This document shows positions 1-64,000 of a stretch of 64,000 nt of DNA, piece by piece. A program made the position numbers and the translations under genes. The notes beneath the pieces were generated by a model. It was not told the origin of the DNA and did not search any database. It worked only from the letters and a program-made list of their open reading frames with translations. Position 1 is the first letter of the stretch. The number at the start of each line of letters is the position of its first letter. Source of the DNA: Asparagopsis taxiformis (lineage: Eukaryota; Rhodophyta; Florideophyceae; Bonnemaisoniales; Bonnemaisoniaceae); the NCBI GenBank assembly GCA_030407315.1, contig JALQPE010000215.1, positions 1 through 64,000 on the forward strand, in the 5' to 3' direction.

Positions 1-372
1 AACTACGGTGTTGGAATGAAAAAAGACAGTAAATTTACTGTCTGAGACAGTAAAAATTACTGTCTGGCCAAGACAGTGCGCGGAGGACAGTAAAATTTAC
101 TGTCTGGAAATTTCAGAATACTGCTGCAGCAGTAAACTGGCACGAAATCTGGACAGTACCAAAAAAAACAGTAAAATTTACTGTCCAGAACAGTAAATTT
201 TACTGTCTGGAAGTGTTGCCGCCAGACAGTATGTGCAGACAGTACATTTACTGTCTGAGGCAGTACATTGTATTGTATTACTGCACTGTCTGGGGAAATC
301 TGTAGACAGTAGTGTAGATAGCAAATTGTATTGTCTGCGGGTAGTACCGTGCATTGGGACAACACTGTCTGG
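1..372. repeat. Left terminal inverted repeat and subterminal ACTGTC array of E1
   Basis: The terminal 13 bases (first base mutated) are followed by about 15 copies of GACAGT/ACTGTC in both orientations, many as short palindromes such as ACAGTAAATTTACTGT. The same block recurs at 44904-45276. Clustered subterminal repeats of this kind are the expected transposase or accessory-protein binding region of CACTA elements. The next 500 bases (373-902) hold no convincing gene. Confidence 0.85.
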
Positions 373-902
373 TGGAGTGGACTTAGAGGAAAATATGGAG
401 CATAGTGTTAGTGTGAAGGTAAATATTGGAATGGTGTGTGGAATACGACTATAGTAATTGTGATGGTGCTTTACAGATAGTTGGGTGCGGGGAAGCTAGA
501 TGCTGAATAGACGTTGTAGAAAGAAAGATAGGGAAGATTGAACATATCTCGTTTGTCTCACCGTAAGGAGAGAAAGTACAGAGTAGACTATATTATGTTG
601 AGTTTAGCATTTCAAATTATACCTATCTATCTTTGCATTGAAAGTGTCGAGTAGGAGACGTCAGTCTGGTAGCGAGGTGTGGTATTCACAGGACGTGGGT
701 GGTGCAAAGGAAGAATACGCACCATCCACCACTAAATTATGAAAAATAACCGTTACGGAGCACGAGAAGCATTATTATTATGTAGAGTAGAACAGGATGG
801 ATGCATCCACTGGAATGATATTTGCTACAACACTGCTGTACTAAGCGTGACACCTTCCTTCAAAGCACTTCCCTTTTAGCAAACTCCAATTGCAAGGTCA
901 AC

Positions 903-2306
903 ATGAATCCCGAAACCTCCGTAAGCATCGCTGCATTTTCCGAAATAACGCGTGAGGGCTTTTCGAACATCACTGCAGAGCTGAAAGCCCTGAGTGATAA
1001 AATGGATGCCGTCGAGAAGAGCACCATTCAATTACGCGAGACTCTCGGAAATGTCGCCAAGACTGTCTCCATGCTAAACACCGATATGCAGGAGGTCAAG
1101 AGCATCGTCGATGGGCTTCTGAGCCAGGGACAAGGACATCCGAAGAAGATCGCCTGAGAAGGACAGGGAACGTCTCCGCATTGCGCAGGATGCGGAGAAA
1201 TCGTTCACGTTCGAAATGGTGTGTGCTGTGCTGTGTGCTGTTGTTCCAACGTACACGAAGGCAATGGTGGATAAGAGGGATAGGCATTTCAACGGATGCC
1301 AGCTAATCAATACGCTGATGTTCGCCAGGCAGAGCAATGAGCGAAAGGATGTGTTCAATAGGACGCTTGCCGGCCGGAACCACATTGAATTGCGCTGTGC
1401 AAGTTGTGACCTCTTTAATCAAGAATACGTGTCAAAACAATTCTTTCAGAGAGGGAGGAGACCGTTCCAGCTCCAATGGAACGTCGGAAGGTATCGAACG
1501 GTGGAGAGGGCGCGGGGGTATGTGACTACCGGGACCATTGAGGAGACAATTCGCGGAACGGACTCTGCTCGCATGGATGGAATGCATGGGACGTCCGAGG
1601 CAAGTGATGGGGCCGCTCGAAAGCAGAAGCGAAGAAAGGTTGGTGACAATGGGCCGTTGCACAGAAAGGAGGTAGGCATCACTGTGACGAAATCGGCACT
1701 CACGGCAGTGACCGGTTTATGAACAAGTCCAGAGATCATGTGCGCGAAACCGTTCATCCGAGATCTTGGATTCGTTCTATACAGTGGGTTTCAAGGTTCA
1801 GTCCGCATGGAGCATCATTTGCACGACGGTGGGCTGGACATTGAGTCAGTTCCAAGTCTGTACTCGGCGCAGAGGAAAATGAATGCAGCGGCGAGCGCGC
1901 AGCAATGGATGACAAGAATATGAAGATTCTTCGCGACTTCATTGCGTGCGAAAAGAAATGGTATTCAAAGTCGAGTACGAAGAAGTTCAAATAATTGGAG
2001 AACCGGACAAGAGGTTTGTGACTAGGAGGATCAATTTAGTAGAGGTTGCACTGAACTTTGCAGTCGCCTACACGCAATGTTCTGATAAGAAACATGTTCC
2101 TGCGACGTTCAGAATACTCCTTGCAATTCATCTACATACTTGCATACGGGTTCCGAACGATTTTGAAATTTCAAAGTGGAGCAGAGGTGGGAGGAGCGCA
2201 AATCCGGGAAATCAATGAAGCAGTGAAACTGCTTCTTCCCGGGGAGCGGGTGAGTAGTCGTTTTATGAATGAGGAGGTTTTGACTATATCGCGCGTGATA
2301 GAATGA
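903..2306 (+). pseudogene. Decayed copy of the coiled-coil transposon gene found intact at 32834-34507
   Basis: The ORF fragments 903-1157, 1216-1722 and 1946-2218 lie in order on the plus strand in different frames. The first begins MNPETSVSIAAF and is a heptad-like coiled coil, as is the start of the 557-residue protein at 32834. The second carries a basic KQKRRK patch where the intact protein has SKRRRL. The third contains KVEYEEVQIIGEPD...TRR, which aligns with QVTYIVQVSGDID...TRV of the intact protein. The order and relative position of these matches make homology likely although identity is low. Several frameshifts and stops separate the pieces, so this copy is unlikely to make the full protein. 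Function is unknown; the neighbour on the right is the convergent Tudor-like gene, as at 34 kb. Confidence 0.5.
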
Positions 2307-2707
2307 AAACTGAATGTAGACGATGGGGGGGACTCAGTGCTGGAGGAGAGCTTCAGGTCTATGGAAGAGGACGGAGGAGATGAAGAATATGTGAAGGTAT
2401 TCGTCGATGATGAAATCGAGAATGAAGGGGAGTAGTATCGGATGAAACCGGTTTCGGTATAGTAGACGAAGAATGAAGAAATAAAATTTCTGTTGAGTGA
2501 ATTTTGTAATAGATGGAAGTAGATAGATACGAGACATCAGGAAACCAGTCAGACGATAGTGTCAAGTCGAAGGAATAGCGCAGAGACAGGTAGTGGAATA
2601 GTCGAAGTAGGAAGGGGCGAGGGTATCCGTCTTTACTAGAAATGATGGCCACAGGAGCTCTAGAATGAAATACCCAGGAACAGGATAACTACGGATAGTG
2701 TACTTTA

Positions 2708-4068
2708 TTATTTTTGCTCAGGACTGCAGTTGGCAGTGGGAAGAGAGCGAGGGTGGGTATTGTCTGAATCCGCATTGAAGCCAAGACGAGAGATAGCCTC
2801 ATAGCCAATGTCTTCAAGCTCCTGGCATGTAGTAGTACCACTGAAAATACAGCAAGGTAAGCGTAGATGTAGTGTACCAAACGTCTCTGCGGTTGATAGA
2901 GGCTGGAAAGTGCTGTAACAAGCTCGGCGCTGAATACGTCTCCACAGTAACGAAAACGTTGCTCCATAGGTAACAGTAGCCTTATCACGTAGGTGGAAAG
3001 AGTCCACGATGCTAGACTGTGATAGTTGGCTAAGACATAGGGGATGTAAAAATGTATTGTTGACGTGGTCAAACTCGTAGGAGTCTCTGCAAAGAACTGT
3101 CATACGTTGGTCTGGGCTGGACAGGACGTAAGCAGATGAGCCGACGAGAAATGCGGAAGAAGGAGCATCATGAGAGCAATCAACGTCGACTAGATTTCCT
3201 AAAATTCGGACAATCGATGAGCTGCCTCCATCGCGTTCCGCCCTGCTCTTCACCAATATTTTCTGGAACCCGTGTTGCGAGGTACCTATGGAGTCACATA
3301 GTGCCTGAAAGGTGGGGAAAATGATGGAAAGATCCGACTCATTTCCAGAGGGAAAGGTGATGTCCTCAAAGGACGGCTGGAAGAGAACGTCACGATTCTC
3401 TTTCGCCTTGCATTGAATGGCAATAGTGCGGAATTGAGCAAGGGAGCAGTCGCCTGTACTCTGATTTCTTCTTGCGATGTTTGTCGCATTCCCCTGGAGT
3501 GCTCGGATTTTGTCATCCGGAGGGAGAGGGGCTTGTCTGTGTACACACCAAGCTTCTGAAACAGAATGCTACATACAGTCAGAGCAGAGGAGGTCATGGA
3601 ACTGTTGGAATCGAATGGAGGGGGAAGAGGATGTTTGGCAGCTGACTCCAGCTTTTCCAATCTTGCCAGCATTTCTGCTATGGTCTTCTTCATTTGATCC
3701 GCAGTGCAATCTTGAAGGATGCCGCGGTGGCGGTGGCGAGTGTGGTCAATGCCGTAGTCCGGGTCTCTCTCTGCTGGGGATGGAGGTGAGTCCATACTGC
3801 GAAGCTCACCACTTCGCCACGGGAGAACCCTTCCGGAATCCTTGTCGACGAGCTCGTTACGATCTGAAATCTTGACTTGAGAAAGGGTAGAGTCGAAACC
3901 ATATTCAGCTTTGTATTCGAGCAATGCATGGAGGAATGGGTCTGTTTCAGTCTTGACCTGAGTAATTTCCTTGACGATTGCAGACCACCACACAATTTTT
4001 CGTTTCCTCCCAAACGGCCGAAGTTCCCATTGAACTTCTATAACGTCGTTTGGAGCGAGAGGAAGCAT
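2708..4068 (-). pseudogene. Frameshifted homologue of the Tudor/Agenet-like protein (intact copy at 34634-36328)
   Basis: The ATG at 4068 opens MLPLAPNDVIEVQW and continues to a WW pair (KIVWWSAIVKEI). This parallels EIDVWFQVGDDAIWWKATVVEM in the 564-residue protein at 34634-36328. Such D-x-V-x-W...WW-A-V patterns occur in Tudor and Agenet modules, which bind modified histone tails. A second part (2708-3256, another frame) contains GSSSIVRILGNLVDVDCS and VGSSAYVLSS, aligning with ARPCALRLFGTILCS and IGSSSFCIAG of the intact protein. The two parts are therefore one gene broken by a frameshift near 3430-3480. It converges on the decayed coiled-coil gene. The domain call is weak because only short motifs are visible. 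Confidence 0.5.
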
Positions 4069-4581
4069 GTTGGGATAGCTATGGAATAGAATTGTTGTAT
4101 TAGTGAAAGCCTAACCGTTACCTTCTGCTAAAGAGTAGTATATACTAGGAGGATTGGAAAGGTCGAGAAGAGATGTTTAGGTGGTGTAGAAATAGAATGG
4201 ACAATTGACAAAATTGACACGTCAGTGTGGATGATGTCTGCCATGAACTGATTGCAGCATAAAATTTGATGTGAATAATCGTTCTAGAAGTGAATGTCGG
4301 ATGCATACGATTGGACTACAAAGATACGTTTAGAGATGTTACGGGGCCCAATAAATTGCATGGAAAAATATTTTGAGTATTACTTTAGTATTACATTGAT
4401 TATTGAGCTAACAGTCGATGTAGTTATCTTGTAAAGGTTCGGACAGGGGTGGAAAGGAAACAGCCACCGAAGTGCTACCACTCGCTGACACTTTGTTTTA
4501 AACAACCAACTTCTGCTTTGCGCCACCCTGGTCAAGCAGCAACCAACTATCCCTTTCTTAAAAACTCTACCTTTGTTCGCC
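4069..4581. promoter_or_regulatory. Shared upstream region between two divergent genes
   Basis: About 510 bases separate the ATG of the Tudor-like gene (4068, minus) from the ATG of the methyltransferase fusion (4582, plus). No ORF, RNA gene or transposon repeat is evident. By position it should contain both promoters. A pyrimidine-rich stretch with CTTTGTTCGCC precedes the ATG at 4582. No defined promoter element was recognised. Confidence 0.3.
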
Positions 4582-7500
4582 ATGGAAGGAACGTTCCACA
4601 ATCACGGTGAAAAGCACGACGGATGGGTGTTCATCGACCCCAATCAAGTCAGCAAATTCGTATCGATTCGCGATGTTGATGCAAGTCATGTGGAAGCGCT
4701 CATGGAGAGCATTCGCAACAGCGGTTATGACACAGCTCATCCCGTGACTGGCAGGTTTCGAGAAGGCGTTCTGGAGATATTGGATGGAGCGCACCGCTGC
4801 ATGGCAATTGTACGTGGAATGGAGAAGGGCGTCTTTCCTCCTGGCGTTACGATTCCTATGCGAGAAGAGTCTATCGTGGCGGACACCAACAGCAGTACTG
4901 CTGTTGTGCTGGACCGTGTGAGAGCGACGACATCCAACGACATTGCAGGCCTGCAAAGGCGCATGATGTTTGTTGAGTATCTGATGATCGCCGTTGATCT
5001 CAGAGACGAGTACTGGGTCCAAAACGGAAAGGACAAGTACGCTCATATTTCGTCTGTGAGGATGGCTGATGTGTTGGGCTGGATCAAATCCTGCGATCCA
5101 AGCGGCCAAATTGCTTCAAGCCTGAGTGGTAAACCGCAGTACAGCTCATGCATGTCTATCCTGGCTGTGCTTCGGCCGTATCACCGAGCAGAAGATTCGA
5201 GTTCGATTGATTTGCGTCTGTGGCAAATGTTTTGTCATGCATGGGGACTCAATGCAGAGATGGGTGATTCTCCGAGGATGGTTGAGTTTCCGAAACAGGT
5301 GGGGGTGACTAGTTCTCGTGCCGTCGAAATGTTTGGCAAGACACCCCGCGGAGAATTGTCCTCTCCACTGAACCGCGAACTGCTTTCGAGCAGGTACTTT
5401 CTGGACCAGGCGGTTACATGGCATGCAATCGATGCAACATCCAGTGCGCAAGCCAACCAGCTTGGATTTGTTGTCGACCGTGTGTGTTAGCTGCGTGGGA
5501 TACCGGGGCAAGAGTGTTGGGGTATGAGGATGTTGAATCGATGTGCTGGCCGTTCATGGTATTCGATCCTGCGAGCCTTTGCTTCAGGTCACTCCCGAAT
5601 CGGTCTGATGGCTGTGCGGTCGAGGAGCATCGGAAAAACCTGACCATTGTCCCGAAAACTGTAGACAGTGAAAACGGGTTCTGTGCCGACCTTCCAGTGG
5701 CTGTGGATGCAAGGCTGCGATCATTGACAAGCGCCTTCCTGCTGTCGATACGCCAATGTGTCACTGAGGTGAATGTGTTCGCCGAGCGTGGTCAGCTGAT
5801 GCAGAGACTTCGAGCCTTGCTTTTCGACACTCCTGACAAGTTCGGCTTGAACTCGTTCATGCGAGCCAAGTTGAACACGTCTCATGCCCTGGATGGTCAG
5901 AGGAGGCTGAAGGCTTGGTTATTGCGAACCCGAGAGCAACGAAAGCTTCCTCTGACCATGGATGAGTTGCACAGTCTTGAGGATACGCCCGAGCCTGGCA
6001 TCCTTGAAGGTGCACCTGCGCAGATGGAAATATCCGCAGCAGTGCCAAACAATGGCAGCGAGGATATAGAAGAGGATAGTCTGGAGCCACAGAGGAAGAA
6101 GGCTAGGCTGGAGCGCGGTGGTGGAGAGGACGATAATGCGGCGGTTGCTAGCGAAACAGCAACAAGAGAAGGTGCGGCCGAGGATGACGCTATGGAGGTT
6201 GACACTGTATCGCCTACAGAAGCACCGCTCGTTGACGTCGGAAAGGAAACCAAGCCAGAATATGTCACCAAGCTGGAAGCTGTGATGGGGCGTTACATTC
6301 ACACTGTGAATTGTGACGCCACTGATGTAGCCAAAGAGGTGGAGGACAAAATTAGTTTCCTGGAAGATGGCGTGTTGGAGGACAGTGTTCAGCTTGTGCT
6401 CACTGATCCTCCATTCAACACGAGGCGGGAAGGCGGCAGAGAAAACTCGGAGTACGATATTCTGGAGCCGGAAGAGTTGGCGAGTGTTGCGTGTGAAATA
6501 GTTCGAGTTCTTCGGCCTGGCGGCCATGCTCTGATCTATTCCAGCGTGCGCCAACTCGTGGCATGGATGGATGCAATCAGAAATGCCGAGCCTGGCAAGA
6601 TGATTGTGGACAGTGTTCCAGTCGTGCTATCTCGCCGACCACACAGCTTTACGTCCAATCCATCGACGAAAACGTGCACACTGCATAATATGCACGATTT
6701 CGTTATCCATGCGTATAAGCGGGGGAAGGGTATGGCTGCGTACGATATGGTGGATTACAGGTTGCACAATCCGGACATATCGAGGCACCCTGGGTTCACC
6801 AACGCGATTGACAACGTTCCGAGGTTGTCGGCTGGTGAAGCTCAATACGATGGGCAGAACAACCGACTGCGCCATGAGCAGAAGGCGTTGACCACTCTTC
6901 GTGAGCTTCTGGAACGATTTTCGAAGCAGAACGATATCGTGATGGATTTCTTCTCGGGAACATACAGCACAGCCATAGCGTGTATGACGTTGAGGGATGG
7001 TACGTATCGTCGGTTCATTGGGTGTGAGAAGGAAAAAAGGTGCCACGATGCATCGCAGGAGTGGATACTGCATGCTTTCGTCAGTGAGGTGAAAGCCGGG
7101 CGATATGGGGGGATCTTGCAGCGTGAGGTGGAGAGTATTCTTGGGGACGAGTCGGTACCGGTCACAGGAAAAGCTCCAAGGCTTCGTCAGAAGCACATCT
7201 CAGATGCACCAGAAGGTTTACCTGCTGTGACAGCATTGCCGAACCATCTGCTTGTGTTCGTTGCGTCAATGAAGAAGGACGGGTCTATGCTTCACAGATT
7301 GAGCGGGGTGCCTATGGACCAGTGGCCGGCCGAGGACATGCACTCGTTTTGGAGCATAGACCCGGACGCGATTCTGGCTGCCGATGCCGCATTCTACGGT
7401 GTCTATGTTTCGCAATCGGAGGTAAGAGGTGGTGGGTTTGGCGTATTCGCGGCGAAGAAACTGAAGAAGGGGACGGTCATTGGCTGGTACAACGGGACGA

Positions 7501-7901
7501 TTTTCTATGCGAAGATTCGAGACTCGGAACCGCAGAGATCAGTGATGTACGGCCCGGAAGGATTTGGGTGCACAGGAGAGAGGTTCCAGGACTACAACAT
7601 GGAATTGGAAACCACGTACATAGGGAGGGGTGCACCTGTTCGGAAGGTTTGGCTCGTTCCAGCGGTCTATAATTGTACCAGCTACCTCAATGATTGTCGG
7701 GTCATTGACGGAACGGAGAAAGCGACCGAGGTGAGTCGAACACAGTCAGCCGAGTTTCGACAAGGCGATGCCATAGACAAACCGGACTTTGCTTCAAATA
7801 TCAAGAATCCCCATGCTGTCAAGGTCGTTCTGACCAGAGACGTTGAAGCTGATGAGGAGATATTTGCCGACTATGGTAGAAAATATTGGCCAGCTAACTG
7901 A
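4582..7901 (+). CDS. ParB-like / beta-class DNA amino-methyltransferase / SET-domain fusion, one frameshift
   Basis: The start is the ATG at 4582 (context GCCATGG). The first ORF runs to 5490 and contains a ParB-like module with ILDGAHRCMAI (compare the DG-x-HR motif of ParB nuclease folds). The second ORF, in another frame, overlaps from 5418 and runs to 7901. Their junction aligns with the continuous homologue at 28242-31715, so they are one gene with a frameshift near 5480-5490. The second part has a basic QRKKARLE stretch near 6090, methyltransferase motif IV TDPPF (6402-6416), a late motif I DFFSGTYSTAIA near 6945 (motif IV before motif I is beta class, as in CcrM), and a C-terminal SET-like domain (GGGFGVFAA near 7430; EEIFADYG near 7870). 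Expected activity is N6-adenine or N4-cytosine methylation plus lysine methylation. The frameshift could be real or an assembly error. Confidence 0.8.
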
Positions 7902-8169
7902 GCTACTTTGATAGATTTGAGTAAACACGCATTGGCAGAGACAATAGACTGTGCATCATCTTGCAAGAGCGCTAGATATTATAGACTAGACTACAACAAT
8001 CGTGACATGACTGCAGGAAGGCATCTGCGGCCTGGAGTGCAAACTATCCACTTTTCTACTGCTTTACCTATGGATACGAAAAGGAGAGAAACTAGAAAGA
8101 TGTGAGTGAGAAATTGTGTAGCAACGCAGCATGTAGAACACCAGTAAGAGAGCGATGTAGGAGAAGCAG

Positions 8170-8640
8170 TCACCCCATTACAGTGCGGGCCGTTTACCGG
8201 GGATGCTGACAGCAAAGTCATCGTTACGATGACTTTGCTGTAAGAAAACAAATCATTACAGCAGCCACGATTTCTTTACCGGGTAAAAAAATTGTGGCCG
8301 CTGTAATGAAACGTTTTCTTACAGCAAAGTCATCGTTACGATGACTTTGCTGTAAGAAAGCAAATCATTACAGCGGCCACAATTTTTTACCCGGTAAAAA
8401 TTCTTGCTGATTTTTTACCCGGTAAAAAATTCTTTGGCCACTGCAAGGAAACGGTTCCTTACAGCAAAGTCATCGTTACGATGACTTTGCTGTAAGAAAG
8501 CAAATCATTACAGCGGCCACAATTTTTTACCCGGTAAAGAAATCGTGGCTGCTGTAATGTTTTCTTTTCTTACAGCAAAGTCATCGTAACGATGACTTTG
8601 CTGTAAGGAACCCTGGTAAACGGCTTCGGCTGTAAGCAGC
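8170..8640. repeat. Palindrome cluster 1
   Basis: Four perfect 33-bp palindromes (arms ACAGCAAAGTCATCGT around one central base) lie at 8209-8241, 8321-8353, 8461-8493 and 8572-8604. Between them are TTTTACC-C/G-GGTAAAA palindromes inside CATTACAG...CTGTAATG inverted repeats. The cluster is bounded by GTTTACCGGGGATGC on the left and its inverted counterpart on the right, so it could fold back on itself. The rest of the 7902-9110 interval shows no convincing gene. Confidence 0.85.
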
Positions 8641-9110
8641 AGGGAGTTTCGTCCTTCTCCCATCTTGGTAAAGGTGAGAAGCGAAGTGTGAAGTCGGGAA
8701 AATTGCTCAGCAAAGGTCTGTACGGCTGTGAGCAGCTCTCAGGAGTATTTTACCTCACGTGGTCTCTGTTCAGGGTATACCCTGTATATATATAGGTAGC
8801 CTAGTGTAGGTGGGAAGATAGACGAAAATTCTACCAATAATTTATCACAGTGACGGCTCTCGTAGTCGAAATCTGCGCGTTGTCAAGGGTTGAAACTAGT
8901 CTCCCCCTACGGCCTAGCTAGTAAAATCATACAACGTTGTAGACTAATATTAAAAAGTAGCAAGCAATCTGCTGAGTAGCACTAAACTATGAGATGAAGG
9001 CCAGATGTATAGATGAAAACCGAAAAGTGGGCTAAGATAACAATGTTGAGATGAGAAAGACAGAACTTTTAGCAGGGAACAGTAGTATAGGTTTTAATAC
9101 TTCTGGTATG
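8641..9110. other. Noncoding 3' region downstream of the ParB/dioxygenase gene
   Basis: There is no supported gene. Its sequence resembles 54305-54700 in E3, so it is part of the transposon family and not host spacer. It should contain the 3' end of the minus-strand gene whose stop codon is at 9111-9113. Confidence 0.4.
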
Positions 9111-12100
9111 CTATCTATTGCTCCTATCGTACTTGTAATATTCGACGGTGTGGATGTGGTCCGTGAGGACGTCCTTCTCCGTCTTCAAGTAGATGTGGCC
9201 GCGCGTGGGCAGGCCATAGACTAACTTCTCGCCTGCAGGAAGATCTCCTCGGCTGAAGCCGACCCCGTAATGGTAAAGGTCACCGCGACCAACCAATACG
9301 GAATAGGGTGGCACCCAAAAGGTGAGAGGGGGAACCTTCCACATATCGGCGTCCGGATTGGCCAGGCATACATGACTATAAGGGGCAACTACTATAAGAA
9401 CCCATCGGCTCCGCTCGACATCATGAAATATGATGGAGACTTGGTAGGACTTCCAACACTATTCGTCGATACCTTGAAGTCCGTGTGCCCATCCTGGTCC
9501 GCAGCCCCATCTGCTGTAAGAAGCAGCCGCAATCCTGTCTTCGGGAAGAAGACAGGATCCTCACCCTCCATTCCCAACTTCAAGAACTCCGCACAAACAC
9601 CAAGAGCAAGCTCTGCCACCAACTTGTTCTTATACATCTCCAAATTCCCCTCCTCCAACTTGTCGCACAACTCACGCCGCGGCAGAGAGAGGCGCCCACG
9701 ACCACCATCCATGCGGTCCTTCGCATCACCCACGTTGTGGATGAACTGCCACGGCGAAGGATCGAAGCCGGGCTTTGCGAAAGCTGGCGGCTCGTCCTGT
9801 GGCTCCCTGTCGTCATCGTTAGAATCAGACTGCTGGGAGGGTTTTTCAACCTCCTCAACCAGCGGGAACTGCCTAGCGAAGTGACCGAACAACTCATGCG
9901 TCGCATTACCAGCCGTGGACGATGCCAACAGGCCTTCCATAACAATAACCCCCAAGTTTTCCAACAATGCCTTCTTCACCGCAAAGTACCTGTCCACCAC
10001 CGTATCCTCAGCACCCGGCGATGCAGCTGCCTGGAATGCTGCCGCCCTCATTTCCGCCCGAACCGTCTCCACCGTCGTACTTTCCATATAGTACTTCATC
10101 CGGCTGCCAGACGCAATTGCGCTGGGGAGAACGGCGGCCACATTCTCATCGACGATACTGTCGGGAATGGGATTCTCCTGGGCGTCGTCGAACTGGAGAA
10201 CCGGCTCCCGAGAGCGACCTCGGGAAGCCGACTTGGATTTCTTTGACGACGACTTTGATGAAGTCTCACCGAGCCTTCTCTTTTTGGTAGAAGGCTCGGG
10301 CGTCGCAGAAGGCGCTTCCAAGTTACGCTTCCCGAGGATGGAGTTTTCACCCGCATCCTCGGGGGCGCTCTCCAGCTCGACGACCTCCACAGCACCACCC
10401 GCCGTTCCACCACGACCGGAACGACTCGCTTGCAGGCGGGTACTCCTTCTGGGCATCACTTTCCTCCCAGAAGTTTCCACTCCGGGCGGTGCAGAATCAC
10501 TGACTTCAATGACATCTTCGTCAGGATCTGCACCGCCCTTCGCACTGCTGCCCTCGACCACATTCTCGGGAGTAGGGCCCTCCGTCGAAATCCTCGCAAC
10601 CGTCTTCTGTCCAACCCCACCGGATGGTGAAGGGACGAAACTGTCATCGCTGGAGCTTCCCGAACTGCTAGCAGATGCAGAACGGGAAGCTTCGACAGCG
10701 GGGGCCGGAGCAGCAGGGTGCTGCTCGGCAGCCGGAGTCGCAGGCTCAGGCTGCGAAGCCGGTGAGACCTGCTCCTGCGCGGCTTGGACAGGACGGTTGG
10801 GGGTACCAGTCCCGGCGTGGGAAACTGGACCAGAGCGTTCGCTGCCATCCTGGGGACCACGCGCAGTCGGCTTGACCGGGGTCACCGCAGGGGAGGATGC
10901 CGACACGGCAGGGGTAGAGACAGGAACAGGGGCAACCTCGGAATCGCTGGAAGATTCCAGTTGAGGTGGTGGGGGCAAAGGAATGGAGGATGAAGGGATG
11001 GGCAAGGAATTGGAAGAGGAAGGGATGGGGGCATCATCACCACATGTGGCTGGGAGCGCAGCATGTGGGATGTCTGGGTACATCGCGTGAAAGCGTTTCC
11101 GCATAATCATGTCGCGGTACCCAGTGACGCGCAGGAGCATTTTCCTGGCGTCCTTCCCGAAGACAGACTTCTTACGGGGAAAAATGTTCTCCGACTTGTA
11201 ACCATCGGGGGGGCCTTCCTTGGGACGGAAGTCTGCCCAGCACCCCTTCTTGGGGACCATCTGAGCAAGAACTTCGACAACGCGCGAGCGAATGTCGAAG
11301 CTCTTGCTCGGGTCACCCACGCTGGGAATTGAGCCATCCAGCATCCTCAACACATCCGACACGTTCCAGTACTCGGCCACCTCCTTCACGTACCCGAAGA
11401 TTTCCAACAAACCAGCAATCCATTCCTGCCCAATGGTACCAACCGAGTACGGTTTCAGCCCGGCCGACCGACGGCTACAAGTGTAGCGCGCCGTCATCTC
11501 CAGGATGAAACACTTCTGTACATCCGGAGCACTCCTGAACGACCCATTGAACAACAAGTTCACCGTACACCCAGCCAGATCCTCTGTGGAAGAAAACTGA
11601 ACGAACTCCGGCCTGTTCGGGATGCTCGACCAGTATTTGAAAGCAGGGCTTTCAATGGTCTTGAACCCTCGCGCGATCGAGACGTAGCGCATGAGCTGTC
11701 TCGGACGAATCCAGCTCAGCGCTTTCCGTTCTTTAATGTATTGAACGGTCGGCTCGATCTTCTTCTTTCCCAGGCGGTGGATATTGATGAACTCCATCAC
11801 AGAGCACACATTGTCAGCAACTGTTACCTCGCTGACATTGTGGGTGTGGAAGTTCATCAGCCGTGAAAGCGGGAGTACTTCTTCGGAGCAGAAGACATCC
11901 CGGCCAAGCCGAGTCGGTGGGAGGAGAAAGTCGACTGGAATAGTTCCAAAGCGACGGTAGATGTCAGACTTGACAAACTCCTCCCACTCTGGACTGTCCT
12001 TCGCAGGAGCAGGTCCAGCCGACTCGAGAATGGCCTTCAACGCGGTCACTCGGTGAGATCCATCGACGTATTGCAGTCGTACTTTGCATTGGAATCAATC

Positions 12101-12738
12101 ACCTCGCAGACGGACACGCGTGAAGCAATCACGGAAAATCCCTGAGTGAGAAACGTTTTCTTCAACTCATCAACGCGATGCGGCCTGACCACCCTGGACA
12201 CGACTGCCGGAGGAGAAACATCCAGAGGGGAAATGAAGACTGGAATGTTTCGGCAGCTCTCCGGACTTATGTCGTAGTCCACATCCACCGGGATGGGCAC
12301 TGTGCCAGGGTAGGCCAGCCTGGTGCTGCGGAGAGGCTTGTTCGGTACGATGTCACGAGCGTTGTGATCATCGACCTTCTCCGCATCCTCTGCCAAGTCG
12401 CTGCCGGACGCGATGATCATGTCCGGAGCAGGCGAGCTAGGCAGAGGAGCACCAGATCCCTCGACGGCTGGCGCCGCTTCGGCAGATTGAGCCGGAAGCG
12501 GAGTTGCGGGAACGCCAGCGTCGATTGTCGGGACAACCGCGGGATCGGAAGCGGAAGGGGGGGAGGGGACGGGCTTAGGTGCTGGGCTGAGCTGGGTCAG
12601 CGCTGCAGCAGCTTCGCAAACGTCCATGGGGACAGGGGGGGCCAGAGAAGGAGAGGGAGAAGGAGTGGGAGAATCGTTGTCACGGCGGCTGGCAGAGCGC
12701 ACCTGGCGGTCGAAAGCGTTGGGGGATTGTTGAGCCAT
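9111..12738 (-). CDS. ParB-like / 2OG-Fe(II) dioxygenase fusion #1, two frameshifts
   Basis: The ATG is at 12738 (context GCAATGG). The N-terminal part runs to 12046 and includes SRVVRPHRVDELKKTF. The ParB-like VDGSHR motif lies at about 12048-12070 in the next frame, so a single-base frameshift cuts the motif region. The long middle ORF has a helical section (ADNVCSVMEF, AFKYWSSIP), then a Ser/Pro/Glu-rich disordered linker with basic KSSSKKSKSASRGR, then the dioxygenase domain: the HTD iron triad pair at about 9479-9487, distal H at 9270-9272 (LYHYGVGF) and the candidate 2OG-binding R at 9201-9203. A second single-base frameshift near 9391 separates HTD from the distal H. At that spot the E3 copy (54980-55000) retains the extra base. 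HxD...H...R is the Fe(II)/2OG dioxygenase signature; TET/JBP and AlkB families of this fold oxidise DNA bases. The substrate here is unknown. Confidence 0.75.
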
Positions 12739-12934
12739 TGCTTTGGTGAGAAATGACAAACGAAGAGTGAAAGATTGAGAAAGAGAGAAGAAGATCTGAA
12801 CGACAAGCTGTTTTGCTGCGTAAGCTGAGTAAGATAGGCGAAACTTAGAGAACTGACATATTCCTATTAGTATACACCCTGGTAATGATATTCAGCGGTT
12901 GACCAATCCGAACCTTCCACATCACTTTTCGTTG

Positions 12935-13265
12935 TACGACAATTACAGCTCAGGCAGTTTACCAAGGATCCTTACAGCAAAGCCATCGTTACGATGACTT
13001 TGCTGTAAGGAAACGTTTCATTACAGAGGCCAGGAATTTTTTTACCGGGTAAAGAAATCATGGCTACTGTAATGTTTTGTTTCCTGACAGCAAAGTCATC
13101 GTTACGATGACTTTGCTGTAAGAAAACGTTTTCATTACAGCGGCCAGGAATTTTTTTACCGGGTAAAGAAATCATGGCCACTGTAATGAAACCTTTCCTT
13201 ACAGCAAAGTCATCGTAACGATGACTTTGCTGTAAGCATCCCTGGTAAACTGCTCCATCTGTAAG
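12935..13265. repeat. Palindrome cluster 2
   Basis: 33-bp palindromes lie at 12974-13006 (one mismatch), 13087-13119 and 13201-13233, with TTTTTACCGGGTAAA palindromes between. The outer edges carry CAGGCAGTTTACC on the left and GGTAAACTGCTCCATCTG on the right in inverted orientation. It lies just upstream of the ATG of the ParB/dioxygenase gene at 12738. Confidence 0.85.
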
Positions 13266-13700
13266 CCGTTGGTCTCAACCCTCGCTCTCATTTCTGTTGT
13301 CCTCCTTCATTATCTCCACCTACCTTCCCCCTACACACCACCTCTCTACTGTCACTCTGCCCGCCCTTTGGTGCATGAAATATTTTCTTACCACTGCCAT
13401 AGTCTACACATACTGCTGCCTTCATACTTCTGCATGCCTACCCTTCAATCTTTCTTCCATCTTTCTCTACCGTGCTAGGCTTAGACCATGCTCTGTGCAC
13501 ATCTGACTTACTTAATATCATTGTATAGTTAGAAACTAGAATAATAATTACATCACTAGAGTACACTGCAAATGTTAGTAACTATGGTTGGTGTGGTACA
13601 CAACACCCTACCTCCTTCATGAGTAAACTTTGCGCACAGAACCGTTCAATACCAGGTAGTGCAGCCAGCGCAAACCAGGCTTGCACGACGCAGAGTGCTC
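13266..13700. repeat. Part of an about 1-kb repeat module
   Basis: The stretch is T/C-rich on the plus strand, with no gene. It resembles 50760-51020, 51820-52080 and 52700-52930 in E3 (shared phrases such as TGTCCTCCTTCAT and CTACCACTGCCATAGTCTA). The tandem duplication breakpoint at 13489/37316 falls inside it. Confidence 0.6.
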
Positions 13701-14050
13701 CCCAGAGCCGTCAACAGCCGTCCAAACCATCGTTGTACGATGTTCCCGGCTCCACACTTCCCTTCTCACCCTTCCCAGGGTGGGAGACGGACGAAACTCC
13801 CAACCGCTTACAGCCGAAGCCGTTTACCCGGGATGCTTACAGCAAAGTCATCGTTACGATGACTTTGCTGTAAGGAAAGGTTTGATTACAGTGGTGAGAA
13901 AATTTTACCGGGTAAAAAATCAGCAAGAATTTTTTACCCGGTAAAAAATTGTGGCCGCTGTAATGATTTGATTTCTTACAGCAAAGTCATCGTAACGATG
14001 ACTTTGCTGTCAGCACCCCAGCGAAACTGCATCATCTGTAAGCCTTCCTC
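13700..14050. repeat. Palindrome cluster 3
   Basis: 33-bp palindromes lie at 13839-13871 and 13978-14010 with two TTTTACC/GGTAAAA palindromes between. The left flank (13690-13835) is an inverted version of the right flank of cluster 1 (8630-8760). It lies downstream of the minus-strand ParB/dioxygenase #2. Confidence 0.85.
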
Positions 14051-14263
14051 ACCTCAATGTTGCAACCAAAGACGACTGCGATATTACCTTGTTCTATTCT
14101 AGTAGTGCCCACCATAGTTTCCTCCCCTTCTCATATTAAATTGAGTATTGTATATCTCCTGACCCGTCTACATACGCAAACGTCATGTACTAGCCTAACT
14201 TTCATCGTTTACTTGAAGGCGGCCTTGATGCCTGCCATAGAATGCTATTAAGAACTAATTTCA

Positions 14264-17200
14264 TCAGATATCTAAACGCTCCCAGTAGTTGACATTGAAG
14301 GGAGGCTGTAGCAACTTCTCCCTGGAAGTTCGCAGTGATAGATGGGACCGGATAGGATGCTGGTACCTCACCGAAGAACGACCCTCCGCGAATCCCATTC
14401 CTCCGTGATACACGTCCGTTCGGCATACAAGCAGGGAATACGGTGGGATGCGCACGTTCGTCACTGGCACGCGGTACTTGTCTTTCGCTGGATGACTTAG
14501 GCACACATGGCTGAACTTGGCGATACGAATGATGAACCCATCCGCACCAGCAGCCATCATGAAATATGATGGCGAGTTGAGAGGACCAGTTCCAGTTCCC
14601 TCACGGACGGGAACATCGGTATGCATAAGTTGCTCCTGACTACCTTCTGCGGTCAAAATCAGACGAAGACCCGTTTCTGGAAAGACCACCGCTTCTTCTC
14701 TTCCAAACCCGAGCTTCAGGTTCTCCGCACAAATCGCCTTACCTAGCTCCAGAATCAGCTTGTTCCTGTACTGCCGCGCGCTTTCTTGCTCAAGGTCATC
14801 GCAGATGCTTTTCCGGTCCGTCTTGAATACACCAGTGCTGTCTTTCGGTCGAAGTGGTTTCCACGGGTTCTTCTGACTTGCACTTGAGCCACTTGTAGTA
14901 CCTTGGAATGTGCTGGCCATCTGTGTGAATAACTCGTGCGTAGCTGCTCCCACTGTAGTAGAAGAGAAAATGTCTTGCAACACCACGTAACCAAGCTCGT
15001 CGATCATTCTTCTCTGGTAGCTGAAGTATTGTTGGCTTTCACAAGAACCGAGGGGACATACCAAAGTAGAGTAGCCTGCAGCTGCTTCCATTATCTCCGT
15101 CCGGATTGTATCAATGTCTTCTTCTGTGATATAATACTTCATTCTCGAGTTGGAAGGAACGCATAAAGGCAGCTTCTCAGGTATCTCCTCTGCGAATGTG
15201 CGGTCTGGAAGGGAGTTTTCTTGCTCGTCAGTGAAGAGTGGTGCTTCTTCTCCAGTCGTTCGTTTTCTTGCATTGACTCTACTCTTCTTTTCCCGGGGAG
15301 GCCCAATCTCAATGTTGTCATCCGGCGTATTGGGCTCAGAAAACTTCGCGCTAGTTTCTTCCCTTCTTCGCTTCTTATCCAACCTGGACTCGTTTTCATC
15401 GCCGCTTCCACCAGAACTCCTGCTTCTTCCCGAATTCTCCTTGTCCACTTCGGCCGGGCTAGTGCTGTTAGTTTCTGGTGTCCTGATTCGAAGTTTCAAT
15501 ATCACAGAGCGGTTCTGCGCATCTCCAGCTTGTTGTCCAGGCGTGTCTATGTCCATGCGACCACTATTGTCCAAGTTGATATCCAGACTTTGCGTATCGC
15601 CGCTTTGTTTCCTTCCCTGAGGAAGATCTTCTCTGACAATCCTTCCCGGCGAATTATCCCTGGCACGACTTTCCCGCTCTGCCCTTGAAGCTGAAAGACG
15701 TTCCTGTTCTTTTTGGAGAACAGCAAGACGTTCTGCTTCCCTCTTCTCAGCTGCTGCAAGACGCGTGGCAGGACGTTCCTGTCCTCCCTCTTTTGCTGCG
15801 GCAGGACGGTCTTCTGCTTCTTTCGGGGTGCTCAGAGGTGCCTCTTCTATTGCTTTCGTCGCGACAGCAGGAATCACTTCTTCAGCCACCACATTTGGAG
15901 TAATTTCCTGTTCTTCCTCCACAACAGCAGAAACTTCCTGCTCTACTTGGGCTTCGGCAGATACTCCTTCTTCTGCTTGAACAGGACCAGGAGTTTCCAC
16001 CGTTTCCTTCTCTGTAGAATTATTTCCCTGTTCTGCGGCAGTAGGTGCTTCTTCCTCTTCTGCTTTGGCGCCAGCAACAAGTGCTTTTTCTATTTCTCCG
16101 GGGGTCATGCGATTCCGTTCCCTCTCCTCCTCCGCTTTCGTCTCCTGCATTGCCTTTGTCCCGGTAGCATATTCCAGTTTGTCGTAAAAACTGTTTGTAA
16201 ACATCCCGTTCTTGGTTCTCAGACTGCTTCTGTCTACCACGTCGTCATGAAAGTCGACAAGGACGAATACAATGCGCTCTCCAATGCGATGATCATTATC
16301 CCCGACCTCCTTCGCGTTTTCTGCTGCCAAATCCGTTCGCACGAATTCCTCCATCGTTGCAGAGTTCAACCACTTGCGGACGACCTCTGCCATATCATAG
16401 ATGGCCAACAGAGCCAGTAGCCAAGTGCGCATCGTGAACGGACTTCCGCTTCCGATATTTCTGACAAGTCCTCTCTTCCTCCTCATCCTTGTCCACGACG
16501 CTGTCATCTCGAGCACAAACCACTGGAACCACTCCTTATCGCGCGTCCCGCGTCCGTCCGTGCCATTGCGGAATATTGCGTTATTGACAAGATCGAGCAC
16601 GCACCCGTACATATCGGCAGAGTCAATTCGAGAAAAGTCCGGATCTCTTCCCTCGGTTCTTGCATCCTCGATTTCTCTGTTCCTATCCAAAGCATTGTAA
16701 ACGCTAGGGATAGAGCTCCAGTACACGAAAGCAACGCTGTCTGTGCGATTGAACCCCTTCGCAATGTTGATGTACTGCCTATACGAGTTCTCCGAACGGT
16801 TCCTGTCGGACGGCAGAATATAGCTCACTTCTTTCAGAATAGGAATAAGCCGGACAACAGGAAGATCCATCTGGTTGGAAAACCTGAGAAACTCTATGAC
16901 CGCACAGACATTGTCGGCAATGCTCACAGAAGCGACATCGTGAGTTTGTATATTGGCTTCGAGAGACAGTTTCAGAACCTCCAGCGCATCGAAAATTAGA
17001 CGCCCGTTCGGCGCAATCAACTGTTGTACCCAAACCAATTCCAAGGAATCCCTGTTCTTTCCTGAGTACTTCTCCAGGCATAGTTGCAGAGCAGCTATGC
17101 GATGAGAGCCATCGATGCAGTAAAACTCGTCTCCTTCGTTATCTTCCATTTTGCAGACTGTAATCATAGTTCCAGTGGTAGAGAAACCTCTATCCATGAA

Positions 17201-17386
17201 AATGCTGGCCAGTTCGTTTACACGACCCGGTCGCACCAAACGGGAGGTCACTGTCGGAAACTTCACTTTGCGAGGATCAACTTGCACTTTAGAAGAGCTG
17301 TACTGAGCAATAGTGATGCTTTTCTCTTCAGCAGAAGGAGAATTGCTCTTCTCCGCTGTAGTATTCATGATACTATTGTCTCCCAT
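14264..17386 (-). CDS. ParB-like / 2OG-Fe(II) dioxygenase fusion #2, intact
   Basis: The start is the ATG at 17386 (ACAATGG), giving 1040 residues. Residues 50-130 hold a ParB-like module (VKFPTVTSRLVRPGRV; CIDGSHRIAAL with D92, H95, R96). Next comes a helical section shared with fusion #1 (ADNVCAVIEF, AFVYWSSIP), then a long Glu/Ala-rich disordered or coiled-coil linker (about 420-660) and basic KKRRRE and REKKSR patches. The C-terminal dioxygenase domain has H922-T-D924, distal H994 (DVYHGGMGF) and R1013 (HPIRSHLSL), all ligands expected of a Fe(II)/2OG enzyme. Known relatives of this fold oxidise DNA bases, protein side chains or small molecules. The ParB-like fusion suggests a DNA target, but that is inference. 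It is the only uninterrupted copy of this fusion in the window; copy B (38091-41216) is broken. Confidence 0.8.
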   Translation of the reverse strand: MGDNSIMNTTAEKSNSPSAEEKSITIAQYSSSKVQVDPRKVKFPTVTSRLVRPGRVNELASIFMDRGFSTTGTMITVCKMEDNEGDEFYCIDGSHRIAALQLCLEKYSGKNRDSLELVWVQQLIAPNGRLIFDALEVLKLSLEANIQTHDVASVSIADNVCAVIEFLRFSNQMDLPVVRLIPILKEVSYILPSDRNRSENSYRQYINIAKGFNRTDSVAFVYWSSIPSVYNALDRNREIEDARTEGRDPDFSRIDSADMYGCVLDLVNNAIFRNGTDGRGTRDKEWFQWFVLEMTASWTRMRRKRGLVRNIGSGSPFTMRTWLLALLAIYDMAEVVRKWLNSATMEEFVRTDLAAENAKEVGDNDHRIGERIVFVLVDFHDDVVDRSSLRTKNGMFTNSFYDKLEYATGTKAMQETKAEEERERNRMTPGEIEKALVAGAKAEEEEAPTAAEQGNNSTEKETVETPGPVQAEEGVSAEAQVEQEVSAVVEEEQEITPNVVAEEVIPAVATKAIEEAPLSTPKEAEDRPAAAKEGGQERPATRLAAAEKREAERLAVLQKEQERLSASRAERESRARDNSPGRIVREDLPQGRKQSGDTQSLDINLDNSGRMDIDTPGQQAGDAQNRSVILKLRIRTPETNSTSPAEVDKENSGRSRSSGGSGDENESRLDKKRRREETSAKFSEPNTPDDNIEIGPPREKKSRVNARKRTTGEEAPLFTDEQENSLPDRTFAEEIPEKLPLCVPSNSRMKYYITEEDIDTIRTEIMEAAAGYSTLVCPLGSCESQQYFSYQRRMIDELGYVVLQDIFSSTTVGAATHELFTQMASTFQGTTSGSSASQKNPWKPLRPKDSTGVFKTDRKSICDDLEQESARQYRNKLILELGKAICAENLKLGFGREEAVVFPETGLRLILTAEGSQEQLMHTDVPVREGTGTGPLNSPSYFMMAAGADGFIIRIAKFSHVCLSHPAKDKYRVPVTNVRIPPYSLLVCRTDVYHGGMGFAEGRSSVRYQHPIRSHLSLRTSREKLLQPPFNVNYWERLDI

Positions 17387-18187
17387 TGTAATCCCTGCAA
17401 TCTCAGTTCGTTCAATCGGTTCTTTGTTCAAATGTTGTGTAGACGATGAAATCCACAATTGTGGTACCTCCGAGTGCGCTTCCCGTCTCTCAGCTTCCTC
17501 TCATATACTGTCCGGACAAGACATCCCCTACCTACCTTCAGTCCTGATGAACCTTACGCTGCACCCGCTCAGCACCTCTGACTCTACCTGATCCTGATAC
17601 CTCCACAAAGCGTTTAGCCCTTTCCATCAATCTACACCTAATAGTATGTACCTCTAGCGCATATAATGCAATCGAACCCGTTTACCTCACCACGTCAATT
17701 ATCATTCATATTCCAACAACCTATTTCATCCACACTCTCCACCTCGCTTCTTCTTCCATACCATTGATTCCTATCAATCGATTCTACGTGAGTTTTATAC
17801 ATTTACTACGATCCACCTCTCCTACAAGTCTGAAAAATTCATTTCTACACTAACTTTTGCTACTCACAAATAAACGGTTCCCGTGCAGGCCACTGCTTGA
17901 ATTTCTTCCTATTGGCGTACTCGGCTGCAAAGGATTCATAGACTATTTAAACGGTGATCATATAAATGGTTTCAATGTGCTCCAATGGACCATACACCAA
18001 TGAACATCAATATGAATTCTGTTCAACTACCTATTCACTACTGCGATTCAGTTTTCTTCCATACCAAATCTCATTGCCTTCCTACCCTAGTCGATTCAAA
18101 ATGCTTCCTCCTCGTCAGTTGATCAATATTCCTTACAACGAGCAGGTCCTCTGGACATCCTAAAGTTGGTTACTTAACCTTAACTAT
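17387..18187. other. Noncoding spacer upstream of ParB/dioxygenase #2
   Basis: About 800 bases, rich in C/T on the plus strand, separate the ATG at 17386 from palindrome cluster 4. It should contain the promoter of the minus-strand gene. No ORF with recognisable content, RNA gene or terminal repeat was seen. It is duplicated at 41217-42015. Confidence 0.4.
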
Positions 18188-18460
18188 CGATGAATTTGCT
18201 GTAATGAAACGTTTTCTTACAGCGGCCACAATTTTTTACCCGGTAAAAATTCTTGCTGATTTTTACCCGGTAAAAAATTCTTCGGCCACTGCAAGGAAAC
18301 GGTTCCTTACAGCAAAGTCATCGTAACGATGACTTTGCTGTAAGAAAGCAAATCATTACAGCTGCCACGATTTTTTACCCGGTAAAAAATTCTTGGCCAC
18401 TGTAATGGCAACGTTTTCTTACAGCAAAGTCATCGTAACGATGACTTTGCTGTAAGCATA
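18188..18460. repeat. Palindrome cluster 4
   Basis: 33-bp palindromes lie at 18309-18341 and 18421-18453 with three TTTTACCCGGTAAAA-type palindromes around them. It lies about 120 bases beyond the 3' end of the minus-strand transposase. Confidence 0.85.
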
Positions 18461-18576
18461 CCTCCCTCCATCCTCTCAGATCCTCTCCCCACTACTTCGC
18501 ACCAATCCACCAACGCCCTAGAGTGTACTATTCATATGTGATGCATCTGGTTATTCATTTTATTCTTCCCTAAAAA

Positions 18577-21500
18577 TCATGCAGCCCTCGGTGGAAATCC
18601 GTCTCGCCTACATAGTGCATATATCTCTCCACCCTCCAGCAGTCCGGGTCCGTGCCTTACCTCCCTCATGTTCTCATCATATTCGCATACACTCCCATTG
18701 CAATAGTGCATACCAAACACCTCAGTGACTCCCTCACTCATCTCCACAATTACTGTTCGTCGCCTCTCTTCGACCTTGAACACTCCTTCATCAGTTTTTT
18801 GCAAACCCAGGCAAACTCCATAAGCTGTACCTTGCTCATCTCTCGCACTCTCGTTCCTCAGGATAAAGAACGCTAGAACAATAAAAAACCGCGGTTCATA
18901 ATTAATTCTTCCCCGCATTATCTCTGATGTGAGACGAGACGCCGGGTACAGAATCGCTTGTGAAGTTGCACCATCCTCACATGTCCTCTGTTCAGGGCAA
19001 ACAGCATGGATGATAGCTCCTGATTCTAGAGAGCCAGACCTCTGCACTGTTTTCCTTCCCCACTCTGTCGTAGTGCTTCTAGAAACTCTTCTCACCCATT
19101 CGGCATACTTTCCACACCCGCTTGTTCCGCTTCCGTACCTTTCGGTAAAGAACCGTTTGAAAACACCTACAGCACCCTCTGCCATATCACATTTTCCATT
19201 CATGTACTCCTTGACCTCGTCAATAGATATACCTCCATGCCCTCTCCACGTCACAATTTCACCATCCGCCGACAATATCTTTCCTCGACGCTGGGAGAGA
19301 AGCTGGAGAACCGGTTCCTGGAAGCAGTTTTTCACTACCTCGTCTTCCACATCTATTTCTCTCCCTAGCTCCTGTGAAAGAACGTTGACCATTTGAGAGC
19401 ATTCGGACGAGGACCAATGTTGTGGCTCCATGCCGATTTCGCGCAAAACAATGGCCACTCTCGTCTGCCAGTCATCCGCAAGAACTAATTCCAGCGCTGA
19501 AAGCTGTTCGCTTTGGTGATTGGACATTCTCACACCTTTCTTCAGCGGCTGATGCATCCGTTCGAATATAAGCTCCTGCACGTGCTTCACAGAGCCGTAG
19601 GCAGGAAGCGTATGAACACAAAACTCGACAAGACGATGAACATTAGGCTTGTCCAAATGTGCTCCTGCTCCCTTCACTTTCCGACAATACTCATTCAACG
19701 TCTCCACGTAGTCTACAGTTCTTCCCAGAATGTATTCATTCCTGCCACCTTCTCCGTCAGCCGTCTCTACTTCATGTGGACCGTCTTTCCACCATACGGG
19801 CATGAAACTAATACACGAAACCAGCTTCTGAAACATCACTACTAGTTTGACGGCCCCATCAAATTTTTCACGATGACCTTCCCCTTTCCCATCCATCATT
19901 CGAGCTGCGTTTTCGAATGCCATAGGTGCTATCAGCAGCACACTGAATATGTCACTCATGTTCATGGAAAGCAGATTGTTGGTTCCAAATAAACGGTTCT
20001 GCCTTCCCATCCTGAACTTCTTCAGAGCGCCCAGAATTTGCAATTCAGCTACCTCTCGAATTCGTGGGCTGGCAGCTGAAATACAAGCGTTCAGTACATC
20101 TTGTGCCAGTCCAGACAATAGATGGTCAGGTGCTATCACTGCGGAACGGTACGGGTCAAAAATTGCTGGGACAACTGAAACTCCGTTTTCCGTCTTTGGT
20201 ACTTCTTCCTGCACTGCTTCCAAGGAAGTGCTCAGGACATGAAATGGTAAATCTTCCCCTTCTTCTGCAGCCAGTCCGAGAGTGCGAAGCTGGGTTTCTG
20301 TGGCATCCTTACGTGTCGATGCATTCCGATACTTGCTCCTGGCATGCGTCGATGTTTGCCCGTTCACTACCGAAGTGTATGCATTCTTCGTGCCGCCAGT
20401 ACTACTCAGGTCATATTTGCGGAAACTGCAGATGTGGCACGGAGAGTTTGATGTGTGTCCAAGAACATCCAGGGTATGTGAAACTGCAGGATAGTCTCCA
20501 ATGCTCCCCACTGGGTCTAGAAATACCACAACATCTTCTCCCTCTGCATTTTTCGTTGGGAAACCCTCTGTGCTTCCCCGCACTATATCTTGAACGATAT
20601 ATCGCAATACACAATTTGTGGACACTCCCGGAGGTGGCAAACCAATCACTCGAACCGCTTGGTAGCTTCCCCTTTTCCGAGGCGGTAGATTGAGAGGTAA
20701 CATATAGCATCCACCAAAACTTCCCTTCCTGCTTGTGAATGGTTCGAAGTCATCCGTGTAAAGGAGAAATCGGTAAACAAAGTAGTTTCGACCATCCTCC
20801 AGCTTTCCCCAACATGGTGCATCTTCTCGCGGAGACGCTGGGTGCCATTGCGACCTGTGGTCTCCGAAACCATCCGAGAACACCCCTGAAACACGAATTT
20901 CTTCATAGTTGGGGCTTCCTAGTCCATCGGGCGGGTTTCTGGCTTCAGCAAAGCTCGCGCCCGGTGAAAAGCAAAGTAACATGGTGGATGCTTCTCCGAC
21001 CTGCTCTTTCAAATACCTGTTCACCAATACGACGTGTGGAACAATATCACCCTCTTCCATTCCAATTGGTAATAGAACGGTTATCACGTCCCCAGCTCGT
21101 GTTCCTTTTCCCTTGGCTCCTGCTCCGATTACACATTGCGATATCGCTCGCAGAGCATGCTGCCTCTCCCATTCCAATAGATGTGACATTCGCGGCTGCA
21201 GATATTTTTCGACATGCACATCATGCTCACCGTCGTGTCGAGCCTCATAGGTAACTATGGTCCTAGCATGAAGTTCCCACAACGATGTAACTGCCACTCT
21301 TCTCCTCTTCGGTTTCCCACCATCTCTGTCATTCTTCCTAAACCCTTTTGCTCTTTCGATGACGGCAACCTGACGAGCTCCTGGATGACATCGGATTCGA
21401 ATTGCTGTTCCATCAGGTACATAAATGTGCTTCAAACCCTTTTTCCCATCGCTGTCAATGGGAACAACTGCTGTGCGAACGAATGGGTCGCTCAAAACAC

Positions 21501-22380
21501 CCCTCCTGCACTTTGCAATGAACGAATCTTCAATGCTGCACTCTGCGGTTGATTTTTCTCCTTCCGAGCTTCGATTGTTCGCATCACTGCGGAATGCTTT
21601 AAAGATTGGTCGAGTCTGGACATCTTTCAGAGCCCATGTGCTTGGGAGTACAATACGAACTTTCGCCATTCCTCCACAATTGTCTCTGTCATCTGTTGTT
21701 CCACGGGTTCCTACTGCACCTCGATGCTGTGCAGCTCTTGCTCCGCTCTTTCGAAGGTCTATCGGAAACTCTATGTCACAGCTCTTTGCATAGCAGTGTT
21801 TCCTCAAGAATGGTAGTATCTTCTGTCGCATCACAGAGTCCGACGGGACGTGCTCACTTGGATCTCTGCGGAAATTCATTCCGAACAGGGTACCTTCATA
21901 GTGGGCTCTTGTCATTCTTTGAGTTCCACTCAGCTGAAGAGCCCCATACATCGCAGGCCATTGTAGTAATGCCTTGAAATCACCACATGCTTCATCCCCA
22001 GCATTTGGGTCTATCGGGCCTCCAGTTGAAATAGAATCAGAACCTCGTCCGGTTGCTTCTTCCGATTCCATTAGCGTGCTCGATGCTACGTAGATGTCAC
22101 TTCCAGCTTCATCGTTGTTGCTGTACACATCAATACAACCTTCTATTGTGTCACCCATAGGGATTGGGGACTCCAATAGGTCATCTGTGGTACACTCACG
22201 TCGTAGCTCATTACCTCTCGGGATTTCTTTGTTCATGCAGGCTGCATCACTGCTGCGGATTTCTCCCTGCAGTTTCCCAGGAAGCTGTTCACTGGGACTG
22301 GCCACATTGAGTGAATCGAATCTCGCCTTTGTCCTACGACTTGTGGTTTTCTTTCGAATAGGAGTCCGTCTCGGAGCCAT
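18577..22380 (-). CDS. CACTA/EnSpm (CMC) Tnp2-like DDE transposase
   Basis: The ATG at 22380 opens MAPRRTPIRKKTTSRR, a basic leader that could serve as a nuclear localisation signal; the protein has 1267 residues. The catalytic region resembles Tnp2 transposases: LLYTDDFEPF (D543 as first acidic residue) followed by LPLNLPPRKR; IGDYPAV (D629) then CHIC (C648, C651), parallel to the DFPA...CPxC block of Tnp2; and QELIFERMHQPLKKG (E936) as the likely final Glu. The match with CACTA termini in E1 supports the family. It should cut and rejoin the CACTACGG ends and could mobilise the transposase-less E3 in trans. It is intact here; the second copy is split by E3. The region after the catalytic core (about 1000-1267) is unassigned. 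Confidence 0.85.
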   Translation of the reverse strand: MAPRRTPIRKKTTSRRTKARFDSLNVASPSEQLPGKLQGEIRSSDAACMNKEIPRGNELRRECTTDDLLESPIPMGDTIEGCIDVYSNNDEAGSDIYVASSTLMESEEATGRGSDSISTGGPIDPNAGDEACGDFKALLQWPAMYGALQLSGTQRMTRAHYEGTLFGMNFRRDPSEHVPSDSVMRQKILPFLRKHCYAKSCDIEFPIDLRKSGARAAQHRGAVGTRGTTDDRDNCGGMAKVRIVLPSTWALKDVQTRPIFKAFRSDANNRSSEGEKSTAECSIEDSFIAKCRRGVLSDPFVRTAVVPIDSDGKKGLKHIYVPDGTAIRIRCHPGARQVAVIERAKGFRKNDRDGGKPKRRRVAVTSLWELHARTIVTYEARHDGEHDVHVEKYLQPRMSHLLEWERQHALRAISQCVIGAGAKGKGTRAGDVITVLLPIGMEEGDIVPHVVLVNRYLKEQVGEASTMLLCFSPGASFAEARNPPDGLGSPNYEEIRVSGVFSDGFGDHRSQWHPASPREDAPCWGKLEDGRNYFVYRFLLYTDDFEPFTSRKGSFGGCYMLPLNLPPRKRGSYQAVRVIGLPPPGVSTNCVLRYIVQDIVRGSTEGFPTKNAEGEDVVVFLDPVGSIGDYPAVSHTLDVLGHTSNSPCHICSFRKYDLSSTGGTKNAYTSVVNGQTSTHARSKYRNASTRKDATETQLRTLGLAAEEGEDLPFHVLSTSLEAVQEEVPKTENGVSVVPAIFDPYRSAVIAPDHLLSGLAQDVLNACISAASPRIREVAELQILGALKKFRMGRQNRLFGTNNLLSMNMSDIFSVLLIAPMAFENAARMMDGKGEGHREKFDGAVKLVVMFQKLVSCISFMPVWWKDGPHEVETADGEGGRNEYILGRTVDYVETLNEYCRKVKGAGAHLDKPNVHRLVEFCVHTLPAYGSVKHVQELIFERMHQPLKKGVRMSNHQSEQLSALELVLADDWQTRVAIVLREIGMEPQHWSSSECSQMVNVLSQELGREIDVEDEVVKNCFQEPVLQLLSQRRGKILSADGEIVTWRGHGGISIDEVKEYMNGKCDMAEGAVGVFKRFFTERYGSGTSGCGKYAEWVRRVSRSTTTEWGRKTVQRSGSLESGAIIHAVCPEQRTCEDGATSQAILYPASRLTSEIMRGRINYEPRFFIVLAFFILRNESARDEQGTAYGVCLGLQKTDEGVFKVEERRRTVIVEMSEGVTEVFGMHYCNGSVCEYDENMREVRHGPGLLEGGEIYALCRRDGFPPRAA

Positions 22381-24157
22381 CTTGATGCTTTTTGTTCTTT
22401 TCTTCTTCGCTCAGTTTTGTTGCATAGAATACAACTCTAAACTTCTACGACATGACTACTATCTCAATACAGTATTACTTTTAACCGTTACGAAACCTTT
22501 CCAGGGTTTCATTCGATCCAATGAACTGGTTCACCACAATTCTTTGTCCTATGCTCATTTCTTTATACACATTGATTGCTATTTCATCCGGACTCAACAT
22601 CGTTTTGCTATCTTGTATCGCATTCCCTAACCACAAACCCAGCCAAGATGTATCCATTTCCGGAAAACGGCCGTTTATTTTGCAGTGATGCTCTAGGCAC
22701 TAATACTGATTTTCTCATACACGTACTTCCTACTCGTATACTCTACCACATTTTCGGCCCTATTTACAAGTTGAAAGCACAATCTCTCGTTGAATCGTAC
22801 TCGGTGTGATATCTTAAATTAGCATAAATTTATATATTGCAATGCAGATTCACTGCTCGCTTGCAACATGAAAATTATAAAATTTCTCCCACACTGCTGT
22901 TTCCTAGCCGCCCACATCCACGTGGCCCGCTTTGACTGCTTGCCAAGTGTGCTCAGAGCATGCAATGACGTCATCGATATATACCGTCCAAATCATCACT
23001 GGAAGCGCGGACTCCTCGTCCAGGAAAGTGCGCCATTTTTTCTACTCCTCGCCTCACCCTTTTCTGTGGGCCCCATATGCTAGTGTTTTTCCTATATTTC
23101 TGTAGTGATGACGTCATTATAGACTAGAGAAGGCGGTAGAAGATACAATAATTTTGCGCCTGTTCTGCCAGGTCATGTGCTTCAAAGCGTAATTCGCACC
23201 CTAGGTATCGTTTTTCTGGGCCTCCCATCGCACCGCTCCGTTTCAAACTCATCCCTCTATTGTTCTCCTACACGTCATTTCCGCCCGCAGAGTGCTACTT
23301 AAACGAAAGATTCTGGAAATCCCTGTTTCCATCTTCATATCCGTCGGAAACAAAGCAACAACCCTGGCCGTGGAAGCCGTATAGATCATCTAAACTGCTT
23401 CCAAAGCGTAAGTTTTAGATCATCAATACGGCTTCCAAGGCCAAAGTTGTTGCTTTGTCTCCGACGGATATGAACCATGATGGTACGTTTCCACAACTCA
23501 CGCCACTAACCCAGTTTTCTATTTGTTTTCTCTTTCTCAGGTTTCCAGTCGGTGAGTGTTCCACTTCTACTTTCATTTATCTTTCTCTCTTACCACTTCT
23601 CCACTACTTTTCTTTTCTGCCTGTGAGTACATATCTCAATTTGGGATGCAATGGTATTTGTTAAGGTACGTTAGTCTCCTAATCACCATCAATTTCCCTC
23701 TCCAATTCAACGTCACTAACTTGTTTCCTTTCTCTACATCATTTCTTCTTCTTCTCTTCATTTCCTAGCTTATTCATGCAGCTCAATCAGGTTATAGATT
23801 TGTAGACTTTTCTAGTAGTTTTAGTTTTACTCGTCGGAATAGTGTTAGTTGTAGTAGCATTTTTAACATAGGGATTGTTTATTCTCAATGTAGCCTGCGC
23901 AAATAAACAAATCCAGAGTGAAGCTTCCCATATCGCACCCTCTTAGATTGCTACCTATCCTACCGCGTATACCTCTCGCTAGCTCATAGTCACTACGAAA
24001 TAAAAATTCCTAGCCGTACTATTCTGTCCATTCCCATATGAATACCGTCCATGCCCCATCCTCATAGCGCTAGAACTGCCTTCCTCTACCCCAGAAAGAT
24101 GCCCACGACAGCGTGACGCTCCATCTCATCCACCACTCCCAGACACCGAATTTTACT
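22381..24157. other. Right arm of E1, noncoding
   Basis: No supported gene lies in 1.8 kb. The sequence recurs at 57060-58770 (about 90% similar by eye at first, nearly identical later) and at 60755-62520. Retention in three copies, including the transposase-less E3, suggests it is needed in cis, or holds the transposase promoter, whose ATG is at 22380. A conserved hairpin lies at 23337-23471. Confidence 0.5.
23337..23471. repeat. Conserved 135-bp inverted repeat (hairpin) in right arm
   Basis: The left arm ATATCCGTCGGA...GGAAGCCGTAT...AGATCATCTAAA pairs with the right arm over nearly 60 bases with a few mismatches, leaving a loop of about 18 bases. The same structure occurs at 57938-58072 and 61710-61844. 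It could be a fold-back insertion or a transcribed structured RNA. Confidence 0.8.
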
Positions 24158-24680
24158 ATATCAGGACACTACTTTTACTGTCTCCAGGTGCTGCCCAGGG
24201 CAGCACGAAATACTGTCTCCACTGTCTACAGGTGCTGCCCAGGGCAGCACGAAACAGTACTGTCTACAGGTACTGCCCAGGACAGTGAAAATCACTGTCT
24301 CCAGGTACTGCCCAGGACAGTGCACCGTGTTGGTTCCATCTATTGTCCCAGGCAGCGTATTTCACTATCCGGCCATGTTGCCTTGGCCAATACAAAACAC
24401 TATCCGCCAACACTGCCCAGTACAGTAAATTACATCACATCCAACTATTGAATAAATCATTAATTTTTACTGTCTCCATTCACTGCCTCAGACAGTACTG
24501 TGAGACAGTGTTTTTTACTGTCTGCAGACAGTGTTCCGTACTGTCTGCCAGACAGTGCAAATCACTGTCTCCAAGTGTGGCATTAATTTTCATTTGCCGC
24601 ATAGTGATTTTTACTGTCTCAGACAGTAAAAATCACTGTCTCGCAGTACTGTCTGAGGCCCCCTTTTCAACACCGTAGTG
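24158..24680. repeat. Right terminal inverted repeat and subterminal array of E1
   Basis: About four 35-bp tandem units built on GGTGCTGCCCAGGGCAGCAC or GGTACTGCCCAGGACAGT (24180-24335) are followed by many ACTGTC/GACAGT motifs and the terminal CAACACCGTAGTG at 24668-24680. Unit number varies between copies: four here, nine in E3 and seven in copy B. Confidence 0.85.
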
Positions 24681-25126
24681 CAACGTTTCAACATTGCACC
24701 GGATCGTGAGACTCCGCCCCCTCCTCCCGGAGCATCTGGCGATGCAGTGCTTGCCACTGCGGCCAGTCAAGGCGCAAAAGATGTGGGGAAGGAGAGCGAG
24801 AAAGCGGCAGAGAGCGTTCCTGCTCCTGCCCCTGTGGCATCAGCCACTCCTCCGAAGTCACCATCACAGGTGACTCGGCAGGCTCGCTCTCCGACCCAAT
24901 TCGGGGAGAATATCATGGAACCTCTCCCCGTTCCCCTTCCCTCACAACCCCTTCCTGAGGACGAAATCAATCCGACGGACATTTCTCCTCCTGACTCCCA
25001 AGCCAAGCCGGACTCAACAGCCCGCGCCCCTTCCCCCTCGAAGCCCAACTCTCCTCCCCCTTCCCCTTCCAAACCCAACTCTCCTCCCCTTCCCCCTCAC
25101 AACCCGACTCACCCCCCCGCTCCCCC
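24681..25126 (+). other. Pro-rich open frame upstream of the Zn/dioxygenase gene, probably its displaced N-terminus
   Basis: An open frame with no start of its own begins right at the E1 terminus (QRFNIAPDRETPPPPPG) and runs into Ser/Pro-rich repeats (SPSKPNSPP). It then conflicts in frame with the gene starting at ATG 25127. The composition continues smoothly across the frame change near the C-runs at 25085-25120. The E1 end may thus have cut the 5' part of a longer protein, with a C-run indel as a second change. It may alternatively be ordinary 5' leader. Confidence 0.4.
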
Positions 25127-27100
25127 ATGGCCGTCTCCCCACCCACGTCTGCTCCTGTTCCCGACTCTGCTATCGCCACGGAACAGCAGAACCCCGAAAC
25201 CTCGGTTGAAGCTTCTCAACCGCAGGGGGGTGGTGGGGGGACAGTAGTTTCACGCTCTGTGCGCATTCCGCCCGATGAAACTACGCCACGCCCCTTTCCC
25301 TGCTCGCTTGGATCACACTGTCGCTTCCCCGGCTATGCCGCTGTGCACAAATGCACAGCGTGCAACATTCAGCCAGTACACAACCTGTGCGACTATCCTC
25401 GAGTATATCACCTCATCCCCATCAAGTACCTCAACAACGGTGAGCGAGACATGGTGTTCGTCTGCTCCCGTGAGTGCTACGATGGCCGTCAACCGGATGA
25501 CCCCCCTTCTTGGACCCCTCCTGCAGGGGTCACGTTACAAGAAGCGTGGGAAGGTGATGCGTACAATCCTTTCGAAAAGGACGCGTCCTCTACCGAGTCT
25601 GCTGAAGAAAAGGATAAGCAGACCGGTGAGGCTCCGCGGAGTACGATGGGAGGGAAGGCGCCCATATCCCGGGAACCAGCCAAGAAAAGTGCCTCTGGAA
25701 CACCGCGGCGGGGAGAAAAGAGGAGGAGAGAGCCGACCACTCCTCCTCCGACTCGGATGACTCGGTCCAAGACCAGAAGTGCCGCTATCGCAGAGCAACT
25801 CATCGCTCTCGGTAGCCCGTCTTCTCCCCCTGTCTCCCTTCCGCTTCCTGCACAGCCACCCTCATCTGGCGAAAAGGAGCGTGAAGGTGAGATAGAAGAC
25901 GGCGAAACCCCTACAAAGACGAAGGTGACTTCCAAGGGGTTTCGGGTACACAGGTATGAGGACGAGCAGCCACCGCCACCTTCCTTTCTCACGGAGCAGA
26001 CCACGCTTGCCCAAGCTGCTACGTTCGTGCGTTCAATTTCGGGTCTGCTCCATCCTGAACACCGCTCTGGGTTCATCATGACGAGTGGGGAGGTGGAGGA
26101 GATCAGGGAGGATATCAACTCCGCGGCTGGTGGTACATCCGAGGAGAGGATTGTTTATTGGGAGCGGGCAAGGGCTAGTATTGATTTCGATGGATACATC
26201 GTCCTCGAAGACATACTAGGAGCTTCCGATGTACGGTCTGCAATCCACGAACTGCTCTCTGGGTTTGCCCAAAAGTTCGATGACAATGTGGAAGGGGCGT
26301 GGGGCACGATTCTGAACTCCGGTTCAGCTGCCCAGGATGCCCGGGGTGGCGCGTCTCGCCAGCGGTACATGACCCCCCGCTCGGCTGTCATTGAAGACCT
26401 CGACGGGGAGCAATCCATGTCGCTGGCTCATGACAAGGTTTCCGTGGATGTCATCCTCGCAATTATAGCGGAAATGTTGCACTTGGAGGATTCCGTTTCA
26501 TCTTTGAACGGATTCAAGAAAGGCTCCAAGCTGCGCTTTGGGAGGACAGGACTTCGGATGCTCCTGACGGGTTCCAACTGTACTCGTCAGATCCCGCATC
26601 TCGACTTCACGTACCCAGGACCGCCACGCGAGGAACCGAACCGCTATTGTGGGACCCCTGCACCAGACCCAGACTATTCTTTCATAGCTACTGGTGCAGT
26701 TGGGTCCCCAATTCTGGTACGACCGCGGAGTCATGCCTTCCTCAACGCCCCTCGTGATGCCTTCCTGGCCATCTGGCCCCATCTCCATCCAAAATTGGTT
26801 TGGATTCCACCCTTCTCTGTTCTCGTGACTCGTGGTGACGTAGAGCACGCTGGTGCGGGATGGCAGGATTACGACTTCGTGAAGGACAAAATTTCTAAGA
26901 CTGGAGTACAATACGGTCATCACATTCGAGTCCATAGCATGGCTGTACGTGATTCTTCCGAGCTAGTCAATGATCTCGTCTACGCACCGGTGCAGAGTGA
27001 CGACCCCAATCGTCAGCCGAAACCTTACGAGTTCGCACACGACTTTGAGTCGGACGATGAGGTACCGGATAGTAGTGAAGATTACATAACAGTTGAGTAG
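25127..27100 (+). CDS. Cys/His zinc-cluster / 2OG-Fe(II) dioxygenase
   Basis: The ATG at 25127 (CCCATGG) gives 657 residues. Residues 59-117 form a metal-binding cluster: C59, H64, C65, C76-TA-C79, H85-NL-C88, C113-SRE-C117. A disordered section with KRRREPTT follows. The C-terminal part (about 310-625) is a dioxygenase domain related to the ParB/dioxygenase fusions (the GFIMTSGEVEEIREDI entry segment parallels SRMKYYITEEDIDTIRTEI). It has H491-L-D493, distal H574 (DVEHAGAGW) and R601 (YGHHIRVHSM), so all iron and 2OG ligands are present. Instead of ParB it carries the zinc cluster as a likely targeting module. The product could oxidise DNA or chromatin; the substrate is not deducible. It abuts the E1 right end on its 5' side, and the junction is duplicated at 63146. 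Confidence 0.75.
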   Translation: MAVSPPTSAPVPDSAIATEQQNPETSVEASQPQGGGGGTVVSRSVRIPPDETTPRPFPCSLGSHCRFPGYAAVHKCTACNIQPVHNLCDYPRVYHLIPIKYLNNGERDMVFVCSRECYDGRQPDDPPSWTPPAGVTLQEAWEGDAYNPFEKDASSTESAEEKDKQTGEAPRSTMGGKAPISREPAKKSASGTPRRGEKRRREPTTPPPTRMTRSKTRSAAIAEQLIALGSPSSPPVSLPLPAQPPSSGEKEREGEIEDGETPTKTKVTSKGFRVHRYEDEQPPPPSFLTEQTTLAQAATFVRSISGLLHPEHRSGFIMTSGEVEEIREDINSAAGGTSEERIVYWERARASIDFDGYIVLEDILGASDVRSAIHELLSGFAQKFDDNVEGAWGTILNSGSAAQDARGGASRQRYMTPRSAVIEDLDGEQSMSLAHDKVSVDVILAIIAEMLHLEDSVSSLNGFKKGSKLRFGRTGLRMLLTGSNCTRQIPHLDFTYPGPPREEPNRYCGTPAPDPDYSFIATGAVGSPILVRPRSHAFLNAPRDAFLAIWPHLHPKLVWIPPFSVLVTRGDVEHAGAGWQDYDFVKDKISKTGVQYGHHIRVHSMAVRDSSELVNDLVYAPVQSDDPNRQPKPYEFAHDFESDDEVPDSSEDYITVE

Positions 27101-27360
27101 GTAGGATTTCACCTATAGGTTGCTCTCAACTAAAGTTTCTATTGTTTTCTTAATGTTCCTCCATTGCTTCACCTGTAGCATAGTATACTATATACTAACA
27201 GTATACTCTTCCCCATTGCTTACTGACAACTTGTGACATTCTGTGATCTACGATATTGTTTTCCTCTCAACCCAGACTAACGAGTGCGTATCCATGAGCT
27301 AAGAGCGCTCCCGACCTCAGCAGTACCTCTACTTTGTCTTTTCCAGCTGCTATTCAGGTC

Positions 27361-27406
27361 CTAAAATTTGGTAATTTTTGAGCCCAAAAAATTACCAAAT
27401 TTTAGA
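27361..27406. repeat. Short fold-back (MITE-like) palindrome
   Basis: TAAAATTTGGTAATTTTT and its inverse flank a six-base loop. It shares ends with the larger hairpins at 31903-32028 and with 27822-27866, so it looks like an internally deleted member of the same family. Confidence 0.75.
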
Positions 27407-27821
27407 CCCATCCGGCGCCCACCTGTTCCAGATTTGGACAACCGCTCCTGCCCCATGCTAGGTCAAGTTCATGCATTCCATGCTTTACTGATGTTTCTAA
27501 ACATTCCAAATGCTACGCTTCTTCGCTGGATGGTTGTTGACGAACATTGACGGCGCATTGCAGCTCTGTTCAAAACCGAACCGGTATTACCATGACGTGC
27601 ATCTATGTCCGTCTACTTCTCTCCTCATACAATCTTGAACATCTAGTCATCGTGATGCATCCAGACAGTTGTGCACCAATAGTCGATAAACATAATTGCA
27701 CCGAACTATAGAAGGTGCTGCCCACGTGGTGCTTACTCGTGGTGGTGAGTGTCCCATGGCATAAGGTCGCTGGTACAAAGTAGGACGGAGTACGAGCCAT
27801 ACGGTCACTACGAGTGGGGCA

Positions 27822-27866
27822 TAAAATTTGGTAATTTTTGTGCCCAAAAAATTACCAAATTTTAGA
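27822..27866. repeat. Short fold-back (MITE-like) palindrome
   Basis: It is nearly identical to 27361-27406, with loop GTGCCC in place of GAGCCC. Confidence 0.75.
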
Positions 27867-28241
27867 CTAGTCTGGCGACCGTCTGTAGCTAATGGGGCTT
27901 GAATTTAGGTGCAGTGTCTCTGTATTATTAGTGAAGCTAGCTCAAGGTTGTGGAGATTTTGTTTAATGCACTGTCATGATACAGAATGCGACCAAGCTGC
28001 ATACCCGTTCAAAACATTGCACCCCTTCACCAATCTTCAACAACAAAACTCCAAACTCTTTCATCATCCCGCGACCCCTCGTCAGAAATCGGGGCTTCCA
28101 TAAATTCCAATTTCAAATTTTGCGGGCGCGCGGAAAAATCTCCTTGCCGTCCTGTCAGGCACATGTGCCGGATTGCATTGCAATCTTCTCTACCAATCTA
28201 TCGCATTCTCTCTTCTCCCTCGTTCCCGAGCATCCCCTGAA

Positions 28242-31200
28242 ATGGCGCAGCCACAACCCCGGCACGGGCTTGTCGAAACGTACAGCGAAGATGGGCCGAT
28301 GCATCCATCTGACAAGTACGGAAACGGAACCATTCTATGGGTTGATCCCGCTCGCGTTGTTTCAATTCCTGCTATCGCAGGGGCTAGCACCCCAGCCTCC
28401 GATGTCACATCCGTAGTGCATCTGGATTTCGAACGTCTCTATCTGTACGGTAGCATTGCGGACAATGGTGACGTAACCTTGGTGGGAGGCATGGACGTGT
28501 GCGAGGAGGTGTGGTCGCGCCCCCGACGGAACACATCGAGATATTTACTTCGCATGAGCTACGAATCTATTACTACCAAACCACATACGCTTGCCTCTAT
28601 TCTCTTTCATCTCCTGGAGAGGGAAAGGATTATTCCGTTCTACGAAAGTGTAGCAATAGTCGCTCACATGCGAGACTGTTGGCATGAAGCTGAGAAGAAA
28701 GAGGATCATGTGCCCCTTGCAGAACGTTCGCTCACAGCGTTTCGAAGGGCTGTGAGCAGTATGTACAAGTTTGACCTGCCAGCGAATGCTTCAATCGTTC
28801 TGGATAAATGGTTCTCGTATGCCTACCATCGTCACACTTTTAACATTGTGCAAGCAGTCCGAAACTTCACCATTTCTGCTGGTGAAGATGGTAGTGTAGA
28901 TATAGACACACGGGTATGGGATCTATTCCTCACGAGCTGTGGGTTGCTGGATTTATCCGTATCCTTCTTTATTCCCGTGTTTGTCCATGAGCGTGATGAG
29001 GATTCAGCAGAGGATCCACTCAAAAACTCTCAGAGTCCTGGACCACCACTTCCAGTTCAGAAAGAGTTCTACACCGAGCATAACTTCTCCCAGTCCGCGA
29101 TTGGTCGAGATGCCTTCTCAAGACAATCACTAGCATGCCAATTCTTCGTTTCACAGACCCAGGAGCGCGCTTCGCATCAAGATAGCTGGACAACTCCGAG
29201 ACTTACCACAACTTTCGAGAGGGTTGTATTTCTCATGGTATTGATACAAATGGACCGAGACTGGAAGTTGCAGGCAGAATCCCGGCCACGCTCACGTACA
29301 AGAACGAGGTCTTCGAATAGACCCACGCCGCTTCTCAAGAAGGATAGTCCGTGGACTGCCCAGCGTCTTGGATATGGTATTCATGTGATTCTGAAGTCAT
29401 GGGATGTATTGGCAAAGTCGCTAGGGGCTACCAATACCGAGGAGCTCTTGCAACCGTACCTTCTGTACGACCAGAGAGTATTCACGTACCACGTCCTGGA
29501 CTCGGAAAATAGGGGCTTCGCACCGCTTCGAGAGCTGAAGACTTTGTTGCACGGCAGAGGAGCTGTTCGAAGAGTGCAGCACTCGGCAAGCATCTCGAGT
29601 GCGGCTGTCCATCGTACGCTGCTGCAAGATGCTCAGATGCGCCTCTGCGCAACGTCCTTCTGGGAGCACATAATGACGATCTGTCGGCACAAAGAATTGT
29701 TCGACCAAACCGTTTCTTCACCGCGAGCAATACCTTTCCTACAGGGCTTCCAGGTGTCGACTGGTTCCCCGGATGCTGGGAGGTTTACGACTATTCGGGC
29801 TCTGGGTATGGTTGAAAGGCAACTCACGGCATTCAGCCTCACAGAAGAGCCACAATCAACGCCCGACCCTAATGAGGAGCTGTTCGGAGACACTGAGAGA
29901 ACAGCTTCTGCAGTACGGGATTCTCCGCCCGGCGGGAACGGAACGAGCCCGAATGCTAAACGCAGACGACTAGATGAAAGCCCTTCTGGTGCAGGAAGCT
30001 CGAGCAGGAATAGCGGTAACAGCGGTACCGCCGAAGCGGCCAGAGCTGATATAAAATCCATGCGTGCAGAAGATGAAGTGTTGATTCCTCCAGAAATGGA
30101 CAACATGAAAGGATCTGTCCTGCATACTTTCAACTGCAGCTTCAGAGACCTTTTGAAGAACTATGACGCTGTTGACAATCCTCGAAAGCCGCAAATCCGG
30201 GAAGGTGCTCAGTTGGTACTCACTGACCCGCCGTACAATACTAGGCGTATGTCTGGCAGAGGAAACTCTGGTTACGATGTCCTCCGTCAGGAAGAAATCG
30301 AAGACACGGTAGCTGAAATTTCCAAGGTGACGCGCAAGGGTGGTCATGTTCTCATATTCACATCTGCTGCTCTGTTCTACAATTGGGTATACGAGCTTCG
30401 CAAAGTGAAATACTCTACGGGTAGTCCTATGTTCGCGGTTGATTCGCAGCCTATCGTCTGTACTCGGAGCCCCACCCATTTTACTTCGCCTCCATATAGG
30501 ATTACAACCAGTTTGTTAAATATGGTCGAGCTGGTTGTACATGCTACGAAGCTGGGTAAGGGTAAAGAAGGCTGGGGGATGGTGAACTACCGAAATGCAG
30601 GATACATCCCTTCTAGGTTCAAGGCTTGGACAAATGTCATCGACAACATCCCGCGCATCACAGCATCGGAGACAGTGAAATATTTGGACAAGGACAAGAA
30701 AAAGGTTACGTTGCGCCCCGAGCAGAAGACCGTAGCTCTCATGCAAGAGCTCATTGGACGTTTCTCAAACCAGGGAGACTTGGTCGTGGACATGTTTGCT
30801 GGCACTTTCTCTACTGCAGTTGCATGCCTTACTATGCACCACGGTCAGTACAGGAGGTTTGTGGGGTGTGAGAAGTTCACGGACTGCTTTGAACTATCCC
30901 TTCCTAGAGTTAATCTTGCATTTCTGCAGCAGGTCTCCATTGGGAACTTTGCTCAACAGTCCACGCCCGCCCTGCAGCAGCTGGCCACTTCTCAACTCGG
31001 AACTTCCGATGACGATTCCCACTCGAAGAACCCCTCCAGTTTACCAAGTTCGACACAACTTCCACCCCACCTCATCAGCTTTCTGACCGCCATTTGGTGC
31101 ATCCCAGACCAGCACAATGACTTGATAGACCTTCCTATTCACAAATGGCCACAATCACTGCTGGGCTTGTTGTCCACCATGGATAGTAAAACCCTGCTAT

Positions 31201-31715
31201 CAATTGATGCAATGGCACACAATGTATACGTTGCAACTTCAACTATACCTGCAGCTGGTGATGGACTCTTCGCAAGAGTAGATATTGATCCAGGAGATAT
31301 CGTCGGGTACTATTTTGGGGCAGTGGTTTACAAGGATCTCTACCAAGCAAAACTGAAGACGTTTGGTACGGGTCCGACTTCGTTCTCGATTGAGCGCTTC
31401 CAGAAGTACGCAGTTCAAATCAAGGACCCAAATATCACCTGCTTGCTTCCGTCTACGTCTGGCCGCCCCATCTTCATTGTTCCATTCGAGTATTGCGCTG
31501 CTTCGAAAATCAACGACCCAACGTTCGTGGATCCAGCAGAGGGAACCGATCGCCCGTCGCGAACTGCTAATGTTAGTTTCTCCTCTCCTGTACAAGAACT
31601 CATCAGTGAGAGCTCTGTGTCTACCTACCAAGTTGTATGTGTTACTGCTAACGAGGCTATCTCAGCTGGATCCGAGCTGTTTATCGAATACGGTCATGAT
31701 TACTTCACTGTCTAG
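28242..31715 (+). CDS. ParB-derived / beta-class DNA amino-methyltransferase / SET-domain fusion, intact
   Basis: The start is the ATG at 28242 (GAAATGG), giving 1157 residues. The N-terminus parallels the ParB-like module of the 4582 gene (WVDPARV versus FIDPNQV), but DGAHR is replaced by VGGMDV, so the ParB signature is lost. A long helical middle follows, then a disordered stretch with AKRRRLDE. The methyltransferase has motif IV D662-PPY665 in LVLTDPPYNTR, a QKT-x-ALMQELI helix and late motif I D850-MFAGTFSTAVA, the beta-class order. The C-terminus (about 990-1157) is SET-like: AAGDGLFAR, KINDPTF and ELFIEYGHDYF. Expected reactions are exocyclic amino methylation of A or C in DNA, and lysine methylation on a histone or other protein. 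It is the undamaged homologue of the frameshifted 4582-7901 gene. Confidence 0.85.
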   Translation: MAQPQPRHGLVETYSEDGPMHPSDKYGNGTILWVDPARVVSIPAIAGASTPASDVTSVVHLDFERLYLYGSIADNGDVTLVGGMDVCEEVWSRPRRNTSRYLLRMSYESITTKPHTLASILFHLLERERIIPFYESVAIVAHMRDCWHEAEKKEDHVPLAERSLTAFRRAVSSMYKFDLPANASIVLDKWFSYAYHRHTFNIVQAVRNFTISAGEDGSVDIDTRVWDLFLTSCGLLDLSVSFFIPVFVHERDEDSAEDPLKNSQSPGPPLPVQKEFYTEHNFSQSAIGRDAFSRQSLACQFFVSQTQERASHQDSWTTPRLTTTFERVVFLMVLIQMDRDWKLQAESRPRSRTRTRSSNRPTPLLKKDSPWTAQRLGYGIHVILKSWDVLAKSLGATNTEELLQPYLLYDQRVFTYHVLDSENRGFAPLRELKTLLHGRGAVRRVQHSASISSAAVHRTLLQDAQMRLCATSFWEHIMTICRHKELFDQTVSSPRAIPFLQGFQVSTGSPDAGRFTTIRALGMVERQLTAFSLTEEPQSTPDPNEELFGDTERTASAVRDSPPGGNGTSPNAKRRRLDESPSGAGSSSRNSGNSGTAEAARADIKSMRAEDEVLIPPEMDNMKGSVLHTFNCSFRDLLKNYDAVDNPRKPQIREGAQLVLTDPPYNTRRMSGRGNSGYDVLRQEEIEDTVAEISKVTRKGGHVLIFTSAALFYNWVYELRKVKYSTGSPMFAVDSQPIVCTRSPTHFTSPPYRITTSLLNMVELVVHATKLGKGKEGWGMVNYRNAGYIPSRFKAWTNVIDNIPRITASETVKYLDKDKKKVTLRPEQKTVALMQELIGRFSNQGDLVVDMFAGTFSTAVACLTMHHGQYRRFVGCEKFTDCFELSLPRVNLAFLQQVSIGNFAQQSTPALQQLATSQLGTSDDDSHSKNPSSLPSSTQLPPHLISFLTAIWCIPDQHNDLIDLPIHKWPQSLLGLLSTMDSKTLLSIDAMAHNVYVATSTIPAAGDGLFARVDIDPGDIVGYYFGAVVYKDLYQAKLKTFGTGPTSFSIERFQKYAVQIKDPNITCLLPSTSGRPIFIVPFEYCAASKINDPTFVDPAEGTDRPSRTANVSFSSPVQELISESSVSTYQVVCVTANEAISAGSELFIEYGHDYFTV

Positions 31716-31902
31716 CTGTTACCCTCTCACAGTCAAATTTCACAAGTAAATCCATCTCCATTAATGTTTTCACTCTGTTTCCCATACCTTCAATTTATTT
31801 TTATCGTAATGTACTCTTTCCCCCAAGCAAGCAATGCGTAGAAGAATTTCCCGTTTGGTACGTAATGCGTCTGCATAAGGTTGGACAAGGTATATTCTGT
31901 GC

Positions 31903-32028
31903 GTAAAATTTGGTAATTTTTTGGGCTCAAAAATTACTGCAGTAAAAACTGATCTACCCGAGTGCACTTTGCTAGATCAGTTTTTACTGCAGTAATTTTA
32001 GAGCCCAAAAAATTACCAAATTTTACGC
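31903..32028. repeat. 126-bp hairpin MITE
   Basis: Inverted arms GTAAAATTTGGTAATTTTTT and AAAAAATTACCAAATTTTAC enclose further pairing arms (TTACTGCAGTAAAAACTGAT and its inverse) around a short loop, a full-length fold-back of the family at 27361 and 27822. The surrounding 31716-32833 has no supported gene; it should contain the promoter of the gene at 32834. Confidence 0.8.
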
Positions 32029-32407
32029 TGCCTTGTATGTGTTCTGGCATAGCCACGGGCACCACACAACCCTACATGGCATGTCGAAGGCTGAGGTTTG
32101 GATACCAGCCGTTCTTAGTTGTTTGCCTTGTTCCACATGCGGACGGTCTCCGCTTGTTTTTCAGCACAATGACAATGTAGAGAGAAATGCAGGTACCACA
32201 ACTGTCTTGTACATTGTACATCCATTCTCGCATTTCGTACATCATGCATGTACCACACGCAGGAAAAGCTGCTCAATGTACATTCTATGTGGTATGAAGT
32301 TTAACGCTTCTATAATTATAGCGTTAACGCTCCTAGCAACAAAACAGCCCGGAAGAACAAACTGAGCCGTGGTCATCTACATAGTCAGCTAGTGCTGCTT
32401 ACATAGT

Positions 32408-32545
32408 GCTGAGATTAAATTTCGGTAATTTTTCTAGCTATGAAATTACTGCAGTAAAAACTGATCTACCTATGTGCACTTGGGTAGATCACTCTTTACT
32501 GCAGCAATTTCAGCGCAAAAAAGATTACCAATTTCCTTGCCCCGA
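32408..32545. repeat. Diverged hairpin MITE
   Basis: It has the same order of parts as 31903-32028 (GGTAATTTTT, TTACTGCAGTAAAAACTGAT, loop, inverse arms) but with several mismatches, including CTCTTTACTGCAG in the right arm. It is an older copy. Confidence 0.7.
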
Positions 32546-32833
32546 ATATACCTTAGCCTACGTTCTGCAAACACATAGAGATGTAACCAAAATAACTTCT
32601 CTGGCTGATTGCATTGCTGGCTCCATTGCTTTTGGGTATGCCCAGGACCGTTACTGCCCGCAGCTTTTGTAACGGCCGTACCAATGTCCTTATCCGTTAC
32701 ATCTTCCGTCCATGCTCGAGACAAGTTTCCCCCTGGTCTCTTCTACTTATCCTTCCCTTCTCCTCAGCAACGTTTCCAGTTCTACTCAAGTACTCTATCC
32801 TGGGCGTGAACCATTCAACGGTTTCCAGCAAAA

Positions 32834-34507
32834 ATGAGAGATGATTTATCTTTGACTAGGTTTGCAAAGTTCGAAGAACGGTTCGCATCCCTCGAACAGT
32901 ACATGCGCGATTCACTTTCGTCTATTCAATTGGAGCTGGCGTGTATTCGATACATGGCCTCCGCTGTTGCCGGAACAAACACTGTCCCTTCAGTTGTTCT
33001 GGATGAGAGATCAAGAAAAGCAGGTCAAATTGCCACGCTGGTGTCTTCTCTGTTCAACAACAGGCAGGTGACATCTCGATTCGTCGCTTTCAGAACTGTT
33101 GCAGAGCTTGTTAAAACCTTTGTTGACACCAATTTGCTCAAGAATTGTAATTCGAGGTCTGCAACATCACCACAGGTGGATTCCTGCACAACGTTGCTTC
33201 TTGCTGCCCTGTCGTTTTCGCAGACTTCAAGTTCAAATTCTGAGGTAAGGCAATCTAAGAGATCTCTTATCGGAACGGCAGTAGGGAAACGACATGTGTT
33301 CTTAAAACGCTCTATTATCGGAACTGCGTTTATTTCAATGGCAAATGACAGAATTGTGCGATGGAAGGACTTGACGAGCAAGAATGCTGGGGTCCTCGAT
33401 CCTGGGGAGGAGGAGGACTTGAACAGCAATACTCTATCTCGAGACTATGCACTACGCAATGCTACAGTAGTGCCCATCGAAAAGCCGTCTTGGCTGCACA
33501 TTTCCCAACGAGCTCTTTTCCATGCCATGGATATTTCGATGCCCACGGAGGCAGAACGAAACGTGGAACAGTCTACGCATTTGCAGGTTACTCTTTCAAA
33601 GCGTCGCCGACTGTCTGGTTCGAAAGAAGCACGCCGTACTGGTACATCCTCTTCATCTTCTTCCGCTGTATCCAACCTTTCTCCGTCTGACTTACAGTCT
33701 ATTCCGATTATTACCTCTGCACTACGGCAGCTTACACAGTTCTTCAACACTTCCCGGAAACAGATGAAAATGGAATTGGTCAAACAAGCATTCTTCCTCA
33801 TCCACCGAGATATGAAGGCAGGTGTGGATGTTTCTCCTGCCCATGCTGTTTCCACAACAGAAATGTGTCCACGTGACTCTATTCCGACAACTTCGAGAGC
33901 TTACGGAACAGGAGAAGAAGCTCTCGAAGTGTACTCAAAAAATGATTCCATCTTCTCAAATTTCATTCTGAGCCGTCCTGAGCTTCACATTCAGGTTACT
34001 TACATAGTTCAGGTGAGCGGTGATATCGATGGTGAAAACATTGCGAGTACGCGAGTGGAGAAGTTGGCTGCCTGTTCATTCTCCTTTCTTACTCTAGCTA
34101 TGATATTGTTATGCAGTTTTTGCCAATGTACACAACTGGAGATGCTCTGTCATGAACCTCATGCTATTCAAGCATGTTATAAGATTGCAATATGCCTCCA
34201 AGGTTTATTTAACGAAGCCCTGAAACAACAGCCTACATCTCATTTTGGGAAGGATGGATTCCCCTTGCGCGTTACATGGGGACATCTTGAGCTCCGGGAC
34301 TACCTCATGGGAGGTGACTGCCTCACGGGGATCATTAGAAAGAAGAGAAACCTAACAGCACAAGAATACGAGTCTGTCCGTTTCGTTTCAGGCTTCAGAC
34401 ATACTGAGCGCTCAGAAGATAACCCAGCAAACAGACCAGTTTCCAATCATGATTGTGTACCTCTCGAGGAGGATGATGAACTTGGTATTTCTTTAATTGG
34501 CATGTAG
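32834..34507 (+). CDS. Coiled-coil transposon protein of unknown function
   Basis: The ATG at 32834 gives 557 residues. I do not recognise a catalytic domain. The N-terminus (about 5-45) is a heptad-like helix (FEERFASLEQYMRDSLSSIQLEL), a likely oligomerisation coil. A basic SKRRRLSGSKEARR with a following Ser run lies mid-protein and could be a nuclear signal. The C-terminal half is helical with clustered Cys (CSFCQCTQLEMLC). A decayed homologue lies at 903-2306. In both places the gene points toward the Tudor-like gene, so the pair moves together. A DNA-binding accessory role (as TNPA-type proteins have in CACTA elements) would fit its place, but there is no direct evidence for it. Confidence 0.6.
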   Translation: MRDDLSLTRFAKFEERFASLEQYMRDSLSSIQLELACIRYMASAVAGTNTVPSVVLDERSRKAGQIATLVSSLFNNRQVTSRFVAFRTVAELVKTFVDTNLLKNCNSRSATSPQVDSCTTLLLAALSFSQTSSSNSEVRQSKRSLIGTAVGKRHVFLKRSIIGTAFISMANDRIVRWKDLTSKNAGVLDPGEEEDLNSNTLSRDYALRNATVVPIEKPSWLHISQRALFHAMDISMPTEAERNVEQSTHLQVTLSKRRRLSGSKEARRTGTSSSSSSAVSNLSPSDLQSIPIITSALRQLTQFFNTSRKQMKMELVKQAFFLIHRDMKAGVDVSPAHAVSTTEMCPRDSIPTTSRAYGTGEEALEVYSKNDSIFSNFILSRPELHIQVTYIVQVSGDIDGENIASTRVEKLAACSFSFLTLAMILLCSFCQCTQLEMLCHEPHAIQACYKIAICLQGLFNEALKQQPTSHFGKDGFPLRVTWGHLELRDYLMGGDCLTGIIRKKRNLTAQEYESVRFVSGFRHTERSEDNPANRPVSNHDCVPLEEDDELGISLIGM

Positions 34508-34633
34508 AACTGTTCTAGCTGGAACACCGCCGTCTTCATGTGACTGTAGTAGTTCCCATTGCTTGCCTCTGCTCCGCAATGTATGCTTCAGAATAATTAA
34601 ACTAGTTCTTCCATGTTCATCTCACTACCTGTA

Positions 34634-36328
34634 TCATTTTATGTACTCCTCTGCCCTTTTCTCTGACACACTATACCCCACCACATCATTGACCACATCT
34701 TCCGATATTAACTTGCCTATTCTACATGGTTCTTCCACACCACGGAATATGACATACGGCATATGCACTCTCAATGTTCCCCACAACATGTCACCAGCCC
34801 TTCCTCTTTTCCTTTGCGTTGTAGGTTCCCATTCAATGCGGAAACATTTCTTTCTTTCGCTTCTCCACCCTTCTAGACTCCCGTCACCATCGAACCCCCC
34901 GTGCACGCCACATATCGAGGGACATTCCTGCAGCTCCATTCCGTTCACATATTCACCTTGGACTACAGCACTACCGTTGCGAGCCAGACACCATACGTTC
35001 GATTTAGATCCGGCAATGCAGAACGAGCTACTGCCAATTGCAACAGATGTCGACTGTGCTTCCATCGTTTCCGAGCACAATATCGTACCAAACAACCGCA
35101 GAGCACATGGCCTCGCTGTTCCGTTCATGTCACCACACTCTTCATTCTCCTCCCCTTCCGAGTTGCTTATGTTACGCCTATGAACCAGAGACTCAGTTCG
35201 CCATCTGTGCCCCAATCCTAGCAGATCCGATAGTGTGGAAAAACTGGAACACGTAATGTTCACAGCTTCTCCGCCATTTCCAGCCACTGCCGCGTGAAGC
35301 CCTGGGTACACTTTGTAATACCCCCCTCGATAGGTTTCTGCTGTTCCCTTTAGCATTTCCCGGAATAGCTCAGTGCTCAATGAGATTGGAATCTGGACAG
35401 GTCCGGTAATAGCCGTTCCACTCGTGCATGCACCGTCAATCTCACCATGTGGGTAGCCACCCCCTGGGGTTGACAAAGTGCTTCGATTAACCTGTTCCAC
35501 GACTTTCTCTACCGCACGCTGCAAGAGCATTAACAAAACCTTACCAGCCGATACTGTTGATGCACAATTTAGAACCCTTTCGTTCCAACCAAGCCGAATC
35601 TCGCTAGCATTTCCAGAAAGCATTATATTTTCTAGTGTTCTCAGCCTTGTCTCCATACCACTGTATGTTTTGACGTCAAGTGCTGATTCCACTTTTGGCT
35701 TCTTCCTCTGCGGTGATATCGCTTCAGATTCTCCATCTGATTGGTCATGACATTCTACTCTCTCCGCTTCGTAATCCACAGCCTCTCCATTGCTCGTTCG
35801 CCACGGTGTCGGGGGCTGGCCCCCCGACATCAACTTATTTCCGAGCAGAAACTTTACGTTTTCGTAGGCGACACAAGGATAATTCATTTCAGGAATAGCA
35901 TCGTATAACAATCTGCCTTCTGCCACTGCCATTTCATTATGACTCGGCTTCACAGCGTTCGAATGCCGCCACGTAGTGACTTCCAAGACTGATATCTCCT
36001 TTTCCTCCCTCGTCAACCTCACGACTGCATCATCCACATCCTTTCTATTCTGCTCCACCACACCGGGCGTGTACATTCCATCTCCTCTGTCTACGTCGAT
36101 GCGGTCTCCCACTGACGGCTTACCACTGCAGACAGGATACTGCTCAGGAAGTTTCATTTCCACAACCGTAGCCTTCCACCATATTGCGTCATCGCCAACT
36201 TGGAACCATACGTCTATTTCCGTTCCGACACATGGGAGTGCATCTACGGCAGCTGCCCGCTCACGCTCACGACCAGCTTTCGCTTTTTCGCTCTGTCGCC
36301 TAATTCGCAATGATTCACGCCTCGTCAT
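34634..36328 (-). CDS. Tudor/Agenet-like protein, possible chromatin reader
   Basis: The ATG at 36328 opens MTRRESLRIRRQSEKAKAGR, strongly basic; 564 residues. Residues about 33-120 show EIDVWF...AIWWKATVVEM then VGDRIDVDRGD...PGVVEQ and TTWRHSNAVKP, a two-part pattern that resembles tandem Tudor/Agenet repeats, which read methylated lysine or arginine. A basic SPQRKKPKVE patch is a likely nuclear signal. The C-terminal half is conserved with the decayed copy at 2708-4068 (LRLFGTILCS, IGSSSFCIAG) and unassigned. It ends 127 bases from the end of the convergent coiled-coil gene. If the Tudor call is right it could read marks set by the SET fusion; that is inference, and the domain assignment needs a profile search. 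Confidence 0.5.
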   Translation of the reverse strand: MTRRESLRIRRQSEKAKAGRERERAAAVDALPCVGTEIDVWFQVGDDAIWWKATVVEMKLPEQYPVCSGKPSVGDRIDVDRGDGMYTPGVVEQNRKDVDDAVVRLTREEKEISVLEVTTWRHSNAVKPSHNEMAVAEGRLLYDAIPEMNYPCVAYENVKFLLGNKLMSGGQPPTPWRTSNGEAVDYEAERVECHDQSDGESEAISPQRKKPKVESALDVKTYSGMETRLRTLENIMLSGNASEIRLGWNERVLNCASTVSAGKVLLMLLQRAVEKVVEQVNRSTLSTPGGGYPHGEIDGACTSGTAITGPVQIPISLSTELFREMLKGTAETYRGGYYKVYPGLHAAVAGNGGEAVNITCSSFSTLSDLLGLGHRWRTESLVHRRNISNSEGEENEECGDMNGTARPCALRLFGTILCSETMEAQSTSVAIGSSSFCIAGSKSNVWCLARNGSAVVQGEYVNGMELQECPSICGVHGGFDGDGSLEGWRSERKKCFRIEWEPTTQRKRGRAGDMLWGTLRVHMPYVIFRGVEEPCRIGKLISEDVVNDVVGYSVSEKRAEEYIK

Positions 36329-37315
36329 AGTTCCTCCACGAAATAAAGATACTACAACGCACTATCTGCAATTTTGTTTAGGACAAGTCTTCGTCGACTT
36401 CTTCACTAGATACTACTTCACCCATGTCTGTAACGTCCAATTTTTCATTTTTATCGTATGATACGAATTCACTACCTTGTTCCCTACTGCTGCACAAGTT
36501 TACAAATCCACTAATATTGCGTTTAAGATACTAGTAACGCTTAAAGCCAGGGCGGAACTCACTATTCAGGTCAATCTTGTGTATGCGGGAGTGACTTTAT
36601 TACAAAATTTTGCGACTTCGACAGTAACTATGCCGTAGTATCTGTGCTAAAAATCAACATAGATGGTGCCATTCTTTACTAAGTAATACTACAGGAACTA
36701 AACTCAAGTACAATTATCTACTCTTTCGACCGTACCCTACCTATGGTAGAACAATGGCCATATCGAGATTAGCTAGTTCACGTCATACACTCTGTATCTC
36801 GCCTCTTTCATATGATTCTGCATGGACGTCCAAAATGTGACGTCATCGAAGCGTATGGCGCGTTGGAACAGTCAGTACCACTCCATCCCTCTACCGTCAC
36901 TACATTGCTACGACTACCACCAGTACCTCAGACCGGCGTGACCATCAATGTTCATGGTTCGAGTCCAACATGGTACTGTCATACATATGGTTCCCTCGTT
37001 TCGTGATTCCAGCAAGTAAATTCTAAAAATAATGGAATATGCCACCTCCGGTCACTGTCATGACCAACGCGACGTGTCTTTGTCCTTTCCAATGTTATTT
37101 TTCCGTACAGTAGTGGAAAATTCCACCATGTCACGGTGCTTATACCCACTCCCACGGCGCAGTTTCATTCCATTACATTCTTTACGGTATTTCCACTACT
37201 TATCTATGGCACGGCGCCGGTAATTTCTGCGAATTTTTTATGGTTTGCCATTCCACTAATTTCTAATGGTCCAGACCATAAAATTTACTGGTTTTTCAAA
37301 AAATTGCTTATCCTG
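36329..37315. other. Noncoding spacer ending at the duplication junction
   Basis: About 1 kb without a supported gene. It should contain the promoter of the gene starting at 36328. It ends at 37316, where sequence identical to 13489 onward begins. Confidence 0.4.
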
Positions 37316-37526
37316 TGCTCTGTGCACATCTGACTTACTTAATATCATTGTATAGTTAGAAACTAGAATAATAATTACATCACTAGAGTACACTGCAAAT
37401 GTTAGTAACTATGGTTGGTGTGGTACACAACACCCTACCTCCTTCATGAGTAAACTTTGCGCACAGAACCGTTCAATACCAGGTAGTGCAGCCAGCGCAA
37501 ACCAGGCTTGCACGACGCAGAGTGCT

Positions 37527-37877
37527 CCCCAGAGCCGTCAACAGCCGTCCAAACCATCGTTTTACGATGTTCCCGGCTCCACACTTCCCTTCTCACCCTT
37601 CCCAGGGTGGGAGACGGACGAAACTCCCAACCGCTTACAGCCGAAGCCGTTTACCCGGGATGCTTACAGCAAAGTCATCGTTACGATGACTTTGCTGTAA
37701 GGAAAGGTTTGATTACAGTGGTGAGAAAATTTTACCGGGTAAAAAATCAGCAAGAATTTTTTACCCGGTAAAAAATTGTGGCCGCTGTAATGATTTGATT
37801 TCTTACAGCAAAGTCATCGTAACGATGACTTTGCTGTCAGCACCCCAGCGAAACTGCATCATCTGTAAGCCTTCCTC
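37527..37877. repeat. Palindrome cluster 3, copy B
   Basis: It is the counterpart of 13700-14050, with both 33-bp palindromes and the TTTTACC/GGTAAAA palindromes intact. Confidence 0.85.
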
Positions 37878-38090
37878 ACCTCAATGTTGCAACCAAAGAC
37901 GACTGCGATATTAACTTGTTCTATTCTAGTAGTGCCCGCCATAGTTTCCTCCCCTTCTCATATTAAATTGAGTATTGTATATCTCCTGACCCGTCTACAT
38001 ACGCAAACGTCATGTACTAGCCTAACTTTCATCGTTTACTTGAAGGCGGCCTTGATGCCTGCCATAGAATGCTATTAAGAACTAATTTCA

Positions 38091-41000
38091 TCAGATATCT
38101 AAACGCTCCCAGTAGTTGACATTGAAGGGAGGCTGTAGCAACTTCTCCCTGGAAGTTCGCAGTGATAGATGGGACCGGATAGGATGCTGGTACCTCACCG
38201 AAGAACGACCCTCTGCGAATCCCATTCCTCCGTGATACACGTCCGTTCGGCATACAAGCAGGGAATACGGTGGGATGCGCACGTTCGTCACTGGCACGCG
38301 GTACTTGTCTTTCGCTGGATGACTTAGGCACACATGGCTGAACTTGGCGATACGAATGATGAACCCATTCGCACCAGCAGCCATCATGAAATATGATGGC
38401 GAGTTGAGAGGACCAGTTCCAGTTCCCTCACGGACGGGAACATCGGTATGCATAAGTTGCTCCTGACTACCTTCTGCGGTCAAAATCAGACGAAGACCCG
38501 TTTCTGGAAAAACCACCGCTTCTTCTCTTCCAAACCCGAGCTTCAGGTTCTCCGCACAAATCGCCTTACCTAGCTCCAGAATCAGCTTGTTCCTGTACTG
38601 CCGCGCGCTTTCTTGCTCAAGGTCATCGCAGATGCTTTTCCGGTCCGTCTTGAATACACCAGTGCTGTCTTTCGGTCGAAGTGGTTTCCACGGGTTCTTC
38701 TGACTTGCACTCGAGCCACTTGTAGTACCTTGGAATGTGCTGGCCATCTGTGTGAATAACTCGTGCGTAGCTGCTCCCACTGTAGTAGAAGAGAAAATGT
38801 CTTGCAACACCACGTAACCAAGCTCGTCGATCATTCTTCTCTGGTAGCTGAAGTATTGTTGGCTTTCACAAGAACCGAGGGGACATACCAAAGTAGAGTA
38901 GCCTGCAGCTGCTTCCATTATCTCCGTCCGGATTGTATCAATGTCTTCTTCTGTGATATAATACTTCATTCTCGAGTTGGAAGGAACGCATAAAGGCAGC
39001 TTCTCAGGTATCTCCTCTGCGAATGTGCGGTCTGGAAGGGAGTTTTCTTGCTCGTCAGTGAAGAGTGGTGCTTCTTCTCCAGTCGTTCGTTTTCTTGCAT
39101 TGACTCTACTCTTCTTTTCCCGGGGAGGCCCAATCTCAATGTTGTCATCCGGCGTATTGGGCTCAGAAAACTTCGCGCTAGTTTCTTCCCTTCTTCGCTT
39201 CTTATCCAGCCTGGACTCGTTTTCATCGCCGCTTCCACCAGAACTCCTGCTTCTTCCCGAATTCTCCTTGTCCGCTTCTGCCGGGCTAGTGCTGTTAGTT
39301 TCTGGTGTCCTGATTCGAAGTTTCAATATCACAGAGCGGTTCTGCGCATCTCCAGCTTGTTGTCCAGGCGTGTCTATGTCCATGCGACCACTATTGTCCA
39401 AGTTGATATCCAGACTTTGCGTATCGCCGCTTTCTTTCCTTCCCTGAGGAACATCTTCTCTGACAATCCTTCCCGGCGAATTATCCCTGGCACGACTTTC
39501 CCGCTCTGCCCTTCAAGCTGAAAGACGTTCCTGTTCTTTTTGGAGAACAGCAAGACGTTCTGCTTCCCTCTTCTCAGCTGCTGCAAGACGCGTGGCAGGA
39601 CGTTCCTGTACTCCCTCTTTTGCTGCGGCAGGACGGTTTTCTGCTTCTTTCGGGGTGCTCAGAGGTGCCTCTTCTATTGCTTTCGTCGCGACAGCAGGAA
39701 TCACTTCTTCAGCCACCACATTTGGAGTAATTTCCTGTTCTTCCTCCACAGCAGCAGAAACTTCCTGCTCTACTTGGGCTTCGGCAGATACTCCATCTTC
39801 TGCTTGAACAGGACCAGGAGTTTCCACCGTTTCCTTCTCTGTAGAATTATTTCCCTGTTCTGCGGCAGTAGGTGCTTCTTCCTCCTCTTCTGCTTTGGCG
39901 CCAGCAACAAGTGCTTTTTCTATTTCTCCGGGGGTCATGCGATTCCGTTCCCTCTCCTCCTCCGCTTTCGTCTCCTGCATTGCCTTTGTCCCGGTAGCAT
40001 ATTCCAGTTTGTCGTAAAAACTGTTTGTAAACATCCCGTTCTTGGTTCTCAGACTGCTTCTGTCTACCACGTCGTCATGAAAGTCGGCAAGGACGAATAC
40101 AATGCGTTCTCCAATGCGATGATCATTATCCCCGACCTCCTTCGCGTTTTCTGCTGCCAAATCCGTTCGCACGAATTCCTCCATCGTTGCAGAGTTCAAC
40201 CACTTGCGGACGACCTCTGCCATATCATAGATGGCCAACAGAGCCAGTAGCCAAGTGCGCATCGTGAACGGACTTCCGCTTCCGATATTTCTGACAAGTC
40301 CTCTCTTCCTCCTCATCCTTGTCCACGACGCTGTCATCTCGAGCACAAACCACTGGAACCACTCCTTATCGCGCGTCCCGCGTCCGTCCGTGCCATTGCG
40401 GAATATTGCGTTATTGACAAGATCGAGCACGCACCCGTACATATCGGCAGAGTCAATTCGAGAAAAGTCCGGATCTCTTCCCTCGGTTCTTGCATCCTCG
40501 ATTTCTCTGTTCCTATCCAAAGGATTGTAAACGCTAGGGATAGAGCTCCAGTACACGAAAGCAACGCTGTCTGTGCGATTGAACCCCTTCGCAATGTTGA
40601 TGTACTGCCTATACGAGTTCTCCGAACGGTTCCTGTCGGACGGCAGAATATAGCTCACTTCTTTCAGAATAGGAATAAGCCGGACAACAGGAAGATCCAT
40701 CTGGTTGGAAAACCTGAGAAGCTCTATGACCGCACAGACATTGTCGGCAATGCTCACAGAAGCGACATCGTGAGTTTGTATATTGGCTTCGAGAGACAGT
40801 TTCAGAACCTCCAGCGCATCGAAAATTAGACGCCCGTTCGGCGCAATCAACTGTTGTACCCAAACCAATTCCAAGGAATCCCTGTTCTTTCCTGAGTGCT
40901 TCTCCAGGCATAGTTGCAGAGCAGCTATGCGATGAGAGCCATTGATGCAGTAAAACTCGTCTCCTTCGTTATCTTACATTTTGCAGACTGTAATCATAGT

Positions 41001-41216
41001 TCCAGTGGTAGAGAAACCTCTATCCATGAAAATGCTGGCCAGTTCGTTTACACGACCCGGTCGCACCAAACGGGAGGTCACTGTCGGAAACTTCACTTTG
41101 CGAGGATCAACTTGCACTTTAGAAGAGCTGTACTGAGCAATAGTGATGCTTTTCTCTTCAGCAGAAGGAGAATTGCTCTTCTCCGCTGTAGTATTCATGA
41201 TACTATTGTCTCCCAT
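38091..41216 (-). pseudogene. ParB-like / 2OG dioxygenase fusion #2, copy B, inactivated by two nonsense mutations
   Basis: It is the duplicate of 14264-17386. A GAA codon is TAA here (plus-strand TTA at 40974-40976), stopping the frame just before the ParB-like motif. A second stop, TGA (plus-strand TCA at 39513-39515), lies in the linker where copy A reads Ser. The ParB-like DGSHR is NGSHR (codon at 40941-40943), and GADGF in the dioxygenase domain is GANGF. The HTD, distal H and R codons remain. A product from an internal ATG could still contain the dioxygenase part, but the full fusion cannot be made. Confidence 0.85.
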
Positions 41217-42015
41217 TGTAATCCCTGCAATCTCAGTTCGTTCAATCGGTTCTTTGTTCAAATGTTGTGTAGACGATGAAATCCACAATTGTGGTACCTC
41301 CGAATGCGCTTCCCGTCTCTCAGCTTCCTCTCATATACTGTCCGGACAAGACATCCCCTACCTACCTTCAGTCCTGATGAACCTTACGCTGCACCCGCTC
41401 AGCACCTCTGACTCTACCTGATCCTGATACCTCCACAAAGCGTTTAGCCCTTTCCATCAATCTACACCTAATAGTATGTACCTCTAGCGCATATAATGCA
41501 ATCGAACCCGTTTACCTCACCACGTCAATTATCATTCATATTCCAACAACCTATTTCATCCACACTCTCCACCTCGCTTCTTCTTCCATACCATTGATTC
41601 CTATCAATCGATTCTACGTGAGTTTTATACATTTACCACGATCCACCTCTCCTACAAGTCTGAAAAATTCATTTCTACACTAACTTTTGCTACTCACAAA
41701 TAAACGGTTCCCGTGCAGGCCACTGCTTGAATTTCTTCCTATTGGCGTACTCGGCTGCAAAGGATTCATAGACTATTTAAACGGTGATCATATAAATGGT
41801 TTCCAATGTGCTCCAATGGACCATACACCAATGAACATCAATATGAATTCTGTTCAACTACCTATTCACTACTGCGATTCAGTTTTCTTCCATACCAAAT
41901 CTCATTGCCTTCCTACCCTAATCGATTCAAAATGCTTCCTCCTCGTCAGTTGATCAATATTCCTTACAACGAGCAGGTCCTCTGGACATCCTAAAGTTGG
42001 TTACTTAACCTTAAC
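41217..42015. other. Noncoding spacer, copy B
   Basis: It is the duplicate of 17387-18187, with one-base changes only. No gene seen. Confidence 0.5.
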
Positions 42016-42292
42016 TATCGATGAATTTGCTGTAATGAAACGTTTTCTTACAGCGGCCACAATTTTTTACCCGGTAAAAATTCTTGCTGATTTTTACCCG
42101 GTAAAAAATTCTTCGGCCACTGCAAGGAAACGGTTCCTTACAGCAAAGTCATCGTAACGATGACTTTGCTGTAAGAAAGCAAATCATTACAGCTGCCACG
42201 ATTTTTTACCCGGTAAAAAATTCTTGGCCACTGTAATGGCAACGTTTTCTTACAGCAAAGTCATCGTAACGATGACTTTGCTGTAAGCATAC
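42016..42292. repeat. Palindrome cluster 4, copy B
   Basis: It is the duplicate of 18188-18460, with both 33-bp palindromes intact. Confidence 0.85.
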
Positions 42293-42407
42293 CTCCCTCC
42301 ATCCTCTCAGATCCTCTCCCCACTACTTCGCACCAATCCACCAACGCCCTAGAGTGTACTATTCATATGTGATGCATCTGGTTATTCATTTTATTCTTCC
42401 CTAAAAA

Positions 42408-44903
42408 TCATGCAGCCCTCGGTGGAAATCCGTCTCGCCTACATAGTGCATATATCTCTCCACCCTCCAGCAGTCCGGGTCCGTGCCTTACCTCCCTCAT
42501 GTTCTCATCATATTCGCATACACTCCCATTGCAATAGTGCATACCAAACACCTCAGTGACTCCCTCACTCATCTCCACAATTACTGTTCGTCGCCTCTCT
42601 TCGACCTTGAACACTCCTTCATCAGTTTTTTGCAAACCCAGGCAAACTCCATAAGCTGTACCTTGCTCATCTCTCGCACTCTCGTTCCTCAGGATAAAGA
42701 ACGCTAGAACAATAAAAAACCGCGGTTCATAATTAATTCTTCCCCGCATTATCTCTGATGTGAGACGAGACGCCGGATACAGAATCGCTTGTGAAGTTGC
42801 ACCATCCTCACATGTCCTCTGTTCAGGGCAAACAGCATGGATGATAGCTCCTGATTCTAGAGAGCCAGACCTCTGCACTGTTTTCCTTCCCCACTCTGTC
42901 GTAGTGCTTCTAGAAACTCTTCTCACCCATTCGGCATACTTTCCACACCCGCTTGTTCCGCTTCCGTACCTTTCGGTAAAGAACCGTTTGAAAACACCTA
43001 CAGCACCCTCTGCCATATCACATTTTCCATTCATGTACTCCTTGACCTCGTCAATAGATATACCTCCATGCCCTCTCCACGTCACAATTGCACCATCCGC
43101 CGACAATATCTTTCCTCGACGCTGGGAGAGAAGCTGGAGAACCGGTTCCTGGAAGCAGTTTTTCACTACCTCGTCTTCCACATCTATTTCTCTCCCTAGC
43201 TCCTGTGAAAGAACGTTGACCATTTGAGAGCATTCGGACGAGGACCAATGTTGTGGCTCCATGCCGATTTCGCGCAAAACAATGGCCACTCTCGTCTGCC
43301 AGTCATCCGCAAGAACTAATTCCAGCGCTGAAAGCTGTTCGCTTTGGTGATTGGACATTCTCACACCTTTCTTCAGCGGCTGATGCATCCGTTCGAATAT
43401 AAGCTCCTGCACGTGCTTCACAGAGCCGTAGGCAGGAAGCGTATGAACACAAAACTCGACAAGACGATGAACATTAGGCTTGTCCAAATGTGCTCCTGCT
43501 CCCTTCACTTTCCGACAATACTCATTCAACGTCTCCACGTAGTCTACGGTTCTTCCCAGAATGTATTCATTCCTGCCACCTTCTCCGTCAGCCGTCTCTA
43601 CTTCATGTGGACCGTCTTTCCACCATACGGGCATGAAACTAATACACGAAACCAGCTTCTGAAACATCACTACTAGTTTGACGGCCCCATCAAATTTTTC
43701 ACGATGACCTTCCCCTTTCCCATCCATCATTCGAGCTGCGTTTTCGAATGCCATAGGTGCTATCAGCAGCACACTGAATATGTCACTCATGTTCATGGAA
43801 AGCAGATTGTTGGTTCCAAATAAACGGTTCTGCCTTCCCATCCTGAACTTCTTCAGAGCGCCCAGAATTTGCAATTCAGCTACCTCTCTAATTCGTGGGC
43901 TGGCAGCTGAAATACAAGCGTTCAGTACATCTTGTGCCAGTCCAGACAATAGATGGTCAGGTGCTATCACTGCGGAACGGTACGGGTCAAAAATTGCTGG
44001 GACAACTGAAACTCCGTTTTCCGTCTTTGGTACTTCTTCCTGCACTGCTTCCAAGGAAGTGCTCAGGACATGAAATGGTAAATCTTCCCCTTCTTCTGCA
44101 GCCAGTCCGAGAGTGCGAAGCTGGGTTTCTGTGGCATCCTTACGTGTCGATGCATTCCGATACTTGCTCCTGGCATGCGTCGATGTTTGCCCGTTCACTA
44201 CCGAAGTGTATGCATTCTTCGTGCCGCCAGTACTACTCAGGTCATATTTGCGGAAACTGCAGATGTGGCACGGAGAGTTTGATGTGTGTCCAAGAACATC
44301 CAGGGTATGTGAAACTGCAGGATAGTCTCCAATGCTCCCCACTGGGTCTAGAAATACCACAACATCTTCTCCCTCTGCATTTTTCGTTGGGAAACCCTCT
44401 GTGCTTCCCCGCACTATATCTTGAACGATATATCGCAATACACAATTTGTGGACACTCCCGGAGGTGGCAAACCAATCACTCGAACCGCTTGGTAGCTTC
44501 CCCTTTTCCGAGGCGGTAGATTGAGAGGTAACATATAGCATCCACCAAAACTTCCCTTCCTGCTTGTGAATGGTTCAATGTCATCCGTGTAAAGGAGAAA
44601 TCGGTAAACAAAGTAGTTTCGACCATCCTCCAGCTTTCCCCAACATGGTGCATCTTCTCGCGGAGACGCTGGGTGCCATTGCGACCTGTGGTCTCCGAAA
44701 CCATCCGAGAACACCCCTGAAACACGAATTTCTTCATAGTTGGGGCTTCCTAGTCCATCGGGCGGGTTTCTGGCTTCAGCAAAGCTCGCGCCCGGTGAAA
44801 AGCAAAGTAACATGGTGGATGCTTCTCCGACCTGCTCTTTCAAATACCTGTTCACCAATACGACGTGTGGAACAATATCACCCTCTTCCATTCCAATTGG
44901 TAA
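42408..44903 (-). pseudogene. CACTA transposase copy B, C-terminal two-thirds, cut by E3
   Basis: It matches residues from about 437 to the end of the transposase at 18577-22380, including the D-D-E region and CHIC. A few substitutions are seen; TDDFEPF reads TDDIEPF. The N-terminal third lies 14.5 kb away at 59447-60754, beyond E3. A read-through of about 14.5 kb of E3 would be needed to join them, so this copy should be inactive. Confidence 0.9.
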
Positions 44904-45276
44904 CACTACGGTGTTGGGAATGAAAAAAGACAGTAAATTTACTGTCTGAGACAGTAAAAATTACTGTCTGGCCAAGACAGTGCGCGGAGACAGTAAAATT
45001 TACTGTCTGGAAATTTCAGAATACTGCTGCAGCAGTAAACTGGCACGAAATCTGGACAGTACCAAAAACAGTAAAATTTACTGTCCAGAACAGTAAATTT
45101 TACTGTCCGGAAGTGTTGCCGCCAGACAGTATGTGCAGACAGTACATTTTACTGTCTGAGGCAGTGCATTGTATTGTATTACTGCACTGTCTGGGTAAAT
45201 CTGTAGACAGTAGTGTAGATAGCAAATTGTATTGTCTGCGGGTAGTACCGTGTATTGGTTCACAACACTGTCTCGT
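44904..45276. repeat. Left terminal inverted repeat and subterminal array of E3
   Basis: It is closely similar to 1-372 with small indels. CACTACGGTGTTG is complete here. Similarity to E1 continues to about 45390. Confidence 0.9.
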
Positions 45277-45399
45277 GGAGTGGACTTGAGAGGAAATATG
45301 GAGCATAGTGTTGGTGTGAAGGTAAATATTGGAATGGTGTAATGGTGTGTGGTATACGAAGATAGTAATTGTGGTCGAGCTTTACAGATATTTGTAGGT

Positions 45400-46165
45400 A
45401 GCGAAGTTAGTACGAGGGAGGATAAATGAAAGAGGATAGCAGATCGACCGACCTAGAATGGGATTGAGGTTTCTAGTCTCAGTGAAGCCTATTCTGCCAA
45501 TAGAGAATAGAATCATGTTTATGTCAGTTGGGATAGGAGATGACACTATCGATTTTAGTGCGATGACAATTAGAATCGTGCTGAAGGGCCTGCAATCGCT
45601 GAGGAATGTGACGTCATATTCCTCAATTTCCGAACGGAAGTTGGGAATAAATAGGAGTTCACGAATGGGAGCAGCGATGCACAAAATTGGTGCAGAAAGA
45701 GCTTTTCGAGCTAATCACTGAGGCTTCCGTGAAGGAACTGAAACAGATACGGAAGAGTGTTCCATAGTTGATTACTTTCTCAATTCGAGAGCTATTTGCG
45801 ATCATAGTCGCGATGCGCCGAGTGAACCAAAGCGTAAACAGCTGTTATCTCCTCTGGTGCCGTCTCCATGTTGAATCCTGCGACTTGTACATGTGTGAGA
45901 GATGCTGACAATGTGAACATCGCCGGTATGCGAAACAGCCAATTGTCGAGCAGAACGTGTGTTGAGACAGCTGTTCGGAAATGGGTTTTTCTGGCGCACA
46001 GAAAGGCTGATTGCAAGATTTTCCAAACGCCTCACACCACAAAACACACGCTTTCAACAATATATCCAACAAAAAATTTCATGGATCAAGCCGCCAACCA
46101 CAATTCATGACAACCAATCATCAGTTCACTCTCGCCAATGTGCAAGTAGCATTAATGCTAGTGTG
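45400..46165. other. E3 interior, no assigned gene
   Basis: The only plus-strand ORF (45458-45721, 87 residues) has no recognisable motif. No match to E1 was seen past about 45390. Confidence 0.3.
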
Positions 46166-46167
46166 GT

Positions 46168-46860
46168 CAATTGACCACACTCGACCGTGGCAAACAAGTA
46201 TCGCAAGCGGATCGTTATCTCATCGCCTTGCGTAGTTGGCAATCCGCACAGTCCATACGCACGCAATTGATTGACACCAATGCGACGCCACACGCGCTTC
46301 TGTTCGTCGCTACCACGCTGCATCGTCGCTTCCAAACCGATTGGTTGATGTTCACCGATGACGCACAGCGCATTGACGCCTTTTGAATCCCGCTTCTCGC
46401 GCTCGCGCTCCCCCTTCACCACCTCCGGGCTCTTTTTCTTCGCGCACGCGTGCCACTTTGCGATGGCAAATGTGTGATCGTCACTGCGCGACTCTAGGTG
46501 GCTCGACCTCCGTCGCGTCTTCTCTGAGGAACACGTGCACATTTTTCACGTCATGTCGGCGGTCGTGCTCGAGTTTCGACACGCCGAGACACAGCTTTTG
46601 CACCGCTTTTGTGCACAAAATGTCCACGTTGTTCTGCAGACCTCCCTGTTTATGCTGGCCATTTTGCATGTCAATCTTCCCGCCTGTCTCAACCGTGCGG
46701 CGTTGCGTAATGCGCGTGCCGTTCTCACTTTTTTGCAAGCCTGGAAGGCCTATTCGAGCGACCCGGCAGTTCTTCCAACTGTCATTGCAATCCGTTTGTA
46801 CATGCATCTTTACTGGTCACACCATTAATCTCACACGTGTTATTTCAACGATATGATTAC
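46168..46860 (+). pseudogene. Possible fragment of a captured host gene, importin/exportin N-terminal-like
   Basis: The ORF at 46171-46386 reads VSQADRYLIALRSWQSAQ...ALLFVATTLHRRFQTDW. This resembles the first HEAT-like helices of transportin/importin-13 type karyopherins (helix, W, then F-A-A-x-T-L-x-x-K-I). A second open stretch in another frame (46535-46828) is Leu/Ala/His-rich and helical but unassigned. Frames are broken, so this would be a decayed capture. The match rests on a single short motif and may be chance. Confidence 0.25.
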
Positions 46861-49430
46861 GATGTCACTAGTTACGGAAAGATTGATACGTCTGCTCGCT
46901 TTCTCACGAGTCAATTCACCCATTTCGGTCTCGTGCCTACTGCCGAAGAGGAGCCTAGATTTATGGACAAACATTAGGACTGAAAAATGTATCTAATTCA
47001 AGTAAGCTTCCTAGAATTTCACAAGCTATGCTCGATACTAAGCGAGGGGATGGCGATGAGCTCTACACAGTCAACTACGATGACCCCCGATGTGGTTCAC
47101 ATTCGTCACAGTACCAGTCGGGGAGACTCCTACCTCTCAGATGGTGTCCCGGTGACTCCAAGACGCCACTGCTTTGTCCAATCCTGGTCCTAAGAAGATG
47201 ACGGGTTACGCTATGTGTGACGTACATGAGTACCATGGAAACGTGAGTGGGAATGGTGATAGTGGGATTACTGGAGTGATGGGAGATGAGTCTGGGGAGA
47301 AATCATACAGTTTCTATACACCTGACGGGTATTGGTGGAATATAATTGAATGGAATGATGTGTGATGTCTGCACCACGTCGACCTCCTCTCTCGCCCCAA
47401 CATCGCGCAGCACTCTCAATGCAACACAGTGTGCATCTTTGTTGGCGTTACATGTGCGCCTAGTTCTTGCATCGCTGCTTCCCTCACATCATCATCTAAC
47501 CGTCTGTAACGCAACAACATACCACCGCATGTCGCTCACAGTCACATATGTATTTCTTAATACGCTTGTTGAAACACGGAACGCTCTTATTCACCACAGC
47601 GGCAGCTCTACACAAACTAACACTGAAACCAAGATGGAGGCAATATATCGGTGGCATTTCATTACAAATGTACTTTTTCTTTCTGCTGCTGGTGTGGCCT
47701 TGTGTTTGAAACTTGCTTGCAGGTCCTTTCCAACAGCTTAGTGTCGTAACCATTGCAGATGCGTTGCTGCTAGAATCACCCGGAGAGCTTCAATCAAATG
47801 GTTGTTGTGGACTAGTTGCGCTCGTTGTGAATCAATCGCCAGTGCGTGCATCTGTATTTGTGCGTTCGTGTGCGCGCTTACTAGATGCGATGCAATGCAA
47901 TGCTCACGTACACTGTATACTACTGACTTTTACAAATATAGCTTTGTATGAGAAGCGTCGGTATGTATCCGACACCTTACCATTGCCTCACTCTGTAAAG
48001 CTTCTTTCCCAGTAGCAATTTGTATCGCATTGCACCATGACGCAGGGCAGACTGCGAGTGAAAGCAACGAGTAAACAAACTTTTCGCTCATCATTCACCA
48101 CACGCTGTTGTCGTTGAAGTCATAACCATATCCACATCCCATTCTGGAAACTCTTGGAAGACAGACGAGCCCAGTCCACCACTGGTGCTTGTAGATGTAG
48201 CATTTTTAAGCTGTTCGTTTAGATAGTAAGGGATAGATGGTGTAGTGCGCAACACTAGAGAACAACGCTGTGCAGGACAACATGTTTGTTCGGCGTAAAT
48301 CGTCATATGTTCCATTTGGACTATTTTGGCAGCTCACATGCATCAACCTGAATATTAAGACTCTGGACTGGCACACTCAAGTATCTGGATACGCTTGAGC
48401 AGTGGCAGGGGCGCAAGAGCCGGTCCAAGTTTTTGTACAAGGCACGTTGACACACTGCATTCACTTGATTGACACCCGAGTGCAACGACTGGCTCGCTGT
48501 CCAGGGATGGGGGACTGCTGTGCAAGTGTTCAATACATCTCAAGATGCAGTTCAAGAATAAACATTTCAACGTTATCCGGCTCACGGTCTCAGTTGGTCA
48601 AGTCATGGATCACAGGGTGTGGTGAAAAACCTCTTTGTTTACATTGTCTCAATAGCGAGGTCGACGATATTGCGACCTCGTTACTGGGACGGATTGGCAT
48701 CACCGAGTGTGACAGACTGGAAGATGTGATTGGGCAGGAGCGAGGTGTGTGTGAAGGATAGTAAGAAACAGCGAGGTGGGTGTGTGGAAGGTGCGAATGG
48801 CGTCAAGTGATTGGCACAAGGGAGTTGAGCTCATCTGCGGACAGAGTATGGATGGCATCGTATGCCCGTTGGGACAGCCCGGGCGGAAGTGATCATGGGA
48901 AGCTCGTTTATGTATGTGTGCGGCAGTTGGGATTGGGCGCGACTGGACGGCGAATGTGGTCGAAGAATGGGCGCGGCGACTATGGTCATGCTAAGTGGAC
49001 CAACGCGGTGCGAGTCGAACCAGTTGATATATGAGGGATGTCAAGGCAAGGGGGCATTTAGACGGGCGAAAGGGTGCGTGTGACGCGAGTGGAAGGCGGT
49101 GAGGGAATGCATGCATGAATTGAGCGTGTGGGCGGACGAGGATTTGAGAAAACCTAATATGACAGTACATTGCGTGTGTGGTAGGCGCGTTGAAGTGTTA
49201 CGGCGCATAAATCATCGGCGCCGATGGCTACGTCACAAACGGTGTAATCACCGCTGTAATCGGCGCCAACAGCATGTTATGGCTGCAGACGCGACAGAAT
49301 GTCGACTTCATCCTTAGAATGAAGTACGCTAATTAGCCATTCTGCCCAGCACCAGGTACGAAACTTGGGACTGGGCACGTCATTAGAGCTCTAGGGTAGG
49401 TAACAGAATATAAACTTATGTGGGAGGACG
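46861..49430. other. E3 interior of unknown origin
   Basis: About 2.6 kb has no counterpart elsewhere in the window and lacks the palindromes and ACTGTC motifs of the rest of E3. Short ORFs at 47713-48015 and 48402-48761 (plus) have no motif I recognise. It may be captured host DNA, possibly with introns. Confidence 0.3.
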
Positions 49431-49432
49431 GG

Positions 49433-49630
49433 TTTTCAGGACAAGCTGTCGGAACTGTAATTACTGTGTTTTCTTACAGCAAAGTCATCGTTAAGGCGGA
49501 TTTGCTTTCTCAGGACAAGCTGTCAGAACTGTAAGTACTCTGTTTTCTTACAGCAAAGTCATCGTTAAGGCGGATTTGCTTTCTCAGGACAAGCTGTCGG
49601 AACTGCTATTCAGTTTTCTTACAGCAAAGG
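49433..49630. repeat. 74-bp tandem repeat, about 2.5 copies
   Basis: CAGGACAAGCTGTC starts at 49437, 49511 and 49585. Each unit contains a half-palindrome CTTACAGCAAAGTCATCG that then diverges to TTAAGGCGGATTTG, so it is built from a broken 33-bp palindrome. Confidence 0.8.
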
Positions 49631-49815
49631 CAGTTTACCCCGGTTGCTTACAGCAAAGTCATCGTAACGATGACTTTGCTGTAAGAAAACAAAACATTAC
49701 AGCAAAGTCATCGTTAAGATGACTTTGCTGTAAGAAAACAAAACATTACAGCAAAGTCATCGTAACGATGACTTTGCTGTAAGAAACCATGGTAAACCAA
49801 CTTCTCTGTAAGCAT
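49631..49815. repeat. Palindrome cluster 5 (E3)
   Basis: Three 33-bp palindromes lie at about 49650-49682, 49698-49730 and 49748-49780, spaced by AAGAAAACAAAACATT. The cluster is bounded by GGCAGTTTACC on the left and GGTAAACCAACTTC on the right. Confidence 0.85.
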
Positions 49816-49885
49816 ATGAGAGGGACTGATGTTTCTCACTCGGGAAGAAGAAGGAGACGATTTCGGACCTCGCGAAAAAGGCTGC

Positions 49886-50574
49886 AAAGTGGTCTGAAAC
49901 GGTTGGGGTGGTTCTAGGGAGCACTAAAACTTGTTTTAATTGCACTCAAGCTTTCTCGCTTGCGTGGAAGGGTTGGTATAATTCATCGATTTTTAGTCAT
50001 CAGATTCTCACAACTGGAGATGTGATGGTCAAAATGGAACTTTGTCCGAATGATGTGCAAGTGGTCTGTAAGGGTTGGAGTGGGTCTAGGGAGTACGGAA
50101 AAGTGTTCTATGAGTTCGTAAAGCTGCTGGCTTGCGCATTAGGGCTGACAGAATGCATCGAGTTTTGGTCACCAGATTCCCACAACTGAAGATGTGATGG
50201 CCAAAATTGAACTTTGTCGGAACGAAGTGCAAGTGGTCTGTAAGGGTTGGAGTGGGTCTGGGGAGTACTGTAATGGGTTTTATTTGCCCTGAAAGCTGGT
50301 GGCTTGCGAGGTACAGCTTCCGGAGTTCACTAATTTTTGGTCACCAGATTCTCACAACTGGAGATGTGATGGCCAAAATTGAACTTTGTCGGAACGAAGT
50401 GTAAGTGATCCGTAAGGGCTGGAGTGGCTCTAGGGAGTACGGAAAAGTGTTTTATGTGTCCGTAAAGCTGTTGAATTGCGTGGTAGGGATTCCAGAATGC
50501 ATCGACTTTTGGTCACCAGACTCCCACAACTGGAGATGTGATAGCCAAAATTGAACTTTGCAAGAACGAAGTGC
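49886..50574. repeat. 172-bp tandem repeat, four copies
   Basis: AAGTGGTCTG-type starts recur at about 49886, 50058, 50230 and 50402, ending near 50574. Each unit has TTTTGGTCACCAGATT, CACAACTGGAGATGTGATG and GAACTTTGTC. Another unit is at 53011-53185. The 172-base period is satellite-like. Confidence 0.85.
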
Positions 50575-51065
50575 AAGTGTTCTGGATGCCTTCAAGTGGC
50601 CTGGAAGCGTACTCTGGACAAGTTTTCGGACCTTGAAGAGGCTCAACTGCACAATGCTGATATTGAAATGAAACATTCATATAGTCCATTTTTAACTAGA
50701 ACTGCTGGAATGGATTGCGTAGCCTATAGAGGAGCAATGTAGTTATATAATAGAGCTAGAAGCATGCCTCAACAACCTATCTCTCATGCCTCTAGTTCTC
50801 CTTCATCATTCCAGTCTTCCTTCCTGTGACGCACCGCGCCTCTGGTGTCACTTCACACGCCCCTCCTGTGCATTAAATACCTGTCTACCACTTCCGTATT
50901 CTACTCATACCACCACCTTCATTTTACCCCATGCCTACCATCCTATCCTTTACCTTCTGTCCTTCAGTCCTAGGCTAACCTACTTCATAACCATCGATGT
51001 AAGGTGAATATCTAGATTCCTACCTACTTGAGAGTATAGTTTATTATAACGGAAAACGGACGGTT
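50575..51065. repeat. 172-bp repeat border and start of the 1-kb module array
   Basis: 50580-50720 resembles 53265-53380 (TACTCTGGACAAGTTTT, AATGAAACATT). 50760-51020 is the C/T-rich section of the 1-kb module, also found at 51820-52080, 52700-52930 and 13266-13520. No gene. Confidence 0.6.
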
Positions 51066-51820
51066 TTGTATAGTCAATGTGCTACACAGCACCAGGAGTA
51101 GATTTTGCGCACCGATAATCTATGCTTGATATTGGAGAGACCGGCTTCTTGTAGCCTCGGAAAATGTGCAGGTAGTACCTTTCCAGAGGTCCTGGAGGTG
51201 TTCACACCAACTCTAGTCCATTTTAACGAGTTTGAATTTCGACCGCCAGAATCTCTGTCGTGAGAAAATGGTGGTCGAAATTTACCGTGCTGCTCTCCCA
51301 ATACTGAACTTTTTAGGTAGTTCAGCCCGGGTGAACAAGACACAGATTGCTCTTCAAAGCCGCCCGAAGCCGTCGAAACCATCCTTCCACAATGTTCCCG
51401 ACTTCAAAATTCCTATCTCACCCTTCCCAAAGTGAGAGAGGGACCAAGGTACCAGACGCTTACAGCTGAGGCAGTTTACCAGGGATGCTTACAGCAAAGT
51501 CATCGTTACGATGACTTTGCTGTAAGAAAAGAAAACATTACAGTGGGCGAAGGATTTTACCGGGTGAAAAAATCACCAAGAATTTTTTTACCGGGTAAAA
51601 AATCGTGGCTACTGTAATGAAACGTTTTCTTACAGCAAAGTCATCGTAACGATGACTTTGCTGTAAGAAAAGGAAACATTACAGTAGGCGAAGAATTTTT
51701 ACCGGGTAAAAAATCGTGCCGGCTGTAATGTTTTCTTTTCTTACAGCAAAGTCATCGTAACGATGACTTTGCTGTCAGCACCCGCGGTAAACTGCCTCAG
51801 CTGTAAGCGGTCTGGCTTCA
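51066..51820. repeat. 1-kb module with palindrome cluster 6 (E3)
   Basis: A flank (51066-51460) with CAGAGGTCCTGGAGGTGTTC is followed by palindromes at about 51489-51521, 51631-51663 and 51742-51774, bounded by GAGGCAGTTTACC and GGTAAACTGCCTC in inverted orientation (51463-51810). The flank recurs at 52100-52500 and 53430-53850. Confidence 0.75.
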
Positions 51821-52710
51821 CCCTCTCTCTCATGTCTCTTGTCTTCCTTCATCCCAGCCTATCCCAACCTCCCTTCTATGTCGACTCCGGTGTCACTCCA
51901 GCCGACCCTTCAGTGAGTGCAATCCTTCTCTACCACCGCCATAATCTACTCATACTATCCCCTTCATGTTGCTGCATACCTACCCTCCCATCCTTCCTGA
52001 TTTTCCTACAATCCTAGGCTAGCCTACTTACCAACTATGTTGGTATTGAAGGCAGCTAGATTCCTAGTAACTCAAATCTATAGTCTGCTAAAAAGGGCGA
52101 TTTGGTGTGGTCACTGTGCCACACGGCACCAGGAATAGAATCTGGCCACGGATACTCTATGCTTGATCTCAGAGAGAACAGCTGCGCCAATGCTCCGAAA
52201 ATGTGCTGTCAGTACCTTTCCAGACGTCCTGGAGGTGCTCATGCCAGCTCTAGTTCATTTTAGGGAGGTTGAGTTTCGACAATCAGAATTTCACTCTTGA
52301 GGAAATTGTGTTTGAAATTTTGTGCACTCCTCCCGCCGTACCAGGCAGGGCACCCAGCCCAGACTGGGTTAGCACGACGCAGAGTGCTCCCCAACACCGC
52401 TAACAGCCGTCCAAACCATCCCTCTGCCATGTTTTACGGCTTCACAATTCCTTGCTCACCCTTCCCAAGGTGAGGGAGGGACCAAGCTCCCAGCCGCTTA
52501 CAGCTGAGGCAGTTTACCAGGGATGCTTACAGCAAAGTCATCGTTACGATGACTTTGCTGTAAGAAAACGTTTTCATTACAGTGGCCAGGAATTTTTTAC
52601 CCGGTAAAAAAATCATGGCTACTGTAATGAATTGTTTTCTTACAGCAAAGTCATCGTAACGATGACTTTGCTGTAAACATCCCTGGTAAACTGCTCCGTC
52701 TGTAAGCCGT
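51821..52710. repeat. 1-kb module with palindrome cluster 7 (E3)
   Basis: It has the same order as the preceding module: C/T-rich part, flank with CAGACGTCCTGGAGGTGCTC, then two 33-bp palindromes near 52528-52560 and 52640-52672 around a TTTTTACCCGGTAAAAA palindrome. Confidence 0.75.
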
Positions 52711-52945
52711 TGGTCTCAACCCTCGATCTCATGTCTGTTGTCCTCCTTCATCATCTCCACATCCCTTCCTGCTAAGCATCACTTCTCTAGTGTCACTCTA
52801 CCAGTCCTTTTCGTGCATGAAATACTTTTCTACCACTGCCATAGTCTACACATACTATTGCCTCTATACTTCTGCATGCCTACGCTTCCATCTTTCTCTC
52901 CCGTGCTAGGCTTAGAGAATATCCTACTTCCTGAAGATCATTGTA

Positions 52946-53010
52946 CAGTGAGGCAGTAAAAATCACTGTCTCACCGTACTGTCTGAGGCCCTCTTTTCAA
53001 CACCGTAGTG
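52946..53010 (+). repeat. Solo remnant of a CACTA right end
   Basis: AGTAAAAATCACTGTCTC...CTGTCTGAGGCCCTC, then CAACACCGTAGTG, equals the last 65 or so bases of E1 and E3 with few changes. No matching left end is nearby. On its right side it joins a 172-bp repeat unit (AAGGGCTGGAGTGG). It may be a deletion scar of an older insertion. Confidence 0.8.
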
Positions 53011-53400
53011 TATAAGGGCTGGAGTGGCTCTGGGGATTACAGAAAGGTGTTTTATCTGTCCGTAAAGCTTCTGGCTTGCGCATTAGGGCTGGCAGAATGC
53101 ATCGATTTTTGGTCATCAGATTCTCACAACTGCAGATATGATGAATTTCGGCCATGGCCAAAATTCAACTTTGTCGGAACGACGTAGATTTGGACTGGAT
53201 GCCTCCAAGTGCATGCACTTGAAAGTGCACTTAGTCCAAAAAATTGTCCAGAGTACGCTCCCAGGCGATGGCCTGGAAGTGTACTCTGGACAAGTTTTTG
53301 GACCTGGAAGAGGTTGAATTGCACAATGCTTGTGTTGAAATGAAACATTTATATGGCCCATTCTTTACTTGGACAGCTGAAATCCTATCTACTCGAGAGT
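53011..53400. repeat. Detached 172-bp repeat unit and its border
   Basis: 53011-53185 matches one unit of 49886-50574. 53265-53380 matches the border 50580-50720. An inverted duplication (GGCCTGGAAGTGTACTCTGG with GTACGCTCCCAGGC) sits at 53245-53295. Confidence 0.7.
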
Positions 53401-54310
53401 AAAGTATATAAAAACTGGAAACAGACGGTTTTGTATTGTCAATGTGCCACAAGGCACCAAGAGTAGATTTTGCCCTCCGATAATCTATGGTTGATTTCAG
53501 AGAGGATAACCGCGTGCAGTCACAGGACATGTGTTACCAGATCCTTCCCAGAGGTCCTGGAGGTGTTCACACCAACTCCAGCCCACTTTAACGAGTTTGA
53601 ATTTCGAAAGTCAGAATCTCTGTCGTGAGAAAATTGAACCATTTCCGACCACGTGGTAGAAATTTCGTACACTCCTCCAACCATACTAGACACAACACCC
53701 AGCTCAAACCGGGTGTAAACAACACAATGTGTTACCTAATGCCGCCTACAGCCGTCCATACCATTCCTATACCCTGTTTCCTGACTTCATAATTCCTTCC
53801 TCACCCTTCCCTAGGTCGGAAAAGGACGGAAGTCCCTGCCGCTTACAGCGGAAGCAATTTACCAGGGATGCTTACAGCAAAGTCATCGTTACGATGACTT
53901 TGCTGTAAGAAAATAAATCATTACAGCAGCCATGATTTTTTACCCGGTAAAAAAATTCTTGGCCACTGTAATTGAAACGCTTTCTTACAGCAAAGTCATC
54001 GTAACGATGACTTTGCTGTAAGAAAATAAATCATTACAGCAGCCACGATTTTTCACCCGGTAAAAATTCTTGCTGATTTTTTACCCGGTAAAATTTCTTT
54101 GGCCACTGCAATGGAAACGTTTCCTTACAGCAAAGTCATCGTTACGATGACTTTGCTGTAAGAAAATAAATCATTACAGCTGCCATGATTTTTTTACCCG
54201 GTGAAAAAATTCTTGGCCACTGTAATGGAAACGCTTTCTTACAGCAAAGTCATCGTAACGATGACTTTGCTGTAAGAATCCCCGGTAAACGGCTTCCGCT
54301 GTAAGGGGCT
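53401..54310. repeat. 1-kb module with palindrome cluster 8 (E3)
   Basis: The flank 53430-53850 is followed by four 33-bp palindromes near 53875, 53991, 54127 and 54240, alternating with TTTTACCCGGTAAAA-type palindromes. The right edge (54290-54420) matches 8625-8760 in E1. Confidence 0.8.
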
Positions 54311-54700
54311 GAGAGTTCCGTCCCCCTCCCACCTAGGGAAGGGTGAGCAAGGAATTGGGAAGTCAGGAACATGGCTCAGCAGAACGTTTGTACGGCTGTG
54401 AGTGGCTTCCAGGAGCATTCTGTGTCATGTGTTATCTCAGCAACGTCTCTTATAGTCGAACCTCACGGGTTGTCAAGGTCTAAAACTAGTCCCCCCTACG
54501 GTCTAGCTAGTGAAATCATGTAAAGTTGTAGACTAATACAAAAATGTAGCAATCAATAGGCTTAGTAGCACTAAACTATGACATGAAGGTCAGATGTATA
54601 GATGAAAATAGAAAGGTGGGCTAAGCGAATAATGTTGAGATGAGAAAGACAGAACTTCATAGCAGGGAACAATAGCATAGGTTTTAATACTTCTCGTATG

Positions 54701-56838
54701 CTATCTATTGCTCCTGTCATACTTTTAATATTCGACGGTGTGGATGTGGTCCGTGAGGACGTCCTTCTCAGTCTTCAAGTAGATGTGGCCGCGCGTGGGC
54801 AGACCATAGACTAAATTCTGCTCCCACAGGAAGATCTCCTCACCTGAAGCCGACCCCGTAATGGTAAAGGTCACCGCGATCAACTAAGACGGAATAGGGT
54901 GGCACATAAAAGTGGTTAACGGGAACCTTCCACATGTCGGCGTCCGTATGGACCAGGCATACATGACTATAAGGTGCAGCTACTATAAAGAACCCATCGG
55001 ATCCGCTCGACATCATGAAATAGGATGGGGATTGGGTAGGTCCGACTCCTCAAAATTGGGATACTCAGAAGTCCGTGTGCCCATCCTGGTCCGCAGCCCC
55101 ATCTGTTTTAAGAAGCAGCCGTAATCCTGTCTTCGGGAAAAAGACAGGATCCTCACCCTCCATTCCCAACTTCAAGAAATCCGCACAAACACCAAGAGCA
55201 AGCTCTGCCACCAACTTGTTCCTGTACATATCCAAATTCCCCTCCTCCAGCTTGTCGCACAATTCACACCGCGGCAGGGGGAGTCGCCCACGACCACCAT
55301 CTATGCGGTCCTTCGCAGCACCCACGTTGTGGATGAAATGCCACGGCGAAGGATCAAAACCGGGCTTGGCGAAATCTGGGGGCTCGTCCTGTGGTTTCCT
55401 GTCTTCATAATCAGAATCAGACTGCTGGGAGGGTTTCTGTGGCTTTTCAACCTCCTCAACCAGCTGGAACTGTCGAGAAAAGTGACTGAAGAGGTCATGC
55501 GTCGCGCTACCAGCCGTGGACGACTGCAAGAGGCCTTCCACAACAACCACCCCCATGTTGTCCAGCAACGCCGCTTCACCGCAAAGTACTATTCCACCAC
55601 CGAGTCCTCAGCACCTGGCGATGCAGCTGCCAGGAATGCTGCCGCCTTTATTTCCGCCCGCACCGTCTCTACCGTCGTAATTTCCATGTAGTACTTCATC
55701 GGGCTACCAGACGCAATTGCGCTGGGGAGAACGGCGGCCACATTCTCATCGACGATACTGTCGGGAATAGGATTTTCATGGGCGTCGTCGAACTGGAGAA
55801 TCGGCTCCCGAGAACGTCCTCTGGAAGCCGACTTGGATTTCTTTGACGACGACTTTGATGAAGTCTCACTGAGCTTCCTCTTTTAAAAGTACCAAATTTG
55901 GTAGAGGGCTCGGGCGTCGCAGAAGCGGTTTCCCAGTTGCGCTTCCCAAGGATGGAGCTTTTACCCGCATCCTTGGGTGCGCTCTCCAGCTCGACGACCT
56001 GAACAGGGCTCGCACCACCCGCCGTCGCTGTTCCACCACGACCGGAACGACTCTCTTTCAGGCAGGTACTCCTTTTGGGCATCACTTTCCCAGAAGTTTC
56101 CACTCCGGACGATGCAGACACGACAGGGGTAGTGGCAGAAACAGAGGCAGCCTCGGAATAGCTGGAAGAATCTAATTGAGGTGGTACTACCTAAATTGGA
56201 TTCTTCAAAGGCAAAGGAATGGAGGATGAAGGGATGGTCAGGGAAATGGAAGGGGAAGGGTTGGCGGAATCATGACCACATGTGACTGGGAGCGCAGCAT
56301 GTGGGATGTGTGGGTCCACCACGTAAAATTGTTTCCGCATTTACATGTCGCGGTAGCCAGTTACGCGCAGGAGCATTTTCCTGGCGTCCTTTCAAAACAT
56401 AGACTTCCGATTGGGAAAGATGTTCTCAAACTTGGAGCCATTGGGAGGGCCTTCCTTGGGATGTAAGTCCGCTCAGAACCCCTTCTTGGGCACCATCAGC
56501 GCAAAAACTTCGACAACGCGTGAGTGAATGTCGAAGCTCTTGCTCGGGTCACCCACGCTGGGAATGGAGCCATCCAGCATCCTCAACACATCCGAAACGT
56601 TCCAATACTCGGCCACCTCCTTCACGTACCCGAAGATTTCCAACAAACCAGCAATCCATTCCTGCCCAATGGTACCAACCGAGTTCGGTTTCAGCCCGGC
56701 CCACCAACGGCTACAAGTGTAGTACGCCGTCATCTCGAGGTTGACACAATTTTGGACGTCCGGAGCACCCCTAAACGATCCGTTGAACAAAAATTTCACC
56801 GTACACCCAGCCAGATTCTCCGTCGAAGAGAACTGCAC
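54701..56838 (-). pseudogene. Decayed ParB/2OG dioxygenase #1, N-terminus missing
   Basis: It is the homologue of 9111-12049. Recognisable parts are the C-terminal section with R and distal H (54701-55000), the HTD section with LGMEGEDPVFFPKTGLRLLL (55065-55568), the linker (55696-56121) and the helical section GQEWIAGLLEIFGYVKEVAEYWN (56473-56838). Stops and frameshifts separate them and the ParB-like region is absent. At 54985-54995 it keeps the base that is missing at 9391 in E1, which shows which E1 state is derived. Upstream sequence 54311-54700 is noncoding and matches 8641-9110. Confidence 0.85.
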
Positions 56839-56839
56839 G

Positions 56840-57060
56840 AACTCTGGCCTGTTCGGAATAGTTTTCTGCAGCCAAATCCGTTTTCAAGAATTGCTCCATC
56901 GTTGCAGACTTCTTCAACCACTAGCCAACGACCTCTGATATTCACTTTGCGAGGTTCAACTTGCACTTCAGACGAACTATACTGGGCAATATTGATGCAT
57001 GTCTCGCTTGCTGAAGGAGATTTACTCTTTTCCGCTACTTCTCCGCTATAGTGCAGAATT
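56840..57060 (-). pseudogene. Two fused fragments of ParB/dioxygenase #2 (deletion scars)
   Basis: 56858-56938 resembles 16318-16390, and 56940-57040 resembles 17262-17355. They are adjacent here but about 870 bases apart in E1. The transposase that should follow is absent, and the sequence passes straight into the right arm at about 57075. These are scars of the deletions that made E3 non-autonomous. Confidence 0.75.
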
Positions 57061-58770
57061 ATATTTCTCCGCCACTAAATTCAACCATTAAGAAACCTTT
57101 CCTGGCTTTCATTCGATCCAATGAACTGTTTCACCACAATGATTTTTCCTATGCTCATTACTTTATGCACAATGATTGCTATTTCATCCGGGCTCGACCT
57201 ACTCAATATCGTTTTGCTATCTTGTATCGCATTCCCTAAACACCATCCTGGCCAAGACGTATCCACTTCCGTTTGTTACGCAGTGATGCTCTAAGCACTA
57301 ATACTGAATCTGATTTTCTCATGCACGTAGTTCCTACTCGTATACTCTACCATATTCTCGGCCCTATTCACAAGGTGAAAACACGATGTCTCGTTGAATC
57401 GTACTCGGTGTGATATCTTAAATTAGGATACATTTTTATATTGCAATGCAGACTCACTGCTCGCTTGAAACATGAAAATTATAAAAATTCTTCGACACTG
57501 CTGTTTCCTAACCGCCACCATCCACGTGGCCCGCTTTGACTGCCTGCCAAGTGTACTCGGAGCATACAATGACGTTATCGATATATACCATCCACATCAT
57601 CACTGGAAGCGCGGACTCCTCGTCCAGGAAAGTGCGCCATTTTTCTACTCTTCACCTCCCCTGTCCTGTAGGCCCCATATGCTAGTGTTTTTCCTATATT
57701 TCTGTAGTGATGACGTCATTCTAGACAATAAAAGGCGGTAGAAGATACGATAATGTGCGCCTCCTCTGCCAGATCATGTGCTTCCAAGCGTAATTCGCAG
57801 CCTAGGTATCGTTTTTCTGGGCCTCCCATCGCACCGCTCCGTTTCAAACTCATCCCTCTATTGTTCTCCTACACGTCATTTCCGCCCGTAGAGTACTACT
57901 TAAACGAAAGATTCTGGAAATCCCTGTTTCCATCTTCATATCCGTCGGAAACAAAGCAACAACCCTGGCCGTGGAAGCCGTATAGATCATCTAAACTGCT
58001 TCCAAAGCGTAAGTTTTAGATCATCAATACGGCTTCCAAGGCCAAAGTTGTTGCTTTGTCTCCGACGGATATGAACCATGATGGTACGTTTCCACAACTC
58101 ACGCCACTAACCCAGTTTTCTATTCGTTTTCTCTTTCTCAGGTTTCCAGTCGGTGAGTGTTCCACTTCTACTTTCATTTATCTTTCTCTCTTACCACTTC
58201 TCCACTAATTTTCTTTTCTGCCTGTGAGTACATATCTCAATTTGGGATGCAATGGTATTTGTTAAGGTACGTTAGTCTCCTAATCACCATCAATTTCCCT
58301 CTCCAATTCAACGTCACTAACTTGTTTCCTTTCTATACATCATTTTTTCTTCTTCTCTTCATTTCCTAGCTTATTCATGCAGCTCAATCAGTTGATAGAT
58401 TTCTAGACTTTTCTAGTAGTTTTAGTTTTACTCGTCGGAATAGTGTTAGTTGTAGTAGCATTTTTAACATAGGGATTGTTTATTCTCAATGTAGCCTGCG
58501 CAAATAAACAAATCCAGAGTGAAGCTTCCCATATCGCACCCTCTTAGATTGCTACCTATCCTACCGCGTATACCTCTCGCTAGCTCATAGTCACTACGAA
58601 ATAAAAATCCCTAGCCGTACTATTCTGTCCATTCCCATATGAATACCGTCCATGCCCCATCCTCATAGCGCTAGAACTGCCTTCCTCTACCCCAGAAAGA
58701 TGCCCACGACAGCGTGACGCTCCATCTCATCCACCACTCCCAGACACCGAATTTTACTATATCAGGACAC
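57061..58770. other. Right arm of E3, noncoding
   Basis: Homologous to 22480-24160. Differences are frequent up to about 57900 and rare after it. The conserved hairpin is at 57938-58072. No gene. Confidence 0.6.
57938..58072. repeat. Conserved 135-bp inverted repeat, E3 copy
   Basis: Same structure and length as 23337-23471 and 61710-61844. Confidence 0.8.
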
Positions 58771-59444
58771 TACTTTTACTGTCTCCAGGTGCTGCCCAGG
58801 GCAGCACGAAATACTGTCTCCAGGTGCTGCCCAGGACAGCACAAAGTACTATCTCCAGGTGCTGCCCAGGGCAGCACAAAGTACTGTCTACAGGTGCTGC
58901 CCAGGGCAGCACAAAGTACTGTCTACAGGTGCTGCCCAGGGCAGCACAAAGTACTGTCTACAGGTGCTGCCCAGGGCAGCACGAAATACTGTCTACAGGT
59001 ACTGCCCAGGACAGTGAAAATCACTGTCTCCAGGTACTGCCCAGGACAGTGAAAATCACTGTCTCCAGGTACTGCCCAGGACAGTGCACCGTGTTGGTTC
59101 CATCTATTGTCCCAGGCAGCGTATTTCACTATCCGGCCATGTTGCCTTGGCCAATACAAAACACTATCCGCCAACACTGCCCAGTACAGTAAATTACATC
59201 ATATCCAACTATTGAATAAATCATTAATTTTTACTGTCTCCATTCACTGCCTCAGACAGTACTGTGAGACAGTGTTTTTTACTGTCTGCAGACAGTGTTC
59301 CGTACTGTCTGCCAGACAGTGCAAATCACTGTCTCCAAGTGTGGCATTAATTTTCATTTGCCGCATAGTGATTTTTACTGTCTCAGACAGTAAAAATCAC
59401 TGTCTCGCAGTACTGTCTGAGGCCCCCTTTTCAACACCGTAGTG
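58771..59444. repeat. Right terminal inverted repeat and subterminal array of E3
   Basis: Nine 35-bp units (58780-59090; six of the GGTGCTGCCC type and three of the GGTACTGCCC type) are followed by ACTGTC/GACAGT motifs and CAACACCGTAGTG. Confidence 0.9.
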
Positions 59445-59446
59445 AA

Positions 59447-60754
59447 TAGAACGGTTATCACGTCCCCAGCTCGTGTTCCTTTTCCCTTGGCTCCTGCTCC
59501 GATTACACATTGCGATATCGCTCGCAGAGCATGCTGCCTCTCCCATTCCAATAGATGTGACATTCGCGGCTGCAGATATTTTTCGACATGCACATCATGC
59601 TCACCGTCGTGTTGAGCCTCAAAGGTAACTATGGTCCTAGCATGAAGTTCCCACAACGATGTAACTGCCACTCTTCTCCTCTTCGGTTTCCCACCATCTC
59701 TGTCATTCTTCCTAAACCCTTTTGCTCTTTCGATGACGGCAACCTGACGAGCTCCTGGATGACATCGGATTCGAATTGCTGTTCCATCAGGTACATAAAT
59801 GTGCTTCAAACCCTTTTTCCCATCGCTGTCAATGGGAACAACTGCTGTGCGAACGAATGGGTCGCTCAAAACACCCCTCCTGCACTTTGCAATGAACGAA
59901 TCTTCAATGCTGCACTCTGCGGTTGATTTTTCTCCTTCCGAGCTTCGATTGTTCGCATCACTGCGGAATGCTTTAAAGATTGGTCGAGTCTGGACATCTT
60001 TCAGAGCCCATGTGCTTGGGAGTACAATACGAACTTTCGCCATTCCTCCACAATTGTCTCTGTCATCTGTTGTTCCACGGGTTCCTACTGCACCTCGATG
60101 CTGTGCAGCTCTTGCTCCGCTCTTTCGAAGGTCTATCGGAAACTCTATGTCACAGCTCTTTGCATAGCAGTGTTTCCTCAAGAATGGTAGTATCTTCTGT
60201 CGCATCACAGAGTCCGACGGGACGTGCTCACTTGGATCTCTGCGGAAATTCATTCCGAACAGGGTACCTTCATAGTGGGCTCTTGTTATTCTTTGAGTTC
60301 CACTCAGCTGAAGAGCCCCATACATCGCAGGCCATTGTAGTAATGCCTTGAAATCACCACATGCTTCATCCCCAGCATTTGGGTCTATCGGGCCTCCAGT
60401 TGAAATAGAATCAGAACCTCGTCCGGTTGCTTCTTCCGATTCCATTAGCGTGCTCGATGCTACGTAGATGTCACTTCCAGCTTCATCGTTGTTGCTGTAC
60501 ACATCAATACAACCTTCTATTGTGTCACCCATAGGGATTGGGGACTCCAATAGGTCATCTGTGGTACACTCACGTCGTAGCTCATTACCTCTCGGGATTT
60601 CTTTGTTCATGCAGGCTGCATCACTGCTGCGGATTTCTCCCTGCAGTTTCCCAGGAAGCTGTTCACTGGGACTGGCCACATTGAGTGAATCGAATCTCGC
60701 CTTTGTCCTACGACTTGTGGTTTTCTTTCGAATAGGAGTCCGTCTCGGAGCCAT
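59447..60754 (-). pseudogene. CACTA transposase copy B, N-terminal third, cut by E3
   Basis: The ATG at 60754 opens MAPRRTPIRKK, and the frame matches the first 436 or so residues of the intact transposase, then runs into the E3 end at 59444 and stops within it. With 42408-44903 it forms one gene split by E3. A protein from this part would lack the whole catalytic core. Confidence 0.9.
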
Positions 60755-62520
60755 CTTGATGCTTTTGTTCTTTTCTTCTTCGCTCAGTTTTGTTGCATAG
60801 AATACAACTCTAAACTTCTACGACATGACTACTATCTCAATACAGTATTACTTTTAACCGTTACGAAACCTTTCCAGGGTTTCATTCGATCCAATGAACT
60901 GATTCACCACAATTCTTTGTCCTATGCTCATTTCTTTATACACATTGATTGCTATTTCATCCGGACTCAACATCGTTTTACTATCTTGTATCGCATTCCC
61001 TAACCACAAACCCAGCCAAGATGTATCCATTTCCGGAAAACGGCCGTTTATTTTGCAGTGATGCTCTAGGCACTAATACTGATTTTCTCATACACGTACT
61101 TCCTACTCGTATACTCTACCACATTTTCGGCCCTATTTACAAGTTGAAAGCACAATCTCTCGTTGAATCGTACTCGGTGTGATATCTTAAATTAGCATAA
61201 ATTTATATATTGCAATGCAGATTCACTGCTCGCTTGCAACATGAAAATTATAAAATTTCTCCCACACTGCTGTTTCCTAGCCGCCCACATCCACGTGGCC
61301 CGCTTTGACTGCTTGCCAAGTGTGCTCAGAGCATGCAATGACGTCATCGATATATACCGTCCAAATCATCACTGGAAGCGCGGACTCCTCGTCCAGGAAA
61401 GTGCGCCATTTTTTCTACTCCTCGCCTCACCCTTTTCTGTGGGCCCCATATGCTAGTGTTTTTCCTATATTTCTGTAGTGATGACGTCATTATAGACTAG
61501 AGAAGGCGGTAGAAGATACAATAATTTTGCGCCTGTTCTGCCAGGTCATGTGCTTCAAAGCGTAATTCGCACCCTAGGTATCGTTTTTCTGGGCCTCCCA
61601 TCGCACCGCTCCGTTTCAAACTCATCCCTCTATTGTTCTCCTACACGTCATTTCCGCCCGCAGAGTGCTACTTAAACGAAAGATTCTGGAAATCCCTGTT
61701 TCCATCTTCATATCCGTCGGAAACAAAGCAACAACCCTGGCCGTGGAAGCCGTATAGATCATCTAAACTGCTTCCAAAGCGTAAGTTTTAGATCATCAAT
61801 ACGGCTTCCAAGGCCAAAGTTGTTGCTTTGTCTCCGACGGATATGAACCATGATGGTACGTTTCCACAACTCACGCCACTAACCCAGTTTTCTATTTGTT
61901 TTCTCTTTCTCAGGTTTCCAGTCGGTGAGTGTTCCACTTCTACTTTCATTTATCTTTCTCTCTTACCACTTCTCCACTACTTTTCTTTTCTGCCTGTGAG
62001 TACATATCTCAATTTGGGATGCAATGGTATTTGTTAAGGTACGTTAGTCTCCTAATCACCATCAATTTCCCTCTCCAATTCAACGTCACTAACTTGTTTC
62101 CTTTCTCTACATCATTTCTTCTTCTTCTCTTCATTTCCTAGCTTATTCATGCAGCTCAATCAGGTTATAGATTTGTAGACTTTTCTAGTAGTTTTAGTTT
62201 TACTCGTCGGAATAGTGTTAGTTGTAGTAGCATTTTTAACATAGGGATTGTTTATTCTCAATGTAGCCTGCGCAAATAAACAAATCCAGAGTGAAGCTTC
62301 CCATATTGCACCCTCTTAGATTGCTACCTATCCTACCGCGTATACCTCTCGCTAGCTCATAGTCACTACGAAATAAAAATTCCTAGCCGTACTATTCTGT
62401 CCATTCCCATATGAATACCGTCCATGCCCCATCCTCATAGCGCTAGAACTGCCTTCCTCTACCCCAGAAAGATGCCCACGACAGCGTGACGCTCCATCTC
62501 ATCCACCACTTCCAGACACC
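60755..62520. other. Right arm, copy B, noncoding
   Basis: Nearly identical to 22381-24157, with the hairpin at 61710-61844. No gene. Confidence 0.6.
61710..61844. repeat. Conserved 135-bp inverted repeat, copy B
   Basis: Same structure as 23337-23471. Confidence 0.8.
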
Positions 62521-63146
62521 GAATTTTACTATATCAGGACACTACTTTTACTGTCTCCAGGTGCTGCCCAGGGCAGCACGAAATACTGTCTCCAGGTGCT
62601 GCCCAGGGCAGCACAAAGTACTGTCTACAGGTGCTGCCCAGGGCAGCACGAAATATTGTCTACAGGTGCTGCCCAGGGCAGCACGAAATACTGTCTACAG
62701 GTGCTGCCCAGGGCAGCACAAAGTACTGTCTACAGGTACTGCCCAGGACAGTGAAAATCACTGTCTCCAGGTACTGCCCAGGACAGTGCACCGTGTTGGT
62801 TCCATCTATTGTCCCAGGCAGCGTATTTCACTATCCGGCCATGTTGCCTTGGCCAATACAAAACACTATCCGCCAACACTGCCCAGTACAGTAAATTACA
62901 TCACATCCAACTATTGAATAAATCATTAATTTTTACTGTCTCCATTCACTGCCTCAGACAGTACTGTGAGACAGTGTTTTTTACTGTCTGCAGACAGTGT
63001 TCCGTACTGTCTGCCAGACAGTGCAAATCACTGTCTCCAAGTGTGGCATTAATTTTCATTTGCCGCATAGTGATTTTTACTGTCTCAGACAGTAAAAATC
63101 ACTGTCTCGCAGTACTGTCTGAGGCCCCCTTTTCAACACCGTAGTG
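62521..63146. repeat. Right terminal inverted repeat and subterminal array, copy B
   Basis: Seven 35-bp units (62555-62790; five and two of the two types), the ACTGTC array, and CAACACCGTAGTG ending at 63146. It is followed by the same CAACGTTTCAACATTG flank as at 24681. Confidence 0.9.
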
Positions 63147-63592
63147 CAACGTTTCAACATTGCACCGGATCGTGAGACTCCGCCCCCTCCTCCCGGAGCA
63201 TCTGGCGATGCAGTGCTTGCCACTGCGGCCAGTCAAGGCGCAAAAGATGTGGGGAAGGAGAGCGAGAAAGCGGCAGAGAGCGTTCCTGCTCCTGCCCCTG
63301 TGGCATCAGCCACTCCTCCGAAGTCACCATCACAGGTGACTCGGCAGGCTCGCTCTCCGACCCAATTCGGGGAGAATATCATGGAACCTCTCCCCGTTCC
63401 CCTTCCCTCACAACCCCTTCCTGAGGACGAAATCAATCCGACGGACATTTCTCCTCCTGACTCCCAAGCCAAGCCGGACTCAACAGCCCGCGCCCCTTCC
63501 CCCTCGAAGCCCAACTCTCCTCCCCCTTCCCCTTCCAAACCCAACTCTCCTCCCCTTCCCCCTCACAACCCGACTCACCCCCCCGCTCCCCC

Positions 63593-64000
63593 ATGGCCGT
63601 CTCCCCACCCACGTCTGCTCCTGTTCCCGACTCTGCTATCGCCACGGAACAGCAGAACCCCGAAACCTCGGTTGAAGCTTCTCAACCGCAGGGGGGTGGT
63701 GGGGGGACAGTAGTTTCACGCTCTGTGCGCATTCCGCCCGATGAAACTACGCCACGCCCCTTTCCCTGCTCGCTTGGATCACACTGTCGCTTCCCCGGCT
63801 ATGCCGCTGTGCACAAATGCACAGCGTGCAACATTCAGCCAGTACACAACCTGTGCGACTATCCTCGAGTATATCACCTCATCCCCATCAAGTACCTCAA
63901 CAACGGTGAGCGAGACATGGTGTTCGTCTGCTCCCGTGAGTGCTACGATGGCCGTCAACCGGATGACCCCCCTTCTTGGACCCCTCCTGCAGGGGTCACG
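63593..64000 (+). CDS. Zn-cluster / 2OG dioxygenase, copy B, partial at window end
   Basis: The ATG at 63593 corresponds to 25127. The Cys/His cluster is present; the frame is open to the last base. The dioxygenase part lies outside the window. The upstream Pro-rich frame 63147-63592 is also present. Confidence 0.75.
   Translation, partial: MAVSPPTSAPVPDSAIATEQQNPETSVEASQPQGGGGGTVVSRSVRIPPDETTPRPFPCSLGSHCRFPGYAAVHKCTACNIQPVHNLCDYPRVYHLIPIKYLNNGERDMVFVCSRECYDGRQPDDPPSWTPPAGVT

Follow-up and report, generated by a model that had tools for sequence, protein, structure and literature searches.

The window, meaning the whole stretch of 64,000 nucleotides of Asparagopsis taxiformis DNA analysed here, is the first 64 kb of the 136,794-bp contig C215. 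Positions 1–37317 are made up of two elements, a member of family A (A1, 1–24680, terminal inverted repeat (TIR) CACTACGGTGTTG) inserted in a member of family B (B1, extending to 37317, TIR CACAGGATAA). A1 lies inside a dioxygenase-like gene of B1, which rules out a single 36-kb element and corrects the boundary given in an earlier note on this DNA, where one element had been drawn at 1–36328. The genes, ends and repeats are listed in Table 1.

Because B1 ends at 37317, abutting A sequence near position 13491, B1 itself sits in an A copy. This second A copy is interrupted in turn by a nested A-type element, within which no transposase match was found and the dioxygenase is reduced to degenerate pieces. 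A simpler reading of the repeats, as a plain tandem duplication from 13489, was revised. Since the A/B junction recurs at 63146, the region probably underwent a later duplication or was joined during assembly.

Table 1 Features of the two element families in the window
Feature	Position	Strand	Remarks
A1 left TIR AACTACGGTGTTG	1..13	+	one mismatch; contig begins here
Coiled-coil-type accessory gene of A	907..2433	+	broken in window; place approximate, from 508-aa open frame of C1573 copy (local 983–2509, offset 76)
A counterpart of 'Tudor-like' gene	2708..4110	-	two frames in window; 453 aa in C1573 copy; without Tudor profile support
ParB – N6/N4 DNA methylase – SET fusion gene of A	4489..7901	+	split over two frames in window
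A DNA methylase domain PF01555	6387..7058	+	E 1.4e-16; DPPF ... FSGT, motif order IV then I
A SET domain PF00856	7434..7877	+	E 2.5e-6, 28.3 bits against cut-off 22.4
37-bp palindrome TTACAGCAAAGTCATCGTWACGATGACTTTGCTGTAA, 4 copies	8207..8606	.	between convergent genes
ParB-dioxygenase-like gene 1 of A	9111..12891	-	frame broken
37-bp palindrome, 5 copies	12972..14012	.	between same-direction genes
ParB-dioxygenase-like gene 2 of A	14264..17386	-	1040 aa from ATG; HxD..H..R domain 14267–15268; ParB/Srx fold match
37-bp palindrome, 2 copies	18307..18455	.	between same-direction genes
A transposase, distantly EnSpm/Tnp2-like	18577..22410	-	1267 aa in C1573 copy
A1 right TIR	24668..24680	-	
ParB – zinc-type – dioxygenase-like gene of B1, 3' part	24681..27100	+	interrupted by A1; 1169 aa uninterrupted in C134
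DNA methylase-SET gene of B1	28242..31715	+	methylase 30210–30875, E 9.3e-14; SET 31257–31694, E 1.7e-5
Coiled-coil-type accessory gene of B1	32834..34507	+	
'Tudor-like' gene of B1	34634..36361	-	without profile support
B1 right terminal repeat TTGCTTATCCTGTG	37304..37317	-	adjoins second A copy
Second A copy, right part	37318..63146 (37318–44903 plus 59445–63146)	+	~99% identical to matching part of A1
Nested A-type element	44904..59444	.	inside second A copy; 12 palindromes; target duplication AA against empty site in A1

Ends, insertion sites and transposase

Clean ends and 2-bp target duplications show that A and B have been mobile. The A copy in contig C1573 has CAC...GTG terminal inverted repeats, with CACTACGGTGTTG at both ends, and in C2494 family B has CACAGGATAA at the left end and TTATCCTGTG at the right. 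In the window, CACTACGGTGTTG has seven matches at up to two mismatches (shuffles: mean 1.17, largest 6), and exact CACTACGGTGTTGR occurs 922 + 943 times genome-wide against 1 + 0 for its reversed control, which bears out the CACTA-type ends claimed earlier. Subterminal repeats are typical of EnSpm/CACTA elements; in the C1573 copy, the repeat GACAGT/ACTGTC is found 15 times in the first kilobase and 22 times in the last, with 0–3 per kilobase elsewhere. Target duplications of 2 bp accompany three insertions (AA and GG, both seen against empty sites, and GT, without an empty site). They fall within the 2–5 bp given for the wider CMCT clade, not at the classic 3 bp given for EnSpm, in the accessible text of PMC12730594.

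The transposase of A has no match in Pfam. At three of eight loci it is 23–26% similar to frames in this genome that match PF02992 (best E 8e-8); the Tnp2-like assignment made earlier becomes a putative, distant relationship.

Enzyme genes shared by the two families

Each family is represented by one complete copy (A, 24,981 bp; B, ~22.1 kb). Both contain a transposase, a DNA methylase-SET fusion, a ParB-fused dioxygenase-like protein, a coiled-coil-type gene and a weakly matched 'Tudor' gene. The proteins have diverged to 20–31% identity in pairwise blastp: 27% for the transposase (E 7e-83), 29% for the methylase-SET protein (E 4e-95), 31% for the dioxygenase domain (E 1e-26) and 26% for its ParB part (E 5e-7), 22% for the coiled-coil gene (E 4e-9) and a weak 20% for the 'Tudor' gene (E 0.037). 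Neither complete copy lacks these genes, yet in the C1573 copy, as in the window, the frame of one A dioxygenase gene is disrupted.

PF01555 and PF00856 occur together in one reading frame twice (5313–7901 and 28104–31715), in both cases above the curated Pfam cut-offs; the SET domains score 28.3 (A) and 25.6 (B) bits against a cut-off of 22.4. NCBIfam matches of these two frames all lie under their cut-offs. In both families the methylase combines the PF01555 profile with a DPPY/F motif preceding an FxGT motif, as in the beta class, and the fusion of a beta-class methyltransferase to SET, as first proposed, is upheld. Among 46 comparison proteins, one of which (P0001) is the window's own, the DPP[YF] pattern is present in all, an FxGT-type motif in 30 and SET, by precomputed annotation, in 15. 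The usual SET motif is NHxC; here it reads ND-type wherever it was found, so catalysis by the SET domain is not assured.

The A methylase-SET gene has at least 53 matches; among the matches listed, 43 of 53 have a 1186-aa open frame and all 53 are free of internal stops within the match. For B there are at least 39 match rows, and 32 of the 39 matches listed are without a stop. Comparison of the B gene with a relative of 79.5% identity gave a dN/dS of 0.156 for the whole, 0.036 for the methylase and 0.056 for SET; in this one pair, both domains are under strong purifying selection. With the set common to two diverged families, it is well supported that writers of methylation for DNA and protein are carried together, in line with the chromatin-mark writers of the earlier note.

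Methylase, SET and ParB all have profile or fold support. For the ParB-like module, which had also been recognized earlier, this consists of a match of frame 4489–5487, in the A methylase-SET gene, to the phage ParB-like family phrog_1033 (E 0.0028), of Foldseek matches of the N-terminus of the 14264–17500 protein to sulfiredoxin 1xw4 (E 9.9e-4) and ParB-N 5k5d (E 4.6e-3), both from a low-confidence model (pLDDT ~46–77 there), and of a DGxHR motif in the A frames at 4489, 9395 and 14267, reading DGLHR in the B dioxygenase protein. Frame 4489–5487 has a stronger match to phrog_4272 (E 2.8e-6), a family without assigned function. A pattern search did not find DGxHR in the first 400 residues of the B methylase-SET protein, nor in 38 of the 46 comparison proteins.

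The domain that looks like a dioxygenase is identified by its HxD...SH...H...R motif, which is invariant in five of five aligned rows (two rows being the same protein); a double-stranded β-helix fold is hypothetical. None of four domain sequences matched a Pfam family at E ≤ 10, and AlphaFold models of the protein and of its domain were both poor (mean pLDDT 39 and 35) and unusable for that domain. The dioxygenase profile ranked five Kaiso chains highest among PDB entries (best E 7e-4), followed by ectoine hydroxylase at E 0.26. The match to Kaiso, a zinc-finger protein, was judged to be chance, as it covers a zinc finger and the query does not retain the cysteines. In protein searches the whole ParB-dioxygenase retrieved only itself at E ≤ 0.001 among 8000 candidates scored, and the domain alone gave three matches, one of them itself. 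For the ParB-fused protein said to 'oxidise', the enzymatic role is a prediction from the motif. The proposed TET/JBP link has no profile support, a distant similarity beneath HMMER's reach being still conceivable. What had been described as a zinc module fused to a dioxygenase (24995–27100) is not a gene type of its own; the A insertion cut through a longer ParB-fused gene and left this 3' part.

A Tudor identity, and with it the proposed 'reader' of marks, is likewise unsupported: no Pfam family was found at E ≤ 1 with the A protein, nor with the B protein at E ≤ 0.1. The coiled-coil-type protein of A gave a Tudor match below threshold (E 0.19).

Palindromes and a candidate address

A 37-bp palindrome is present 27 times in the window and in none of 100 shuffles. 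Genome-wide it has 6,713 exact occurrences, counted regardless of whether they lie in A-type elements, against none for its reversed control. All 11 copies in the complete A element lie outside genes. The palindrome was found at 20 of 20 A loci (the window being one) and at none of 10 other loci, a weak test, given that the A loci belong to a single family of closely similar copies and that the others are short (3.4 or 6.6 kb); two to six copies occur per examined locus. The core is 98% conserved against 58–65% in the flanks, the latter unaligned across repeat units. A T-rich palindrome neighbours the 37-bp palindrome. Family B has other palindromes, unrelated to those of A.

The 37-bp palindrome may be an address bound by the ParB proteins. 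The explanation we favour, to which we give an even chance, is that A and B are related families of giant, autonomous DNA transposons of the CACTA/EnSpm type that carry a ParB-guided self-marking module, with the palindromes as candidate sites. On this sequence-based model, ParB-type domains would recognize palindromes of their own element and so recruit both the methylase-SET and the dioxygenase-like protein to its copies. There the methylase would mark the DNA, most likely at adenine N6 to judge from the DPPY/F motif, N4-cytosine being a less likely candidate; SET would methylate a chromatin protein, and the dioxygenase would remove or alter a mark. Copies would probably benefit by retaining expression and mobility in the face of host silencing, and the machinery could act in trans on related copies. 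Palindromes between genes, with a different sequence in each family, lend support to the self-recognition suggested in the earlier note. More tentatively, and with less than even confidence, the transposons may possess a partition-like address system of their own, in which thousands of identical palindromes and ParB steer a methylase-SET writer and an opposing dioxygenase eraser to their own copies, giving a sequence-addressed epigenetic state with a new address re-evolved in each family.

That the palindromes instead serve as bidirectional transcription terminators, or as sources of small-RNA hairpins in gene gaps with no role for ParB, seems unlikely. Their placement between genes, including a convergent pair (8207–8606) with the T-rich palindrome adjoining, would suit such a function; however, they also separate same-direction genes (12972–14012, 18307–18455), recur several times per locus, keep a core conserved far beyond the needs of a stem and are unrelated in family B. 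Somewhat less probable still is a mark that the accessory proteins write for the transposase, which might use it to permit excision or to time it after replication, and not as a means against silencing. Adenine methylation plays this part for some bacterial transposons, the methylase is of the bacterial-type beta class and in A and B alike the set accompanies the transposase, but the palindromes are internal, between genes, and a separate repeat, GACAGT/ACTGTC, is found at the ends. A cargo of passengers or relics, acquired from viruses or bacteria and doing nothing for the element, would fit the occurrence of such methylases in phages, the broken A dioxygenase gene of the window and C1573 copies and the broken A methylase gene of the window; this is very improbable, because the same set accompanies transposases of 27% identity, many copies are intact and dN/dS in the enzyme domains is low (0.036–0.056, one pair).

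Relation to known systems

The observations of the earlier note are partly confirmed and its interpretation partly supported, and its statement that no described CACTA element has the full set may be too strong. Algal transposons with ParB-methylase proteins, the notion of self-marking and red-algal EnSpm elements of giant size have all been published. In the accessible text of PMC12477816, a ParB-methylase protein is placed on the transposon Sola1-1_Ec32 of Ectocarpus, green and red algal cases are cited, and self-binding and self-marking are proposed. As in A, a giant DNA transposon encodes a ParB-like domain in one protein with an N4/N6 DNA methylase; the transposase is Sola1, and that text mentions neither palindromes nor a SET fusion or dioxygenase partner ('SET domain' and 'dioxygenase' have zero occurrences). 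It also mentions, for the red alga Bostrychia moritziana (Petroll et al. 2025), giant EnSpm elements that carry accessory genes; these resemble A and B in superfamily, size class and host group and may be relatives of either. A literature search that covered text of PMC12477816, PMC12730594, PMC8885841 and PMC12695648 returned no report of the SET fusion, the oxygenase partner or the palindromes; neither 'red alga' nor 'SET domain' occurs in the text available for PMC12695648.

Fungal DNA transposons with TET/JBP, EnSpm among them (Kojima 2025, PMC12730594), share with A and B a putative base-modifying dioxygenase. The portion consulted describes no DNA methylase-SET in them, whereas the dioxygenase-like domain of A and B is ParB-fused and without detected TET/JBP similarity. 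SET is also transposon-encoded in HarbingerS and MuDR elements of Phytophthora, which belong to other superfamilies and for which the same portion states no DNA methylase fusion (PMC12730594). In bdelloid rotifers, N4CMT is likewise a bacterial-type DNA methylase in a eukaryote and is discussed with SET proteins, but in the part of that paper at hand the SET domains reside in separate SETDB1-type proteins (PMC8885841). If our explanation is true, a eukaryotic mobile element would set up an addressed chromatin state of its own by means of a bacterial-type DNA methylase and SET in one protein, a result relevant to the question of whether red algae really have and use DNA methylation other than 5mC. 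With candidate target sites now specified, the self-marking suggestion already in print can be put to a sharp test.

Arrangement and mobility of families A and B

The layout of the window was derived from its self-comparison and from comparison with copies elsewhere in the genome (141.5 Mb in 3,156 contigs; contig C215 has 136,794 bp, the window being its first 64,000 bases). The host is taken to be a red alga, on the basis of 13 match rows for phycobilisome proteins (PF00502), 11 of which fall on a single contig, C469, and of a methylase relative from Pyropia yezoensis (P0045); contamination could account for the plastid-like contig. The CACTACGGTGTTG ends reported in the earlier note are commoner than chance in the window, and exact CACTACGGTGTTGR sites number 1,865 genome-wide versus 1 for the reversed control. 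However, the single CACTA element that it placed at 1..36328 comprises two, A1 being inserted in B1. At its right end B1 joins directly onto a second copy of A, at about position 13491 in A coordinates. This A/B junction is seen again at 63146, and the methylase gene of B is present again at C215:66570; the stretch is therefore probably also duplicated, or was joined in this way in the assembly.

Elements of families A and B, with the genes of their complete copies
Feature	Location	Details
Element A1	1-24680	self-comparison and copies elsewhere
Right part of element B1	24681-37317	dioxygenase-like gene interrupted by A1
Nested A-type element	44904-59444	within second A copy
A, coiled-coil-type gene	C1573	508 aa
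A, 'Tudor' gene	C1573	453 aa
A, ParB-methylase-SET	C1573	1155 aa
A, ParB-dioxygenase-like 1	C1573	broken in this copy
A, ParB-dioxygenase-like 2	C1573	1040 aa
A, transposase	C1573	1267 aa
B, transposase	C134	1349 aa
B, ParB-zinc-type-dioxygenase-like	C134	1169 aa
B, methylase-SET	C134	1157 aa
B, coiled-coil-type gene	C134	557 aa
B, 'Tudor' gene	C134	564 aa

The nested element has a 2-bp target duplication, AA, established by comparing the filled and empty sites. It also contains an extra right-type A end (52998-53010), which may mark another nested or truncated copy and adjoins sequence that resembles a 172-bp tandem repeat (49887-50584, about four copies; one more related copy at 53005-53143).

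The complete A copy in contig C1573 (24,981 bp, both ends exact) is inserted in a B methylase-SET gene with target duplication GG, evidenced by flanks matching window positions 30790-30865 and 30864-31126. A B copy in contig C2494 is flanked by the duplication GT, read without an empty site for comparison. The complete B copy (C134:1-22098) has the right end TTGCTTATCCTGTG, and its contig begins at the B left end, one base different from the CACAGG of C2494. At its right end lies a 426-aa proline-rich open frame (C134:22089-23369, L036), which by eye looks like retrotransposon gag.

Gene content, domains and selection

Five gene types have counterparts in A and B by pairwise blastp: the transposase (E 7e-83), the methylase-SET protein (E 4e-95), the dioxygenase-like protein (E 1e-26; ParB part E 5e-7), the coiled-coil gene (E 4e-9) and, as a weak pairing, the 'Tudor' gene (E 0.037). 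The order of the genes differs. That the set is kept despite this divergence and reordering makes it unlikely that the accessory genes are passenger cargo.

The methylase and SET domains both exceed curated Pfam cut-offs in both families, in agreement with the DNA methyltransferase-SET fusion of the earlier note; every NCBIfam match to the methylase-SET frames was below the NCBIfam cut-off. The motif DPP[YF], which in these enzymes favours adenine N6 over cytosine N4 as the target, was found by pattern in 46/46 methylase-related proteins (including P0001, the window's own). SET is listed in 15 of the 46, and one methylase relative, P0045, is annotated in Pyropia yezoensis.

The proposed ParB-like part matches a phage ParB-like profile (E 0.0028) and, in Foldseek, the structures of sulfiredoxin and ParB-N; the structural query was the more reliable portion of a poor model. 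ParB domains occur in the methylase-SET protein of A and in the dioxygenase-like proteins of both families, and are joined to this dioxygenase-like domain in two relatives also (P0048 and P0049). The records of P0049 and of P0044, a methylase relative, share a longest-contig figure of 7072, and their genes may therefore be neighbours in another organism.

The HxD...H...R pattern claimed for the dioxygenase is invariant (H216-x-D218, S253-H254, H288 and R307 in 5/5 rows; the rows for the window and P0047 represent one protein), but neither profile searches nor predicted models confirmed the fold, and the dioxygenase identity is a motif call. Weak matches to ectoine hydroxylase (E 0.8 and 0.26, the second ranked behind Kaiso), taken with the HxD / SH / H / R pattern, lead to the guess, not a result, of a phytanoyl-CoA-hydroxylase-like enzyme. 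The profile search gave no support for Tudor in the gene so labelled; a sub-threshold Tudor match (E 0.19) is on a different A protein, the coiled-coil-type one.

The A methylase-SET gene has at least 53 matches genome-wide (53 scored of 3,852 first-look candidates). Among those listed, 43/53 have a 1186-aa open frame and 0/53 contain a stop within the matched part; the copy in the window is disrupted, upstream of that part. For the B gene there are at least 39 match rows, 32 of the 39 listed being without a stop. PF01555 has at least 150 matches, the number scored among 2,605 first-look candidates. They fall into many score and open-frame-length classes, and further methylase-bearing families beyond A and B therefore probably exist. 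A comparison of the B gene with a relative in contig C1824 (79.5% identity) gives a dN/dS of 0.156 over 1,154 codons (one pair, simple counting method). By region the value is 0.036 for the methylase, 0.056 for SET, 0.19 for the linker and 0.18-0.26 for the N-terminal parts.

Family-specific palindromes

A near-perfect palindrome of 37 bp, TTACAGCAAAGTCATCGTWACGATGACTTTGCTGTAA, which the earlier note does not mention, has 27 sites in the window (up to 3 mismatches; 0 in shuffles). Of these, A1 holds 11, the second A copy 4 and the nested element 12, although that element keeps its dioxygenase genes only as degenerate pieces. In the complete A copy 11/11 palindromes lie outside genes (with a manually set start for the broken gene), and short GACAGT/ACTGTC repeats are clustered in the terminal kilobases; A thus carries two separate repeat sets. 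Across 61 palindrome sites the core is 98% conserved versus 58-65% for the flanks, which are not aligned across repeat units. Exact copies number 3,358 + 3,355 genome-wide, irrespective of location relative to A-type elements (reversed control, 0). The palindrome is present at 20/20 A loci (one being the window) versus 0/10 other loci (eight with other transposases, two B), an association rather than independent replication, because close copies make up the A set and the other loci are short. A second, shorter palindrome (TTTTTTACCCGGTAAAAAA type) lies beside the 37-bp one at 13903-13946 and 18230-18279. The complete B copy has six long palindromes, unlike those of A in sequence (for example, TAAAATTTGGTAATTTTTGGGCACAAAAATTACCAAATTTTA), outside its five genes.

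Palindromic sites are what ParB proteins bind. The presence of ParB domains on element proteins, with family-specific long palindromes in the gene gaps, suggests that the palindromes are an address for ParB-bearing proteins. The methylase would then mark DNA, and SET a chromatin protein, at element copies alone, and derivatives that keep the palindromes could share any benefit.

Relation to known elements

In the literature text available, no transposon was described with a methylase-SET fusion, a ParB-oxygenase or palindromes of this kind; the red-algal paper cited by PMC12477816 is outside that scope, and priority for A or B may be subject to it. Fungal TET/JBP transposons are covered, and SET in other elements is mentioned, in PMC12730594. 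The core idea, that a ParB-methylase of an algal transposon marks the element's own sequence, is already anticipated in print, in PMC12477816.
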